A stretch of DNA of 58,550 nucleotides from Sinomicrobium pectinilyticum (lineage in GTDB: Bacteria; Bacteroidota; Bacteroidia; Flavobacteriales; Flavobacteriaceae), in NCBI RefSeq assembly GCF_003725735.1, contig NZ_RJTM01000071.1, positions 1 to 58,550 of the forward strand, read 5' to 3'. A program made the position numbers and the translations under genes. Positions within the stretch are counted from its first letter, which is position 1. Every line of letters begins with the position of its first letter. Shown here piece after piece: positions 1-58,550 of the stretch. Under the pieces are notes generated by a model. That model ran no database searches and was not told where the DNA came from. It worked only from the letters and a program-made list of their open reading frames with translations.

Positions 1-11
1 ATTTAAGGTCT

Positions 12-959
12 TCAAAAGGTTACTACACAATGTAGCCCCACCATTCTGCCGGATATTTGCGGGATAAGCCGGAGCGTAGGTTTTTCCTGTAAAAATGCCT
101 GTCCGGTTTCGGATTCCTTTTTCTGCTTCGCTTTTAATTTCCGCGAACTGTTTACTATGGCCTTTCCTATGAGTGTCCCTATAAGGCCCCCGGCTACCAT
201 ATCGGCTACCCAGTGCCTGTGGCTTTTAATGTCGGCAAAAAATACGACGCTTACCAGGGTATACGGTATCCAGTAGTTGTTAAACTCCATGGCCAGAACC
301 TTGGCCACGGCAAAATATGCGGTTGCATGGAGGGAAGGAAAAGCTGTCCCGTCCGCATCGGCATCAAAAGAAATCCCGTGGAAATTTCCGAAGTCCAGCG
401 GATTGGAGGTAAACGGGCTCTCGGGAGGAACGCCATCGCTAAGGGACGGGTCCGGGCGCTGCCTTCCGAAAACAGTTTTCAACAGGAGATGAGAAATTAC
501 ATAGGAGTATGCCAATGCCTTGAAAGAGTTTACCGCTGCGGTTTGCCCTTTTTCACTATTGGCAATTACAGAACCGCCATATATCCCGAGCAGAGAATAA
601 GCAATATAAGGATCATTACCCCGGAATAAAGGAAAGTTGCTGTTCCTGGATGAGATACGTGGCAAAGAATAGTTGATATTGTCCTCGACATGGTCCTGGT
701 AGAATTGTGTAGTGTATTTGTCTACCATGATTAAACCGGCTATACCACCGACATAAGTGGCTGTCTTTTTCCAGTTTTCCGAGGTAAGGTGCCCGATCTC
801 CCTGAAATCACCGGGGATACTAAGGACACTGTTCTTAAGTACGTTCACCGATGTCTGGAAACGTCCTTCCTCTGTGCGGGCCGAATCTTTAACCTGTGAA
901 AAAGCAGGTAATGATGCAACCAATAACAAGATCACGCAACAACTTTTGGGAGTTAACAT
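12..959 (-). CDS. PAP2-family membrane phosphatase
   Basis: A 315-residue exported protein of the type 2 phosphatidic acid phosphatase (PAP2) family, which removes phosphate from lipid phosphates such as phosphatidate or undecaprenyl pyrophosphate. The three family motifs are present: K161 to R166-P, FPSLHA at 207-212 (Leu in place of the usual Gly of PSGH) and SHRHWVAD at 246-253 with the catalytic His and Asp. An N-terminal signal peptide ends near residue 22 and several hydrophobic segments follow. It stands alone, convergent to nothing inside the window. The substrate cannot be told from sequence. Confidence 0.88.
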   Translation of the reverse strand: MLTPKSCCVILLLVASLPAFSQVKDSARTEEGRFQTSVNVLKNSVLSIPGDFREIGHLTSENWKKTATYVGGIAGLIMVDKYTTQFYQDHVEDNINYSLPRISSRNSNFPLFRGNDPYIAYSLLGIYGGSVIANSEKGQTAAVNSFKALAYSYVISHLLLKTVFGRQRPDPSLSDGVPPESPFTSNPLDFGNFHGISFDADADGTAFPSLHATAYFAVAKVLAMEFNNYWIPYTLVSVVFFADIKSHRHWVADMVAGGLIGTLIGKAIVNSSRKLKAKQKKESETGQAFLQEKPTLRLIPQISGRMVGLHCVVTF

Positions 960-1090
960 AAGTAGTAGGTTTTGGGGTTGAGATTTAATTTTGTGAGATT
1001 TACATAAATTTATTAGTGATTATAATATGATTAAATAAATACCAATGTCCATACCTGTGAATAAAAATTACCTGCTTTGCCCGGCAATCT

Positions 1091-1912
1091 TTATTGTAAT
1101 GTGTAAACTACTTCATGAACTTCTGACAAACGAAAATAACCGAAAGGAAAATTGTCTTTGTCCGTAAGGTTTACACAATTTCCCCGCACCGTTGCAGGCT
1201 GGGTCTGGAATGGGTTTCCCTGGCTGGAGCTTTGTTCGAGCAGGATGTTCATAAAATTGTAAAATCGTTCCGTAGTCCCGTATACTCTTATTGTAATTTC
1301 GTCTCCCTGTTTCAGGTCTTCATCCGTATAATATGCAAAGATCCGGTTTCCCTGGACAAACTCGTCTTCGTAAACCTGTAAGTTAGGAATGAGATTGATA
1401 TTTGGCACAAATTCGAATAAGTAATAATTCTCTTCATCACCCGGGTCGGTAAAATAAGCCTTAACATCATAATCATCCCCGCTGAATCCTCCGCCTTTGG
1501 TTTGAACAATATCTTCAATTTCCACTACGGATTTCATAGTTTCTGTCGCCCTGTAATGCTCGTTGTTATAGATAATATCAAGAGTATAGGACTGGTCGGG
1601 TTCCGGTACGAGTTCTGCATTTTTATATATTCCGGAATCGCCGTCTTCGATAAATGTATATACGGTCCCTTCACTGTCTGTGATCTCTACGGATGCCCCC
1701 GTTGCTGCGGGTACTTCATTATTATAATAAGGGGCAGAAGTGGTAAGTATTATTTCCTGTCCTTCCGGCAGTCCTTCTTTGGGTAGATTTATAGAGGCTT
1801 CTACTACAAGGCGCGGAGTGGCCTCCGGGACATCTACATGAACCGTATCTTCACAACCTGTCAGCGCTACCGCCAGTGTAAAAAGTAGTGTTCGTTGTAT
1901 GGCTGCTCTCAT
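1091..1912 (-). CDS. DUF4249-type outer membrane lipoprotein
   Basis: A 273-residue lipoprotein with a lipobox ending at Cys20 (ALTGC) followed by the beta-rich sequence typical of DUF4249 proteins of Bacteroidota. It starts 5 bp after the stop of the TonB-dependent receptor gene, so the two form one minus-strand operon. DUF4249 proteins regularly accompany such receptors and are thought to be their surface-exposed partner. The ligand is unknown. Confidence 0.85.
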   Translation of the reverse strand: MRAAIQRTLLFTLAVALTGCEDTVHVDVPEATPRLVVEASINLPKEGLPEGQEIILTTSAPYYNNEVPAATGASVEITDSEGTVYTFIEDGDSGIYKNAELVPEPDQSYTLDIIYNNEHYRATETMKSVVEIEDIVQTKGGGFSGDDYDVKAYFTDPGDEENYYLFEFVPNINLIPNLQVYEDEFVQGNRIFAYYTDEDLKQGDEITIRVYGTTERFYNFMNILLEQSSSQGNPFQTQPATVRGNCVNLTDKDNFPFGYFRLSEVHEVVYTLQ

Positions 1913-1917
1913 CTTGA

Positions 1918-4293
1918 TTAAAATTTGAAGTTATAGGAAATAGAAGGAACAATACCGAAGATGGACAGCCTTACTGCTTCATTCCGGGCTGTTTCCCTGT
2001 CCTGTCTGAACGTAATGGAGGCCGCATTCCTTCGGTTATACAGGTTGTAAATACCAAAGACCCACTCGCTTTGCCAGCCTTTTTCTTTTTCCGGTTTAGG
2101 GGTATAGGTAAGGGACAGGTCCAGGCGGTGATATGACGGAAGGGTCTCGTCATTTCTTCCGCTGTAGCTGGGAAAATGCACTCCCTGGTATTCGTAATAG
2201 CCGTCGGGGTAGGTGACAGGCTGACCTGACTGTGCTATAAAATTAAGCCCCAGCGTAAGTTTGGGGTTGAAGGTGTAGGAACCGGTAAGCGATACATCGT
2301 GTGTTTTGTTGTAGGGGGTGTTATACCATTCTCCCCGGTTTATCCCGGTTTCCTGTGGTGTACGGGCAGGGGTCCTTTGTTCGGAACGGGAGAGGGTATA
2401 GGACAACCAGCCCTGTAGCCTTCCTTTCTTTTTCCTGAGCAGGAATTCCAGTCCGTATGCACGGGCTTCCCCGTTCAGGATAACCTGTTCTATAGCGTTG
2501 TTGGCAATAAGATCGGCCCCGTCGATATAATCGATGCGGTTTTGAATGGTCTTGTAGAAACCTTCTGTTTCCAGGGAGTAATTACCGTCTTTGAAATCGT
2601 GAAAATAGCCCAGTGCATACTGGTCCAGTAACTGGGGCTCTATGTACTTCCCGCTCGGGGCCCATACGTCCAGGGGAGTGGGGGAGCTGGTATTGGAAAT
2701 AAGGTGCAGGTATTGGGCCATCCGGTTGTAACTGGCTTTCAGGGAGGTGTTGTTGTTTAGTTTATACGACAATGAAGCCCGGGGTTCGGGGTAGGTGAAA
2801 GTTTTTATGAGTTCCTTTCTCGATTTGGTTTCCGTGCCTATCGGTTTTGCCTTTTCATAAATTCCGTAGTTTTCGTTATAAATAACCGGATTACCATTCT
2901 CGTAGAGGTTCATATTGGTTTGTCCCAGCCGGTAAAAACTACTCAACCGGAGACCGTATTGGAGGTTGAACCTTTCTGAAACAGAATGTTCCACATCCAG
3001 GTATATTGCAGTTTCCAGTGCATACTTGTCATCCAGCTTCCTGTAATTGGCCCCGGAATTCTCGGCAGTGGGAGTGACTTCTCCGGGGTTAAACTTATAG
3101 TAGGCCCCGTTAACGCCGTAATAAAGTTTAAGGTCCTGATTAAGGTAGTGCTTAAAATCGTATTTAATATTGTAGTTCTGTATCCCCGAGTCCCAGTTAA
3201 ACTGCACGAAATCCAGCCTGAGGCCATAGTAATAGTCACTGTAGATCAGGGAGAGGTTGGAGAATATTTTATCTGAAAAAATATGGTTCCACCGGAAATT
3301 AATGATGGAATTACCATAGGTGTTTTTAAAACTGTTTCGAATACTTATAACATCCCTTCCGAAATATCCGGAAATAAAAATACTGTTATTGTCGTTGAAA
3401 CGATAGCTGATCTTGGTGTTCAGATCGTAAAAATATGCTGCATTATCATTGTCCGTAAACTTTAAGAAGAGATGGGCATATGAACTACGTCCGGCCACCA
3501 GAAAAGATCCCTTGTCCTTAACTATCGGGCCTTCGGCGAGTAACCTGCTGGAAAGCACCCCGATACCCCCGTTCATATGAAAACTCCTGCTGTTTCCGTC
3601 TTTCTGGAAAATATCCAGTACCGAAGAAACCCTTCCCCCGTAGCGGGAGGGAATACCACCCTTATACAATTTGATGTCTTTGATGGCGTCCGGATTAAAT
3701 ACGGAAAAAAAACCGTAAAGGTGAGAAGAATTAAAAATGGTCGCTTCATCGAGGAGAATAAGGTTCTGATCTGCTGCTCCTCCTCTTACATTAAAACCTG
3801 AAGCAGCTTCACCGGCATTGGTCACACCGGGAAGCAACAGGATGGATTTCAGAATGTCAGTCTCTCCGAGGACAACGGGCATTTTCTTAATGGTATTGAT
3901 AGATAATTCATTTACGCTCATTTGCGGTGAACTGATGTTCTCCAGTCCGGAATTTTCGGTAACCACGACTTCGTCCAGTTGCTGAGAGCTTTCGCTTAAC
4001 TGAAAATTGAGCCGTATATCCGAGTGCAGGTCTATTTCCCGGGAGATCGTGTAAAAACCGAGGTAGCTTATTTGTACGGTATGCTTCCCTTCGGGAAGGG
4101 TAAGGGAATAAAATCCGTATTCATTGGTAGACACTCCTATGCCGGATTGTGCTACAACAATATTCACGCCGATCAGACTTTCGTTGCTTCTTTTGTCGGT
4201 AACTGTACCACTGAGGGTATATTTTTGCTGGGCAAAGGAAATATAGCATAATAGGGATAAAGCAAAAAATATACTTTTCTTTATTAGCGTCAT
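1918..4293 (-). CDS. TonB-dependent receptor with carboxypeptidase-like N-domain
   Basis: A 791-residue outer membrane active transporter. A signal peptide (to about residue 21) is followed by a carboxypeptidase-regulatory-like beta-sandwich (about 25-110; motif SGTVTDKRSNESLIGVNI), a plug domain (about 115-225; FNVRGGAADQNLILLDE) and a 22-stranded-type beta-barrel ending in an aromatic residue (YNFKF). It lacks the STN domain and is shorter than SusC proteins, so it belongs to the smaller receptor class that pairs with DUF4249 lipoproteins. A possible promoter (TTG-N19-TATTTTTA on the minus strand) lies in the upstream gap. Substrate unknown. Confidence 0.9.
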   Translation of the reverse strand: MTLIKKSIFFALSLLCYISFAQQKYTLSGTVTDKRSNESLIGVNIVVAQSGIGVSTNEYGFYSLTLPEGKHTVQISYLGFYTISREIDLHSDIRLNFQLSESSQQLDEVVVTENSGLENISSPQMSVNELSINTIKKMPVVLGETDILKSILLLPGVTNAGEAASGFNVRGGAADQNLILLDEATIFNSSHLYGFFSVFNPDAIKDIKLYKGGIPSRYGGRVSSVLDIFQKDGNSRSFHMNGGIGVLSSRLLAEGPIVKDKGSFLVAGRSSYAHLFLKFTDNDNAAYFYDLNTKISYRFNDNNSIFISGYFGRDVISIRNSFKNTYGNSIINFRWNHIFSDKIFSNLSLIYSDYYYGLRLDFVQFNWDSGIQNYNIKYDFKHYLNQDLKLYYGVNGAYYKFNPGEVTPTAENSGANYRKLDDKYALETAIYLDVEHSVSERFNLQYGLRLSSFYRLGQTNMNLYENGNPVIYNENYGIYEKAKPIGTETKSRKELIKTFTYPEPRASLSYKLNNNTSLKASYNRMAQYLHLISNTSSPTPLDVWAPSGKYIEPQLLDQYALGYFHDFKDGNYSLETEGFYKTIQNRIDYIDGADLIANNAIEQVILNGEARAYGLEFLLRKKKGRLQGWLSYTLSRSEQRTPARTPQETGINRGEWYNTPYNKTHDVSLTGSYTFNPKLTLGLNFIAQSGQPVTYPDGYYEYQGVHFPSYSGRNDETLPSYHRLDLSLTYTPKPEKEKGWQSEWVFGIYNLYNRRNAASITFRQDRETARNEAVRLSIFGIVPSISYNFKF

Positions 4294-4521
4294 TGGGGGC
4301 TTTTTTGATAAATATAAAACTATCTTACCTTAAAAATATTGTATAAAAGAATTTTAACAAGTATAAAAAAACAGCATTGAAGGATTTTCAGTCTTATTTC
4401 ATTTTTGTAATCATTTATTTACTATTAATACGGATATTTCTTTATTTTAAAAATAGTACAAATTGAAAGACTGGAGAAATCCGGTAAAAAAATATGGGTT
4501 GGAAATAAGATACGGGAGATT

Positions 4522-4546
4522 CCCCGGCCTTAAGGAAAAGCCGGGG
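4522..4546 (-). terminator. terminator-like hairpin after the glutamate synthase-like gene
   Basis: A 7-bp GC stem (CCCCGGC 4522-4528, GCCGGGG 4540-4546) with an 11-nt loop lies 15 bp past the stop of the minus-strand gene. The T-run is on the plus strand only, so intrinsic termination on the minus strand is uncertain. Confidence 0.4.
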
Positions 4547-4561
4547 TTTTATAGAAAGATA

Positions 4562-6169
4562 TCAGGCATTGTCCCTGCTTTTACCCCCGAGATGGGGACA
4601 TTCTTTTAGTTTTTCCATGCTTTCAAAAGGAACTTTAACTTTATTGTATTTATAAGTAGCGGCAAGGGTTTGGGTAAGATTGCGGTCTCCCACACTTATA
4701 TCCACATCATACATGGTAAACTGACAGGGGTGCTCGTAACCACAGGCATGGGTTACCTCAAGGAATTCTTTGCGGAAGGTATTGAAATACTGTTGTAACC
4801 TGTCCGATTTGAGAGGGATATTTATACCACTTTGCAGCCACTTGTTCTGCGTGGCTATTCCACTGGGGCAACGGTTGGTATGACAGGCCTGGGACTGTAT
4901 GCAGCCAATACTCATCATGGCTTCGCGGGCAACATTAATACAATCTGCTCCCATGGCAAATGCCATGGCGGCTTTGGCCGGGAATCCGAGTTTCCCGCTG
5001 GCTACAAAAACAAGGCGATCTGCAATATCCAGTTCCTTGAAGATACGATAAACATCGCTGAAACCGTAAACCCAGGGCAGGGAAACATGATCGGCAAAAC
5101 TTGGCGGAGCTGCGCCTGTGCCTCCTTCGCCACCGTCTATGGTAATAAAATCCGGTCCTTTTCCGCTTTCTTTCATAAGCGAGGCGAGCTCATGCCATTG
5201 GTCGAGTTTACCTACGGCAGCTTTGATCCCTACGGGAAGTCCGGTTTCTTCCGCAATTTCCTCAACAAGGTCTATCAGTTCCTTTACAGAAGAAAAAGCG
5301 GTATGGTTTGCGGGGGAAAGCACGTCTTTCCCCATATCTACATGGCGTATACCGGCTATTTCACGGGTAATCTTTTTTGCCGGGAGTACTCCGCCCTTTC
5401 CGGGTTTGGCTCCCTGGGAGAGCTTAATTTCTATAGCACGGACGAACGGATTTTCCTCTACGAGTTTTTTCAGTTTCTTCATGGAAAAGTTCCCTTCCTT
5501 ATCGCGGACGCCGAAATATCCCGTACCTACCTGGAACACTACATCGGCACCCATGGAATGATAGGGAGAAAGCCCGCCTTCACCGGTGTTGTGATAGGCC
5601 CCTGCCTTTTTTGCGCCAAGGTTCATTGATTCTACTGCCTTTGCAGACAATGAACCGAAACTCATGGCTGATATGTTGATAACGGAACCTGGGCGGAAAG
5701 GTCTTCTCCTCTTTCGGTAAGCCCCCATGACCTTGGCACAGGGAAGAAAATGCTTGTCCGTAGTGTTCGGATGCCCCTGCGGCAACTTGAAAGGGAGCAT
5801 GGCATTGTTGATAAAAATATACTGATGCGAGTAAATGTCCTGGTCTGTTCCGAAACCTTCATAATTGTTCTCCTTTTTTGCCGAAGCGTATATCCAGCCC
5901 CTTTCCGTCCGGTTAAAAGGAAGTTCTTCACGGTTATTGGCTACGAGGTACTGGCGGAGTTCCGGTCCTATACTTTCCAGAAAGTAACGCAAATGACCTA
6001 TAACAGGAAAGTTATGACTGATGGTATGCGATCTTTGAACAAAAATATCGCGTAAGGCTACCAGAGCCAGAAAAATGAGAGCCCATCCCCACCAGGGAAT
6101 ATTCCCGATAAACAGTAATAATGTGTACATAACAGAAAAGTTCAATGGCCGGTTTGTCTTATCAGGCAA
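4562..6169 (-). CDS. FMN-binding glutamate synthase family protein
   Basis: A 535-residue protein matching the synthase domain of ferredoxin-type glutamate synthase large subunits. It has one N-terminal membrane segment and a TIM-barrel with the FMN/2-oxoglutarate region DGGEGGTGAAPPSF. The 3Fe-4S cysteine motif C-x5-C-x4-C is seen in CIQSQACHTNRC. The amidotransferase and GXGXG domains of GltB are missing, as is usual for this stand-alone membrane-tethered group, so it may not be a true glutamate synthase. It sits 15 bp from the stop of the exported M20 peptidase gene and probably shares its transcript. Confidence 0.85.
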   Translation of the reverse strand: MPDKTNRPLNFSVMYTLLLFIGNIPWWGWALIFLALVALRDIFVQRSHTISHNFPVIGHLRYFLESIGPELRQYLVANNREELPFNRTERGWIYASAKKENNYEGFGTDQDIYSHQYIFINNAMLPFKLPQGHPNTTDKHFLPCAKVMGAYRKRRRPFRPGSVINISAMSFGSLSAKAVESMNLGAKKAGAYHNTGEGGLSPYHSMGADVVFQVGTGYFGVRDKEGNFSMKKLKKLVEENPFVRAIEIKLSQGAKPGKGGVLPAKKITREIAGIRHVDMGKDVLSPANHTAFSSVKELIDLVEEIAEETGLPVGIKAAVGKLDQWHELASLMKESGKGPDFITIDGGEGGTGAAPPSFADHVSLPWVYGFSDVYRIFKELDIADRLVFVASGKLGFPAKAAMAFAMGADCINVAREAMMSIGCIQSQACHTNRCPSGIATQNKWLQSGINIPLKSDRLQQYFNTFRKEFLEVTHACGYEHPCQFTMYDVDISVGDRNLTQTLAATYKYNKVKVPFESMEKLKECPHLGGKSRDNA

Positions 6170-6184
6170 ACCGGACTATTATAT

Positions 6185-7453
6185 TTATTGTCCTAAATAA
6201 TCAAAAACAATTTGTGTAAAGGCCTTAACCCCCAGTATCATTCCGCTTTCATCTATATAAAAATCGGGGGTATGATGCTGTGTCGGGGCCTTGTCTTTGG
6301 GTTTTCCCCCGAGAAAGAAATAAAATCCCGGGATTTTTTCCTGGAAAAATGAAAAATCTTCCGCACCTGTTACGGCTTTGGTAAGTATAACATTTTCTTT
6401 ACCTGCCGCTTTTTGAAGTGAAGGGAGGGTTTTTGCCGTAAGGTCCGGATCATTATAGGTAATGGGGAGCCCCTTGGCGATTTTGATCGTAGCTTCCGCT
6501 TTATATGCTTTGGCAATGGTAGTTACCATTTCTTCCATTCTGCGGTTCAGCAGTTTTTGCATATCGTAGTCCAGGGTACGGATCGTACCGAGCATTTCCG
6601 CCGTTTCGGGGATGATATTATGCCGCACGCCGCTCGTTATTTTTCCTACGGTGATTACGGCAGCTTCGTTAGTCAATTCCATTTCACGGCTTATAATGGA
6701 CTGCAGTCCGTCTATAATCTTGGCGGACACGAATACCGGATCTACCCCTGTCCATGGCGCGGAGCCGTGGGATTGTTCCCCCTTTACATGGATTTCAAAT
6801 TCCTGTGCGGCAGCCATAGTACCACCGGGTTTATATGTAATTTGCCCCACGTCGGTCATAGAGCTTATATGAAGACCGAAAATGGCTTCCACATCCGGGT
6901 TTTTCAGGACTCCTTCGCGTATCATAAGATCAGCACCTCCTTCTTCGCCCGGTGGCGGACCTTCTTCCGCAGGCTGAAAAATGAATTTTACGGTTCCTGC
7001 AAAATTATTATTCTTCGACAAGACTTCGGCAACACCCATCATTATGGCGATATGGGTATCGTGTCCGCAGGCATGCATTACGCCTGTTTCCTTGCCCAGA
7101 TATTCAGTCTGTACGGTGGATTTAAAAGGGACATCCACCCGTTCGGTGACAGGCAGGGCGTCGATATCGGCACGCAAGGCGATGACCTTACCGGGTTTTT
7201 TCCCTTTGAGGATACCGACAACTCCGGTTTTGGCAATCCCGGTCTGTACTTCTATGCCTAGTCCTTTCAGGTGTTCCGCAATTTTTTCGGAGGTATTGAA
7301 TTCCCTGTTGGAAAGTTCCGGATTTTGATGGAAATGCCTTCGCCATTCAATGACTTTCGGTTCCACACCGGCAATGTCCTTTTCCAGATCTTGCTGTGCA
7401 AAGCCTGTGAAGCAGCTACAGCACAACAATAGGGCGATGTAATTTTTTTTCAT
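6185..7453 (-). CDS. exported M20-family amidohydrolase/peptidase
   Basis: A 422-residue zinc hydrolase with a signal peptide (to about residue 20). The M20D features are all present: HACGHDTH, FIFQPAEEG, a GLH motif and the C-terminal GAEDFSFF. Homologues cut N-acyl amino acids or aromatic amide substrates. The gene lies directly upstream of the glutamate synthase-like gene and is divergent from the HD-domain phosphodiesterase gene. The exact substrate is not visible. Confidence 0.88.
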   Translation of the reverse strand: MKKNYIALLLCCSCFTGFAQQDLEKDIAGVEPKVIEWRRHFHQNPELSNREFNTSEKIAEHLKGLGIEVQTGIAKTGVVGILKGKKPGKVIALRADIDALPVTERVDVPFKSTVQTEYLGKETGVMHACGHDTHIAIMMGVAEVLSKNNNFAGTVKFIFQPAEEGPPPGEEGGADLMIREGVLKNPDVEAIFGLHISSMTDVGQITYKPGGTMAAAQEFEIHVKGEQSHGSAPWTGVDPVFVSAKIIDGLQSIISREMELTNEAAVITVGKITSGVRHNIIPETAEMLGTIRTLDYDMQKLLNRRMEEMVTTIAKAYKAEATIKIAKGLPITYNDPDLTAKTLPSLQKAAGKENVILTKAVTGAEDFSFFQEKIPGFYFFLGGKPKDKAPTQHHTPDFYIDESGMILGVKAFTQIVFDYLGQ

Positions 7454-7556
7454 AATTATCAGAGTTAGTTGTATTGTATAAGAAGTTTAAAGATATGAAT
7501 TTTACTATGAATAAAATACCTGTTCCCGGAGATTTGGGTGAAGCGGCCCTGTAAAA

Positions 7557-7586
7557 TTTGCAGTGACACTTTTTTGTGTAAATTTG
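7557..7586 (+). promoter_or_regulatory. Bacteroidota-type promoter of the 7TM-HD gene
   Basis: TTTG at 7557-7560 and TAAATTTG at 7579-7586 are separated by 18 bp. This matches the -33 TTG / -7 TAnnTTTG consensus of the Bacteroidota housekeeping sigma factor, 18 bp before the ATG at 7605. Confidence 0.7.
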
Positions 7587-7604
7587 AAATAAATATCCCT
7601 GTTG

Positions 7605-9629
7605 ATGAAAGATGCCCTTCATAATATATACCGCAACCAATCGCTGATTTACAAAACTTTTCTTTTTATCTGCGCTACGGCATTGGTTGTTTACCTGTTT
7701 CCCAAAGCCGGGAAGTTCAAATATGAATTTCAGAAGGGGAAACCGTGGCAATACGAAAACCTGTATGCCCCGTTTGATTTTCCGATATTGAAAACCGAAA
7801 AGGAAATCGAGGAGGAAAAAGCAGCGGTAAAGGCCGGTTTTGTTCCGTACTACTCGTATAATGCCAATATGATTTCGACGGTAATCAGCAATTATAAAAC
7901 GGAATATCCAAAAGTTTTTCAGAACAAAAACCTCGAAAGGGCCGGACAGGAATTCCTGACCAGAATCTATACGGATGGTGTGATCGCAGATGACGAACCC
8001 CTGCCGGACAGCAGGTTTATAAACCTGGTAAAAGGGAACGAGGTAAGTACACTGGCCAAGGACAAACTCATCCGGATGAAAGACCTGGAAAAAGCACTCT
8101 TTCATTACCTGGAGCAGCGAAAACTTTCTGCATTTCAGAAAGACTTTTACCTTTTGTTCGAGAGTATTGTACAACCTAATGTAAGCCAGAACAAAGAACT
8201 GTCGGATAAGGCCCTGAAAGAAGAACTCGACAATATTTATACGACTAAGGGGACTGTGGAAAGGGGAAAGCGCATTATTCTTAACGGTGAAGTGGTAGAA
8301 GGTGAAAAGTATGAGATCCTGCATTCGCTGAAACGGGAATATGAGTCGCATTTATGGAAAGGGACCAATTATTACTGGATACTTTTCGGCTATATCATTC
8401 TGGTGACGCTAACCTTTATTATGCTGTTCCTTTTTTTGCGAAAGTACCGTCCCCAGATATTACAGGACAACACCAAAGTAACGTTTATTTTTGTCAACAT
8501 CATTGTTATGGTGTTTGTCACCACAATTGCGGTTAAATATGACGGGGCTTATGTGTATATGGTACCGCTGTGTATCCTTCCCATTATACTGAAGGCCTTT
8601 TTTGATCCCAGGCTCGGGTTGTTCGTACACGTGCTTACGGTGTTACTTCTCGGTTTTATAGTACCCAATAGTTTCGAATATATATTTCTGCAAATCATTG
8701 CGGGGATGGTTACCATACTTACGGTTTCCGAGCTCTACAGGAGGGCGAACCTTTTCGTGTCCGTCGGGCAGATCACGCTGGTGTATATGATTACCTATTT
8801 TGCCTTTACGGTAATACACGAGGGAAACCTGGATAATATACTATGGCTTAATTTCGGACTTTTCGTACTGAACGGGCTTGCAACCCTGTTTGCACAACCT
8901 TTGATCTATATCTATGAAAAGCTATTCGGGCTGGTTTCTGATGTATCCCTTCTGGAGTTGTCGGACACGAATTCCAGGCTTCTGAAGGAACTGTCCGATA
9001 AAGCTCCGGGAACTTTTCATCATTCCCTTCAGGTTGCTAACCTGGCGGAAGCGGCGGCAAATGAAGTAGGGGCGAATGCCATGCTTGTAAGGGTAGGGGC
9101 CATGTACCATGATATCGGCAAAATGAACAACGCCATTTACTTTACCGAAAACCAGACCACGGGTGTTAACCCTCACGATGAGATCAGCCCGGAAGAGAGT
9201 GCAAGGATCATCATTAACCATGTACTGGATGGTATAGAAATAGCAAGGAAAAACAATCTGCCGGACCGGATCATCGATTTTATCCGTACCCATCACGGTA
9301 CATCAACGGTATATTATTTCTATAAAAAGCAACTTGAAAATGATCCTGATGCCAATATAGAAGATTATCGCTATCCCGGACCTATTCCTTTTTCCAAAGA
9401 AACGGCCATAGTAATGATGTCGGATGCTGTAGAAGCTGCATCCAAAAGTCTTAAAAACCCGAATTACGGGGCCATTAATGACTTTGTGGAGAAAATTATC
9501 AGCAAACAGATAGAAGGAGGGCAGTTCCTCAATGCCAATATTACTTTTAAGGAGATAGAAAGTGTAAAAAAGGTGTTGAAGCAGAAATTGACCAATATTT
9601 ATCATTTGAGAGTAGAATATCCGGAATAG
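7605..9629 (+). CDS. 7TM-HD (HDIG) membrane phosphohydrolase, PgpH-like
   Basis: About 674 residues. After an N-terminal membrane anchor comes a long periplasmic domain (about 40-270), then a cluster of seven hydrophobic segments and a cytoplasmic HD domain. The metal-binding signature is visible as GTFHHSLQVAN and MYHDIGKMNN. The family includes PgpH, which breaks down cyclic-di-AMP, so the likely role is control of this second messenger in response to an external signal. The ATG at 7605 is preferred over the TTG one codon earlier because it matches the promoter distance and the usual MKD start. Confidence 0.88.
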   Translation: MKDALHNIYRNQSLIYKTFLFICATALVVYLFPKAGKFKYEFQKGKPWQYENLYAPFDFPILKTEKEIEEEKAAVKAGFVPYYSYNANMISTVISNYKTEYPKVFQNKNLERAGQEFLTRIYTDGVIADDEPLPDSRFINLVKGNEVSTLAKDKLIRMKDLEKALFHYLEQRKLSAFQKDFYLLFESIVQPNVSQNKELSDKALKEELDNIYTTKGTVERGKRIILNGEVVEGEKYEILHSLKREYESHLWKGTNYYWILFGYIILVTLTFIMLFLFLRKYRPQILQDNTKVTFIFVNIIVMVFVTTIAVKYDGAYVYMVPLCILPIILKAFFDPRLGLFVHVLTVLLLGFIVPNSFEYIFLQIIAGMVTILTVSELYRRANLFVSVGQITLVYMITYFAFTVIHEGNLDNILWLNFGLFVLNGLATLFAQPLIYIYEKLFGLVSDVSLLELSDTNSRLLKELSDKAPGTFHHSLQVANLAEAAANEVGANAMLVRVGAMYHDIGKMNNAIYFTENQTTGVNPHDEISPEESARIIINHVLDGIEIARKNNLPDRIIDFIRTHHGTSTVYYFYKKQLENDPDANIEDYRYPGPIPFSKETAIVMMSDAVEAASKSLKNPNYGAINDFVEKIISKQIEGGQFLNANITFKEIESVKKVLKQKLTNIYHLRVEYPE

Positions 9630-9696
9630 TAGGGACTTGATTTTGAAACCGGTATCAAATTTTTGCAAAACTAAAATAAAAAAGTGCCAAAAATAG

Positions 9697-9727
9697 TTGC
9701 GTTCTATGAGGTGAACCACTACATTTG
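9697..9727 (+). promoter_or_regulatory. promoter of the tRNA-Ser/tRNA-Pro unit
   Basis: TTG at 9697-9699 and TACATTTG at 9720-9727 are separated by 20 bp, a near-perfect Bacteroidota promoter 41 bp upstream of tRNA-Ser. Confidence 0.75.
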
Positions 9728-9767
9728 CATCCGCAATTTAAGAATTGCACGTTCTGATAAAGATAAC

Positions 9768-9851
9768 GGAGAGGTGCCAGAGTGGTAATGGAGCAGATTG
9801 CTAATCTGTCGGCGGGAAACTGTCGCCAGGGTTCGAATCCCTGTCTCTCCG
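9768..9851 (+). tRNA. tRNA-Ser (GCU)
   Basis: The acceptor stem GGAGAGG pairs with TCTCTCC (one G-T pair). The anticodon loop TTGCTAA gives anticodon GCU. A long variable arm and the T-loop GGTTCGAATCC identify a class II tRNA for serine. CCA is not encoded. Confidence 0.95.
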
Positions 9852-9868
9852 CTTCTTTTTTAGTGTTT

Positions 9869-9943
9869 CGGGGTGTAGCGTAGCCCGGTCATCGCGCCTG
9901 GTTTGGGACCAGGAGGTCGCAGGTTCGAATCCTGCCACCCCGA
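9869..9943 (+). tRNA. tRNA-Pro (UGG), probable ICE integration target
   Basis: The acceptor stem CGGGGTG pairs with CACCCCG. The anticodon stem CCTGG/CCAGG encloses loop TTTGGGA, giving anticodon UGG. It lies 17 bp after tRNA-Ser. The integrase gene begins about 250 bp downstream, so the 3' end of this tRNA is the likely attachment site. The matching repeat at the other end would lie outside the window. Confidence 0.95.
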
Positions 9944-9967
9944 CTTTTTAACATATCAGATGAATTC

Positions 9968-10001
9968 AAAACCCTGTTAATCGTATGATTTTCAGGGTTT
10001 T
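9968..10001 (+). terminator. terminator of the tRNA unit
   Basis: A 9-bp stem AAAACCCTG / CAGGGTTTT with a 16-nt loop and a following T-rich run, 24 bp after tRNA-Pro. Confidence 0.65.
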
Positions 10002-10066
10002 TCATTTTATTTGATTTTTTTTGAAATCAAATAAATCGGGAATTAGCGTCAACAATTCGGATAACA

Positions 10067-10110
10067 AAATAATTTTAACATTTGTGTTGACCGATTTGTT
10101 AAAATTATTT
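10067..10110. repeat. 14-bp perfect inverted repeat upstream of int
   Basis: AAATAATTTTAACA at 10067-10080 and its exact reverse complement at 10097-10110 are separated by 16 bp. The right arm runs into the -33 box of the integrase promoter, so it may be an operator or an integrase arm-type binding site. Confidence 0.75.
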
Positions 10111-10139
10111 GGGCAGACGCGGTAAAGAACGTAACTTTA
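10108..10139 (+). promoter_or_regulatory. integrase promoter
   Basis: TTTG at 10108-10111 and TAACTTTA at 10132-10139 are separated by 20 bp. Transcription would start near 10146, which rules against the TTG codon at 10147 and favours the ATG at 10192. Confidence 0.6.
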
Positions 10140-10191
10140 AAGGGATTTGACTTTCGTCCGGGAACTCATGTGTAACCTAAAGACGAAAGTA

Positions 10192-11466
10192 ATGAAGACT
10201 TCTTCGACATTCAGTATCATGTTCTGGGCTAACATCCCCAGGGCAAAAGAAAACAAAGCGACTATTTATGTAAGGATCACCGTTAATGGCAAACGGGCCT
10301 CCATCAGCCTGAACCGCAAGGTCGATCTCGCCATTTGGGATCCCCATAAGAACCGGGCCCTTGGGAACAGCCAAAAGGCCAGGATGCTCAACAGCTATCT
10401 GGATGAGACATATAACTACATCTTCCAATGCTACCGAGACCTGAAAATGGATGGTAAACTCATCACCGCAAAGAGTGTCAAGGCAAGGTACCTGGGAGAG
10501 GATGAGAAGAGCCGTACCCTATCCGATATTGTCGCTTACCACGGTGAGGATATGGTTGACCAGTTGAAATGGGGTACCCAGAAGAATTATTTTACCACGC
10601 AAAAGTACCTTACCAAGTTTTTAAAGGCCCGGTACAAGACTACAGATATGTACCTCAAGGAACTGGACTATGACTTCATCATCAAGTTTGAAAGGTTCCT
10701 CCGGAACCATAAGCCGACGGACCACCAAAAGCCCATGGGGAACAATACGGTGATGAAGCACATCGAGCGCTTCAGGAAATTGATCGGGCTGGCCATCAAG
10801 CTGGGTTGGCTCGACCGGGATCCCTTTGCTTATTTTAAGCCCAAATTCATCAAAAAGGAAAGGGACTTTTTGAACAGGGAAGAGCTGGCCGAAATTGAGA
10901 AGAGGGAATTTGACATGCCGAGGCTACAGCAGGTAAAGGATTTGTTCGTGTTCAGTTGCTACACCAGTTTGAGTTATATCGACGTGATCAATCTGAGCAA
11001 GGGCAACATCCATTTGGGAATAGATGGGGAGCAATGGATCGTCTATCAGAGGGAAAAGACGGCCAAGCCCATCCGTATTCCCATTTTGCCCGTGGCCCTT
11101 GAGATCATTGAAAACTATAAGGACCACCCCAAGTCCAGGGCAAACGGAACACTGTTCCCTAAAATATCGAACCAAAAACTCAACTCCTATTTAAAGGAGA
11201 TTGCGGACCTCTGCGGTATTACCAAGAAACTCACCTTCCATGTGGCCCGGCATACCTTTGCCACCACGGTGACCCTTTCCAACGGGGTTCCCATTGAAAC
11301 GGTTTCCAAGCTTTTGGGGCACAGTAAGATTGCCACGACCCAAATTTATGCCCGGGTGATCGAGCGTAAGGTCAGTGAGGACATGGCAATACTGAGAGAA
11401 AAGCAGAAAAGGCATATTATCGAAATTATGAAGGCGGATGAAGAAAGTGGAACGTATGATTCATAA
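10192..11466 (+). CDS. int: tyrosine recombinase (ICE integrase)
   Basis: A 424-residue site-specific recombinase that would integrate and excise the element. It has an N-terminal arm-binding domain, a SAM-like core-binding domain (about 100-200) and a C-terminal catalytic domain. Visible catalytic residues are H350-x-x-R353, H377 (LLGHSK) and the nucleophile Y386, with a beta-hairpin Lys in QREKTAKP. The first catalytic Arg is missing: the motif reads TSLSYID with Ser261 in its place, as in IntDOT of CTnDOT. The start at 10192 (MKTSSTFSIMFW) fits the family; in-frame starts at 10168 (ATG) and 10147 (TTG) are less likely. It lies next to tRNA-Pro. Confidence 0.92.
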   Translation: MKTSSTFSIMFWANIPRAKENKATIYVRITVNGKRASISLNRKVDLAIWDPHKNRALGNSQKARMLNSYLDETYNYIFQCYRDLKMDGKLITAKSVKARYLGEDEKSRTLSDIVAYHGEDMVDQLKWGTQKNYFTTQKYLTKFLKARYKTTDMYLKELDYDFIIKFERFLRNHKPTDHQKPMGNNTVMKHIERFRKLIGLAIKLGWLDRDPFAYFKPKFIKKERDFLNREELAEIEKREFDMPRLQQVKDLFVFSCYTSLSYIDVINLSKGNIHLGIDGEQWIVYQREKTAKPIRIPILPVALEIIENYKDHPKSRANGTLFPKISNQKLNSYLKEIADLCGITKKLTFHVARHTFATTVTLSNGVPIETVSKLLGHSKIATTQIYARVIERKVSEDMAILREKQKRHIIEIMKADEESGTYDS

Positions 11467-11670
11467 TGCAAAATATACCTCGTTCCATGATATCGAAATG
11501 TTAGGCTAAAGCAAATTATTCATTTCACTTGGATGTAAAAGACAATAAACACAAAGAGTATCTAATAGTATCGGAGTGGTAATAAATTTCGAAAAATGTT
11601 CAAGAAAAATAAATAAAGATTAAAAGTTTGATTTTGTATGGGCAGGATCGGTTTAAATGGAGAAAAATTT

Positions 11671-11720
11671 AACCCTGACTTTGTTACAGGAATGAAGCAA
11701 AATAACCCTGACTTTGTTAC
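11671..11720. repeat. 17-bp direct repeat between int and traN
   Basis: AACCCTGACTTTGTTAC occurs at 11671-11687 and again at 11704-11720, a period of 33 bp (three helical turns). The 262-bp gap between int and traN holds nothing else recognisable. It could be a binding site for Int, Xis or another element protein. Confidence 0.7.
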
Positions 11721-11728
11721 TTGTTGAA

Positions 11729-12529
11729 TTATTTTTTTGCTTTTAAAATTACTTTCCTGCTTCCCTTACGTTCCTGTAACTCTAATTGCAATTTTTCCTT
11801 ATCCCCCAGCACAAATTTGGGCAGGACGTAAACAAACCGAAAGGTTTGGCTGTTGCGTATCCTGGATGGCATCTTATGGGTATTGATCGGCTCCATTTCC
11901 AATTGTTGAAATGAAGCCTTGCGCTTTTTGTTCCCACTGACCCTGTACACCTTTAAAAAATCGATATCAAACGAAATGCCGGATGTATTGGAAAGTTCCA
12001 TGACCAGATAGGTTTCCGGTCCGTTGTAGACGAATCCTTGCAACTGGAGCTTGATACCCTTTTTATTCCTGGACTTGAGTCGTTTCGGTTTTGATTTCAA
12101 AAGATGTTCTGCAAACCGTTCAAAATATTCTATTCGTAGGGTAGTGCTATCCTTCACTTTTTTGGAAGGTCCGGGAGTGGCCTTGATTGGCATTTCAGTT
12201 CCGATGCGCTCTGATTTCGGAATGAAATAGTTCAGTTTGGACAGATTTTCTTCATATTTCAGGATATAGGAGAATACACTTCCATCATCCGTGACCACCA
12301 GGAGATTACTTTCCACTCCGGGCTGCGCCTGTAACAAACCAAAGTACTGTTCCTTTTCCCGGTTATAGGTAAATACAAAATGTATAGCCCCGGTAACGGC
12401 CTGACGGATGGCCCCGGGAAAGAACAGGGCCACGTTCTTTTTGTCATTGGCATATAGGGTGTCCAACTTTTGTTGGGCATATAGGGCCCTGCAAAACATC
12501 AGGGCCAATAGTAGAAGTACTGTTCTCAT
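11729..12529 (-). CDS. traN: conjugative transfer protein TraN (DUF4138)
   Basis: A 266-residue exported protein with a signal peptide cut near residue 19. The conserved region after LYANDKKNVALFFP, with VTDDGSVFSY, marks the TraN/DUF4138 family of Bacteroides-type conjugation systems, a VirB9-like outer component of the type IV secretion channel. Its start overlaps the stop of traM by 4 bp. It is the last gene of the transfer operon; no traO, traP or traQ follows. Confidence 0.9.
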   Translation of the reverse strand: MRTVLLLLALMFCRALYAQQKLDTLYANDKKNVALFFPGAIRQAVTGAIHFVFTYNREKEQYFGLLQAQPGVESNLLVVTDDGSVFSYILKYEENLSKLNYFIPKSERIGTEMPIKATPGPSKKVKDSTTLRIEYFERFAEHLLKSKPKRLKSRNKKGIKLQLQGFVYNGPETYLVMELSNTSGISFDIDFLKVYRVSGNKKRKASFQQLEMEPINTHKMPSRIRNSQTFRFVYVLPKFVLGDKEKLQLELQERKGSRKVILKAKK

Positions 12530-13464
12530 GGTTCTAGTTTTAATATTATTTGATAGTCGTCCAAAACGGTCACCTTGACCTGTCGGTTATTCCTTCTAAA
12601 TAGTTGTTTGATACCACTGACCTGTGGGACACCGGGGACATTGACATCGTCCACTACATCGCCGACCACCTGTCTTTGGACTTCTTCACGGAAACTGTTT
12701 TCGATATAGATGCCTTCACTACCATCGGCCAGGTCATAGGCCCCAAAGGTGATAGGCCGGTTATCGATATGTTCAATGGTGATCAGGGTCCGGTTGGGCT
12801 TGAAGCTGACAAAACCATAAATGAGGGTGTTCCTTGGGACCATTTTTCCACCGATCTTTGCCGGGTGGTTTAACCGCATCCGGAGGCGATAATGTTGTTT
12901 GACCGTCTGGGTGCCATCCACCCGGACAGATAATTGGCTGTCCGTGTTTAAGCTGGTTGCCAATGGATTTTCCTTGGGATCGGAAGCAAAGAAGAGTTGG
13001 TGCTCCAGTCCGATTTCCTTGGCAGCAATCTCCCTCTGTTTATTCTTTACTATTTTTTGGACCGTGTCCTTTGGGATGGGTTTTGGTACTGTGCGGGATG
13101 TAGACGGAGCATGGCGATAGGTCTTTTCGGTGTAGTCGATCTTTCCCTGGGCATAAATGCTGTCAATGATCCGCATCTTTTCCTTGTCGGGAAGATCGGG
13201 GTCGTAGGTTCCAGTGGAGTCCAGCAAGCGTTCATCATAGACACTGGGGGCATTGACCTCCCGTTCCTCCTTCAGGGCATCCAAAGCCTCCAGTTTACTC
13301 TTATATTGCTTTTGGCCGTCCCCCAGTTTGGGAACAGGTACCTGGTTGTCCTTGACCTCTGGATCTTCTTTTTTTCTAAAGGTCAGTATGGAATATCCCA
13401 CGATGAAGAGGACGACTCCAACTATGGTCAGTACTGCTATGAGCTTGTTTTTCTGTAGTTTCAT
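12526..13464 (-). CDS. traM: conjugative transfer protein TraM
   Basis: A 312-residue protein with one N-terminal membrane segment (about 9-28), a charged, proline-containing middle region and a conserved C-terminal domain (about 150-312; motif IYGFVSF). This is the TraM layout of Bacteroidota conjugative elements, a VirB10-like protein spanning the periplasm. It follows traK after 11 bp. No traL-like gene lies between traK and traM, as there is no room for one. Confidence 0.88.
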   Translation of the reverse strand: MKLQKNKLIAVLTIVGVVLFIVGYSILTFRKKEDPEVKDNQVPVPKLGDGQKQYKSKLEALDALKEEREVNAPSVYDERLLDSTGTYDPDLPDKEKMRIIDSIYAQGKIDYTEKTYRHAPSTSRTVPKPIPKDTVQKIVKNKQREIAAKEIGLEHQLFFASDPKENPLATSLNTDSQLSVRVDGTQTVKQHYRLRMRLNHPAKIGGKMVPRNTLIYGFVSFKPNRTLITIEHIDNRPITFGAYDLADGSEGIYIENSFREEVQRQVVGDVVDDVNVPGVPQVSGIKQLFRRNNRQVKVTVLDDYQIILKLEP

Positions 13465-13475
13465 CCTAATGTTGT

Positions 13476-14111
13476 TTATTTTCTTTTTTGGTTGTCATCG
13501 GTCTGTATCCTTCTTAAGGAGTTCTCAAAAAATTCGGTGATCAACAGCCCATGGGTGTTGTGGGGGAAATTCCGGTCCACGTGGACCAGCTTTCCGGTGG
13601 TGGTCAGTTCATAGGTATCTGTGACCGAACCACGGTTGATCTTGAAGAGGGTCACCGACCGGAACCGGTACGGTTCCCTTTGAAGTTCCAACTGGCTTTC
13701 CACCCGGACCACTTCCTGTACCAGGGAATATTGCAACAGGCGGTTAAAGACCCCTTCGGCCTGTTTCTGACGGTAGAGGTCTGTGACGGAAACATCCCCC
13801 AGCCAGAGGGCCTTTTCCAGGTTTCTTTCATAGTTACTGGCATCGATACCGTAGAAATAGCGGTGGAAGAGCTCCAGGTGGGCCTTGGCCTCCACGGCCA
13901 GGTTTTCCCGCTGGGAGACCAGTTGCAGGGGCACCACCGTACCGTCCTCATTCACGACAAAGGCACTGTTGGTACTCTCCCGGTGGAGTTGGATGACCAA
14001 GAGGACGGACACCACACAGGTCAGTGCCGAAGAGATGACCACGGAAAGGACGATAAAGCGGTTCGTCCTTAATACATCATAGATATTTTTATAGGGTATC
14101 TTCATTTTCAT
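13476..14111 (-). CDS. traK: conjugative transfer protein TraK
   Basis: A 211-residue protein with a short cytoplasmic start, one membrane segment (about 19-42) and a periplasmic domain with the family pattern HLELFHRYFYGID. It matches TraK, the VirB8-like assembly factor of the Bacteroides-type channel. It lies 19 bp after traJ in the operon. Confidence 0.9.
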   Translation of the reverse strand: MKMKIPYKNIYDVLRTNRFIVLSVVISSALTCVVSVLLVIQLHRESTNSAFVVNEDGTVVPLQLVSQRENLAVEAKAHLELFHRYFYGIDASNYERNLEKALWLGDVSVTDLYRQKQAEGVFNRLLQYSLVQEVVRVESQLELQREPYRFRSVTLFKINRGSVTDTYELTTTGKLVHVDRNFPHNTHGLLITEFFENSLRRIQTDDNQKRK

Positions 14112-14130
14112 TCCAATTCTATATTAAGGC

Positions 14131-14958
14131 TTAGCCTCCCGTAAAAAGCCTGAGCACAAAGGTGCTGGCCTTACGGTAGAGTTTAAATTTCAACAACACA
14201 ATAAATCCTATGGAGGTGCATTCGACGACCGGGGCGAAAAATTCACTGCCCCAATCCGTACCGAACAGGTCTTCATAGAAGTGGGTATTGATTTCGGTAT
14301 AGAGGTTATTCACAAAGACATTGACCAGGAAAAATGCCGGGACCAACATATATACCCCGGCATAGAGCTTAAAAAAGGTATAAGCCAGGGTACGGAACTT
14401 TTCAAACACGGCAAGACTGATCACCAATGGAAAAAAGGCCTGCATGATACCAAGTAAAAAATACCGTTCCGCCAGGAAAAGGGGATAGATGTATAGATCC
14501 AGAAGCCAAAGGACAACCCCTGTTATAAAGGCCAGCATCTTCAACCCATAAAGGGGAGTGACCAAGGCCTCATAAAGGATGGCCATGGCCTTTTTGGCGG
14601 CCTCCAGGGCACCCACATCCTGTTCCAGGTCCACGTCCTGTAGCTGTAACGGGAGGAGTGCCGGGGCCGTGTCCCTGTACTGGGCCTCTATGGCTACTAG
14701 GATGGCATCAAAAACACCCAGCACCTGGGTGGAGAAGATCACCAAAAGGACGATGGCAAAGTTCTTGGCCAGTTCCGTAGGGGTCAGGCCCCAGGTATGT
14801 CCGTCGGTGGTGGCCACGCCCTCATTGTATTTTTTGAGGATGTTGATGAGGAAAAAGAGCACGGCCAGTGCCTTCATCCCCGTGATGGTGTATTGGGAGA
14901 AGTCACTGTTCTTGATGGTCTGGAAGACCGTGTCCACATATTCCAATCCTATGCTCAT
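14131..14958 (-). CDS. traJ: conjugative transfer protein TraJ
   Basis: A 275-residue polytopic inner membrane protein with six or more hydrophobic segments, matching the TraJ (VirB6-like) family that forms part of the inner membrane channel. Its start codon shares a base with the stop of traI, so translation is coupled. Confidence 0.87.
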   Translation of the reverse strand: MSIGLEYVDTVFQTIKNSDFSQYTITGMKALAVLFFLINILKKYNEGVATTDGHTWGLTPTELAKNFAIVLLVIFSTQVLGVFDAILVAIEAQYRDTAPALLPLQLQDVDLEQDVGALEAAKKAMAILYEALVTPLYGLKMLAFITGVVLWLLDLYIYPLFLAERYFLLGIMQAFFPLVISLAVFEKFRTLAYTFFKLYAGVYMLVPAFFLVNVFVNNLYTEINTHFYEDLFGTDWGSEFFAPVVECTSIGFIVLLKFKLYRKASTFVLRLFTGG

Positions 14959-15563
14959 CAGAAGCCTGTTTCGCGGTTGTTGATCCTGTCCTGCATTTTC
15001 CGGAAGGAAATGATCTCTTTGTACCGCCGTGCCCTGTTGGACACCTCGGCGACCATTTCATCCGATCGCGCCTCGTGGTCCTTCAATACCGTGGCACGTT
15101 CCGCATCGGTCATTTTCAGGTAGTCGCTGGTCAATATCCTTTCGATGTAGTCCACACTTTCCATGGACCGTTCCAGGATCTCTTCAAAGGATGCCGTGAC
15201 CCGGTCCACTTCGTCCGGTCTGATATAGGGGGAGTTAAGGATGTCCCTCAGGTCCCCCTGTACTATTTGGAACAGCTGCTGGTTGTTCCGGATCAGTTGG
15301 GCCACGGCATCCAGTTGTTGGATAACATTGCTTACTTGTTCGATTCGTTCCTTTTGCTGCTTCAGGAATTCCACCGTCTTCAACAGTTCGGAGGTCTGTT
15401 TGGCGGATTCGATGAGCTGTTTGGCCAGGCTGACAAAATTGGTATTGTCATATACTGGCATGCCTTGGGCCATAGCACGTCCGGGAAGGAAAAGAGCCAG
15501 GGTCAGGGACAATATCAGGGTTAGTGTATATTTACCCATGGTATATTTTTTGAATACTTTCAT
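14958..15563 (-). CDS. traI: TraI-like (VirB5/TrbJ-like) exported protein
   Basis: A 201-residue protein with a signal peptide (to about residue 32) followed by a long helical, probably coiled-coil region (about 45-190). Position between the VirB4 ATPase and TraJ genes and the helical layout match TraI of Bacteroidota elements, equivalent to VirB5/TrbJ pilus-tip or assembly proteins. The start overlaps the ATPase stop by 4 bp. The family call rests partly on position. Confidence 0.7.
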   Translation of the reverse strand: MKVFKKYTMGKYTLTLILSLTLALFLPGRAMAQGMPVYDNTNFVSLAKQLIESAKQTSELLKTVEFLKQQKERIEQVSNVIQQLDAVAQLIRNNQQLFQIVQGDLRDILNSPYIRPDEVDRVTASFEEILERSMESVDYIERILTSDYLKMTDAERATVLKDHEARSDEMVAEVSNRARRYKEIISFRKMQDRINNRETGF

Positions 15564-17974
15564 GTTGAAGTGTTTTTTTGATTTAAAAATTCTTGAATGG
15601 CCCGCTCCATATCTTGCGTCTCTTCATAGATCCGTAGGATGGCCTCGTTTTCAGCACCATCAGTGAGATAGGCAGTATAGACCTCCGGGGGCACTTCCAA
15701 TCGGAAGATGTTGCTCTCCTTTCCGATCTTGATGAAGATTTCCGTGTATTTTCGGTCCCCGGTCAGGTTGTTGCGGATGGAACGCAGTTGGTTCAGGTCG
15801 TGATGGGAAAGGTGGAGCCTTTTTTGCAGTTCGTCATAGCCCTTTTCATTTCTAAGGCTATAGATGACCTGGGTGTTCTCCAGGATACTTGCGGAAGTAC
15901 TGTTCTGGGGCAGCTGGTTGATGGACTGTAGGATGATGCCGATGGCCCCGTTCTGTTTCCGGATGGCCTGATAATAGAATTCCACGGATTCAAGCACATT
16001 TCCGAACTTCAATTGTTTGGCAAACTCGTCGAAGAGGATGATGCCCCGTTCGGAGCGGTTCCGCCATATGGTACGCTGGATGGCCGATTTGATCAATTTG
16101 AGCATGACGGAAAGGATTTCCTTGTTGTCCCTGACCTCGTCCAGTTCAAAGACGATAAGCCTTTTATCCTCTATCTTATAGGTCTGGTCCTCGCCCACAT
16201 TGAAGAGGAAACTATATAGTCCGCCCTCCACATATTCCGATAGGATGTGCAGAAAGTCATAGATACTGAAATGAGCCTCCTGAATGCCCAGTTCCCGGAC
16301 AAGGGTTTCCTTGTTGGCATCCACGAAGGCGTAGAGGGAAGCCAGGGAATGGGACTTTCTGACCTGTCGATAGTAGTGCAGCAGCACCTTTTTCATGGCC
16401 ACTTCCTTGCCCTTGGACACCTGCTTGCCCTCGGCCAGGAGTTCCAACAGGAAAACGGCCAGATCTTCCAGACGTTCCGGGGTCAGGTCGGCTTCCCCTG
16501 AAATGTAAAAAGGGTTGATGCCCAGGTTCTTGCCCTGTTCGTAGCGGAGAATAGTGTGCTTTCCGGGGTATAGTTTGGCAAACTTGGCATAGGAGCCGCC
16601 CAGGTCGATAATGACCAAACGGACACCGGCCTCGAAATACTGGCGCAGGATGTTATTGGCCAAAAAGGACTTACCCTCCCCGGTCGGGGCAAAGATGGCA
16701 AAGTTACGGGCCTTGATACGCCTCTTTTTTTCGTCCCATACATCCTTGAGGACGGGGATGTTGTGCTGTCGGTCATTGAAGATGATGCCCGTGGCATCCG
16801 ATCGGTAATTCGTGTTGTTGATGTATAGGCAGAGGGCGTGCTTCAGGTCGGTCACATACAGGTCCCCATCTGAAAAGTTGGAGGCAAAGCAGGGGTAGGA
16901 GTTCAGGAAATAATGCTTGCGTTCTTCTCCTCTGGGATAATAGGGCAACATATCCAGTTCCTTGAACTCTGTTTTGATCTTTGAAGCGATGCTGCCCAGT
17001 TGTGCGGAATCATCCGCCCAAAAGACCACGTTGAGATGGCCCCTTATGATACGGGAGCTGTCATCTTCGTTGATCCGGTCCACGATATGCCGGATTTTTT
17101 TCAGCACCACTTTGTTCTGTGTTCCGAAGTTGGAGCTCTTGCTGAGCTCTTCGATCTTCTTCTCCAACAATTTGCGCCATTTGTGTTTGTCATCCAGGTA
17201 CAGGAAATGGTTGACAATATGGTCCTCGTTCAGGTCAAGTCCCAGCCCATCGATAAAACCTTGGTGGAAGGTAAAATCATCCGAGGTGAATTTTTCATTG
17301 ACCTTGCTGCTTTGCAGGGATTCCCCAAAACAACGCTCGCTGTTGATGGCCAGGACATCAAAATGGTGATCGCCAATGGCCACACCTTTTTTGGACAGTT
17401 GGATGTCGGTATCAAAACCCTCGTTGAAGCCGTTGAAGTAGGCGTGGGTCACTCCCAGAATCGTTTCCTCACCAATGGGTTCGATGGACACTTTTCTGCT
17501 GTTGTTGATAAAGGAAACGGCATCGTTCACGGCCCCGACAAATTCGAGTACCCGATGGTCGAGTTTTCTATGGATACCGTTTTCGACCCTTCGGAACGGA
17601 TTGACATACTTGGAGGCTTTCAGGTTTTTTTCCAAGGGCAGCACAAAGAACAGATAACTTTGGTGCTGCATGTACGGCCTCCCTTTAAAATGATCGTATG
17701 TGGCCTTTTGGAGGAAGCTTTGTTTGGGAAGTTTATCTGCCGCATAGTGGTCTTTTCTGTAGATATCCTGCTTATGGATCACCGTTCCGAAGGGAAGGGA
17801 TTTGAAGGCCTGGAACCAGCTTGCGTGCAATTCGTCAAAGTCCGTTTCGGACTGGGAATAGATTTCGGGCAGGGAAATCCTATAGCATAGGAGGACATTG
17901 CCATTGGAGGCAAAAACGGTATGGCCCTGTATGTCCAGAATAGGGTGATGTGCGGAAAAATTGATTTTGTGCAT
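15560..17974 (-). CDS. traG: TraG-family conjugation ATPase (VirB4-like)
   Basis: An 804-residue cytoplasmic ATPase that powers assembly of the conjugation channel. It has an N-terminal VirB4 domain and a C-terminal P-loop domain with Walker A APTGEGKS (about 427-434) and Walker B GIILFDEFAK (about 645-655). It follows traF after 21 bp. In Bacteroidota naming TraG is the VirB4 homologue and not the coupling protein, which here is MobC. Confidence 0.95.
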   Translation of the reverse strand: MHKINFSAHHPILDIQGHTVFASNGNVLLCYRISLPEIYSQSETDFDELHASWFQAFKSLPFGTVIHKQDIYRKDHYAADKLPKQSFLQKATYDHFKGRPYMQHQSYLFFVLPLEKNLKASKYVNPFRRVENGIHRKLDHRVLEFVGAVNDAVSFINNSRKVSIEPIGEETILGVTHAYFNGFNEGFDTDIQLSKKGVAIGDHHFDVLAINSERCFGESLQSSKVNEKFTSDDFTFHQGFIDGLGLDLNEDHIVNHFLYLDDKHKWRKLLEKKIEELSKSSNFGTQNKVVLKKIRHIVDRINEDDSSRIIRGHLNVVFWADDSAQLGSIASKIKTEFKELDMLPYYPRGEERKHYFLNSYPCFASNFSDGDLYVTDLKHALCLYINNTNYRSDATGIIFNDRQHNIPVLKDVWDEKKRRIKARNFAIFAPTGEGKSFLANNILRQYFEAGVRLVIIDLGGSYAKFAKLYPGKHTILRYEQGKNLGINPFYISGEADLTPERLEDLAVFLLELLAEGKQVSKGKEVAMKKVLLHYYRQVRKSHSLASLYAFVDANKETLVRELGIQEAHFSIYDFLHILSEYVEGGLYSFLFNVGEDQTYKIEDKRLIVFELDEVRDNKEILSVMLKLIKSAIQRTIWRNRSERGIILFDEFAKQLKFGNVLESVEFYYQAIRKQNGAIGIILQSINQLPQNSTSASILENTQVIYSLRNEKGYDELQKRLHLSHHDLNQLRSIRNNLTGDRKYTEIFIKIGKESNIFRLEVPPEVYTAYLTDGAENEAILRIYEETQDMERAIQEFLNQKNTST

Positions 17975-17995
17975 GGCAATTTTTATTAATGCCCA

Positions 17996-18280
17996 TTATG
18001 GGTCTTCATAGAACATATAGCTTGTTTTCTTGTTGCTGATGGTCTGCGGAAATACGTTTTGTCGATGGAACATTCCAGGGTCTTGGGCAAGCCTGGACAA
18101 AATGGCATATAACAACACGTTCCAGATCAATACGGTTGCAATGGCCCCAAGGCTAAAGGAAAAAATGATGACCAAGAGGGAGCCTATTACCGAGATCATC
18201 TGAAGGGCGAAATAGGGCAGGGGCAGTCCCAGTACCATGGCTTGTTTCCGTACGTTCTTATAGGGAGTAAACTTTTTCAT
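17996..18280 (-). CDS. traF: TraF-like (DUF4133, VirB3-like) membrane protein
   Basis: A 94-residue protein with two adjacent membrane segments (about 20-60) and basic termini, as in DUF4133/TraF. VirB3-like proteins of this size sit directly before the VirB4 ATPase gene, as here. The start codon shares a base with the stop of traE. Confidence 0.88.
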   Translation of the reverse strand: MKKFTPYKNVRKQAMVLGLPLPYFALQMISVIGSLLVIIFSFSLGAIATVLIWNVLLYAILSRLAQDPGMFHRQNVFPQTISNKKTSYMFYEDP

Positions 18281-18567
18281 CAGACCACAATACCCATGAG
18301 ATAAGTGAAAATGCCCACTACGGCACCTGCTATCAGTACAAAGACCAAAACCCGGGTAATCCCTTTTTTTAGGTCGGCGTTCTCCCCGAAGAAATGCCCG
18401 GCATTGAACAGGAAGCCCACCAAAAAAATAACGGCCAGGATGATGGGGAAAATGGTCCGGATGGTGCTGGAAATATCATTGACCGAATCCTCGATGCCCC
18501 CGATCTGGGCCAAAACGGTTCCGGAAACAAAAAATGAGGTCAGGGAAAGAAACAGTGCTTTTTTCAT
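18280..18567 (-). CDS. traE: TraE-like (DUF4134, VirB2-like) pilin
   Basis: A 95-residue protein with a signal peptide (cut near residue 20) and two hydrophobic helices, matching DUF4134/TraE, the likely pilin subunit. It is the first gene of the minus-strand transfer operon. Promoters for it and for the divergent amidase gene should lie in the AT-rich gap at 18568-18760; no convincing -7 box was found. Confidence 0.88.
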   Translation of the reverse strand: MKKALFLSLTSFFVSGTVLAQIGGIEDSVNDISSTIRTIFPIILAVIFLVGFLFNAGHFFGENADLKKGITRVLVFVLIAGAVVGIFTYLMGIVV

Positions 18568-18760
18568 ATCAAAACAATTAAAGGTTCAACTGGTTTTTTG
18601 CTATGAAAAAAGTACTATATTAATCCTTGTAAATAACGGATAATCAGGTATTTGTGAATAAAATATTATTTGGAACGGATTGGTTTTTTTTGCTGCCGAT
18701 TGGCATCAGATATAATGGAAATTCCGAAGGCACTTGTTGATAACCTAAAAATCGAAACGC

Positions 18761-19408
18761 ATGAAAACTGCCAAAAACGTCATTTTCCTCCTTTTGGTCC
18801 TGCAATTCTGCTCCATTTTCGGTCAAAGTCTATCCGAAAGAACAATTGTGGTCATAGATCCCGGGCATGGCGGAATGGATTCCGGGGGCTTAGGTATAAA
18901 TGGAATGATGGAAAAGGATATTGTACTGCAAGTGGCCTATGAGATGGTCAACCTGAACGAGGTATTTTTTAATGACAAGATGGATATCTATCTGACCCGG
19001 TACAGGGATACTTTGGTGTCCCTTTCGGACAGGGCCAAATTGGCCAAAGGGCTTAAAGCAGACCTGTTCATCTCCCTGCACTGCAACCGTTCCATTAATC
19101 CCAATGCCAGCGGGGTGGAAGTGTATGCTTATCAAGGAAAAAACCCTATCTCAAATACTTCGGTTTGGTTGGGCTATGGACTGCAAAAGGAACTGAACGG
19201 GAAATTGGGGTTTAAGAGCCGTGGGGTAAAGTTTGCCGATTTTCAGGTGCTGCGGGAAACTGCGAGGGTATGTCCGGCAGTGTTGGTGGAACTGGGGTTC
19301 TTGTCCCATGGGGATGAAGCCGAATATTTGTTGGAATGGAAGAGTACCAGGGCTTTGGCCTTGACGATTTTAATTGGGGTCGAGGATTATTGTGCAATAT
19401 CAAACTAA
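18761..19408 (+). CDS. exported N-acetylmuramoyl-L-alanine amidase
   Basis: A 215-residue Amidase_3 (AmiC-like) zinc enzyme with a signal peptide. Its metal ligands appear in VIDPGHGGMDSG (His), the following Glu (MMEKD) and SLHCNRS (His), with a C-terminal catalytic Glu in VLVELGFLSH. It cuts the amide bond between MurNAc and the peptide stem. Placed next to the transfer operon on the opposite strand, it probably opens the cell wall for the conjugation channel, the role VirB1-type enzymes have elsewhere. Confidence 0.9.
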   Translation: MKTAKNVIFLLLVLQFCSIFGQSLSERTIVVIDPGHGGMDSGGLGINGMMEKDIVLQVAYEMVNLNEVFFNDKMDIYLTRYRDTLVSLSDRAKLAKGLKADLFISLHCNRSINPNASGVEVYAYQGKNPISNTSVWLGYGLQKELNGKLGFKSRGVKFADFQVLRETARVCPAVLVELGFLSHGDEAEYLLEWKSTRALALTILIGVEDYCAISN

Positions 19409-19630
19409 TATTCGGAAGTTATAACAGAACGTTGTTTAGCATATAAGGTATTGTTATGTTCCTTTTGATACCTATGATCTTATCTGGTCGAGAACAAGGC
19501 AATGGCAATCAGCTATTGCCAAAACCATAGGGTTTTCCTACCCATTGTCCAATAATATGACCCATGGTAGATTTTTCTACCCAAAAACATAAATAATTCA
19601 TTATGTTGGTCTTGCAAATTTGAAAGCACC

Positions 19631-19897
19631 ATGGCAACGGAAGAAAGCAGGTATGTATTCTGTGCGGGTGAAGAAGCCATCGGTCTCTTCCGGAGGTCAG
19701 TGGATTCTTTGACCGGATCGACATGTTCGGAATATATGGTATATGATCTCCGGTCCACCAATCAGGGCGATCGGGATGATATGCAACAGTGGGAAGTCAA
19801 CTTGGAAATTGAGGAGGCCACCTATAGGACGCTCCATCTGGACCTTTGTAAAAAACACCGGACTGAAATTCGAAAAAGAAGAAGGATCGTATCGTAA
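19631..19897 (+). CDS. hypothetical 88-residue protein, possibly frameshifted
   Basis: An unrecognised small acidic protein with a basic tail. Near 19848 the frame shifted by +1 continues with a more protein-like sequence (FVKNTGLKFEKEEGSYR) in place of the arginine-rich tail. The gene may therefore have lost a base and once been longer. No family can be named. Confidence 0.4.
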   Translation: MATEESRYVFCAGEEAIGLFRRSVDSLTGSTCSEYMVYDLRSTNQGDRDDMQQWEVNLEIEEATYRTLHLDLCKKHRTEIRKRRRIVS

Positions 19898-19990
19898 AGG
19901 GGGGAGGACGATTCCCTGTAATGAATTTGTCCACGACGATTGTTCTGTTAGCTTAAAATGGCTGCTACCGATAACTACATTACAATTTAA

Positions 19991-20914
19991 TCAAAACATT
20001 TTTAATCTGTTTTCCAGTAAGTTGAAATACTTCTCTTTCATTTCCTCTGAAAGGAAAGAAATATCTATCAACTCCTTCCATTTTGGTACTGCTCTTTGCA
20101 TCTGCTCCAGAATCACTGCGATTGTTTTGTCGTTCAACTTCAATCGCTCTTTCGCATAGTAGTCTGTAAAGTCAGAAGCTTTCAGATTACTTTTCTTTCC
20201 TTTAAGTGTCAAAGCAATTTCCTCCTCGGGATTCTTTATGGCAATTGAAGAGTTCAATAGATCGTAGGTTGGAGTTAAAGTTATTTTACCGTTTTTGGTG
20301 ATCAGGGAAAAGTTCTTTAAATGCATGTCCTCGTTGCCGGTCACATAACAGAAAATGACCCGTTTGAAAAAATCCGCCTTTTCAATAGCGGGAAATGAGC
20401 AATATTCTTCAATCACCGGAACCAGTTTTTCCATGGTAAACCGGTATTTTGTATCCCTTGTATTTCCGGTCAATTGCGCAAAATCTTCCGTGGCATATTT
20501 TTTACCCTTACCGTAGCGGTCAAAGCGCTTTACAAAATACGACAGACTCCCATCCTTGGCATATACCATCCCATGAAAGGGTACATCCAGGCCAAATACC
20601 TTGGCCATGCGCATGGTCAAATCTTCATTTTCCGGCAATTGTGGAAATAGATCGTTTTGAGGCTTTATGATATAGGTCCCAAATTGGTCCACAATTTTAA
20701 ATTCCTGACCGACTACGGAAACCGCTGCACTCAATTTTGGTTGTACCCCTTGTATGGATAGCTTCTTTGCCCTGTTTACCGCTTCTTGTCTCAATTCAGC
20801 AGCGGTAAAGGGCAAGTCATTTAAATGGTCTAACCTTGGTGAGATCATTTTAAGTCCTCGCTCGCTATATTTAGCAGTACCGCATAATTCGTATGTGATG
20901 GGACATCTATTCAT
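19991..20914 (-). CDS. hipT: HipT-like serine/threonine kinase toxin (HipA C-terminal part)
   Basis: A 307-residue HipA-type kinase that lacks the N-subdomain 1, which is encoded separately upstream. Visible residues are the Gly-rich loop serine motif S53-I-Q-G-V-Q, the ATP-binding Lys84 (YIIKP), the catalytic-loop D196 and N201 (GNEDMHLKN) and the metal-binding D218 (PTYDLLN). HipT of enteropathogenic E. coli phosphorylates tryptophanyl-tRNA synthetase; the target here is unknown. The start overlaps the hipS-like gene by 8 bp. It is the last gene of a hipB-hipS-hipT operon. Confidence 0.88.
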   Translation of the reverse strand: MNRCPITYELCGTAKYSERGLKMISPRLDHLNDLPFTAAELRQEAVNRAKKLSIQGVQPKLSAAVSVVGQEFKIVDQFGTYIIKPQNDLFPQLPENEDLTMRMAKVFGLDVPFHGMVYAKDGSLSYFVKRFDRYGKGKKYATEDFAQLTGNTRDTKYRFTMEKLVPVIEEYCSFPAIEKADFFKRVIFCYVTGNEDMHLKNFSLITKNGKITLTPTYDLLNSSIAIKNPEEEIALTLKGKKSNLKASDFTDYYAKERLKLNDKTIAVILEQMQRAVPKWKELIDISFLSEEMKEKYFNLLENRLKMF

Positions 20915-21221
20915 CTTCCGCAGGTTTAACCGTTACCGCACCTACCAGATCGGCTCCCGTTGCCACCAATTGGGAGAAATAATCCTTCTGGTCAATTTTG
21001 GCAATCCTAAGCAATCCCTCCAACATGATACCTTCAGGTAACACACCTTCAAAAAAGGGTGGGAATGATGTATATCTGTATTTTTTCTGACCAACGGGCA
21101 TTGTCAATGAAATGGCTTCTCCCTCGTAGTGATCATCGTATTCAAAATGATATTCGGTAGGGGAAACCTCTGTCAGCACGCCTGCTCTTTTTCCGTGAAC
21201 ATATACAATCGCCTTTCTCAT
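20907..21221 (-). CDS. hipS: HipS-like protein (HipA N-subdomain 1)
   Basis: A 104-residue protein equal to the first subdomain of HipA (VYVHGKRAGVLTE, then FFEGVLPEG). In HipBST systems this separate piece is the antitoxin that inhibits the kinase. It lies 1 bp from the HipB-like gene and overlaps the kinase gene by 8 bp, so the proteins are made together. That it neutralises the kinase here is inferred from the E. coli system. Confidence 0.85.
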   Translation of the reverse strand: MRKAIVYVHGKRAGVLTEVSPTEYHFEYDDHYEGEAISLTMPVGQKKYRYTSFPPFFEGVLPEGIMLEGLLRIAKIDQKDYFSQLVATGADLVGAVTVKPAEDE

Positions 21222-21222
21222 A

Positions 21223-21432
21223 TTATTTGGTCAATGGACTTTTAAATTCCACTTTAATGTTCAAAACCCGGAGCACTGCTAGAAGATTGTTCCAACGAAC
21301 GGTTTCCTTATTTTTTTCAATATCAAAAACGGTGGTTTTTCCAACTCCGGCCAGGTTGGCCAATTCAAGTTGTGTAAGCCCTGCTTTTTTTCGATGATCT
21401 TTTACCATAGGTCCTAATTCGAAATCATTCAT
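21223..21432 (-). CDS. hipB: HipB-like HTH (Xre) regulator
   Basis: A 69-residue DNA-binding protein with a helix-turn-helix at about 13-60 (AGLTQLELANLAGVGKTTVFDIE). As first gene of the three-gene operon it should repress its own promoter. Two matching palindromes, one of them only 2 bp upstream of the start codon, are likely operators. Confidence 0.88.
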   Translation of the reverse strand: MNDFELGPMVKDHRKKAGLTQLELANLAGVGKTTVFDIEKNKETVRWNNLLAVLRVLNIKVEFKSPLTK

Positions 21433-21434
21433 AA

Positions 21435-21526
21435 TTTACTGTTTAGGCAGTAAAAATACGTAATTTAATATTGAGAATGTATATAATTTGCAAAAACATT
21501 CTTTTTTTACTGTTATAGCGGTAAAA
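21435..21526 (-). promoter_or_regulatory. pair of putative HipB operators
   Basis: Site 1 (21435-21454) is TTTACTG-N6-CAGTAAA; site 2 (21505-21526) is TTTTACTG-N6-CGGTAAAA with one mismatch. Both have the same 6-bp spacer and their centres are 71 bp apart. Site 1 covers the ribosome-binding region of the HipB-like gene. The layout fits cooperative autorepression. Confidence 0.65.
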
Positions 21527-21664
21527 TTAAAGGTCAGAGAGCAGAAGATTGAGGGATAGGCAATTTTAAACCTATAATTACCGGCATAGCGGGAAAAATA
21601 GCAAATTCAAAATAATAGTAATGATGATCTTTTACTATTGTGTATCTAATGCCATGAGATAGCG

Positions 21665-21985
21665 TTATCTTCTTGGAAGCATGGTAAAACTCCTATCCAC
21701 GGGTTGGTACCGGTAAGTACCTCCGTCCATAATCCTGATGATCCTGTATCTGGTGGAGTCGTCAATTTCCCCGATGGAATTGGCATAGTAGAGTTTTACA
21801 TAGACTTTGGGATTGTTGAAATAGGGCGGGTTTCCCCGAAGGCCATCGCCTTCCCGGATGCCTACGATAAAGAGTACCTGTCCGATGGATTGCCAGGTGC
21901 TTTCCCGCAGGTAAAAGCCATACTTTTTGCCGTTCCGATAATATTGTTCGTAGATGTTCAATAATCCATTTCTGTCCATGGTCAT
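21665..21985 (-). CDS. hypothetical protein at the end of the xis operon
   Basis: A 106-residue protein of no recognised family, soluble and beta-rich in appearance. It begins within the last codons of the DnaC-like gene (4-bp overlap) and is therefore translated with it, which suggests a role in the same replication or excision process. Confidence 0.7.
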   Translation of the reverse strand: MTMDRNGLLNIYEQYYRNGKKYGFYLRESTWQSIGQVLFIVGIREGDGLRGNPPYFNNPKVYVKLYYANSIGEIDDSTRYRIIRIMDGGTYRYQPVDRSFTMLPRR

Positions 21986-22644
21986 TTTCTTTTATCCTTG
22001 GTCTTTGCACTGAAGGCCACCAGGTTGAAGAGCTCCCGCATCCTGCTCCGTACCCGGTTGCCGTAACGCTCTTCCAGTTCCTCCGCATTGAGGTTGGAAG
22101 TGGCATGTGTCCTCACCTTGTGCTTTATAAAGAGTTCATATCGGGAGAGCAATATTTCACCGATGACATTGCAGTCCTTGCCGAAATGCCGTCCGGTGGG
22201 TTCCACTCCCAGGTCGTCCAGGCAATAGAACCTACGGTCGCCATAATGCTCGATGACGGTATATCCGATGTTGTTGAATCCAAACACGATGTTCCGTGTG
22301 GGGATGACCTCATAGGGCCGTTTGTGGGGCACCATGTGCCGGAGCAGGCGCATCAGTGAAGTTTTGCCGCAGCCCACCGGTCCCGTGAGCAGGAGCCCTT
22401 TGTTGGTGTCGATCCCGAATTTGTCACAGACACCCCTGTCCCCGATAAAGTAGGAGCATAGCTTAAATAGGATTTCCCGGTCTTCCTCGTGGATCTTGAA
22501 GTTCCTGCCGAACAGGAGTTTTCCCTTGGCATCCAGGTAAATGAGCATCTTGTCAAAGTCGTATTGGATACATTTCCCCTTAAGTGTTCCAAGGGGGTAT
22601 TGTACAGCGCCTTCGATGATGATATGTGGGTTCTTGTTGCTCAT
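21982..22644 (-). CDS. DnaC-like ATPase (putative helicase loader)
   Basis: A 220-residue AAA+ ATPase with Walker A GPVGCGKT (88-95) and Walker B CLDDLG (about 140-145), similar to DnaC/DnaA-related helicase loaders. It overlaps the initiator-like gene upstream by 4 bp and the hypothetical gene downstream by 4 bp. The likely role is loading the host helicase at an origin on the excised circular element. IstB-type transposition helpers share the fold, but no transposase is present. Confidence 0.82.
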   Translation of the reverse strand: MSNKNPHIIIEGAVQYPLGTLKGKCIQYDFDKMLIYLDAKGKLLFGRNFKIHEEDREILFKLCSYFIGDRGVCDKFGIDTNKGLLLTGPVGCGKTSLMRLLRHMVPHKRPYEVIPTRNIVFGFNNIGYTVIEHYGDRRFYCLDDLGVEPTGRHFGKDCNVIGEILLSRYELFIKHKVRTHATSNLNAEELEERYGNRVRSRMRELFNLVAFSAKTKDKRK

Positions 22645-23183
22645 AGGGGATCGTCGTAGGTTTTATCGGAATTGGTTCCCAGGTTGTCCGGATATGGGAC
22701 ACTTGACCCCGGTTTGCCATTTATTTTCGAGCCATTGAAGTGTCTTTTTTTAAAGAACGGCGGTTTGTTGTGGTTTGTTTTGTTTTCTATAGTTTGAATA
22801 TGTTTTATTATAGGTACCACTGCTTGTCCATTGCTTGTCCCGATTTTGGTACGGCTTAGGTCCACTACTTGTCCAGTACTTGTCCCAAAATCGAACATCT
22901 TGATGCGACTCCCCTTGAAGGGATTATGTGAGGGCGTGTACAGAATATAGTCCCAATGGCTCAGTTCCTTGATGCAGCGGTGGTATGTGGACTTGGAACC
23001 GATCTTGGCAAGTTCCATCACTTCCTCCCTATTGATGTAAAACCCGTCCTTAAAGAAATTGATGTTCCACAATTGGAACAGGGCCACATAGAGACTGATA
23101 TGGGTGGGGTTCAGCCGGCTGTCCCTGGCAAACTGTTCAAATACCCCGTTCAGATGTTTGATATAGTTGATGTCCTCCATCAA
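22641..23183 (-). CDS. putative replication initiator (winged-helix N-domain)
   Basis: A 180-residue protein. Residues 1-95 look like the winged-helix domain of phage replisome-organiser proteins (NREEVMELAKIGSKSTYHRC). The middle and C-terminal part is low-complexity and basic. DNA encoding residues 100-120 carries four phased repeats, followed by an AT-rich tract, which would place the origin inside the gene as in lambda O. Overlaps of 4 bp with xis and with the DnaC-like gene show translational coupling. The function is inference; a plain transcription regulator is the alternative. Confidence 0.65.
   Translation of the reverse strand: MMEDINYIKHLNGVFEQFARDSRLNPTHISLYVALFQLWNINFFKDGFYINREEVMELAKIGSKSTYHRCIKELSHWDYILYTPSHNPFKGSRIKMFDFGTSTGQVVDLSRTKIGTSNGQAVVPIIKHIQTIENKTNHNKPPFFKKRHFNGSKINGKPGSSVPYPDNLGTNSDKTYDDPL
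22741..22812. other. AT-rich tract, candidate DNA unwinding element
   Basis: A T/G-skewed, AT-rich stretch inside the initiator-like gene, beginning 10 bp from the repeats on one side. Its position beside the repeats matches the unwinding region of iteron-type origins. Confidence 0.45.
22823..22885. repeat. four phased CTTGTCC repeats (iteron-like)
   Basis: CTTGTCC occurs at 22823-22829, 22834-22840, 22868-22874 and 22879-22885. Within each pair the period is 11 bp (one helical turn) and the pairs are 45 bp apart, with the fuller unit GGGACAAG-N4-GGACAAG on the coding strand. The repeats are inside the putative initiator gene. Confidence 0.75.
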
Positions 23184-23458
23184 AACGTGTTGGCTACCTT
23201 GTTGTTTTCCATCAATTGTGCTATATCTTCATAATCGTAATAGAGCGTTCCCCCGACCTTGGTATAGGGAAGGGTACCGTTGATCCTCAAATTCTGGAGG
23301 GTTCCGGACGATATGCCCAACAGCTTCATGACTTCCGGTGATTTGAGCCATTTTTTGAGGGGATGGCCGTTGTGGTTTTGCAATAGTTGCTTGATGTCGT
23401 CCAGGAGTTCCAGTTTGAATTCCATCAGGTCTTCTGTAGTAACGATCGATGCTCCCAT
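23180..23458 (-). CDS. xis: excisionase-type winged HTH protein (Xis)
   Basis: A 92-residue protein with a MerR-like winged helix at about 37-85 (LKSPEVMKLLGISSGTLQNLR), the fold of the small Xis proteins of CTnDOT-like elements that steer the integrase to excision. It heads the four-gene xis operon. The upstream region has a poor -7 box, consistent with a promoter that needs an activator, as RteC is in CTnDOT. Confidence 0.85.
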   Translation of the reverse strand: MGASIVTTEDLMEFKLELLDDIKQLLQNHNGHPLKKWLKSPEVMKLLGISSGTLQNLRINGTLPYTKVGGTLYYDYEDIAQLMENNKVANTF

Positions 23459-23580
23459 AATAAAACGGTTTTGTGATAAGGGACCACTGCTGTACTGTCA
23501 CCTACTTTGGTGGCCCCTCAGCTGATTTGACTTTCGTTGTACAAACTTGATGGGATTTGTTGGATTTTTTTCCCAAGACG

Positions 23581-23602
23581 TACCCAAGTTGGGTGTTTTT
23601 TT
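23581..23602. promoter_or_regulatory. ACCCAAGTTGGGT palindrome upstream of xis, putative RteC site
   Basis: The palindrome at 23582-23594 with a following T-run is identical over 22 bp to 23721-23742 next to the rteC stop. This copy sits about 125 bp upstream of the xis start and has no extended stem, so it may be an activator site. Confidence 0.45.
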
Positions 23603-23703
23603 TCGCCCATTTTATGGGTACCCTTTTTGATGTTTTTTGCCCAAAGGGATAGTCACGTACCGTCCCAAAACACATCAAAAAATATGGTACACGGCCTATT
23701 TGT

Positions 23704-23742
23704 AAAAAACACCCAAGATGTACCCAAGTTGGGTGTTTTTTT
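23704..23742 (-). terminator. terminator of rteC
   Basis: A 13-bp stem (AAAAAACACCCAA 23704-23716, TTGGGTGTTTTTT 23729-23741) with a 12-nt loop, bidirectional in form. It lies directly at the rteC stop codon. Confidence 0.7.
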
Positions 23743-24586
23743 AGCCGTCCAGTTCCTGCATTTTTTGCAATAGGGAAGCCTTGAGAAGGTCCAGAAATTT
23801 GGTCGGATTGATCTTGCGGGAACGTATCTCCAGGAAGCTGTGGTAATAGTCCCCCAGGTCGATATTGAAGAGCTGTTCGAAGGCATAGGCCAGTTCCTTG
23901 ATGTCCACCTTTCCGTGATTGACGACCGCGGAACTGTGCAGGGAGTAGATCATTTCGATTAGATCGACCTTGTTGCCCGTCCAAAAGAATTTGGTGGTCT
24001 TGTCAAAGGGATTGTGTTGTGGTTCCATGCCGTTATAGTTTTCCAGTTTGTCAATTTCTGATTTCAGGTGGACGATAAGCATATCGTAAGCCAGAATGGT
24101 GGCCACGGTATTGTCGTGGCTGGTAGAGAATTCTTCATCGGAGAAGCAAAAATGGGTATCCAGGCCAAGGCGGACATCCGTCTTACCACGGAGGAAGTAC
24201 TGCTGGTCCAAATAGGTGCTGTTACGGCGATAATAGTGATAGAATTCCAGGTTGTCGTGAAAATAGTCCTGCAACTTTCGGATATGGTTATAGAAGTATT
24301 TGACCTGGGACTTGTTGCTTCCCCTGGGACGTTTGCTTACTATATTGAAGAGTTTGGCGTAATAGATCAATTTACTGCACAGCCGGGGTTTTATTTTTTT
24401 GAAAAAGGTAATTTCGTCCGAATTGGAAGCAAAAGGGTTTTCCAATACCTGTTTTCTCATGTTCCGCATGGCCAACCGGGAATACCGTATTCCTTTTTCG
24501 GCCTTTTCCAGCACATCTTCCGTTTCCTGTTCCAAAAGGTCCAGATCCTCATTGAGCTTTTGCAATATGTATTTATGGGCGTCCAT
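23741..24586 (-). CDS. rteC: RteC-like regulator of excision
   Basis: A 281-residue protein with the RteC family layout: an N-terminal helical region and a C-terminal winged-helix-like part (YSLHSSAVVN and KELAYAFEQLF motifs). RteC of CTnDOT activates the xis operon promoter by binding an inverted repeat upstream. The same role is likely, since the xis operon follows on the same strand 282 bp further on. The upstream regulator is an AraC protein instead of the RteAB two-component pair. Confidence 0.88.
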   Translation of the reverse strand: MDAHKYILQKLNEDLDLLEQETEDVLEKAEKGIRYSRLAMRNMRKQVLENPFASNSDEITFFKKIKPRLCSKLIYYAKLFNIVSKRPRGSNKSQVKYFYNHIRKLQDYFHDNLEFYHYYRRNSTYLDQQYFLRGKTDVRLGLDTHFCFSDEEFSTSHDNTVATILAYDMLIVHLKSEIDKLENYNGMEPQHNPFDKTTKFFWTGNKVDLIEMIYSLHSSAVVNHGKVDIKELAYAFEQLFNIDLGDYYHSFLEIRSRKINPTKFLDLLKASLLQKMQELDG

Positions 24587-24614
24587 TTTTCATTACGATT
24601 TAAAGGCCCCATAG

Positions 24615-25451
24615 CTATTTCTCCCGTAATGCCCATTGTTGGTAATCCGATGGCGTAAGGGAGGTATGCTTTTTGAAAAAAAAGCTGAAATGTGATGATG
24701 TCTTGAAACCCAATACATTCCAGATCCTGGTAATGGAGCTTTTTTTCCGTAGCATTTTCAGGGAGGCAACGACTAAACGTTCCTCAATACATTGTTTTGC
24801 CGTTTTACCCGTGATGTCCCGGACCACTTTGGTCAGGTAATCCGGGCTCACCGAAAGGGCGTCCGCATAGAAATGCACGGCATGGTACCTTCTGAAATGG
24901 GTTTCGAGCACCTGTAAGAACTTAAAGGCAAGGACTTGGGTATGTTGCCATTCATAAAGGGTTTCCGGGACATATTTCATATGGATTTCCCACAGTTCCT
25001 GCAAAAAGGACCGAATCTCCCGGTGCCATTGATTGCTATACCGTGAATTGTGATGCAAGGCCTCCAAAAACCTGAGCCGTTGAAGCAGCAGGGTGGCATC
25101 CATGGCGTTCAAGGAAATCTTCGAAAATCCCAGGTTTTCCAGAAAACAGAGCAAAGCCGGGGTGTTCCGGAACAATCCTTTTCCATAAACGTGGTCAGGG
25201 TTCAGGGACAATGCCCATAGGGCAGTCGTATGTTTACTGATTTGTACCTTTTTGGGCAGGATACCGGCCAACAGGCAAAGATCCCTGGAATTAAGGGTGA
25301 CCCTGTCCCTATCGTTTTCGATGTCCAGGCAGCCATTGTCCACTAGTAAAAGGATAAAACGGTTTTCCTCCAGTATGCTTTTCAGCTTCCGGATGGGGTC
25401 CTTAAGGTCTATATGAACAACGGAATAGGGACGGGGTAGTGCCTTTTCCAT
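24615..25451 (-). CDS. AraC-family transcription regulator next to rteC
   Basis: A 278-residue protein with a C-terminal double HTH of the AraC type (about 185-275; FKTSSHFSFFFKKHTSLTPSDYQ region) and an N-terminal domain without a clear ligand-binding cupin. It ends 28 bp before the rteC start and probably shares its transcript, so it may control rteC expression. Confidence 0.82.
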   Translation of the reverse strand: MEKALPRPYSVVHIDLKDPIRKLKSILEENRFILLLVDNGCLDIENDRDRVTLNSRDLCLLAGILPKKVQISKHTTALWALSLNPDHVYGKGLFRNTPALLCFLENLGFSKISLNAMDATLLLQRLRFLEALHHNSRYSNQWHREIRSFLQELWEIHMKYVPETLYEWQHTQVLAFKFLQVLETHFRRYHAVHFYADALSVSPDYLTKVVRDITGKTAKQCIEERLVVASLKMLRKKSSITRIWNVLGFKTSSHFSFFFKKHTSLTPSDYQQWALREK

Positions 25452-25495
25452 AACGGTTGATGGGTCAGATTTGGGATGTTGGATTGTTGGTTTGG

Positions 25496-25765
25496 TTACC
25501 GTGAAAGCCGGGCCATCAGGCAGATGAACAGGAGCAGCATGTTAGCCAGGCTGTTCAAATACAATGGGATGGCAAGGTTCCTCGGGGATTGGCTTTTCAT
25601 GGAATTATCGGGTAGGTACTTGATAATCTCATGATAACCATACAGGTCAAAGACAAAATAAAGGTTGACCAGGTTACAACAGATGACCGCTGCCAGGAGG
25701 ATATTGAGCAGCCTGTTCCCCAATTTTACATAGGGTTCGGTGTAAAACCTGTCAAAAAGGCTCAT
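25496..25765 (-). CDS. small two-helix membrane protein
   Basis: An 89-residue protein of no recognised family with two membrane segments (about 18-40 and 66-85) and a basic C-end. Its start lies inside the end of the lipoprotein gene (14-bp overlap), so the pair is co-translated. Function unknown. Confidence 0.65.
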   Translation of the reverse strand: MSLFDRFYTEPYVKLGNRLLNILLAAVICCNLVNLYFVFDLYGYHEIIKYLPDNSMKSQSPRNLAIPLYLNSLANMLLLFICLMARLSR

Positions 25766-26441
25766 AACGGGAGGTGTAATAGACAGCCAGGGTAACCACG
25801 GTCACCGTATTTTCCAAAGCGTTGGCGACCACGGGTGATTTGTTCCCGACCCCTATGTCCCAGTCCTCGTCCTCCCGGTCCCCATCTTCTGCATATAGCG
25901 TTAGGTCTGTCTGGCCAATGATTGAGATGGCAGACATGATGACCCTCCGGTCTTCCTCGGTCCAGGAAGTTTGTTGGGCCACTTCTGAACCATAGGAGAG
26001 AACCAGGTCCTCCCGACCGTTGGAGTTGTTGGGTGGATACGTTGCAAGGTTTTTCAGAAATGCCAAAAGGCTGGCCCGTGCAGGTTCCGAAAGGGTAAAA
26101 CCTTCCAGAACGGTTTCAAAGCTTTCATCACTGGTGGGCCCGGTATCGTAGAGAGGTCTGTTCGCAGCGACGGATACCTCATGGCCGTGTTCACGGAACA
26201 GGGAACGTACTTCCCGGTCTATGTCGTCAAGGCTCCAATGGGAAATGTTTTTGGTCCCATGCTGTTCCATAAATTCGAGGTATAATTGTCCGGCCAGTCC
26301 GTTGTTGTCCGTTGTACTGGTCGAATCGGCAAGGGAATGTTCCATGCGCAGGGCAAGGGGTTCGGTGTTCAATTCATGGTCAGGGCTACAGGATACGGTA
26401 AGGCATACCATACCTATACAAAAGATTGCCAAAGTTTTCAT
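25752..26441 (-). CDS. hypothetical lipoprotein
   Basis: A 229-residue protein with a lipobox ending at Cys18 (LTVSC), an acidic body and a hydrophobic stretch near the C-end (NALENTVTVVTLAVYY). No family is recognised. It is divergent from a TPR-AraC regulator gene, with two identical palindromes in the gap between them, so the two are probably regulated together. Confidence 0.72.
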   Translation of the reverse strand: MKTLAIFCIGMVCLTVSCSPDHELNTEPLALRMEHSLADSTSTTDNNGLAGQLYLEFMEQHGTKNISHWSLDDIDREVRSLFREHGHEVSVAANRPLYDTGPTSDESFETVLEGFTLSEPARASLLAFLKNLATYPPNNSNGREDLVLSYGSEVAQQTSWTEEDRRVIMSAISIIGQTDLTLYAEDGDREDEDWDIGVGNKSPVVANALENTVTVVTLAVYYTSRYEPF

Positions 26442-26783
26442 GGTGTAATTGTGTTATGTCCGATTTTGGTTTCAATCGGTTCATTCCACCCGGGTAAGCA
26501 GAACCAGACTCTTGGAATCCTGGGACAAATCTATGTGCAGCCTATGGGCGCTGCAAGGCAGTGCTAGTGCATTTTCCGAAAATGATACCTACATTTTCCG
26601 AAAATAATAGTGTGGTTTTTTTATGTTAAAACAACACGTATTCTGGATTGATTTTGCTAAATTTGAGATTAGCCTAAAGATGGATGTATCTGGTTTTCAG
26701 ATGCTATCGGTCAATGGATTAGTTTTCTGGCAATAAAAATTTCCCTCCTGGTATTGCCAGCAACCAACCTAACACCCCTAGCT
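26442..26783. promoter_or_regulatory. divergent control region of lipoprotein and TPR-AraC genes
   Basis: This 342-bp gap holds two identical 13-bp palindromes ATTTTCCGAAAAT at 26571-26583 and 26593-26605, spaced 22 bp (two helical turns). A -7-like box TAAATTTG at 26658-26665 faces the plus-strand gene. Confidence 0.6.
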
Positions 26784-28481
26784 ATGTATGTACCAACCTA
26801 TGTGGCCGTATGCGTTTTTTCCTTTTTTGCGGTATTGCCACAACAACGGACTAAAAAAGGATCCGATACCATAATGCACAAGAGCTATGACGTGCTGTTT
26901 GATACCATCAGGACTACCAAGGACCCTACCCGTGAACAACGCTATCTCAAAGCGTTTTTATTAAAGGCCCAACAGGAAAACAATGTTGAGGAGATTGTCA
27001 ATGGGTACAAGAACTACCTGCACCATTCCGAAGAACGATTACGGCATACCTATGCGGACAGTATGATCCATGTGGCCCGTAAATCCGGGGATTCTGCATT
27101 GATCGGGTCCGCCTATCTCACGAAAGGTTTCGTCTATTACGGGGAAAAGGACCATACCAGTGCCCTGGACCATTATATCATGGCCTATGATTACCTGAAG
27201 CATACCGATGACGCCTACCAGAAACATAAGGTGCAGTACATGATAGGCCATATCAAGTATTATCTGGGCTATTATGAGGAAGCCATCCGGCTTTTCCAGG
27301 ACTGCATTGCGTATTACCAGGATCACAATACCCGTCCCTACCTGAACAGCCTGCATTCCCTTGGACTGTGCTATAACCGGATGGGCAATTACGGGTTGTC
27401 CTCCGAGACCAATGCAAGGGGACTGGAAGAGGCCGACCGTTCGGGCAACCACAGCATGGATGTCTATTTCAGACATTCCGAAGGAGTCAACCATTATTTC
27501 AGGGAAAATTACAAACTGGCCATCGAGACCTTGGAAGAAGTGGTTCCCCAAATAGCGGACAAGGGCGACTTTGGCAACGAATCGGTCGGGTATTTCTATT
27601 TGGGCCGGAGTTATTGGGCCCTGAAACAACCGGACCGGGCCATACCGTATTTCAAAAAGGTGGACAAGATCTTTAATGAACGGGACTATTTGCGGCCGGA
27701 CCTCCGGGAAGGTTATGAGCTGCTCATTGACCACTATGAGGAATTGGGCAATAACGAAACCCAATTGTACTATATCAAACAACTCCTAAAAGCCGACAAG
27801 TCCCTGGCCAAGACATACCGTTACCTTTCCGGGCAGATCCATCGGGAATATACCGAGCGGGAACTCCTGCAAAAGGAAAGCAAAATAGAGGAACTCCTGG
27901 CCGAAAACGAGGCCAGTGACCTGCGTTGGGGATTCGCCACGGGCTTGTTGGTCATTGCCGCCTTCGTTTTGGTCTATCGCCGGCGCATGGACAAACGGAA
28001 ATTCAAAAAGTTAATGCAGGAGATCAAGGATGGAGTCCCAAGGGCAAAGGTAGAGGAGGCCAAGCCAGAAGCACTGGAAATCAATCCAGTGGTTGCTGAG
28101 GATCTCTTAAAACAGCTCCAGAAGTTTGAAGAGGGCAGGGGCTTTTTAAAGGAAGACCTGAACCTGGTCAAACTGGCTGCCTCCTTCAACGCCAACAATA
28201 AATACCTGTCCAAGATCATTACCCATTACAAGGGCAAGGGAATCGTGGAGTACATCAATGACCTGAAAATCGATTATATAATAGAACTGTTCACGCACCA
28301 GAGGATATACCGTAAGTATAATTACAATTCCCTGGCCAAAGAAGCGGGGTTCAGCAGTGTGCAGCGTTTTGTACGGGCCTTTAAACACCGCACCGGCAGT
28401 TCCCCGGCCAATTTTTGCAGGGTCCTGGATGAGCAGGAAGCATACCAGGAAGGGGGCAGTGAGGCCCTGAGCAATGCTTAA
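26784..28481 (+). CDS. membrane TPR protein with C-terminal AraC-type HTH
   Basis: About 565 residues: an N-terminal hydrophobic export/anchor segment, a tetratricopeptide-repeat region (about 60-330), a short coiled coil, one membrane helix (about 382-400) and a cytoplasmic AraC-type HTH (about 470-550; LAKEAGFSSVQRFVRAFKHRTG). This one-protein sensor-regulator layout is common in Bacteroidota; the TPR part would sense a periplasmic partner. The ATG at 26784 is chosen over a TTG ten codons earlier. Likely targets are the divergent lipoprotein operon and perhaps the sigma factor genes downstream. Confidence 0.82.
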   Translation: MYVPTYVAVCVFSFFAVLPQQRTKKGSDTIMHKSYDVLFDTIRTTKDPTREQRYLKAFLLKAQQENNVEEIVNGYKNYLHHSEERLRHTYADSMIHVARKSGDSALIGSAYLTKGFVYYGEKDHTSALDHYIMAYDYLKHTDDAYQKHKVQYMIGHIKYYLGYYEEAIRLFQDCIAYYQDHNTRPYLNSLHSLGLCYNRMGNYGLSSETNARGLEEADRSGNHSMDVYFRHSEGVNHYFRENYKLAIETLEEVVPQIADKGDFGNESVGYFYLGRSYWALKQPDRAIPYFKKVDKIFNERDYLRPDLREGYELLIDHYEELGNNETQLYYIKQLLKADKSLAKTYRYLSGQIHREYTERELLQKESKIEELLAENEASDLRWGFATGLLVIAAFVLVYRRRMDKRKFKKLMQEIKDGVPRAKVEEAKPEALEINPVVAEDLLKQLQKFEEGRGFLKEDLNLVKLAASFNANNKYLSKIITHYKGKGIVEYINDLKIDYIIELFTHQRIYRKYNYNSLAKEAGFSSVQRFVRAFKHRTGSSPANFCRVLDEQEAYQEGGSEALSNA

Positions 28482-29194
28482 TCGTGGTTTTGGTGGGTTC
28501 GGGGAACTATTAAGGAAGTCCACCCGTCAAAAGGTTGAAAATACCAATATCAGATTATGTATTCTCTTCCCCTGTTACGTAAGAAAAAACAAATTCTAAA
28601 GGCATTCCACAAAAGTGGTGAAACTGGCAATCAGGTCGCCAAAACATTCTTTTGTATTGTGGGAATGGGGTAACCATTTGTTTTACAGTGTACAAGGTTT
28701 TTGAATTTCACACTACTCCCTTGGATTTTGTCCTTATTGTCATATAATATGCCATTAAATTTGATTAATATTCATAACTTTGGACTATTCCATACCATAT
28801 TAATGATTTTGGGCCCCAAGGGTTGAAATCCATCGGAGTCCATGACCAAAACGTTTTTCCGGTCCATCATTGGAACCGGGAAGAGGCCCTTCCCCAAAGG
28901 GAAATCCGCGAACAGTGGATACAGTCATGGTCCCATGTATCTATATAAAGACGCTTCTTGTTTTTGCATTGTGAGGAACCGGAGTATGTCCTATTGGTAC
29001 CTACCCAAATCCTTTCCCTTTGCAAAAAATGTGAACCGGCAGCAGCACTGCCATGCCAAGATGTGCCAACATTGATCAACACCGTTTCGCTTCCATCTTA
29101 TTCCACCTACCGCTCTGTACCACGGCACACCTGGTCATTCCTGCGTTGAAAAACGCAGGGAACAATACTTGTTTCACCCATTAATAGGATAGCC
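28482..29194. other. 713-bp intergenic region
   Basis: No convincing gene. A perfect -7 box TAACTTTG at 28775-28782 lacks a clear -33 partner. Short open frames at 28.8-29.1 kb have no family resemblance and may be remnants. Confidence 0.5.
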
Positions 29195-29803
29195 ATGGAA
29201 GACATTGTATGGAACAACAATATGTCCTGTACCGGGAAACCCCGGGAGCACCACACGGACAGCGATGCAGAACTCTGGGTGGCATTCCTGTCCGGAAGTG
29301 CCATAGCCTTCGAGACCATTTATTCCCAAAACTTTGAGGCGTTGTATTACTATGGCCTGAAACTGGTGCCCGACGAGGCCCTTGTGGAAGATTGTATCCA
29401 GGAGCTTTTTATCCTGTTGTGGGCCAAAAGGGAGCGCTTGGGTAAGGCAAAGGTTATCAGGGCCTATCTCTACACCGTTTTGCGCCGGAACATCTTTGAG
29501 GAAGCCCGGAAGCGGGGTAAGTTGTTGACCCTGGTGGATGGCAGTGAGCGTCAAATCACAGGGGAAACCCCTCCAGAGGAACCGATGGGGCAGGAGGAAG
29601 GCGAGGAACTTTCGAAAGCCTTGGACATGGCCATGAAAACCCTGAGCCTAAAACAACGGGAACTTCTCCACCTTAAATACCACGGTCAGATGAACAATAG
29701 GGAAATCGCCCGTATCACCAAAATGCCGTACAGCCAGGTTTGCTACCATCTGAAAACCGCTATAGAGCAGCTTTATGGCAATTTAAAGCGGTTTCAGCCG
29801 TGA
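29195..29803 (+). CDS. ECF RNA polymerase sigma factor (FecI-like), copy 1
   Basis: A 202-residue extracytoplasmic-function sigma factor with region 2 (about 45-110; DCIQELFILLW) and region 4 (about 145-195; NNREIARITKMPYSQVCYHL). It is followed 186 bp later by a FecR gene and then by a SusC/SusD pair, the standard cell-surface signalling set: the receptor signals through FecR to release this sigma factor. It is paralogous to the gene at 52.5 kb. Confidence 0.9.
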   Translation: MEDIVWNNNMSCTGKPREHHTDSDAELWVAFLSGSAIAFETIYSQNFEALYYYGLKLVPDEALVEDCIQELFILLWAKRERLGKAKVIRAYLYTVLRRNIFEEARKRGKLLTLVDGSERQITGETPPEEPMGQEEGEELSKALDMAMKTLSLKQRELLHLKYHGQMNNREIARITKMPYSQVCYHLKTAIEQLYGNLKRFQP

Positions 29804-29989
29804 TATCAAGCAGGGCAAAGCACCTCCTCATACTCCGATGGACTTTGGAAGAGACAAAATCAAGTTGTGTAAATCATTGATAAAAAGTGATTTAGGGATT
29901 TTTTCTAAAAATAATGACATTTTTTTTCTAAACATTTAACGATTTTCCCTCTATATAGTTAAAGAGGCGTTCTTTTTATCAGAAGTAAT

Positions 29990-31204
29990 ATGGTTATGGA
30001 ATATCAGCATTATAACGAAGAGGATTTTATCCGGGACGACTACTTTTTACAATGGGTCCGGGAACCTGATGAGGACAGCAACTCATTTTGGAAAGAATTC
30101 CAGGAGAAATACCCGGAACAACGAGCGGTTATGGACAGGGCCAGGGAAATGGTCCTGTTGCTGACCATAAGGAAAAACGAGCCCAAGGTCCGAATGGCCA
30201 AGGGCAGGATATGGGACACCATACAGGAACAGACGGTGGGGACGGAAGTACAACACGGTGTTCGCAGACTAAAGAAAGATACAGGGTTCCTGCCCTTGTA
30301 TATGGTATCAGGGTTAATAGTTGTAATGGGCCTTGCCATACTGGGGATGTACACTTTTGGGGTATTTACAGACCATAAGGTGGCGGGCCCTCCCCAAATC
30401 ACCCTGCAATTGCAGGACGGTAGCCAACAAGTGATCGATGAAAGCGATACCCGGACCATCACCACCAAGGAAGGGCAGACACTGGGCAACCAGGATAAGC
30501 ACATACTGAAATACAACAATACACAACAGGACGCAACAAATGAGCTGGCATATAATGAGCTTAAGGTGCCTTATGGGAAAAATTTTGAATTAGTGTTATC
30601 CGACAGTTCTCACATATATTTGAATGCCGGCTCTACGTTGCGTTTTCCAGTACAGTTCCTGGCCGACCAACCGAGGAACGTGTATCTGGACGGGGAAGCC
30701 TATTTTGTTGTGGCATCGGACAAGGAAAGACCCTTTACGGTGGTTACCGACAAGATGAACACCAGGGTGTACGGCACCCGGTTTAATGTCACCAGTTATA
30801 GGAACGAGGGGAACACCTATACCGTATTGGAAGAAGGGAGTGTGGGGGTGTACCCGCCCGAAGCGGATGAATCCGCACCTGTGAAAATAGTGCCCGGTCA
30901 AAGGGCCGTGATGGAAAACGGCAACATTGCCGTGGAAGAGGTACGAGTGGAAAAATATGTGGCGTGGACCCGGGGCGAGCTCTACTTTAAGAACGACCCT
31001 TTCCAACTCATCCTCAAAAAGCTGGAACGGCATTTTAATGTGGAAATCGAAAACCGATACCCCGAACTGGACCCCTTGGAATTTACCGCCACCTTTAAGG
31101 ACAAGACCGTGAATGTAGGGGAAGTTCTGGACATTTATCGAAAACACACCCCATTCAACTATGTCAGGGAAGGCAACACCATAACCATTACCCCGCCGCA
31201 TTAG
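29990..31204 (+). CDS. FecR-family anti-sigma regulator, copy 1
   Basis: A 404-residue inner membrane protein with a cytoplasmic anti-sigma part, one membrane helix (about 103-122), a FecR domain (about 185-290; YGKNFELVLSDSSHIYLNAG) and a C-terminal DUF4974-type domain that contacts the STN domain of the receptor. The MEYQ start at 29996 is equally possible. A stretch near 30.55-30.65 kb is strongly similar at DNA level to the copy at 51.7 kb. Confidence 0.9.
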   Translation: MVMEYQHYNEEDFIRDDYFLQWVREPDEDSNSFWKEFQEKYPEQRAVMDRAREMVLLLTIRKNEPKVRMAKGRIWDTIQEQTVGTEVQHGVRRLKKDTGFLPLYMVSGLIVVMGLAILGMYTFGVFTDHKVAGPPQITLQLQDGSQQVIDESDTRTITTKEGQTLGNQDKHILKYNNTQQDATNELAYNELKVPYGKNFELVLSDSSHIYLNAGSTLRFPVQFLADQPRNVYLDGEAYFVVASDKERPFTVVTDKMNTRVYGTRFNVTSYRNEGNTYTVLEEGSVGVYPPEADESAPVKIVPGQRAVMENGNIAVEEVRVEKYVAWTRGELYFKNDPFQLILKKLERHFNVEIENRYPELDPLEFTATFKDKTVNVGEVLDIYRKHTPFNYVREGNTITITPPH

Positions 31205-31354
31205 ACACCGAGCAAAAACTCACTGCCCCCATACCGGAATGCCCCAGTAACCCTACTCAAAGGTAGGGCAGGGCAAACCCACCCCAAAACGGACTTATCA
31301 ACTACAAAAACCGCTATGGTACTGTAAACAAATTTTCAATAGTAATTCGATTGT

Positions 31355-31834
31355 ATGAAAAATATCAAGTACATATTGTTCATGGTTCTGCTGTTATCGC
31401 TCCGTATGGGAGCGCAAAGTGGAGACCCTGTGAAATGGGAGTTTTCTACTAAGGCAGTAGACAAGGATACCTATGAGGTAATTATGACGGCCAATATGGA
31501 GCACCCGTGGCATATCTATTCCCAGTTTATGGAGGATGGAGGCCCTGTGCCCACGGAAATCACCTTTACCGGGACCCCTGCCATCCAATTGGTAGGGGAA
31601 GCCAAAGAAGATGGTATTCCCATAGAAAAGTACGAAGATGTCTTTATGATTGATACCCGCTACTTTGAGGGTGTGGTCCATTTTGTACAGACCGTAAAAG
31701 TAAATGCGAATACCAAAACTCCGGTAACCGTGGAAGGTACGGTCTTGTTTATGGCCTGTTCGGATGAGCAGTGCCTGACCCCGCAGGAAAGAGACTTTAA
31801 GGTTACCCTTGACCAAAACCACAAACAAGGGTGA
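31355..31834 (+). CDS. DsbD alpha-domain-like exported protein
   Basis: A 159-residue protein with a signal peptide (to about residue 20) and the immunoglobulin-like fold seen in the periplasmic N-domain of DsbD, with the HPWHIYSQ motif. The redox pair is C135-x4-C140 (ACSDEQC). Normally this domain is fused to the DsbD membrane core; here it stands alone between FecR and SusC genes. It may pass electrons to, or bind, a thiol substrate in the periplasm. Confidence 0.8.
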   Translation: MKNIKYILFMVLLLSLRMGAQSGDPVKWEFSTKAVDKDTYEVIMTANMEHPWHIYSQFMEDGGPVPTEITFTGTPAIQLVGEAKEDGIPIEKYEDVFMIDTRYFEGVVHFVQTVKVNANTKTPVTVEGTVLFMACSDEQCLTPQERDFKVTLDQNHKQG

Positions 31835-32003
31835 ATACGAATGGTTGGATTCCCAAATTCAACCACGGATACAAAGATAGATGAAAGATGGGTTGTGGGC
31901 CTGGCCTCAATTAGTATGTAACGAAAAGCACAACGGGAAGTGCGCTCACACTCCCCGAAGTTGTTGATTATGATTTTAGCGTTAACCAAAACCAAACAAA
32001 TTT

Positions 32004-35000
32004 ATGAAAATTTTTACCAAACTCTGGGACGGGCCTTTTCCTGTCCCCAAACCAGACTTGAAGATGAAACTCACAGTACTCCTTTTGGTCTTCACTTTGT
32101 TTCAGTTGCGTGCAGCCACAAGCTATGCCCAGAAAACAAAGATCACCCTCAACATGCAGGGGGTATCCGTTTTGGAGGTCATTGAAGAAATCGAAGCTAT
32201 AACGGACTTTGGTTTCCTTTACCGCGAAAAGGATTTGGACCTGGAGCGGAAGGTCAGTGTCAAAGCAAGGAAAAAGGGAATTGAGGACATCCTTGAAACC
32301 TTATTTAAGGATGCCCCGGTAACCTATAGTATCAGTGACAAACTCATTATCCTGACCAAAAAGGGGAACACCACCAGTCCTAATAATACACCGACGTCCA
32401 AAGAAAAAACCGGGGAAAACCAACAGCAGTTTGAAGTGAGTGGTATTATCACCGACCCTGAAGGAAATCCACTGCCCGGCGTAAATATCATCATTAAAGG
32501 CACCAACCAGGGCACGATGTCTGACCCTGATGGGAAATTCACCATCCTTGCCCAGACCAAGGACATCCTTACTTTTTCCTATGTAGGATTTAAGAGAATT
32601 GAAATTCCTGTTAATGGTCCCGATCCCATAGACCTCCAAATGGAAGAGGATATCATGTCATTGGAAGGGGTGGAAGTAAATGCAGGCTACTGGAAAGTAA
32701 AGGACAGAGAACGTACCGGAAACATAAGTCGCCTTACTTCGGAAGAAATAGCAATACAACCTGTGGGCAATGTGATGGCCGCTGCTATCGGTAGGATGCC
32801 CGGGGTAAATATTCAACAAAACACAGGGTTGCCTGGAGGGAATTTTAGGATACGTATCCGTGGGCAAAACAGTTTAAGATCTGATGCCAATGAACCCTTA
32901 TATATCATAGATGGCGTCCCTTTTAGCGCTACTTCTTTGGCTACGGATTTGGCCGGTGAAATATTTAGAACGGGTGCTGGTACAAGTCCTTTAAATACAA
33001 TAAACCCAAGCGATATAGAAAGCATCGAAGTCTTAAAGGATGCCGATGCTACGGCCATCTATGGCTCCCGGGGGGCCAATGGAGTGGTATTGATTACCAC
33101 CAAAAGAGGAAGTGTCGGCAAGACCCGAGTGGATGTAAATTTTCAGCATGGTCTTGGGAAAGTGCCCCATTTTATGGATTTGTTGAATATCAAACAATAT
33201 TTGGAGATGAAACGGGAAGCTTTTGCCAATGATGATGCAGAGTTTAGAAGTTTTGATTATGACGTAAACGGTGCCTGGGATTTTAATAGGGATGTGGATT
33301 GGCAAAAACGATTGATAGGAGGCACATCTGAAACCACCAACGCCCAGCTTTCCATATCTGGTGGTGGACGAAATACCCAATATACATTTAATGGAGGATA
33401 TTACAGGGAAACTACGGTATTACCAGGGAGTTTTGCGTACCAAAGAGGCTCAGGACAACTGAATGTAAACCATACTTCGAATAACCAGAATTTTAAAGCA
33501 AATTTCTTGGTTAATTTTTCAAAAGACAAAAATAATCTACCCAGAGTGGATTATACAAACCAAGCCTTAACGTTTGCCCCAAACGCCCCCGAACCATTTA
33601 ATGGAGATGGGAGTATAAATTCTGCCAATGGAGCCTGGGGTATATTGGGTTCCCCTTTTGTAGATTTAAAGAATTCTTACAGTAATGGCACAGATAATTT
33701 GATTACCAATGGTGTATTTACCTATTCAATATTACCCGGGCTTGAACTTAAAACTAATCTTGGCTATACAACCACTAAGATGAATGAAAGGATCTTGTAT
33801 CCTATAAGTGCTCAAGATCCAACGTCTATTTTTGCCACTGGTACTGGACAAGCACAATTTGTAGATAGCAGTATTCATACATGGATTGGTGAGCCCCAAA
33901 TAGAATATGAATGGGCTATAGGTAAAGGCCACCTAAATATTCTGGTTGGAACTACTTTCCAAAAAGTAACAAGGGAATCTAAAACTATAAATGCAACGGG
34001 TATTGGAAGTGATGCCCTATTGGAAGATCTTAGTGTCGCATCAACAATCAGGGCTTCCAATAATTTTTTGGAATATCGCTATAATGCCATTTTTGGTCGT
34101 ATCCATTATAATTGGAAAGAAAAGTATTTAATAAATCTTACTGGTCGTCGAGATGGTTCATCCCGTTTTGGTACTGGAAACCAATTTGGGAACTTTGGGG
34201 CTATTGGAATGGCTTGGATATTTTCGAATGAAAACTTTATTAAAAACAATTTGCCGTTCCTTAGTTTTGGTAAACTACGTTCTAGTTATGGTACAACAGG
34301 AAATGACCAAATACCTGACTATGGATACTTGGAGACGTATAGTTCACCCGGATCTTATCTTGGAGGGACAACGTTGATTCCTGCCCGTATAGCAAACCAG
34401 AATTTTAGTTGGGAAGTCAATAAGAAGTTTGAAGTTGGCTTGGAGTTGGGAATGTTTAAGGATAGAATATCCTTATCCACTAGTTATTATCGGAACCGTT
34501 CTTCCAATCAATTGGTAGGCTTTTCCCTACCTGGAATAACAGGATTCACAATAGTGCAGGCCAATCTGCCAGCAATGGTGCAAAATATGGGTTGGGAGCT
34601 TGAATTGACCACCAGAAATATACAAACTAAGGACTTTAGCTGGGGAACTTTTGCAAACTTGACCATACCCCGAAATAAATTGGTTGATTATCCCAATTTG
34701 GAAGGTTCTCCCTATGGAAACAGGTATGTCATAGGTGAACCTTTAAATATTGCAAAAGTATATCAATATCTTGGTGCTAACCAAGAAACTGGGGAATATC
34801 AATTCCAGGATGTGGATGAAGACGAAAATGTATCATCTCCCAATGATACACAATTCGTTAAAGAGATAGGGCAACAATATTACGGAGGAATCAATAATTC
34901 GTTAACCTATAAAGGTCTGCAATTGGATTTCTTTTTCCAGTTTGTAAAACAAGTAACCCAATCATACAGAAATGCTTTTACAGCTCCTGGATTTAGTGCA

Positions 35001-35357
35001 ATAGGAGGAAATCAACCAATAGAAGTATTGGGTCGTTGGCAACAACCGGGAGATATTACGGACATTCCAAGATTTTCGGCAACCAACTCTTTATTTTCCA
35101 CGTCATTTGGTTCAAGGTGGAAGTCCAGTGACCATGCTTATGAGGATACCTCCTTTATCCGGTTAAAAAATGTATCCTTGTCCTGGAACCTTCCGATGGA
35201 GGTAGCCCATAAATTAAAATTACAACAGGCCCGGATTTATATACAAGGCCAAAATCTGTTGACGATAACCAATTATCGAGGCTTGGATCCTGAGGTAAGC
35301 CCTACAAGTTTACCTCCTTTGCGGGTGTTTACTACGGGTATTCAACTCACTTTCTGA
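32004..35357 (+). CDS. SusC/RagA-type TonB-linked outer membrane protein, copy 1
   Basis: A 1117-residue transporter. After a signal region come an STN domain (about 48-112) that contacts FecR, a carboxypeptidase-regulatory-like domain (about 147-225), a plug (about 240-360; RGQNSLRSDANEPLYIIDGV) and a beta-barrel. The STN domain shows it is a signalling transporter, matching the sigma/FecR pair upstream. The start may instead be the internal Met at 32064. The SusD partner follows after 20 bp. The neighbours suggest a peptide substrate. Confidence 0.92.
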   Translation: MKIFTKLWDGPFPVPKPDLKMKLTVLLLVFTLFQLRAATSYAQKTKITLNMQGVSVLEVIEEIEAITDFGFLYREKDLDLERKVSVKARKKGIEDILETLFKDAPVTYSISDKLIILTKKGNTTSPNNTPTSKEKTGENQQQFEVSGIITDPEGNPLPGVNIIIKGTNQGTMSDPDGKFTILAQTKDILTFSYVGFKRIEIPVNGPDPIDLQMEEDIMSLEGVEVNAGYWKVKDRERTGNISRLTSEEIAIQPVGNVMAAAIGRMPGVNIQQNTGLPGGNFRIRIRGQNSLRSDANEPLYIIDGVPFSATSLATDLAGEIFRTGAGTSPLNTINPSDIESIEVLKDADATAIYGSRGANGVVLITTKRGSVGKTRVDVNFQHGLGKVPHFMDLLNIKQYLEMKREAFANDDAEFRSFDYDVNGAWDFNRDVDWQKRLIGGTSETTNAQLSISGGGRNTQYTFNGGYYRETTVLPGSFAYQRGSGQLNVNHTSNNQNFKANFLVNFSKDKNNLPRVDYTNQALTFAPNAPEPFNGDGSINSANGAWGILGSPFVDLKNSYSNGTDNLITNGVFTYSILPGLELKTNLGYTTTKMNERILYPISAQDPTSIFATGTGQAQFVDSSIHTWIGEPQIEYEWAIGKGHLNILVGTTFQKVTRESKTINATGIGSDALLEDLSVASTIRASNNFLEYRYNAIFGRIHYNWKEKYLINLTGRRDGSSRFGTGNQFGNFGAIGMAWIFSNENFIKNNLPFLSFGKLRSSYGTTGNDQIPDYGYLETYSSPGSYLGGTTLIPARIANQNFSWEVNKKFEVGLELGMFKDRISLSTSYYRNRSSNQLVGFSLPGITGFTIVQANLPAMVQNMGWELELTTRNIQTKDFSWGTFANLTIPRNKLVDYPNLEGSPYGNRYVIGEPLNIAKVYQYLGANQETGEYQFQDVDEDENVSSPNDTQFVKEIGQQYYGGINNSLTYKGLQLDFFFQFVKQVTQSYRNAFTAPGFSAIGGNQPIEVLGRWQQPGDITDIPRFSATNSLFSTSFGSRWKSSDHAYEDTSFIRLKNVSLSWNLPMEVAHKLKLQQARIYIQGQNLLTITNYRGLDPEVSPTSLPPLRVFTTGIQLTF

Positions 35358-35377
35358 TTAATTTAACTAAAAGAATC

Positions 35378-36769
35378 ATGAAAAAAATAAACAGCTATTA
35401 TGTAAATAGGATTTATGGAGCCATCATATTTTTAGTACTCTGTATATTCCTTTCCTGTGAAGATTTTGTCGAAATCAATCCACCCAGTGATGAATTGATT
35501 AGTGAAACAGTATTTGTGAATGATGAAAATGCGATAGCAGCTATTAGAGGTACTTATTATGAATTAAAAAATGGTTTTGGCAGGGGTAATTCAACAAGCC
35601 TTACCGTTTTAGGAGCCATTAATGCTGACGATTTGGATTACCTTTCGACCAATGTGGATTTTTTAGGGTTTTATGATGCCCTGTTAATACCAGAAAATTC
35701 TTGGATTGATAATAATTGGAAAAGCTTGTACCAGGTTATTTATCAAACAAATTCCATATTAGAAGGGCTGCAGGGCTCAACAGGAATAACCCCGGATGTA
35801 AAAGAATTATTAGAGGGAGAAGCAAAATGTATAAGGGCCTTTTGTTATTTCTACCTTGTAAATTTATGGGGTGAGGTGCCATTAATCATTAGTACGGATT
35901 ATGAGAAAAACCGCCTGGCTTCACGAGCCACAATTTCACAAATTTATGAATTGATTCTTAGTGATCTTAAAGAGGCTCAGGAGCTACTCCCTGAAGATTA
36001 TGCCCATGCAGAAGAGGAAAGGGTAAGGGTTACTAAAAGTGCTGCAACAGCCTTATTGGCAAGGACATATTTATATCTTGAGGATTGGGCCCAAGCTGAA
36101 GAACAGGCGTCGAAAGTAATCGAAAACTCCAATTATATGTTAATGGAGGATTTAAATGGTGTATTCCTGAAAAATAGTATGGAGGCCATATGGCAAATCA
36201 AGCCGATAAATGTAGGACATACTGATGAAGGAAATCTATTTATCCTTACATCTACTCCTAGTATGGCTGTATCACATTATTTAATAAACACCTTTGAGTC
36301 GGGAGATAAAAGGAAATCAAGTTGGATAGGAAGTTTCTCGAATGAGATAGGTGCTTGGAATTATCCATTTAAGTATAAGGTAAAACAGGAATCAGATCCA
36401 GATAACGCAACCGAATATTCCATGGTATTCCGATTGGCAGAACAATATCTGATCCGTGCGGAAGCACGGGTGCAACAAGGAAATACTACCGGGGCACAAA
36501 AAGATATCAATATTATTCGTAACCGTTCGGGATTGAAAAATACCACGGCTATTACACAGGAGGAACTATTGGATGCTATTATACATGAAAGGCAAGTAGA
36601 ACTCTTTACGGAATGGGGGCATCGCTGGTTGGATTTAAAAAGGACCAATCGTTCAGGAGAAGTATTTGGTCCTATAAAATCTGGCTGGGAGGTTACCGAT
36701 GTATTATGGCCTATACCCCAACCTGAAATAGATAATAATCCCAATCTCATTCAAAATACGGGATACTGA
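35378..36769 (+). CDS. SusD/RagB-family lipoprotein, copy 1
   Basis: A 463-residue surface lipoprotein with a lipobox ending at Cys27 (FLSC), the SusD N-terminal TPR-like helices and the conserved C-terminal pattern (FRLAEQYLIRAEAR, then ELFTEWGHRWLDLKRT). It forms the substrate-binding lid of the SusC transporter encoded upstream. Its sequence is clearly more AT-rich than the tra genes. Confidence 0.92.
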   Translation: MKKINSYYVNRIYGAIIFLVLCIFLSCEDFVEINPPSDELISETVFVNDENAIAAIRGTYYELKNGFGRGNSTSLTVLGAINADDLDYLSTNVDFLGFYDALLIPENSWIDNNWKSLYQVIYQTNSILEGLQGSTGITPDVKELLEGEAKCIRAFCYFYLVNLWGEVPLIISTDYEKNRLASRATISQIYELILSDLKEAQELLPEDYAHAEEERVRVTKSAATALLARTYLYLEDWAQAEEQASKVIENSNYMLMEDLNGVFLKNSMEAIWQIKPINVGHTDEGNLFILTSTPSMAVSHYLINTFESGDKRKSSWIGSFSNEIGAWNYPFKYKVKQESDPDNATEYSMVFRLAEQYLIRAEARVQQGNTTGAQKDINIIRNRSGLKNTTAITQEELLDAIIHERQVELFTEWGHRWLDLKRTNRSGEVFGPIKSGWEVTDVLWPIPQPEIDNNPNLIQNTGY

Positions 36770-36784
36770 TAATAAAAATACGTT

Positions 36785-38134
36785 ATGAAAAAACAATTGA
36801 GTTTAAAAATAATTTTCATTATGTGCATGGTCAATTTTTCTTTTGCACAATTAGTGGACAATGGATATGAACCTTTGAAAGTAGGGGATACAGTTCCGGA
36901 TATTACCTTGACTAACTTAATCCACTACCCCAAAAAAAACGTAAAACTATCCGATTTCAAGGGGAAACCGGTTATCCTGGATTTTTGGACGAGTGGATGT
37001 GCATCTTGTATCGAATCCTGGCCTAAAATGGTATCCCTGCAGGAAAAATTTAAAGAAAAGGCCCAAATTATATTGATAAACAACTACTGGGATAAATCAA
37101 AAGTTAAACCATTTATAGAAAAAAGGATGAAATTATTAGAGCTTAATATGTCTATTCTTCCTGTTGTTTGTGGTGATACTATCCTTAAAAAAATATTTCC
37201 ACATCAAACTGTACCACATATTATATGGATTTCATCAGAGGGAGTAGTTCGTGCTGTCACAACAAGTATAGATGAGGAAAACTTAAAGGCTTTGGTTAAT
37301 GGAAGAAACATTACCATACCTCAAAAGAAAGATAGTGCAAAAATAAGGGATTTTAACCGATTTAATGAACAAAAACCTTTGTTTATCCAGGGAAATGGAG
37401 AGGAGCAATTGGCAGATAGACTAATTGCACAATCTGTACTTACTAAAGCAGTTCCTGGCACTATTGACGGTTATAGTGTTTACCCTTTCCGTGCTAGAAG
37501 ATTAAAAAAAGGAGAAATTATTACAGTAATCAATGCTCCATTAGAGGGATTATACTTATTTGCCAATAAAAATAATGCAAGCACTTATTGCATTAATAGA
37601 ACATTGATTAGACCAGGAAGAGTAGTATTGGAAATAAATGATTCTATCAAACCTGAACCAGGTTATAATTATCAATTAACAGTGGATAAGCTAACCCCGA
37701 TAAAAGAATTACAAGAAAAGATGAGGCTGGATCTTAAGAAGTATTTTGGGTTTCAAGCGCAATGGCAAAAACGTTACAAAAAGTGTCTGGTATTTTCCAT
37801 AGCGGATACTTTACGGATTAGCTATAATGGATCCAAAAAAGCAATGTTTATTATGGATGATGTCAACTTTAAAGTTAGTGGTACTCAATCCTTATTTCCT
37901 GGTCACACATTTACAATGCCTGACATTATTGATTGGATGGAGACGATGATACCATATTATGCTGATTTAGGCTATCCAATTTTGGATGAAACGGGTTTAA
38001 AAGGTCCGGTTTCTTTGGAAGTGGAAACGAATGTGTCAAATTATAAGGCGTTGGATAAAGCACTGAAAAAAAAATATGGTATGCGTTTAACCCTAGAAGA
38101 AAGAGAAGTAGAAGTTTTGGTAATAGGAGATTAG
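36785..38134 (+). CDS. TlpA-like thioredoxin-fold protein with C-terminal extension
   Basis: A 449-residue exported protein with a thioredoxin-like domain (about 30-165) containing the redox motif C72-A-S-C75 in LDFWTSGCASC. Residues 190-449 resemble the DUF3738/TIGR03435-type domain sometimes fused to redoxins in Bacteroidota (PILDETGLKGPVSLEV). It follows SusD after 15 bp and closes the left operon. It probably reduces or isomerises disulfides of a peptide handled by the neighbouring transporter, which is inference. Confidence 0.8.
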   Translation: MKKQLSLKIIFIMCMVNFSFAQLVDNGYEPLKVGDTVPDITLTNLIHYPKKNVKLSDFKGKPVILDFWTSGCASCIESWPKMVSLQEKFKEKAQIILINNYWDKSKVKPFIEKRMKLLELNMSILPVVCGDTILKKIFPHQTVPHIIWISSEGVVRAVTTSIDEENLKALVNGRNITIPQKKDSAKIRDFNRFNEQKPLFIQGNGEEQLADRLIAQSVLTKAVPGTIDGYSVYPFRARRLKKGEIITVINAPLEGLYLFANKNNASTYCINRTLIRPGRVVLEINDSIKPEPGYNYQLTVDKLTPIKELQEKMRLDLKKYFGFQAQWQKRYKKCLVFSIADTLRISYNGSKKAMFIMDDVNFKVSGTQSLFPGHTFTMPDIIDWMETMIPYYADLGYPILDETGLKGPVSLEVETNVSNYKALDKALKKKYGMRLTLEEREVEVLVIGD

Positions 38135-38179
38135 AAATCAATGGCCGAAAATGGTTTTACTAAATAAGTTTATAGGAGT

Positions 38180-38210
38180 AAAAAGAGGCTGGTCATTACA
38201 GCCTCTTTTT
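38180..38210. terminator. bidirectional terminator
   Basis: An 11-bp stem AAAAAGAGGCT (38180-38190) / AGCCTCTTTTT (38200-38210) with a 9-nt loop, between the convergent TlpA-like and DUF6520-like genes. Confidence 0.8.
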
Positions 38211-38221
38211 GGTAAATAAGA

Positions 38222-38527
38222 TTAAGATGATGGCCTTCTTAATATAGTACAACCCTCTTCTGGGGAAGAAAGAGCTTGAACGGAATTACCATTTACCTTA
38301 CAATGACAAATGTCCCCTTGCTGAATAGCACAGCCGTCTTCTTCTGTTAACCCATTATTGTCTATACAGGGTTCACATGGACCTCCTGGTACGCCAAACC
38401 ATGCAGGAACTGGAGCAAGTTCCGAAGTCTCAACTTTATAAGTCTCAACTTCTTCGGGTATGGCAAAAGCAGCCGTAAGGGCCAAAACAAATGCCAAAAC
38501 AGGCAAAATAAACTTAAACTTTTTCAT
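38222..38527 (-). CDS. small exported Cys-rich protein, DUF6520-like, copy 1
   Basis: A 101-residue protein with a signal peptide (MKKFKFILPVLAFVLALTAA) and a short mature part with six Cys in the last 55 residues (pattern C-x2-C, C, C-x-C, C). It resembles the DUF6520 group of Bacteroidota. It is the last gene of the minus-strand MauE - propeller - DUF6520 operon, and a paralogue ends the mirror operon. Such a product could be a secreted signal or toxin-like peptide with disulfides; the role is unknown. Confidence 0.78.
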   Translation of the reverse strand: MKKFKFILPVLAFVLALTAAFAIPEEVETYKVETSELAPVPAWFGVPGGPCEPCIDNNGLTEEDGCAIQQGDICHCKVNGNSVQALSSPEEGCTILRRPSS

Positions 38528-38593
38528 AATATGAGAATTAATAGATTAGGTGCCTACGCTTACACATATTTTCAACAAAGAGGCGGTAGGTCG

Positions 38594-39784
38594 TTAACCT
38601 CCATGCGAAACATCCGGATATTTTTGAGTTTTACTACTGTTGTTAGTTATTGTTTTATAGAAGAATTTATTATTATGTTCAGGCATATATGTCAAACGTT
38701 CAGCTATCTGATCATCTATTTTTTTTGTACTAGGTTTATCCAAGGAAGGGTGTAGGTGGTAACGTACCAAGTCGTGGTCGTATAAGGCCAATAATATATG
38801 GTCTTCCACAACCTTAAAGGCTTTTATCTTTTTTTCTTCATGAAGGGGTATATAGAAGCTGTAACGATAGTCGCCCTCTGACAAATCATAAGCATCTATT
38901 ACAGAAGCTTTTTCAAAACGGTCTGAATCTTCATTTGCTGCCAGAAGGTTGGAGTTATTAAATAGAAGGTTATTGTAAATGCTAGCCCTGTTGTTAACTT
39001 TTAATGCAGGAGCGGACATGGTTAAACTGTTTTCCGAACTTATCTTGTCTACCTTTATTTTGGCCCGGCTAATTGTGTCTATGGTGGTGCCCCTGTACTT
39101 TAATTGGAGATTGGTATCCGTACAAATAAATTGGTTCCGGTAATAATATAAAAACACCAATTGCTGTGTTTTTTGGTCGTAATATAATGTGCCATCGGTG
39201 CTGAAAATACCATCCCCTCCTTGCGCTTCTAACAGTTCTGGAAATTTTTCTATTTGATTTTGCCCATGAGTTAGTTTATATATATCGCTTTTAAGACTAT
39301 TTATTCCTATAAGGGCAAAAGAGCTATCAGATAAGGGGAGGGCACTATTGAAATAAACATTATTGATATAAAATTTAGCCTCCCAATCCGTTGTATTACC
39401 ACGATAAATAAAGGGCATAATACCATCCATTAAGAAAAAGTATGGTGGGTTTACTTTTATGTCCAAGGCTTTATATTTTAAGCTGTTAGCTTGTATGATA
39501 TGGTAGGTGGTATCTTGCAGGTTTTCGGTGTTTATTTCCAAAATATACCCTACGGCTGAACGGTTTGCCAGGAATACCCTAGTGGAATCGACCCCCGCAA
39601 AATAGTAGCCGTGACGGCCCAGGTCCAGGGTGTCTATAGCCTGTATAAAACCTTCCGGTGCAAACTCCCTTTCAAATCCGGCATGCTTATGGTTTTCCTT
39701 TTTCGGTGCGGCGATATGGAGGGCCAGGACAATAAAAATCCCAAAGAGGAAGGTAATCAGCAATAATATGGATGGGCGTTTCAT
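38594..39784 (-). CDS. membrane-anchored propeller-like protein, copy 1
   Basis: A 396-residue protein with one N-terminal membrane anchor (about 6-26) and a periplasmic domain of repeating beta-strands that looks like a six-bladed propeller (motifs FEREFAPE, PPYFFLMDG, TLDTIS-type RAKIK, SENSLTMSAP). Its paralogue is at 41.5 kb. Similar anchored propellers sit beside small NVEALA-type exported peptides in other Bacteroidota. No catalytic residues can be named. Confidence 0.7.
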   Translation of the reverse strand: MKRPSILLLITFLFGIFIVLALHIAAPKKENHKHAGFEREFAPEGFIQAIDTLDLGRHGYYFAGVDSTRVFLANRSAVGYILEINTENLQDTTYHIIQANSLKYKALDIKVNPPYFFLMDGIMPFIYRGNTTDWEAKFYINNVYFNSALPLSDSSFALIGINSLKSDIYKLTHGQNQIEKFPELLEAQGGDGIFSTDGTLYYDQKTQQLVFLYYYRNQFICTDTNLQLKYRGTTIDTISRAKIKVDKISSENSLTMSAPALKVNNRASIYNNLLFNNSNLLAANEDSDRFEKASVIDAYDLSEGDYRYSFYIPLHEEKKIKAFKVVEDHILLALYDHDLVRYHLHPSLDKPSTKKIDDQIAERLTYMPEHNNKFFYKTITNNSSKTQKYPDVSHGG

Positions 39785-39917
39785 GGGGCAAAGGTTTCAG
39801 GTTACGGGTTTCTCCGTGTCATTAAGTTTTCCACAAGGGTAATACGTACTATTTCTGTTCATTTTGCAATTAAAAAAGTAATTGCTAATCTTCTCCCATA
39901 CGAAAAGGGGAGTGGGC

Positions 39918-40415
39918 TCAATGTGTAAATCCCTGTTCCCCGAGGGGTGTCAGGTCTTCCCGTTGGTACCGGGGAGGGGTCAGTAAGAGTATGCCTATGG
40001 CCGCAAGGGCTATAAATACGATGTTGAATACCAGATGTTCTGTCCAGCCCAGCTTTTCCAGTACCCCGCCGCAAGAGCAGGGGATATGCTCACTAAAACT
40101 GAGTATGGCTATGATGTAAGCAGTGAACATCACCATAAGAGCAAAGGCCCCGTACAACCCATAGAGTCGGGACCTTGGCCATGCCAACAAAAGCGCAATC
40201 AAGATTTCCATGATAGGAATAAACCACGCAGTGAAGCCTGCTATGTTGGTCAGTAATGGAGATTGTCCTATTTGCACTGTGAATTTCTGCACGTCGGTGA
40301 GCTTGCTCACGGCGGCATACACAAATAATAGGATAAAAAGAAAGCAGATGACCTCAATAACGATACCCTTGTGTCGTCTAAAGAAGTTGGGCAATGCTGT
40401 TAAGATCGGTTTCAT
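39918..40415 (-). CDS. MauE/DoxX-like redox-associated membrane protein, copy 1
   Basis: A 165-residue protein with four membrane helices and a Cys-Ser-Cys motif at 113-115 (PCSCGG) near the membrane surface, as in MauE-like proteins. MauE helps form disulfides in methylamine dehydrogenase. Here it heads the operon with the propeller-like and Cys-rich proteins, so it probably supplies or removes electrons for their thiols. Confidence 0.8.
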   Translation of the reverse strand: MKPILTALPNFFRRHKGIVIEVICFLFILLFVYAAVSKLTDVQKFTVQIGQSPLLTNIAGFTAWFIPIMEILIALLLAWPRSRLYGLYGAFALMVMFTAYIIAILSFSEHIPCSCGGVLEKLGWTEHLVFNIVFIALAAIGILLLTPPRYQREDLTPLGEQGFTH

Positions 40416-41016
40416 CTGTTTTCTGTTTTTGGTCTTTATGACCTCAAGTTGTCATCCAGTGTAACGGGGTTTTCTATTCGTATGGAAGTAAAATTCTGTA
40501 ATTCAGTTGGAAGAATGTGTAGCCTATAGAGAGTATTTTGTACGCAAAAACGGATGTTTTTCATGAAATTTGGCCCATTTTGCCCTAAAATCAAGCCATT
40601 TCTGTCCTCATTACTGGAAAAATGTGACCTAAAATCTCTTTGGGTTGTGTACGATGCCTCCCAAAAACAGGTAAAATCAGCTGTTTTATATCCAAAATCC
40701 GATTAAATTAAACCTTTTGTACACTAGGCTGTTTTTGGTTGAAAAATAATTTGAAGGAAAATGAGGTAATCTGCCAAAAATGGTTTCAAAAACCAACATC
40801 CTGTGACATTCCAAACCAAAAAAAAGCATTTGGAACAATAAAAAATGGGTAGTTCGGATTTAGGACGTAGTTTGTACGGATTTAGGTAACAATCAGTCCA
40901 TTACAATCTTATAATTTAGCTCTTGTAGTTACAAACAACCGACCCTCTTCAAGGAACCCCCGGTTCCCGATGCCCAGTTTTACCCGATTTGTTTCATATA
41001 AAAAGCTACCCTAAAG
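40416..41016. promoter_or_regulatory. 601-bp divergent control region at the centre of the mirrored locus
   Basis: No gene was found. It contains a direct repeat CGGATTTAGG at 40855-40864 and 40877-40886 (period 22 bp) and the motif TTTGTAC near 40537, 40716 and 40871. It must hold the promoters of both MauE-headed operons. Confidence 0.55.
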
Positions 41017-41493
41017 ATGAAACCAATTGCTTTGGCCATACCCCGCATTATACTCAGGAACAGAAACCTGATCCTGGAGATTATTTGTTATCTCTTTATA
41101 TTTCTGTTTCTCTATGCTGCATTTAGCAAAATCATGGATGTTCAGAAGTTCGAAGTACAGATGAGCAAAAGCCCATTGATTTCCGGGTTTGCTCCCCTGA
41201 TGGCTTGGGGCGTGCCCATTCTGGAGATTATTGTATCACTGCTGTTGTTCATCCCACGGCTTCGGATTGTCGGATTTTACGCCGCTTTTTCCCTGATGTT
41301 CGCCTTTACCGGCTACATTTTTATCATTTTGAATTTCAGTCCTTATGTGCCGTGTTCATGCGGGGGCATATTGAGTACGATGGGATGGGAAGAACATCTG
41401 GTATTCAACATCGGGTTTACGCTATTGGCCGTATTTGGCATATTGCTCAACAACCGTCGGCAGGAGGGTGCACATTCCTATAGCATGGCATAA
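41017..41493 (+). CDS. MauE/DoxX-like redox-associated membrane protein, copy 2
   Basis: A 158-residue protein with four membrane helices and the same Cys113-Ser-Cys115 motif (VPCSCGG) as the copy at 39.9 kb; the two are alike along their whole length (MDVQKFEVQ / TDVQKFTVQ, EEHLVFNI / TEHLVFNI). It heads the plus-strand mirror operon. Confidence 0.82.
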   Translation: MKPIALAIPRIILRNRNLILEIICYLFIFLFLYAAFSKIMDVQKFEVQMSKSPLISGFAPLMAWGVPILEIIVSLLLFIPRLRIVGFYAAFSLMFAFTGYIFIILNFSPYVPCSCGGILSTMGWEEHLVFNIGFTLLAVFGILLNNRRQEGAHSYSMA

Positions 41494-41523
41494 AAACACA
41501 AATAAAACCATAACCCCAATACC

Positions 41524-42642
41524 ATGAAAAAAGCTGACAAAATATCATTGTTCCTTTTAGGACTTTGTACCATAGGAATTTTAAGCCTATTGGCCGGTTT
41601 ATATGCCCATTCTCCACTGGCCAACCAAAAAATCTATCGTGGCAGTTTTGAAAGGAAGTTTGTTCCTGACAATACGGTGTCCCTGAATAGGGTACTCAAT
41701 CTCGGGGTCAATTCCTATTATATCTCAGGATTGTCAAATGACACTATTTACCTTAGCAATTATACGGTCCCACAGCACCTGTTACGGGTAGATAAGGCAC
41801 TGAAGGATACTCAACATATCCGTATAAAAATAACTGGACTTGATAGTGTGGTACGCCCCCGGCAGTTCCGGACCCAAGTGGAACCGCCCTACTTTTATAT
41901 GATGCATGGCATTGCCCCGGCCATCTTGAGGGGAAAGGTAAATCATTGGGAAGCCCGTCGTTTTATGGCGGACAGTGCGTATTATACGGATGCAGTGCCC
42001 ATAGACACCACTTCTTTTGCACTAAGGTATTATAGTAAAAGCCAGGACTCCTACGAACTTGCCCTTGAAACAGGTGAAGCCCCCTACTTTCAACCCAATT
42101 ATGGCATACTGGAAAAACAAGGAGAAGGTTATTTTTCCGTGGATGGTATGTTGCATTTCAATAAGGCATTGCAACAGGTGGTGTATCTCTATCGCTATCG
42201 AAATGAATTTATGGTGATGGACAAAAGACTGAATCTGCTCCATCGGTACCATACCCTGGATACCATAAGTAGAGCCCGTATAGCATCTAAAGAAATCAAA
42301 TCGGAAAACTCCTTTACACTGACCTCCCCACCAGCGGCGACACAACGGTTCAGTACCGTTTCTGGAAATTACCTCTATATCAATTCAGGGTTATTGGCCC
42401 GAAATGAGGAAGAAGAACAATTTAAAAAGAACGTGGTTATCGATGTTTACGAACTGTCCAATGGCGAATATAAATACAGTTTTTATCTACCCCGCTATAA
42501 AGGCGAGGGAATCTCAGGGTTCAAGGTTTTTGGCAACAGGCTTTTTGCCATTCATGACCAGCATCTTGTAGCCTATACCATAGAATCCCATGACCCGATA
42601 GCATTTTATAGAATTTCAATTCCATGCCATAGGACACTGTAA
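41524..42642 (+). CDS. membrane-anchored propeller-like protein, copy 2
   Basis: A 372-residue paralogue of the protein at 38.6 kb, sharing FER(E/K)F, PPYF, the DTISRA and SENS(L/F)T motifs and the Y(R/K)YSFY(I/L)P pattern near the end. One N-terminal membrane anchor (about 7-29) is followed by a periplasmic beta-rich domain. It lies 30 bp after the MauE-like gene. Function unknown. Confidence 0.72.
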   Translation: MKKADKISLFLLGLCTIGILSLLAGLYAHSPLANQKIYRGSFERKFVPDNTVSLNRVLNLGVNSYYISGLSNDTIYLSNYTVPQHLLRVDKALKDTQHIRIKITGLDSVVRPRQFRTQVEPPYFYMMHGIAPAILRGKVNHWEARRFMADSAYYTDAVPIDTTSFALRYYSKSQDSYELALETGEAPYFQPNYGILEKQGEGYFSVDGMLHFNKALQQVVYLYRYRNEFMVMDKRLNLLHRYHTLDTISRARIASKEIKSENSFTLTSPPAATQRFSTVSGNYLYINSGLLARNEEEEQFKKNVVIDVYELSNGEYKYSFYLPRYKGEGISGFKVFGNRLFAIHDQHLVAYTIESHDPIAFYRISIPCHRTL

Positions 42643-42737
42643 TGACACCAAAGAATTTTACCGGTAGAAGACCAGGAAATTTGCCGAACACCTGGCTAAA
42701 AAAGTTAGGCGAAGTATAACCTTAAAACAGTAATATC

Positions 42738-43070
42738 ATGAAAACAAAACAATTGATTTTAGGAAGCCTGGTATTTGTATTTGCAGTCGGTACTGCATTC
42801 GCTTCCTTATTGGCACCTCAAAAAGTGTATGTTGAGGCATTGGTGGATAGGCCTAGCGGCCCCAATCAAGAATGTGTTCCACTTCAAGCACAATGTGAAG
42901 ATTCTGGTTTCGAAGCATGTGCTGTAGAACTCATTAATCAGCCAGGAGCTCCACAGACCTCGAACACCTATTCGGATTCCAATTGTACAATGCCATTACA
43001 AAATATTACGGGTGGCATTATACAAACAATACCTGATGAAGCAGATATTGAGATCATTGCCTTATTTTAG
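42738..43070 (+). CDS. small exported Cys-containing protein, DUF6520-like, copy 2
   Basis: A 110-residue protein with a signal peptide (to about residue 22) and four Cys in the mature part. It shares the signal region type and position with the protein at 38.2 kb, but the mature parts differ strongly. That is what would be expected if the peptides are specific for their own transporter or partner. Confidence 0.78.
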   Translation: MKTKQLILGSLVFVFAVGTAFASLLAPQKVYVEALVDRPSGPNQECVPLQAQCEDSGFEACAVELINQPGAPQTSNTYSDSNCTMPLQNITGGIIQTIPDEADIEIIALF

Positions 43071-43111
43071 TCTGAACCTTTTTAAAGTTTTATTCAATTT
43101 AGGAATTTGAG

Positions 43112-43142
43112 CAAAGGGTGTCACTCGTCTAGACACCCTTTG
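43112..43142. terminator. bidirectional terminator
   Basis: An 11-bp stem CAAAGGGTGTC / GACACCCTTTG with a 9-nt loop between the convergent DUF6520-like and M16 peptidase genes. Confidence 0.75.
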
Positions 43143-43171
43143 TCTTTAATATACTAAATTTCCCCTGTTTG

Positions 43172-46063
43172 CTATTGAATTTTTTCACTTTCCGGCAGTA
43201 ATTCAATTATGCTCAGGTTATCTCTGGTAAAACATTTCCTTGCGATATCCCGGATTTCCTCCGGAGTTAAACTTTTAAGAATAGATAATTCTCTTTCATT
43301 AGCCTTAAGGTCCCAACCATTCATATTTTGCTCCATTATATAATCGCACCACCAACTGGGATTACTATTTCTAAAAAGATTTTCCCGTTTTGATTTTAAC
43401 TTACTTATCACGTTACGAAATACGGTTATATCAGGACCTTTTTCCTTTAATTCATATAATTCATTTGCGACTATCGATTTTGTCTTTTCAATTACTACGT
43501 GTTCTTTTGATTCCTCTATAACCGAAAAATGGAAAAAGTTATTATTGAACCTGGCCGCTACATCTAGTGGCCAATATAATCCTTCCATCTTTCCTCTAGC
43601 CGAAATATTAGCACTCAAGATCTCCCTTAAGATCTCTAGTTTGAAAATGGCTTCTTCTGTAGGGGGATATGTGCCCATATAATTTATACTTACCGCATAG
43701 TTATTCTTATATTCATCACTATAGAAGGTTTTATTAACACCCCTAACAGGTTGCTCAATATTTATATCCTTTTCAATATTCTTTAAGGAAATATTATTGC
43801 TTTTAGTGGGGAAATGCCCCAAATAGCGAAGTAAATATGGTTTTATGGCTTCCACTTCAAAATCGCCAGCAATCACATACGTAAAATTACTTGCATCGGA
43901 AAATAGTTTGCGGTATAGTTCCAATGACCTATCCAACTGGATGTCGGCCAAGTTAACTTGAGACTTCGGTTCATCTAACTTTATTCCATAGATTTCCGAT
44001 TTCACTAAATCATAAAACGAGTTGCCAAAGTTTTTTCGTTGCCGTAAAGTCTCTTGTTCTTTTTGAAACCAGTCCTTAAAAGCCAATTCATTTTTATTGG
44101 GTTCCGTAACATACAAATAGATTTGTTGTAATATACCTTCAATATCACCAGAAGCCACGGAACCTCTTATACTAGTGGTATTCTCATTGACCTTAATTTT
44201 TAATTCAATCTTTTTTTCCCTATTTAAACGTGCCAATTCAAATTTATTCCAGCTTCCTGCCCCACTATTCATGACAATATCAGCAGCTTTATTTGCTACT
44301 AAGCTGTCTCGTCCGTCAAATACAGAGGCACCCTGTTGACTGAGGCCAGTTATTTGTATTTCTTTGTTTTTCTTTGACGAAAGTGGTTTGAGGAAAATCT
44401 GTAAACCATTATCCAAAAGCAATTGGGTTACACCGAGTTCCTTGATTTCTTTTTGTGTATAATTAATATCCTCAGAAAGTTTACTTAATTCCGCATCACT
44501 AATCAATTGTTTAGGTCCTTCAATATCCCGATCTTGGAAAGGAGCTATATCAGTCTTTTTTATTTCTCTAATCCAGCCAGAGATAGTCTCATCATCAGGG
44601 AGGCTGTCATGCGGTATGTCCTCGGGGACTGTAAAGACCACATCACGATCTGGTGAGTCCAGCAATTTATGAGCAAAATGATGGACTTCTTCCAATGTGA
44701 TTTCCTCTATCATGCGAGTAGCCATTTCTCTTTCATATTCAGGCCCTGGAGCCAAAGCATCAAATAGGTAATGACTCTGATATTGATAGACCAATGGTAG
44801 AGGCCCCATGTTCTTATTGATTTCTTCAAGAATACTATCTTTTGCCCGCTGCAATTCAACTCTTGTAAATCCGTATCTACGTATCTGTTCCAAGCTTTTC
44901 ATCACCAATCCAAAAGCTTCAGGGATCGAAGCTACACTGCTAACATTGAATCGTGTCAGGGCTGATTCTACCTGGTATGCACCGGGGAAAGCATGAATGT
45001 AATGCAACAAAGGACTCTGGATAGTAACGTTATATTGCTGGGTAACGGAGTTCATTCGTTGACTCATCATATCATTATAGAGCCGCTCAATAAGTTTTGC
45101 TCGATACTCTTCCTTAGTCGTAGGGGTACCATTAATTTTATCTGTTGAATGATGATAGTATATTTCTATTTGCGTTTTATTGCTTGTCGAATCGGTTAGC
45201 GTCACAACCTTACCTTTACCAGGCAGTGCAATACGCATCTTTTGTTGGAATTCTTGCAAGGATTTGTCACGGGGAGCGTCTGGCATTTTAAGGTCCGAGA
45301 ATAATCCTTTGATTTGCTTTTCCACTTCGTCAACATCCACATTACCTACAATGATAAGTGCCTGTTTGTCCGGGCGGTACCAATCCTTGTAAAATCGAAC
45401 CAAGGATTCCAACTCAAATGTTTTGATGTTTTGATTGTGCCTATCTACGTAAATATTGGGGTCCGCTTTACTATGTCCTTTAGGTTCGTTCAATAGTTTA
45501 TATCGTTTTTCCGAGCGCTTTCTATCGTGATTATTAAATTCTTGTAATACTGTCCCCCGTCCATGTTTATCTACCAATTCATCATTTTGTAGATTTTTTA
45601 GTATCTGCTTATCCTGAGCAAAATCCCGGAGTCTTTGTAGGCTTTGGGAAAATAATTCGGGATCAGTATCGGGTATGGCCCATTGGTAATATACTTTATA
45701 GGGACCTGTTTGCATAAGCCAGTGTCCACGATCAGATAAATTTTTAATATAATAGTCATAGAATATGTCATCAAAATGAGAACTTTTTGTTTCGATGACC
45801 ATATGCTCGATCAAATGGGCCAGACCTTGTTGGTCATCATCTTCAAATCTACCCCCGGGACCAATCAATTGGAAAAAAATTCTTTGGTCTTTATCGGAGA
45901 CCGAATCCTGATAATTTCGGATATAATAGGTGAACCCGTTTTCCAATCGTCCATGTCGGACTTTAGGGTCCAGAGGTATCGATGTAGATATATCTTGACT
46001 TTTACCGGGAGTACAGGCCAATATAGATAAATAAAGTAATCCAAAAAACAGTTGCTTTTTCAT
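43172..46063 (-). CDS. M16-family (pitrilysin-like) lipoprotein zinc peptidase
   Basis: A 963-residue peptidase with a lipobox ending at Cys17 (LSILAC) and the inverted zinc motif H83-L-I-E-H87. A second, inactive M16 half completes the clamshell chamber that degrades peptides but not folded proteins. It is the last gene of the right-hand operon after SusC and SusD. Placed with a SusCD importer, it probably cleaves the imported peptide in the periplasm. Its DNA is AT-rich compared with the tra region. Confidence 0.9.
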   Translation of the reverse strand: MKKQLFFGLLYLSILACTPGKSQDISTSIPLDPKVRHGRLENGFTYYIRNYQDSVSDKDQRIFFQLIGPGGRFEDDDQQGLAHLIEHMVIETKSSHFDDIFYDYYIKNLSDRGHWLMQTGPYKVYYQWAIPDTDPELFSQSLQRLRDFAQDKQILKNLQNDELVDKHGRGTVLQEFNNHDRKRSEKRYKLLNEPKGHSKADPNIYVDRHNQNIKTFELESLVRFYKDWYRPDKQALIIVGNVDVDEVEKQIKGLFSDLKMPDAPRDKSLQEFQQKMRIALPGKGKVVTLTDSTSNKTQIEIYYHHSTDKINGTPTTKEEYRAKLIERLYNDMMSQRMNSVTQQYNVTIQSPLLHYIHAFPGAYQVESALTRFNVSSVASIPEAFGLVMKSLEQIRRYGFTRVELQRAKDSILEEINKNMGPLPLVYQYQSHYLFDALAPGPEYEREMATRMIEEITLEEVHHFAHKLLDSPDRDVVFTVPEDIPHDSLPDDETISGWIREIKKTDIAPFQDRDIEGPKQLISDAELSKLSEDINYTQKEIKELGVTQLLLDNGLQIFLKPLSSKKNKEIQITGLSQQGASVFDGRDSLVANKAADIVMNSGAGSWNKFELARLNREKKIELKIKVNENTTSIRGSVASGDIEGILQQIYLYVTEPNKNELAFKDWFQKEQETLRQRKNFGNSFYDLVKSEIYGIKLDEPKSQVNLADIQLDRSLELYRKLFSDASNFTYVIAGDFEVEAIKPYLLRYLGHFPTKSNNISLKNIEKDINIEQPVRGVNKTFYSDEYKNNYAVSINYMGTYPPTEEAIFKLEILREILSANISARGKMEGLYWPLDVAARFNNNFFHFSVIEESKEHVVIEKTKSIVANELYELKEKGPDITVFRNVISKLKSKRENLFRNSNPSWWCDYIMEQNMNGWDLKANERELSILKSLTPEEIRDIARKCFTRDNLSIIELLPESEKIQ

Positions 46064-46198
46064 TATGCTTCTCCTTATTTTATGGGGTTAGGATATAATT
46101 AAATGCCCGACCAAAGCCTCCCATGTGAAAAGTGTAACTTTGGTAGGGATTTATGATATTGATGTGTGGGTTCTACGATATTCAAGTCATTTCAGGCA

Positions 46199-47629
46199 TC
46201 AATAGCCCGGGTTTTGATCATTTAGATTGGGACTGTTATTCAGTTCCTCCTGTGGAATTGGATATAGTTCATCCTCCTTGGTAAAACCAGATTTTAGTAC
46301 ACTTAGAACTGTAGTTGCCCGGCCTGTACGTTTAAGGTCCAGCCAACGATGTCCCCACTCGGTGAACAATTCCAACCTTCGCTCCTGCAAAATGACATCC
46401 AGGAGGTCTTGTTGGCCGATACCAGGGTTGGAATCCGCTATCAACGCCAGCCCCGCCCGTTGTCGGATGACATCCACATCGGCAATGGCATCTCCAAGTT
46501 TATTTTGGTGTGCCCGGGCTTCGGCCCGTATCAGGTATTGTTCTGCCAGACGGAATACTGTGGAATACTCACTTCGATTTGCTCCGGGGGCACTTACCTT
46601 ATATTTATATGGGGCCAAAAAAGATGAAACATCCAGCCGAATCCATTCGTCTTTGCGAATGTCATTGGGTTCAAACTCATTCAAGAATTCTTCCCGTAGC
46701 GCATTATAACCAGAAGGTAAATTAAAATAATACCCTTCATTGGTTGCGCTATTGGCTACAAGACTTGAAGAGTGCAATTGCCATATCGCCTCTTTGTTAT
46801 TGGACAATGTAATGCTATTGAAATCCACCAAACCATAATTGGTATCGTCGATTACGATAGAAGCCTGATTTTCCGCTTTTTCCCATTCTTCCATATACAA
46901 ATAGACCCGGGCCAGTAATGCCGTAGCAGTGGCTTTATTGGGGCGTACGCGATCGCCATGGGGGTAAGTGTTGTCTAAAAGATCCTGAGCTTCCAACAAA
47001 TCTTCTTCTATTTGGAAATATACTACACTGATTTCCGTTCTGGATGCTGTGCTATTTTCCCGATAATCCGGAGTGGTAAATACAGGGATGTCTCCAAATA
47101 GGTTCACCAGATAGAAATGGCTAAATGCCCGGATGAACAGGGCTTCACCCCTTAACTGTTTTTTGGTTTCCGAAGTAACCTGTGAAGCTGTTTGGAGTCT
47201 TTCTATGAGCAAATTGGCTGAATAAATTGATTGATACATACTGCTCCAGAGGTTTAAAACCAATGGATTATCAGCCATTAGCGTATTCTCTTCAAATTGC
47301 ATCATTGTTGGTTCATCTCCTGGAGCATAAAACAATTCATCCGAGGACAACCCGGTCAAAGCCAACAAAGACACATGAGTGCCTCCAAAGGCTGCCTGTG
47401 ATAACATGTCAGCATACAAGCCTTTGGCAGTGGCTTCAGCAGTTTCATCACTAGCAAATACTTTCTCACTCACAACTTGATTTCTTGGTGGTTCCACATC
47501 CAGTAATTCTTCACAGGAAAATAATAGCAATGCGCAGCTTAATCCAATGAGAATTTGTGATATGTACTTCAAAAAGAAGATTCTCCAATCGGAAGGGATG
47601 GTATATATAGATTTTGTTTTCATATTCAT
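46199..47629 (-). CDS. SusD/RagB-family lipoprotein, copy 2
   Basis: A 476-residue surface lipoprotein with lipobox FSC (Cys39 from the first Met; a later start is possible) and the SusD signature FRLAEQYLIRAEARAHQ and ELFTEWGHRWLDLKRT. It starts 5 bp after the stop of its SusC partner. It is a paralogue of the protein at 35.4 kb, sharing the EDL-E-PP N-terminus and the C-terminal motifs. Confidence 0.92.
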   Translation of the reverse strand: MNMKTKSIYTIPSDWRIFFLKYISQILIGLSCALLLFSCEELLDVEPPRNQVVSEKVFASDETAEATAKGLYADMLSQAAFGGTHVSLLALTGLSSDELFYAPGDEPTMMQFEENTLMADNPLVLNLWSSMYQSIYSANLLIERLQTASQVTSETKKQLRGEALFIRAFSHFYLVNLFGDIPVFTTPDYRENSTASRTEISVVYFQIEEDLLEAQDLLDNTYPHGDRVRPNKATATALLARVYLYMEEWEKAENQASIVIDDTNYGLVDFNSITLSNNKEAIWQLHSSSLVANSATNEGYYFNLPSGYNALREEFLNEFEPNDIRKDEWIRLDVSSFLAPYKYKVSAPGANRSEYSTVFRLAEQYLIRAEARAHQNKLGDAIADVDVIRQRAGLALIADSNPGIGQQDLLDVILQERRLELFTEWGHRWLDLKRTGRATTVLSVLKSGFTKEDELYPIPQEELNNSPNLNDQNPGY

Positions 47630-47634
47630 TACTT

Positions 47635-50600
47635 TTAAAATTGTAACTGGATTCCTGTAGTTATCATACGCAATGGTGGGAGAGCATAACCCGTTTCAGG
47701 GTCCAAACCACTATACCCGGATATGGTGAACAGGTTTTGTCCCTGGACAAATACTTTTAACTGTTTCAATCCCATGTGTTCGATCACATTTTCAGGAAAA
47801 AAATAGGATAGGGAAAGTGTTTTTAGACGAAGAAAAGATGCATCCTCAATATTGGCGTCACTCTGACGGAGCTGGCTATACAACAAAGTCATGGTGGATG
47901 TCTGGGAAAATCGCTGTACATCAGTTAAATCGCCTTCTGATTGCCAACGACGAAGTACATATGAAGGTTGATTGACTGAATATCCTGGTGTGCCACTTGG
48001 CATATAATTTGCATTTTGTTTTGAGAATTGAAACAGAAAGGAAAGTTCCAGTCCTTTATATCGAAGGGAATTATTCAGCCCTCCATAAAAATCCCTGTCC
48101 AGAGCATTGCTGAACTGTTTGTCCTCATCATTGATGACCCCATCATCATTGACATCCAAAAACTGATGGGTTCCTGTTTCCGGGTCAACCCCCAACCAAG
48201 TATAAAGTCTCTGGATGGATAAAGGTTCTCCCACTTTAAATACCGTGGCATAGGGAGAATCCTCAATACCCGGAAATTCCAATAGCTTGTTCCTGGAAAC
48301 TGTCATATTTGCAGAGGTAGTCCATTGAAATGCACCGGTTCGAGCAATATCTCCCCGTAATAGAAATTCCCATCCGGAATTTTCAACGGTGGCTTCCGAA
48401 AAATTATCATTCACGGAAGAAAAACCTGTCATGGCTGGCAATGTTCGTTGTATTAATTGATTGGAGGACCGGTTTCGGTACCAGCTTACTTCCATGGACA
48501 ACCGGTTTTCGGCAAAACCCATAGCAAGGGAAGTTTCCAGTTTTTTGGTCTTTTCCCATTGAAAATCTGGGTTGAACAGGGCATTGGGTGATAGACTGGT
48601 CTGATTTTGATAGTTTATTCCACTAAAACGGTACAAGTCCAAGAATTGATAATTCCCAATCTGGTCATTTCCTGTGATCCCATAACTACCTCTTAATTTC
48701 CCCGAGCTCAGGAATGGAAAAAGCCTCTTGATCCAGGGTTCATCCGAAAATATCCAGGCAGCACCCACGGCACCAAAATTACCAAAGCGTTTGCCTGGTC
48801 CAAACCTGGAGGATCCATCCCTTCGGCCAGTTAAATTCAATAGGTATCTATCCTTAAAGGAATAACCTAGACGACTAAACACAGCATTGTATTTATATTC
48901 CTCGGATATATCTCTCAAAATCTGGATATTTCCGGCTCCTTCAAGAGATTCTAAAAAAAGATCAGAAGTGTATTCTCTTCCCTGGATTTGTAATAGTTCA
49001 TCAGTATTCTCCTGATAGGTCGCCCCTATAATCACATCTAATCGATGATCTTTAATTTTTTTTTGATACCTAAGTTGTGGTTCTATCAGGACAGAATTTC
49101 TATGAGAGCTGTTAAACATGGCACTAGGTGTATAATAAGGGCGAAGAAAAGGACCGAAAGAGGTCAGGGGTGTTTGCATTTTTTCAGCAAAATTCAGTTC
49201 CGTATAGCCGAAATTTGTTTTTAAGGTCAAGCCAGTTAATAGTAAATATTCCAAATTTCCATTGGCTACCAAATTTCTGTTATCAGAGTTTGTCGTCCTT
49301 TCAAGGCCAGCAAGGGGGTTGGTCCATGTTTCTCTTCCAAAGTCATTCAACTCCCAGTTCAATTCGCCATTTTCGTCATATAATTTGGGTGCATTTGGAG
49401 CCAAGGTCAATGCCGCATTCACTAGATTTTCTTGCGTTACATTGTGTTTCCCCACACTATAGTTAATGGACACAGAAGCCCTGAACCTTTGGTTGTCTGA
49501 GGTATGGTTGACGTGCAAATGTCCCGAGACCCGGTTGTACCCAAAGTCCCCGGGCAGTAATAAAGTTTCCTTATGTAAACTACCTCCGAGACGGTAAAAC
49601 GTGTTGGTATTTCCTCCCGAAACATTCCCTTGAATATCCGTAATATCAGAGGTTCCTCCCAGTAACACCTTTTGCCAATCCGTATAACGATTCTGATCCC
49701 ATGAACCGTTTATATCGGAATGTGCCGTATTATTAGGATTGGGTTCAACGCCATCGTTTGCAAAAGCTTCTTTTCGCATTTCCAAGTATTGTTGGGTATT
49801 CAGAAGGTCTATCCGGTTAGCAACACTCCCTATTCCCCTGTACATACTGAAGTCCAAATTGCTTTTTTCTTTAGAAATACCTTTTCCCTGCTTTGTAGTG
49901 ATAAGAATTATACCATTTGCCCCCCTTGATCCATATATAGCGGTGGCATCGGCGTCTTTCAAAACTTCTATACTTTCAATATTCTCGGGATTAATTGCAC
50001 TTAAAGGGTCGTATCCACCTTGGGTAATCGATCCGCCACGTGAGATTACTGGACTGGAATTTATTGGAATTCCATCTATTATATATAATGGATAATTACC
50101 TTCTGTCAGTACTCCCGGTACTGTTTTTCCTGATTCAAGGATCCTCAAACTGTTTTGACCTCTTATCCGAATCTTGGGTGCTATCCCAGGGGCCCCACTA
50201 GTAGGAGTGATTTCCAAACCTGCCACTCTACCTTGTAAAGCCATCAAGGGGCTGATCACCGGTTGGTGCTCGATTTCTTCGGCTGTCACTTTGGCAATAC
50301 TCCCCGTTCTAGTTTTCTCTGTAGTCTTATAATACCCCGCATTGAGCACAACTTCGTTCAATTCCGTAACATCTTCCTGTAATTCTATATTTAGAATTGT
50401 TTGGCTTCCCACGGTACGCTCTACGGTCCTGTACCCGATATAACTGAACACCAATATATCGGTAGGGGCAGCCATAATTTGGTACGTTCCATCAGCACCT
50501 GAAAAAGTTCCCCTATCACTGTCCTTGATATAAATGCTTACCCCTGGCATAGGGCCTTGCACATCTGAAACCGTACCGTTGATAATATGCTGTTCTTGTT

Positions 50601-51006
50601 CCATACCAGTTTTTGGTATGTCCTTTTCCACAGGAATATCATCCTTTGGGGTCAACACAATCTGCTTTTGCTCTACCCTATAGGCCATACCGCTATTGCC
50701 AAATACCTTTTGCAGTACCCGTTCCAATTTCTCATTTTTCGCCCGGATATTCATCTTACGGGAGGTATCAAGCTGGTCCTTGCGGTAAAGGAACCTGTAT
50801 TCTGTGGTTGTTTCAATTTCACGGATGACATCCAGGACCGTGGCCGATTTCAGGTCCAGGGTTATTTTTTGACTGCGGGTCCCCTCCAGACCTGCATTGA
50901 TCTGTAACAAGGTGGCAAAGAAGAGTGAGAGCAGCAGTTTCATCCGTAGGGTGATTTTAAGGCGGGAGTTCTCCCGGTGCCTTACGGCATTCCTGATAAT
51001 TTTCAT
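47635..51006 (-). CDS. SusC/RagA-type TonB-linked outer membrane protein, copy 2
   Basis: About 1123 residues, with a signal region, STN domain (about 45-110), carboxypeptidase-regulatory-like domain (about 140-215), plug (RGQNSLRILESGKTVPGVL region) and beta-barrel ending in LQF. The ATG at 51006 (MKIIRNAV) is chosen because it gives a normal export signal; the open frame extends 69 bp further. The STN domain pairs it with the FecR and sigma genes upstream. Confidence 0.92.
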   Translation of the reverse strand: MKIIRNAVRHRENSRLKITLRMKLLLSLFFATLLQINAGLEGTRSQKITLDLKSATVLDVIREIETTTEYRFLYRKDQLDTSRKMNIRAKNEKLERVLQKVFGNSGMAYRVEQKQIVLTPKDDIPVEKDIPKTGMEQEQHIINGTVSDVQGPMPGVSIYIKDSDRGTFSGADGTYQIMAAPTDILVFSYIGYRTVERTVGSQTILNIELQEDVTELNEVVLNAGYYKTTEKTRTGSIAKVTAEEIEHQPVISPLMALQGRVAGLEITPTSGAPGIAPKIRIRGQNSLRILESGKTVPGVLTEGNYPLYIIDGIPINSSPVISRGGSITQGGYDPLSAINPENIESIEVLKDADATAIYGSRGANGIILITTKQGKGISKEKSNLDFSMYRGIGSVANRIDLLNTQQYLEMRKEAFANDGVEPNPNNTAHSDINGSWDQNRYTDWQKVLLGGTSDITDIQGNVSGGNTNTFYRLGGSLHKETLLLPGDFGYNRVSGHLHVNHTSDNQRFRASVSINYSVGKHNVTQENLVNAALTLAPNAPKLYDENGELNWELNDFGRETWTNPLAGLERTTNSDNRNLVANGNLEYLLLTGLTLKTNFGYTELNFAEKMQTPLTSFGPFLRPYYTPSAMFNSSHRNSVLIEPQLRYQKKIKDHRLDVIIGATYQENTDELLQIQGREYTSDLFLESLEGAGNIQILRDISEEYKYNAVFSRLGYSFKDRYLLNLTGRRDGSSRFGPGKRFGNFGAVGAAWIFSDEPWIKRLFPFLSSGKLRGSYGITGNDQIGNYQFLDLYRFSGINYQNQTSLSPNALFNPDFQWEKTKKLETSLAMGFAENRLSMEVSWYRNRSSNQLIQRTLPAMTGFSSVNDNFSEATVENSGWEFLLRGDIARTGAFQWTTSANMTVSRNKLLEFPGIEDSPYATVFKVGEPLSIQRLYTWLGVDPETGTHQFLDVNDDGVINDEDKQFSNALDRDFYGGLNNSLRYKGLELSFLFQFSKQNANYMPSGTPGYSVNQPSYVLRRWQSEGDLTDVQRFSQTSTMTLLYSQLRQSDANIEDASFLRLKTLSLSYFFPENVIEHMGLKQLKVFVQGQNLFTISGYSGLDPETGYALPPLRMITTGIQLQF

Positions 51007-51103
51007 ACTTTTGAGTTGATTATTAGTTATTATGTTTGGCTTGTAATCAATAGTATCGGAGGGTGTTGCGAGCACCCTTCGATTTTTTGATCTTATCTGA
51101 GTT

Positions 51104-52330
51104 TCATTTTGTCATAGGTTGTGGCTTTTGGATGGTTATGGTTTTCTTTTTCATGTCGTAATCAAAAGGAGTCTGATACTGGAACAACTTTAATATCTGG
51201 TCCAGCGGTTCCCGGGTAAAAGATCCTGTGAACTTCACGTCGTTCAGTTTCTCATATCGGTTATCGATCTTTACATCAAAACGCCGCTCCAGTTCTTTCA
51301 GGATGAGTTCAAAACGGTCATCCAGAAAATAGAGCTCGCCGTCTATCCATGAGGTGTACTTGCGAATGTCCACGGTTTCCACCTGTATACTGCCGTCCTC
51401 AAAGACCGCACGTTGTCCGGGTACAATCTTTACAGGGTCTTCTTTTTTGGGACTGTTGGGCTGGTAAACCCCCACGCTCCCTTCTTCCAGTACGGTAAAG
51501 GTGTTGTTCTCGTCCTTGTAACTCGAAACATTGAACCTTGTACCGTACACCTGGGTATTTAGCATGTCAGTCACTACAGTAAATTGGGAGCGTGTCGAGT
51601 CCCGTGCCACGTCAAAGAACGCTTCGCCATCCAGGAAAACGTTCCGGGGTTTACCTTGGGGGAACTGTACGGGATAACGCAACTTGGAGCCGGCATTGAG
51701 ATAAATATGAGAACCATCGGATAAGACTAATTCAAAATTTTTACCATAGGGTACTGTCAGCTCATTGTACACCAGCTCCTCCGTTACGTCGTCCTTTGAT
51801 CTTTGGTAGGTCAATATGTTTTTGTCCTGTTTCCCCAATGCCTTTCCATCCCCGGTAGTGATCAGTCCGGAGGCCTCTTCGTCCATCACCTTGATGGTAC
51901 CGTCCTGTAGTTCCAGGGTAATCCGGTTCGGATCAAGGGTCATTGACCCTTTGCTTCCCAAAAAGTCCAATTGGTAGGCGCCATAGGCCAATGCCACAAG
52001 GGGAATAATTACAGCGGCCACTTTCAAATATCTTTTTCCTGTCTTACCGAAGATGGATTTTGGGCTGTTCATCCTGCTTTTTTCCCGGATGTTGCGCTTT
52101 TCGATGATCTCCATCCATATGCGATCCTTTTCATACGGAGTCGGGTCGTCCTCATCACGGGCAAGCAGGCGGACCATATCCCTGGCTGTTTCCACCACTT
52201 CCTTTTTCTCCGGGTGTTGGGCGAGCCAGTTATCCCAGAAATTGGCGGTAATGGTGTCCTTTTCCAATACCCATTTCTGGAAATAATGGTCCTTTGCGAA
52301 ATCTTCCGAACTGTAATCCTTGTAGGTCAC
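51104..52330 (-). CDS. FecR-family anti-sigma regulator, copy 2
   Basis: A 408-residue inner membrane protein with an N-terminal anti-sigma part, one membrane helix (about 103-125), a FecR domain (YGKNFELVLSDGSHIYLNAG) and a C-terminal DUF4974-type domain. It is the close paralogue of the protein at 30 kb and is encoded between its sigma factor and SusC genes. Confidence 0.9.
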   Translation of the reverse strand: MTYKDYSSEDFAKDHYFQKWVLEKDTITANFWDNWLAQHPEKKEVVETARDMVRLLARDEDDPTPYEKDRIWMEIIEKRNIREKSRMNSPKSIFGKTGKRYLKVAAVIIPLVALAYGAYQLDFLGSKGSMTLDPNRITLELQDGTIKVMDEEASGLITTGDGKALGKQDKNILTYQRSKDDVTEELVYNELTVPYGKNFELVLSDGSHIYLNAGSKLRYPVQFPQGKPRNVFLDGEAFFDVARDSTRSQFTVVTDMLNTQVYGTRFNVSSYKDENNTFTVLEEGSVGVYQPNSPKKEDPVKIVPGQRAVFEDGSIQVETVDIRKYTSWIDGELYFLDDRFELILKELERRFDVKIDNRYEKLNDVKFTGSFTREPLDQILKLFQYQTPFDYDMKKKTITIQKPQPMTK

Positions 52331-52540
52331 TGTTGTTTGTTTTGAGGGGAAGGAAACAACCCCCTTTATAGAGTGGAGTGGATTTTTTTCCGGATCACTT
52401 CAAAAAAATGGAAAAAAATGAAAAAAAATTATGTCAAGCATATGTCAAAGGCTGTCAAAGGGCAGGGGGAACCCGCTTCCGTAAAGGTTTTTAAGCACTT
52501 TAGTGTAGGATAGGAGTCTAAGCGAAAAAGAGGGAGGGGG

Positions 52541-53167
52541 CTAAAACCCAAAATGGTCCCGTAAACGTTTCATGGTCCTTGCCATGAGGTTATACACGGA
52601 TTTCGTATCGGTATCCATGATCTCGGCTATTTCGGGGTAATCGATCCGGCAGTGGAATTTCAGGAAGATGATTTCCTGCTGGTTGGTATTGAGTTGGGAT
52701 ACCGCATGCCTGACTTCCTTGCGGCGCTGGTCAAAGGCCTGTCGCTCCACCAAAAGGTGCTCCAGGGAAGGAACAGGTTCTCCCTCCAGCAATTCATCCA
52801 CCGGGACCAGGCTTCTTTTTCCGGCCTTTATGGCACGGGCCACCACTTTTCTACTGATACAGGTCAACAGGTAATGGGTGATGATACGTACATCCCCAAG
52901 CCTTTCCCTGGTCTCCCAAAGTTCCACAAAGAGATCCTGGATGGCATCGCCCACCAGCTCCCGGTCCCTGACCTGTTTGAGGCCAAACCGGAACAGGATA
53001 TTGAAATTACGATCGTATATGGAGGCAAATGCGGATTCACTGCCTTCCCGGAACGCCCGCCAAAGTTCGGTGTCGGTTTGATTTTGGACCACGGATTCCC
53101 CGTTCCCGGGAATTTCATGGGGCTCCCTATCTGGTGTGGATGGTTTTCGATTAAAGGATAGTGCCAA
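52541..53167 (-). CDS. ECF RNA polymerase sigma factor (FecI-like), copy 2
   Basis: A 208-residue sigma factor with region 2 (about 48-115; DAIQDLFVELWETRERLG) and region 4 (about 155-205; YPEIAEIMDTDTKSVYNLMAR). It heads the right-hand operon, 210 bp upstream of FecR. It should direct transcription of the SusC/SusD/M16 operon when the receptor binds its ligand. Confidence 0.9.
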   Translation of the reverse strand: MALSFNRKPSTPDREPHEIPGNGESVVQNQTDTELWRAFREGSESAFASIYDRNFNILFRFGLKQVRDRELVGDAIQDLFVELWETRERLGDVRIITHYLLTCISRKVVARAIKAGKRSLVPVDELLEGEPVPSLEHLLVERQAFDQRRKEVRHAVSQLNTNQQEIIFLKFHCRIDYPEIAEIMDTDTKSVYNLMARTMKRLRDHFGF

Positions 53168-53893
53168 AATCGAGGTTTAATAAATGATTGTTAATCAACG
53201 GTTAACAGGGGGTTAAATTAGAAATTAAATTTTAACCTGTACACAAAATGATCGTTAATTACACAATTCATGTATTTTTAAAAACCAAGTCCTGCATACT
53301 TTCGGAAGTGCGAAAAGTGCCGTCAACACTGGATAATCCAGGGCAGTAAAAGGAGTTTCAAAGGCCATTTATGATAACCAATATGAGCGGTGTTCCTGGC
53401 CATCCCAGTTTGCTAAAAATTGGATACAGACTTTTACTAGTAAAGAATATTCTTTTATATACGTACTATTCATAAGTGTTAAAATACAGAATAAACCTAC
53501 TAATTGTCAGGAGGAAAAGTGCAGATTTTCGATTATTTGATCTATTTTTAGCGGGTAGGACCTGCCCGGAACAGGGAAGGGGACTATAGTTATTCATCGT
53601 GCGTCTCCCCCAGACCGGGGTCTCCCAATTCCCCAGGCCCGGTCGAGCACTTGGAATAGCCCTGGGACATGGCCATGGGACGCCGTCCTTGAACAGGGAA
53701 GCGAGCCCAATCAAAACTACGGTTACGAGCTAATGGCAGGATTGATGTAGCAATAGGGGATTCCAAATCGGTTCCCCAACTGACGCCCTCGGGAATGGAT
53801 TCCGTCCTTCGTCTGGTACATCCCTACATGTTGTGAAATCGATATGGTACATTGTTTTGTTTAGAAAGGGGCTTTACTTATTTGTTGTTTCCA
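53168..53893. other. intergenic region with a GC-rich structured block
   Basis: The part next to the sigma gene is AT-rich and has TGTTAA/TTAACA arms near 53190-53208. The block at 53570-53840 is GC-rich and contains a 7-bp stem GACCGGG (53613-53619) / CCCGGTC (53638-53644). No gene could be supported; it may be a gene remnant or a structured RNA. Confidence 0.4.
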
Positions 53894-54841
53894 ATGCTCA
53901 TATTCAAAGAGGAACATATAGAGAACATTTGCCATGTGCTCCACGCGAGGGCCGAGGGTACCATGGGCTACCGCTTGCGGCTTTCCAAGCGGCATGAACA
54001 CTACAATCTGGTGGCCAGGTATATGAACCTGGTGGGGGAGGTACATCAGGCCAAAATTATCAAGCAAAAGCCAAGGGATGTCGATCCGTCCTTGCCGCCC
54101 CTTTTGGATATCCAACTGTCCAAGTCCCTTTTGATCAAAACCGTGGGCGTAAAGGTACCCGGACTGTTACACAAGGACCCGGGCACTTTCAAAGGGCTTA
54201 CCCTGGTGGAGTTGTTGACCAAAAGATCCGTGGAGACCTGGGAAGAACTGCGCAGGAATTTTTTGCGGCGTGCCCCGTTCGAACTGGGTACGGCTTTGGA
54301 GTACAAAGTCAACCGGTGGTTGTATTACAGCTGTTTTTGTTACGTGACCCAGATGGCGGATGGGACCATACGGATCACCAGCTTTGAAAAGGACCGCTCC
54401 TATGAGGCCCGTGAGCTGATGCGGGAAATGGGGATTTCCCCGCAGCCTGAGGTTCTCCGGTCCCTGTTTCCGGTCCCTGGGGAATTGGGACAAAAGGAGT
54501 ACCAGGAAAAGATACGGATGGATAAGATCGTCCGGTTTATCGAGGACCATGTCTCCCAACCCTTGCCCGGGATCAAGGAGCTGGCGCACCGGTTCAACAT
54601 CAATGAAAAAAAGCTGAACAAGAGGTTCAAGAGCATCGTGGGACAGACCCCTTATGCTTTCTATATGGATTGCAAGCTGGACCGGGCCATGAACCTGTTG
54701 CGCACGACCGCCCTGGATATTGATGGGGTCTGTGAATCCGTCGGCTACCATAGCCGCTCCGGGTTTTACAGGGCCTTTAAGCGCAAGTTTGGCATGAACC
54801 CCGGGGAAGTCAAGCGGGAGGTCGGGCCCGACACGGCATGA
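53894..54841 (+). CDS. AraC-family transcription regulator next to mobC
   Basis: About 315 residues with a C-terminal AraC-type double HTH (about 205-305; LAHRFNINEKKLNKRFKSIVG). The N-terminal part has no recognised ligand domain. The ATG at 53894 (MLIFKEEHIEN) is preferred to the upstream one at 53852. It converges on mobC with only 5 bp between stops, so run-through could make antisense to mobC. Target unknown. Confidence 0.82.
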   Translation: MLIFKEEHIENICHVLHARAEGTMGYRLRLSKRHEHYNLVARYMNLVGEVHQAKIIKQKPRDVDPSLPPLLDIQLSKSLLIKTVGVKVPGLLHKDPGTFKGLTLVELLTKRSVETWEELRRNFLRRAPFELGTALEYKVNRWLYYSCFCYVTQMADGTIRITSFEKDRSYEARELMREMGISPQPEVLRSLFPVPGELGQKEYQEKIRMDKIVRFIEDHVSQPLPGIKELAHRFNINEKKLNKRFKSIVGQTPYAFYMDCKLDRAMNLLRTTALDIDGVCESVGYHSRSGFYRAFKRKFGMNPGEVKREVGPDTA

Positions 54842-54846
54842 ACCAT

Positions 54847-56286
54847 TCATCCGAGCAGCGTTTTTGCTTCCCGGTGGATGCGCTCAAAGTTCACTTGCAG
54901 GTCGGCGGTCGTTACGGGAGCCTTGGGTTGTGGCCGTTCCTTTTTCATGTCCTGGAGGGTGAACCGAACCTTTTTGTCCCTGCCGTCCGCAAAGGCGATG
55001 AATTCTCCGGTCCTCAGCCGGAAGAACTGGTCCGCCCTTCGTTTGGCCACTTCTTTCTCCCCCTTGGTGACGCGGCTCTCAAAACTCATCCCGCTGCTCT
55101 TGCTGATGCTCCGGGTAGGTTTGGTGATGATCTCGAAAAAGCGTTCGTAGTACTTGGCCGTGTCCGGATCGTTGGCCTTTCCGAAGAACTGGTAGGAGAG
55201 ATTGCTGAGGATGGCCTTGCTCGCCCTGTCGCCATAGAGCAGGTCGTTCTGTACCTTGTCCTGCATCACATAGACCGTACTGATGTCATAGCTTCTCAGG
55301 GTGGCCGGGATCCTGTGCATGTTGGGCAGTTTCAGGGTAGGGGCCTCCTCCATGAGGAGAAAGGAGGAATCCCGTCCCCGCACGCTCATCTGTTTGATCA
55401 GGGTGTGCATGACCATGGCAATGACAGGGGAGTAGGACGTATCGTATTTGGGGTTGTTGACCAGCGAGACCACGGCCCGGTGCTTCGGGTGGTTGATGTC
55501 CAGGGGCACTTCATCCTTGGAGAGGACATAGTACAGTTTGCGGGACCCGATCTTCTTGAAGGCATTGGCCAAGGTACTTTTGATGCCCGCGGTCTGCTTT
55601 TCCGATTCGATCCCGTTGATAAAGGCGCTGGCCAGCCCCAGGGCGGTCAGGTCGGATTTGAGGAAGGCCACCAGCCTCTTGGTGCTCATGGCCTGGAACA
55701 GGGCCATGATATGGGGGAGGGTACAATATTCCGGCCGGGCGGTCCTCATTTTCCAGATCAGCCCGCTCAGCAGGCCTTCCACGGCATCGGAGAAGAACCT
55801 GTTGCTCCCACTGTGCTCGGAAAAGTTCTGTTCCAGCAGGTTTTCCATGAGGACCCGGGATAGGGCATTGACGCTTTCCTCGTTGGGCAGGTATTTGGGG
55901 GCAATGGGATTTACCCGGTAATGGATCTCATCAAAGGCAATGGTGTAGAATTTGGTGTGCTGTTCCCTGAAGAGGGGAGCGGCGATCTCGGTGAGCTCAA
56001 AATCCTTGTAGTCGTGGATGACCCCACAAAACCCGTATTGGCCAAAGTGGTGCAAATAGTTGTAGATGACGCTCTCCGTTTTTCCACTGCCGGCCGAACC
56101 GATCACGGAGGTTCCCCTGCGGATGTTCTCCGCCCGGAAGCTGCCGTTGTCCAGGGAAAAGCGCAGTCTGTATTTTTTATCGATGCGACCCTTTTTGTCC
56201 CCGCCCAGCAACCCATAGAGCAGGGTGCCCACAACGAGCAGGGGCAATATCCCGTAGAGGATGATATGTTCGACGGGCCAGTTCAT
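54847..56286 (-). CDS. mobC: MobC, VirD4/TraD-like coupling protein
   Basis: A 479-residue inner membrane ATPase with an N-terminal membrane segment (about 6-28), Walker A GSAGSGKT (about 59-66) and Walker B FLLMEEAPT (about 306-314). It links the relaxase-DNA complex to the secretion channel. It overlaps the relaxase gene by 4 bp, as the last gene of mobA-mobB-mobC. In Bacteroidota elements this coupling protein is named MobC. Confidence 0.9.
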   Translation of the reverse strand: MNWPVEHIILYGILPLLVVGTLLYGLLGGDKKGRIDKKYRLRFSLDNGSFRAENIRRGTSVIGSAGSGKTESVIYNYLHHFGQYGFCGVIHDYKDFELTEIAAPLFREQHTKFYTIAFDEIHYRVNPIAPKYLPNEESVNALSRVLMENLLEQNFSEHSGSNRFFSDAVEGLLSGLIWKMRTARPEYCTLPHIMALFQAMSTKRLVAFLKSDLTALGLASAFINGIESEKQTAGIKSTLANAFKKIGSRKLYYVLSKDEVPLDINHPKHRAVVSLVNNPKYDTSYSPVIAMVMHTLIKQMSVRGRDSSFLLMEEAPTLKLPNMHRIPATLRSYDISTVYVMQDKVQNDLLYGDRASKAILSNLSYQFFGKANDPDTAKYYERFFEIITKPTRSISKSSGMSFESRVTKGEKEVAKRRADQFFRLRTGEFIAFADGRDKKVRFTLQDMKKERPQPKAPVTTADLQVNFERIHREAKTLLG

Positions 56287-57317
56287 ATGCCGATGGATCC
56301 GGATTCGATGGCCCTGCCGATGCCCCTTTTCAGGGCATTGATGGCCTTGAGGGTGAGCTGGACCTTGTTGGTCGGGATGCGGAGCAGGGAGGTGTCCGCC
56401 CCGGACTGTTGCAGTAATTTAAAGGCCAGTGCCTTTTCATTGGTCGGGAGTTGGGTAATGGTGGCAAAGTACAGTCTGGGGTCCTTCAAAAAGGTCTTTC
56501 TGGCGGTATAGGTCTCCACGTAATTGCGCCTGTAGTGGAACAGGGCATCGAAGGTCTTTTCCGAGTTCTTGACAAAGGCATCCCGGTCGAAGCCCCGCTT
56601 GACGGTCTTGCCCTGCATTTCCACGGTGGAGGCCTTGTATTTGCTCCCCGGGGACAGGCTGTAGCGATTGGAGGCATCCTTGCGGCTGACGATGATATGG
56701 ATATGGCTCTGCGGTCCCGGCTTGGCCATGCCCCGGACGATCCGCTGCCCGTCCAGCTGATGGGGGGCTTCCCGTTCCAGCCGCCGGATCTCCTGTTGCA
56801 GTTTTTTGAGGTCCCCGGACCGTTCCCCGGTTTCGATGCCCCGGACCTGCTGCCGGAGTTCCAGGATCTCGGTGGCATAGGGCTGGTTCTCCCGGATCTG
56901 CCGGTCCGTGCCCTTGAAGGTGCGCTGGCGTTCCACCTTGGCGTAATATTTAATATCGTCCACGGTCACGGGACATCCGTCGATCTCCCGGTGGAAGGCC
57001 CTGGCATATTCCTTCATGGCCTCCCGGGTGTAGCGTTTGAGGGCTTCCGGCGAATCCCCTATGGCCCTGAGTTCCCTTTGGCTCGGGTTCAGGGTAATGG
57101 AGTAGAACTTGGGCTCCTTCTTTTTGAGTTTGGCCGTGTTCCCGTCGATTTGGGTAATGACTTCCTTGGCGGAGATCTCGTCCCCGTACTGGTCAAAGAA
57201 ATGTTCCAGTTCCGGAAGGGGCTTGCCCTCGTTCTCTTTTTCCAGGTAATCCACAAAATCGGCGGCGCTCTGGGCGTAATTGCCCTCAACCTTCTGGGCG
57301 GTGATCGTGATGTACAT
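56283..57317 (-). CDS. mobB: MobB, DUF5712-type relaxase
   Basis: A 344-residue protein with the relaxase HxH motif in SHIHIIVSRKD (about 203-207), an N-terminal region with YSITLNPSQREL and a basic coiled-coil middle. It matches DUF5712 proteins, the MobB relaxases of Bacteroidota elements that nick oriT and stay bound to the DNA 5' end. It overlaps mobA by 32 bp. The nicking tyrosine cannot be assigned with certainty. Confidence 0.85.
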   Translation of the reverse strand: MYITITAQKVEGNYAQSAADFVDYLEKENEGKPLPELEHFFDQYGDEISAKEVITQIDGNTAKLKKKEPKFYSITLNPSQRELRAIGDSPEALKRYTREAMKEYARAFHREIDGCPVTVDDIKYYAKVERQRTFKGTDRQIRENQPYATEILELRQQVRGIETGERSGDLKKLQQEIRRLEREAPHQLDGQRIVRGMAKPGPQSHIHIIVSRKDASNRYSLSPGSKYKASTVEMQGKTVKRGFDRDAFVKNSEKTFDALFHYRRNYVETYTARKTFLKDPRLYFATITQLPTNEKALAFKLLQQSGADTSLLRIPTNKVQLTLKAINALKRGIGRAIESGSIGI

Positions 57318-57855
57318 CGTGTAATTGTTTTTTGAATTGTTCCAGTTCGTTTTTGTCCATGTCCAATCTGTAGTGCCCCTTGCCGAATGTGCCCTTTACA
57401 TAGACCAGTTGGGCCAGGAGTTGCCGGACCTGATTGTTCTGATGGCCCAGTTGTTGTTGCATTGCCTCGTAGCGTTCCCGGTACTGTTCCAGTTCCCGGT
57501 CCCGGGTAAAAGTATCGGGCGGCCCGAAGTCCACGGCTTCTTCCGCCTCCTTTTCCTCTACCTGTGACATTTCGTGAAAGAGGGTATCGAGCATGGCCTT
57601 GGTGGGCAGGGTCTGGTATTTTTCGATATTCTTCAGGATGGCGATCACGGCATTGATGCGTTTGTTGGTGCGGTTGTTCTTCAGCCCCAGGTCGTCGTGC
57701 GGATGGAGGTCGTTCCATTCAAAGAAGTTCATGATGGCCTCCAGGGTCTGGGTGTGGGAATCCGACACCAGGCGGGAAAAGGCCCGGAAGCGAACGGCCA
57801 CTTCCTTTTTGATGCTGATGGCCGAAAACCGATATTTTCGATAGGCATCCTCCAT
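57286..57855 (-). CDS. mobA: MobA, BfmA/BtgA-like mobilisation protein
   Basis: A 189-residue basic protein with an N-terminal ribbon-helix-helix-like DNA-binding region (SIKKEVAVRFRAFSR) and a C-terminal coiled coil (about 115-185), as in BfmA/BtgA proteins that bind oriT and recruit the relaxase. It is the first mob gene; two palindromes lie directly upstream and may serve autoregulation. Confidence 0.82.
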   Translation of the reverse strand: MEDAYRKYRFSAISIKKEVAVRFRAFSRLVSDSHTQTLEAIMNFFEWNDLHPHDDLGLKNNRTNKRINAVIAILKNIEKYQTLPTKAMLDTLFHEMSQVEEKEAEEAVDFGPPDTFTRDRELEQYRERYEAMQQQLGHQNNQVRQLLAQLVYVKGTFGKGHYRLDMDKNELEQFKKQLHDVHHDHRPEG

Positions 57856-57857
57856 GA

Positions 57858-57910
57858 TTTACTGTAAAAGTTTCCCTGTTTATGGGTGTTCCGGCGGTTT
57901 TTACTGTAAA
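57858..57910 (-). promoter_or_regulatory. two TTTACTGTAAA palindromes upstream of mobA
   Basis: TTTAC-T-GTAAA occurs at 57858-57868 and 57900-57910, 42 bp apart (four helical turns). The first is 2 bp from the mobA start codon. They are likely operators of the mob operon. Confidence 0.6.
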
Positions 57911-58276
57911 CCCCTGAATACCCGGTGTTTCAATTGTTGTTTAAATGACTGACAATCAGTTTTTTTAAGACTAAATGAATGAAGTCAACACCGCAACGCG
58001 TGTTGTCCTCTTGCTCTTCAAATTTGTCCCGCAGGGACAAAATCATATCGCCCCGGTCTTTACAGGCCGGTTGTCTTGGGATGGTACGGCAAAAAGGAAA
58101 GTCAAACCAAAATGGGCTGCCGTACATTGGGGCTGTGATGCCCTTTCCTAAAGATAGGCACAATCCCGGTGAGGAAAAAATACGGATTCGATGCAATTGG
58201 GCGCAATTGCAGGGAAATGGTATGGCAATTCCGTTTTGGCCTTCCCTAAACGTCAGATGTTTGGGGCAACGACCAA

Positions 58277-58304
58277 AAAAAGGCCCTCGGAAAAAGGCCT
58301 TTTT
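58277..58304 (-). terminator. terminator of the 59-residue gene
   Basis: A 9-bp stem AAAAAGGCC (58277-58285) / GGCCTTTTT (58296-58304) with a 10-nt loop, directly after the stop codon on the minus strand and followed by a T-run there. Confidence 0.75.
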
Positions 58305-58307
58305 CGG

Positions 58308-58487
58308 TTACTGTTCCTTCGTTGCCGTACCCGACTGTTCCCGGTAATATTCATAGCGGAATATCCAGAGGTTGACCACCAGGGAGAAGGTTTTGTCCAC
58401 CGTGGTGTCGGGGACTTTTTTGATGACACTTTCCTTGGGGTGTTTTTTGGCCGGGATTTCCAGCGACTTTCTGACTGTTGCTTTCAT
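58308..58487 (-). CDS. small basic hypothetical protein (59 residues)
   Basis: The reading runs from ATG at 58487 to TAA at 58308 and gives a basic, Lys-rich start (MKATVRKSLEIPAKKH) and an aromatic C-half (VVNLWIFRYEYYRE). It lies 23 bp after the end of another minus-strand gene and has its own terminator, which supports it as a real gene. The position near mobA suggests a role in transfer; no family is recognised. Confidence 0.6.
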   Translation of the reverse strand: MKATVRKSLEIPAKKHPKESVIKKVPDTTVDKTFSLVVNLWIFRYEYYREQSGTATKEQ

Positions 58488-58510
58488 AGGACATGAATTT
58501 AAATTATCGA

Positions 58511-58550
58511 TTATTTGCCGGTGTCCCAGTCCTTCCCAAAAATTTCAGCT
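58511..58550 (-). CDS. C-terminal end of a gene running off the right edge
   Basis: Twelve codons (AEIFGKDWDTGK, then TAA) remain open to the window edge. The gene before the mob region in related elements is often the ParA-like traA, but twelve residues cannot show this. Confidence 0.4.
   Translation of the reverse strand, partial: AEIFGKDWDTGK

Follow-up and report, generated by a model that had tools for sequence, protein, structure and literature searches.

Organisation of the locus

The region from 29,195 to 53,167 of the window (i.e. the whole analysed stretch of 58,550 nucleotides from Sinomicrobium pectinilyticum) contains two copies, back to back, of one two-armed unit, in which arm A (sigma-FecR-[DsbD-alpha]-SusC-SusD-peptidase/TlpA) is convergent on arm B (DUF6520-propeller-MauE). 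New here is that the interior genes of this unit appear, from sequence comparison, to behave as an exchange cassette that is traded between bacteria as a block. A first-pass annotation of the DNA had described a near-palindrome of outer and inner modules; its gene order and strands hold throughout (every named gene is an ORF, with matching Pfam families) and the centre does lie in the gap of 40,416-41,016, but instead of outer and inner modules there are two complete A+B units.

On the plus strand, the left arm A comprises an ECF sigma factor (29,195-29,803; Sigma70_r2, E 3e-10), a FecR anti-sigma factor (29,990-31,204; Pfam match), a DsbD-alpha-like domain (31,355-31,834; DsbD_N at 25.7 bits, barely above the cut-off of 25), SusC (32,004-35,357; Pfam matches to STN, CarbopepD_reg_2 and Plug, with the barrel after them), SusD (35,378-36,769; Pfam match) and a TlpA/ResA-like thioredoxin-fold protein with a C-terminal DUF3738 (36,785-38,134; AhpC/TSA-Redoxin match). 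The left arm B, on the minus strand, consists of a DUF6520 small protein with six cysteines and a signal-peptide-like N-terminus (38,222-38,527; PF20130, E 4e-10), a membrane-anchored propeller (38,594-39,784) and MauE with a CSCGG motif (39,918-40,415; PF07291, E 2.5e-34). The right arm B follows on the plus strand, with MauE (41,017-41,493; PF07291, E 6e-34), propeller (41,524-42,642) and a four-cysteine DUF6520 protein (42,738-43,070; PF20130, E 1.6e-8), both MauE and both DUF6520 proteins scoring above the Pfam cut-off. The right arm A, on the minus strand, holds an M16 (pitrilysin-type) peptidase (43,172-46,063; PF05193, E 1e-25), SusD (46,199-47,629; Pfam match), SusC (47,635-51,075 as the listed GTG-start ORF, of which an internal Met may be the true start), FecR (51,104-52,330; FecR and FecR_C) and an ECF sigma factor (52,541-53,167; Pfam match). 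Both sigma ORFs match sigma-70 r2/r4. In the right SusC, STN spans residues 93-144 and CarbopepD_reg_2 residues 165-243. Both units thus have an adjacent pair of SusC (a TonB-dependent transporter) and SusD, as well as an STN domain on the transporter with adjoining FecR and ECF sigma genes, and an M16 peptidase is encoded with the outer-membrane transporter in the right unit and also on host contigs C218 and C18. A TPR-AraC-type regulator lies upstream (26,754-28,481, plus strand); certain other genomes also have homologues of it close to the unit.

Neither propeller ORF matches any Pfam family. The prediction that they are beta-propellers comes from a homologous fusion of MauE and propeller in F. 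hydatis (L121, 503 aa), whose AlphaFold model (pLDDT 93.5) matches beta-propellers in Foldseek. Such fusions occur in 45 of 79 MauE-centred loci and in 33 of 37 strong-propeller loci.

Distribution of the unit

In 72 of the 79 MauE-centred named loci and in all 37 strong-propeller loci, SusC and SusD are oriented towards the propeller. The two sets overlap, at least five of the 37 being almost the same as loci of the named set. Among the seven loci with an incomplete unit, L052, L055, L097 and L120 are truncated by contig ends, L051 has only a propeller piece at the locus end, and L060 and L073 are exceptions. The co-occurrence proposed in the first-pass annotation therefore extends well beyond the window; co-occurrence at this locus only, which that annotation had named as evidence against itself, is not what was found, since the pairing recurs far beyond it. 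The host genome encodes eight propellers with a SusD facing each one, within 4 kb in seven cases and at 9 kb on C218. With 75 SusD matches in 5.65 Mb, a SusD that lies downstream of a given gene, within 9 kb, and points towards it would be expected in about 6% of cases, so the pairing (8/8) is beyond chance.

The FecR/sigma pairs had likewise been taken as part of the system, which does not apply generally: FecR matches occur in just 16 of the 79 loci, and 18 of 72 relatives have a SusC longer than 1080 aa, i.e. STN-FecR-sigma signalling is not family-wide. The propeller is not always present either. Among 14 DUF6520 loci lacking a strong propeller, nine have MauE and SusD (eight of them SusC too) and five have neither; a TlpA-like gene accompanies six of the nine propeller-less units. 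Three of nine weak propeller matches (L162-L164) were examined, in which SusCD is absent and the distant propellers adjoin RND pumps. Small Cys-rich ORFs lie near the distant propellers in L162 and L164.

Origin of the mirror and exchange of cassettes

A recent inverted duplication was considered as the source of the mirror and rejected, because the inverted shared stretches longer than 60 nt are only 72-80% alike and the nearest relatives of the two sides differ. In the phylogeny of left and right paralogues (a comparison that the first-pass annotation had suggested), drawn without the propeller-less M16 unit of L050, the left MauE, propeller, SusC, SusD and DUF6520 are nearest to L050 and the right MauE, propeller, SusC and SusD to host contig C218, while the right DUF6520, contrary to the other right-unit genes, is nearest to L071. 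The palindrome as such is rare, a double mirror being seen once (L050) among the gene strings of the 79 loci. The claim that the locus lies on an ICE is borne out by an integrase beside tRNA-Pro, TraM, a TraG-type ATPase and a coupling protein, which are features of Bacteroidota ICEs; the far end of the element lies beyond the contig. A nucleotide search of plasmids, with the right MauE-propeller as the only query, gave no match.

Both units are mosaics with respect to their relatives, with breaks at domain borders. The right FecR is 94% identical to that of L050 (dS 0.22 over the 242 codons held) and 86% to that of L053 (dS 0.53), with the right sigma factor at 83% (dS 0.61) versus L053. Codons 1-100 of the right SusC have a dS of 0.15 versus L050, beyond which pS is 0.67-0.96; residues 1-150 (signal peptide and STN; 50,626-51,075, minus strand) are alike in L050 and L053, and the identity to both drops at residue ~151, between STN and CarbopepD_reg_2. 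The other right-unit proteins are only 43% (SusD), 29% (M16) and 32% (MauE) identical to those of L050. L050 is also the relative that shares the mirror layout, its FecR and SusC N-terminus being nearly like those of the right unit. In the left unit, FecR (93% aa, dS 0.25), DsbD-alpha (88%, dS 0.27) and MauE (92%, dS 0.45) are close to L050, whereas SusD and the propeller, which lie between them, have a dS of 1.6 and 2.75, respectively; the left SusC breaks gradually (dS 0.66 for codons 1-100, mostly above 1.4 in the remainder). Versus L053, the left MauE is 89% identical (dS 0.50) and the propeller match breaks at residue ~46, past the anchor; DsbD-alpha is 74% identical with saturated synonymous sites, and those of the left SusC N-terminus are saturated as well. 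Constraint alone does not account for the conserved MauE and FecR, as the contrast is equally present at synonymous sites.

Across 2278 pairs of 68 distinct fused units (pairs that are not independent events), the propeller, peptidase, SusD and SusC barrel, taken as six gene pairs, are alike in 8-9 and discordant in none, compared to 5-8 discordant pairs for MauE and 19-25 for the SusC N-terminus versus these cassette genes. The pS thresholds (0.45/0.65) were picked after seeing an earlier comparison of 77 fused units out of 107 (excluding L157, with a short SusC, and L161, out of range), and the N-terminus/barrel comparison covers the SusC of this unit family. The genes of both modules change together in those pairs where change is visible. 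Both cassette edges are visible together only in four fused-unit pairs and in the left unit of the window, and 19 of the 27 pairs with a like anchor and unlike cassette depend on the SusC N-terminus alone, which may exchange on its own. Divergence within the cassette suppresses recombination there, and the linkage of the block may therefore be passive.

DUF6520 and the cargo of SusCD

The DUF6520 proteins are small and of Sec type, with exactly four cysteines in 79 of 87, at near-constant spacing; a secreted-type four-Cys member accompanies 68 of 72 units, and 11 of 79 loci have more than one copy. Their mean pairwise identity is 0.40 in the leader and 0.22 in the mature part, and a leader control gave 0.348 versus 0.187 for peptidase and 0.188 for SusD signal peptides, a comparison that is biased because the genes were found with a model including the leader. 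Diversifying point mutation was not seen: mature-part dN/dS is 0-0.54 where measurable, with no sign of positive selection. Identity with NVEALA (PF14055) was set aside (at E 1e-3 two genomes out of 198 matched, neither above the cut-off, with a positive Bacteroides control), and the DUF6520 model matched no solved fold. No outer-membrane export gene was seen in the window's units, and DUF6520 may therefore stay in the periplasm.

The gene after SusD mostly encodes an S9 or M16 peptidase or a thioredoxin-fold protein (the S9 model being built from a set, A3, that is mostly but not only S9), which favours a peptide as the SusCD cargo. Between arm B and SusD, 72 units contain 74 opposite-strand ORFs above 200 aa; none of the 55 scanned belongs to a glycosidase family (E 1e-8 for 37; E 1e-6 for 18, scanned along with one host protein).

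A tight match of peptide and receptor is not borne out by the distances: those of SusC and SusD to DUF6520 are no better correlated than expected from within-genome shuffles, of which 718 of 2000 (SusC) and 247 of 2000 (SusD) reach the observed value. SusC-propeller distances do correlate in the host genome (rho 0.73, 0/2000), versus 169/2000 over all genomes and 465/2000 for SusD-propeller in the host. The functional reading of the first-pass annotation (export and redox handling of cysteine peptides, with sensing, import and degradation of a cognate or competing one) is upheld in part, through the recurring association of the genes, the likely peptide cargo and the co-changing genes; export of DUF6520, action of MauE on its thiols, uptake by SusCD and sensing are putative.

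Proposed function and alternatives

Our tentative reading is that a self-made cysteine peptide (DUF6520) is paired with a cognate SusCD importer, in two ICE-borne copies of the unit of which the ligand-side parts are swapped as a cassette. DUF6520 would pass through Sec, after which MauE and the membrane-anchored periplasmic propeller (often one polypeptide) would act on its thiols at the inner membrane. SusCD would take up the cognate peptide, or cargo bound to it, and deliver it in the periplasm to the thiol reductase TlpA or to a peptidase, which is of the M16 type here and S9 in most relatives. Where a unit has STN-SusC, FecR and sigma factor, cell-surface signalling would report import to the cytoplasm. 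The ligand-touching parts (propeller, DUF6520, peptidase, SusD, SusC plug and barrel) would be exchanged together, with selection presumably favouring matched parts, and those for membrane and signalling functions (MauE, SusC N-terminus, FecR) could stay, a split like that of a pherotype or siderophore-receptor locus. The sequences do show the corresponding pattern, in which the precursor co-varies with the adjacent gene and with the receptor's sensing part and the signalling part is constant, though in few two-edge pairs. A stronger version, an outer-membrane pherotype or private-ligand system, we consider unlikely; in it, the disulfide-bonded DUF6520 of each unit would be shaped at the inner membrane by MauE-propeller, then recognised and imported for destruction by the matched SusCD (with signalling where STN, FecR and sigma are present), and whole cassettes would be traded on ICEs as well as at sites in the chromosome.

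It is also possible, though again short of probable, that the import is nutritional, i.e. that SusCD takes up environmental Cys peptides for dismantling by S9/M16/S8 peptidases or TlpA, with MauE, propeller and DUF6520 as periplasmic redox and processing aids (DUF6520 then not being the ligand) and each cassette tuned to a different food. The gene after SusD, the eight propellers of the host, the uncorrelated SusC/SusD-DUF6520 distances, the lack of a visible exporter and the propeller-less units with their TlpA-like gene all agree with this, as do the M16/TonB transporter clusters of PMC6793856, some of which have redox enzymes and no protease; left unexplained are a secreted four-Cys protein in most units, its duplication, and its change along with the importer. 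A Cys-rich DUF6520 could alternatively scavenge a metal or cofactor and be re-imported by its own SusCD, with digestion freeing the cargo, a lock-and-key pairing like that of pyoverdine with FpvA; the near-constant cysteines, the kept signalling part beside changing receptor and ligand parts, and the FecR/sigma pairs of some units suit such a metallophore, but the absent SusC-DUF6520 correlation does not, and we regard it as quite improbable. Escape from phages or bacteriocins seems less probable still: SusC barrel and SusD, as surface receptors, are inside the cassette, and as the anchors stay alike, periplasmic genes between them could hitch-hike with newly selected surface alleles, but the change extends beyond peptidase and DUF6520 into the propeller, with which neither SusD nor the SusC barrel is ever discordant (nine pairs alike). 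Glycan uptake is the role with which the SusC and SusD families are most often associated, but with no glycosidase among the ORFs scanned between arm B and SusD, an ordinary glycan locus is barely credible.

If the peptide is indeed self-made, TonB/SusCD uptake would allow bacteria to communicate privately by peptide, or to scavenge. In any case, three poorly understood Bacteroidota parts (DUF6520, MauE-propeller and peptidase-linked SusCD) are joined as one recurring unit, which makes it testable what peptide-type SusCD systems import and why these are so numerous. Literature searches, mostly without subscription papers, found nothing on DUF6520 or NVEALA (absence from print being unproven) or linking MauE with TonB-dependent transport in Flavobacterium; among the matches listed for MauE with SusC in Bacteroidetes, and for SusC/SusD cassette exchange by homologous recombination, no title concerned such a locus.

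Comparison with known systems

RagAB-type importers share the SusC/SusD pair, with peptide cargo suggested here by the peptidase neighbours, whereas the present units have mosaic cassettes, an operon that includes a peptidase or TlpA gene, and a further arm on the opposite strand with MauE, propeller and DUF6520. The mau cluster also brings MauE and MauD together with a beta-propeller subunit and a small Cys-rich one, a set that resembles the units here (some of which have a thioredoxin-fold protein too), but here SusCD is attached, and no unit protein matches a Pfam family for MauA, MauB or MauG (E 0.01), i.e. this is not a methylamine dehydrogenase cluster. In the pyoverdine/FpvA system of Pseudomonas, ligand-making genes likewise co-vary with a TonB receptor carrying a signalling domain; pyoverdine, however, is a non-ribosomal peptide, compared to a Sec-type Cys protein here.

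Fus and other protease-associated import systems (M16 FusC, PqqL) similarly place a TonB transporter gene next to an M16 gene, but are described for Proteobacteria, and the main text of PMC6793856 mentions neither Bacteroidetes nor SusD; MauE, propeller and DUF6520 are absent from these systems. The comQXP system of Bacillus, being Gram-positive and built on a histidine kinase and response regulator, differs from SusCD with FecR/sigma in some units, and the eight propeller units of the host genome are unlike a classical pherotype system, communication being putative here. According to PMC6334282, PMC5385187 and PMC4408185, comQXP nevertheless has a variable processing gene, a variable precursor with a conserved N-terminus, and a receptor whose sensing half varies while its signalling half is constant, like the SusC barrel versus its N-terminus.

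The mirror locus and related units in the host genome

The gene order that the first-pass annotation had given for the mirror locus (29195-53167) was borne out by ORFs and family matches, and the mirror is two units placed back to back. In each, arm A (sigma factor, FecR, in the left unit DsbD-alpha, SusC, SusD and a peptidase or TlpA-like gene) converges on arm B on the opposite strand (DUF6520, propeller, MauE); the left unit is of the TlpA type (MauE at 39918-40415) and the right one of the M16 type (MauE at 41017-41493). The proposed location on an ICE also holds, since the window (contig C222 of a 5.65 Mb genome in 235 contigs) has an integrase next to a tRNA-Pro gene and also encodes TraM, a TraG-type ATPase and a coupling protein, the right end lying beyond the contig. 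The ICE further carries a HipA_C-domain gene (19991-20914), and the TlpA-like protein (36785-38134) has a DUF3738 domain at its C-terminus.

Matches in the host genome number eight for the propeller, nine for MauE (above the cut-off) and 14 for DUF6520, and near the propellers the arrangement SusC-SusD-hydrolase converging on DUF6520-propeller-MauE recurs. Units were found with TlpA (contigs C171 and C189), with M16 plus S8 and M1 peptidases and four DUF6520 (C218), with a thioredoxin-fold protein and two DUF6520 (C133), with an amidohydrolase with PD40 repeats (C134, at a contig edge, MauE not seen) and with an 870-aa protein that is, by elimination, one of two S9 matches (C170). On C170, MauE and propeller form a single 501-aa ORF (14895-16400), compared to separate ORFs in the window, while on C18 SusC-SusD-M16 faces DUF6520 alone. 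C171 and C170 carry conjugation-type genes resembling those of the window (as judged by eye), so that four of the eight host units lie on three ICE-like contigs.

Distribution across Bacteroidota

Among the 79 named loci obtained by scanning with MauE (from the best 80 of 277 matches), a propeller occurs in 76, DUF6520 and SusC in 73 each and SusD in 72; SusC and SusD face the propeller in 72 (68 of these with a DUF6520 match), and MauE and propeller are fused in 45. In the phylum sample (395 genomes including the host), at least 34 genomes matched the propeller model and at least 32 DUF6520, these being lower bounds because only some first-look candidates were scored. The 37 loci with a strong propeller match outside the host genome invariably have SusC and SusD directed towards the propeller, with MauE in 36 (33 fused), DUF6520 in 36 and S9-like model matches in 34. 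In both of these partly overlapping sets (72/79 and 37/37), the predicted co-occurrence of MauE, propeller and DUF6520 with SusCD stands, but sigma factor and FecR, which had been included, accompany only some host units.

Nine of 14 further DUF6520 loci (L165-L168, L171-L175) show a smaller form without propeller, in which MauE and DUF6520 face SusD, with SusC in eight and a TlpA-like gene in six. In two Pedobacter records (L056, L083) several sigma-factor-like ORFs lie in a row beside FecR, upstream of MauE. At three weak propeller loci (L162, 4229-10421; L163, 400-5033; L164, 3677-12027) a distant relative of the propeller has an AcrB-type RND pump close by and SusCD is absent; MauE is present in L162 and L163, and small ORFs rich in cysteine in L162 and L164. 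These loci may represent a related machinery that exports Cys-rich peptides, their kinship with the SusCD-propeller unit being a lead only.

Small protein, propeller and cargo

Exactly four cysteines occur in 79 of 87 DUF6520 copies (medians: first cysteine at 46, gaps of 6, 7 and 18), conservation is higher in the leader (0.40) than in the mature part (0.22), and 11 of 79 loci have multiple copies. One predicted DUF6520 structure (pLDDT 78) matched no solved fold. The window propellers match no Pfam family, and no sequence relatives with a solved structure were found at E 1. The AlphaFold model of a fused MauE-propeller (503 aa, F. hydatis; pLDDT 93.5) comprises the MauE helices, one additional long helix (residues 152-179) and a domain rich in sheet, and with it Foldseek returned many propellers, including DUF4221 (3s9j) and the BtuG lipoproteins of vitamin-B12 transporters. 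From the positive-inside rule we infer that CSCGG and the propeller would lie on the periplasmic side.

The gap between arm B and SusD holds, in 72 units, 74 opposite-strand ORFs of >200 aa, spread over 68 units; 55 of these ORFs were scanned for families. The first set (37 proteins, drawn mainly from ORFs without a TlpA or M16 match) contained 28 prolyl oligopeptidase-like (S9), two metzincin, two thioredoxin-like and one subtilase match, with ABC transporter parts in one locus; the second (18 gap ORFs and the C170 protein) contained ten Redoxin, four M16 and two S9. No glycosidase family was found among the 55 gap ORFs and the C170 protein, which, together with the peptidase and thiol-type matches, supports peptide as the probable cargo.

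Mosaic structure

Locus L050 (Muricauda sp. TY007) has a mirror layout like that of the window, with the propeller absent from its M16 unit. Compared to L050, left FecR (93% aa, dS 0.25), DsbD-alpha (88%, 0.27) and MauE (92%, 0.45) are similar, as are right FecR (94%, 0.22 over 242 codons) and right SusC codons 1-100 (97%, 0.15); past codon 100 identity falls (pS 0.67-0.96), with right SusD at 43%, M16 at 29% and MauE at 32%, and left SusD at dS 1.6, propeller at dS 2.75 and TlpA at 27% aa. Against L053, a second locus, dS is 0.50 for left MauE and 2.4 for the propeller, and on the right 0.61 for sigma factor, 0.53 for FecR and 0.23 for the SusC start, the remainder of SusC being mostly saturated. 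Left DsbD-alpha and left SusC codons 1-100 are saturated against L053 too, which speaks against a simple reading. Right SusC breaks at residue ~151, between STN and CarbopepD_reg_2, versus both loci; the left propeller breaks at ~46 versus L053, and the left SusC break versus L050 is gradual.

Comparison of 68 distinct fused units gave 2,278 pairs, most of them saturated everywhere. In 27 pairs (thresholds pS 0.45/0.65) an anchor is alike and all cassette genes are unalike, the anchor being the SusC N-terminus alone in 19, MauE alone in four and both in four (L057/L065, L065/L079, L099/L103 and, at threshold, L065/L086). In L065/L079 (MauE 0.25, SusC N-terminus 0.43, remainder ~0.8), identity breaks off past helix five of the fused MauE-propeller and again near SusC residues 120-160. 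The reverse, a cassette alike with an anchor unalike at the same thresholds, was seen in L093/L118 (cassette 0.05-0.17, SusC N-terminus 0.88, MauE 0.45) and L082/L086 (0.02-0.12, 0.73 and 0.18, respectively). L093/L118 share a single 8,591-bp block (94%) ending at SusC codon ~106, past which alignment is limited to short pieces; in L118 the MauE side of the block is close to a contig end. Three of the SusC N-terminus pairs (L081, L084, L118) fall within one species record set, F. granuli, which suggests that this segment may also swap by itself between paralogues. Unit genes of L065-L068 are near-identical (pS <=0.03 in all compared genes, one cluster) under different Flavobacterium names, suggesting a probable recent transfer.

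Propeller, peptidase, SusD and SusC barrel are discordant in none of the 2,278 pairs and alike in 8-9, with DUF6520 discordant in one pair each. Alleles too diverged to recombine inside the block would also keep it whole.

Co-evolution and readings of the unit

Within-genome shuffles (80 units; number of 2000 shuffles reaching the observed value) indicate that the arms of a unit tend to travel together. For all genomes this number was 0 for SusC-SusD and propeller-DUF6520, 13 for SusD-MauE, 16 for SusC-MauE, 23 for propeller-MauE, 60 for SusD-propeller, 76 for MauE-DUF6520 and 169 for SusC-propeller, with no correlation beyond shuffles for SusD-DUF6520 (247) and SusC-DUF6520 (718). In the host genome alone it was 0 for SusC-propeller, 4 for SusD-MauE, 10 for SusC-SusD, 23 for propeller-DUF6520, 105 for SusC-MauE, 325 for SusC-DUF6520, 459 for propeller-MauE, 465 for SusD-propeller, 1069 for MauE-DUF6520 and 1310 for SusD-DUF6520.

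We favour, tentatively and at less than even probability, a Cys peptide that the cell makes itself and for which SusCD is the cognate importer, although the all-genome values for DUF6520 with SusC and SusD count against it. Ranked only just below it is a nutritional importer, almost as probable, which is consistent with the S9, M16 and Redoxin matches after SusD and the peptide cargo that they appear to support. Food-specific import would also fit the pattern seen here, as would matched siderophore-receptor loci. Also on the side of the nutritional importer, the M16 arm resembles Fus-type import as described in PMC6793856.
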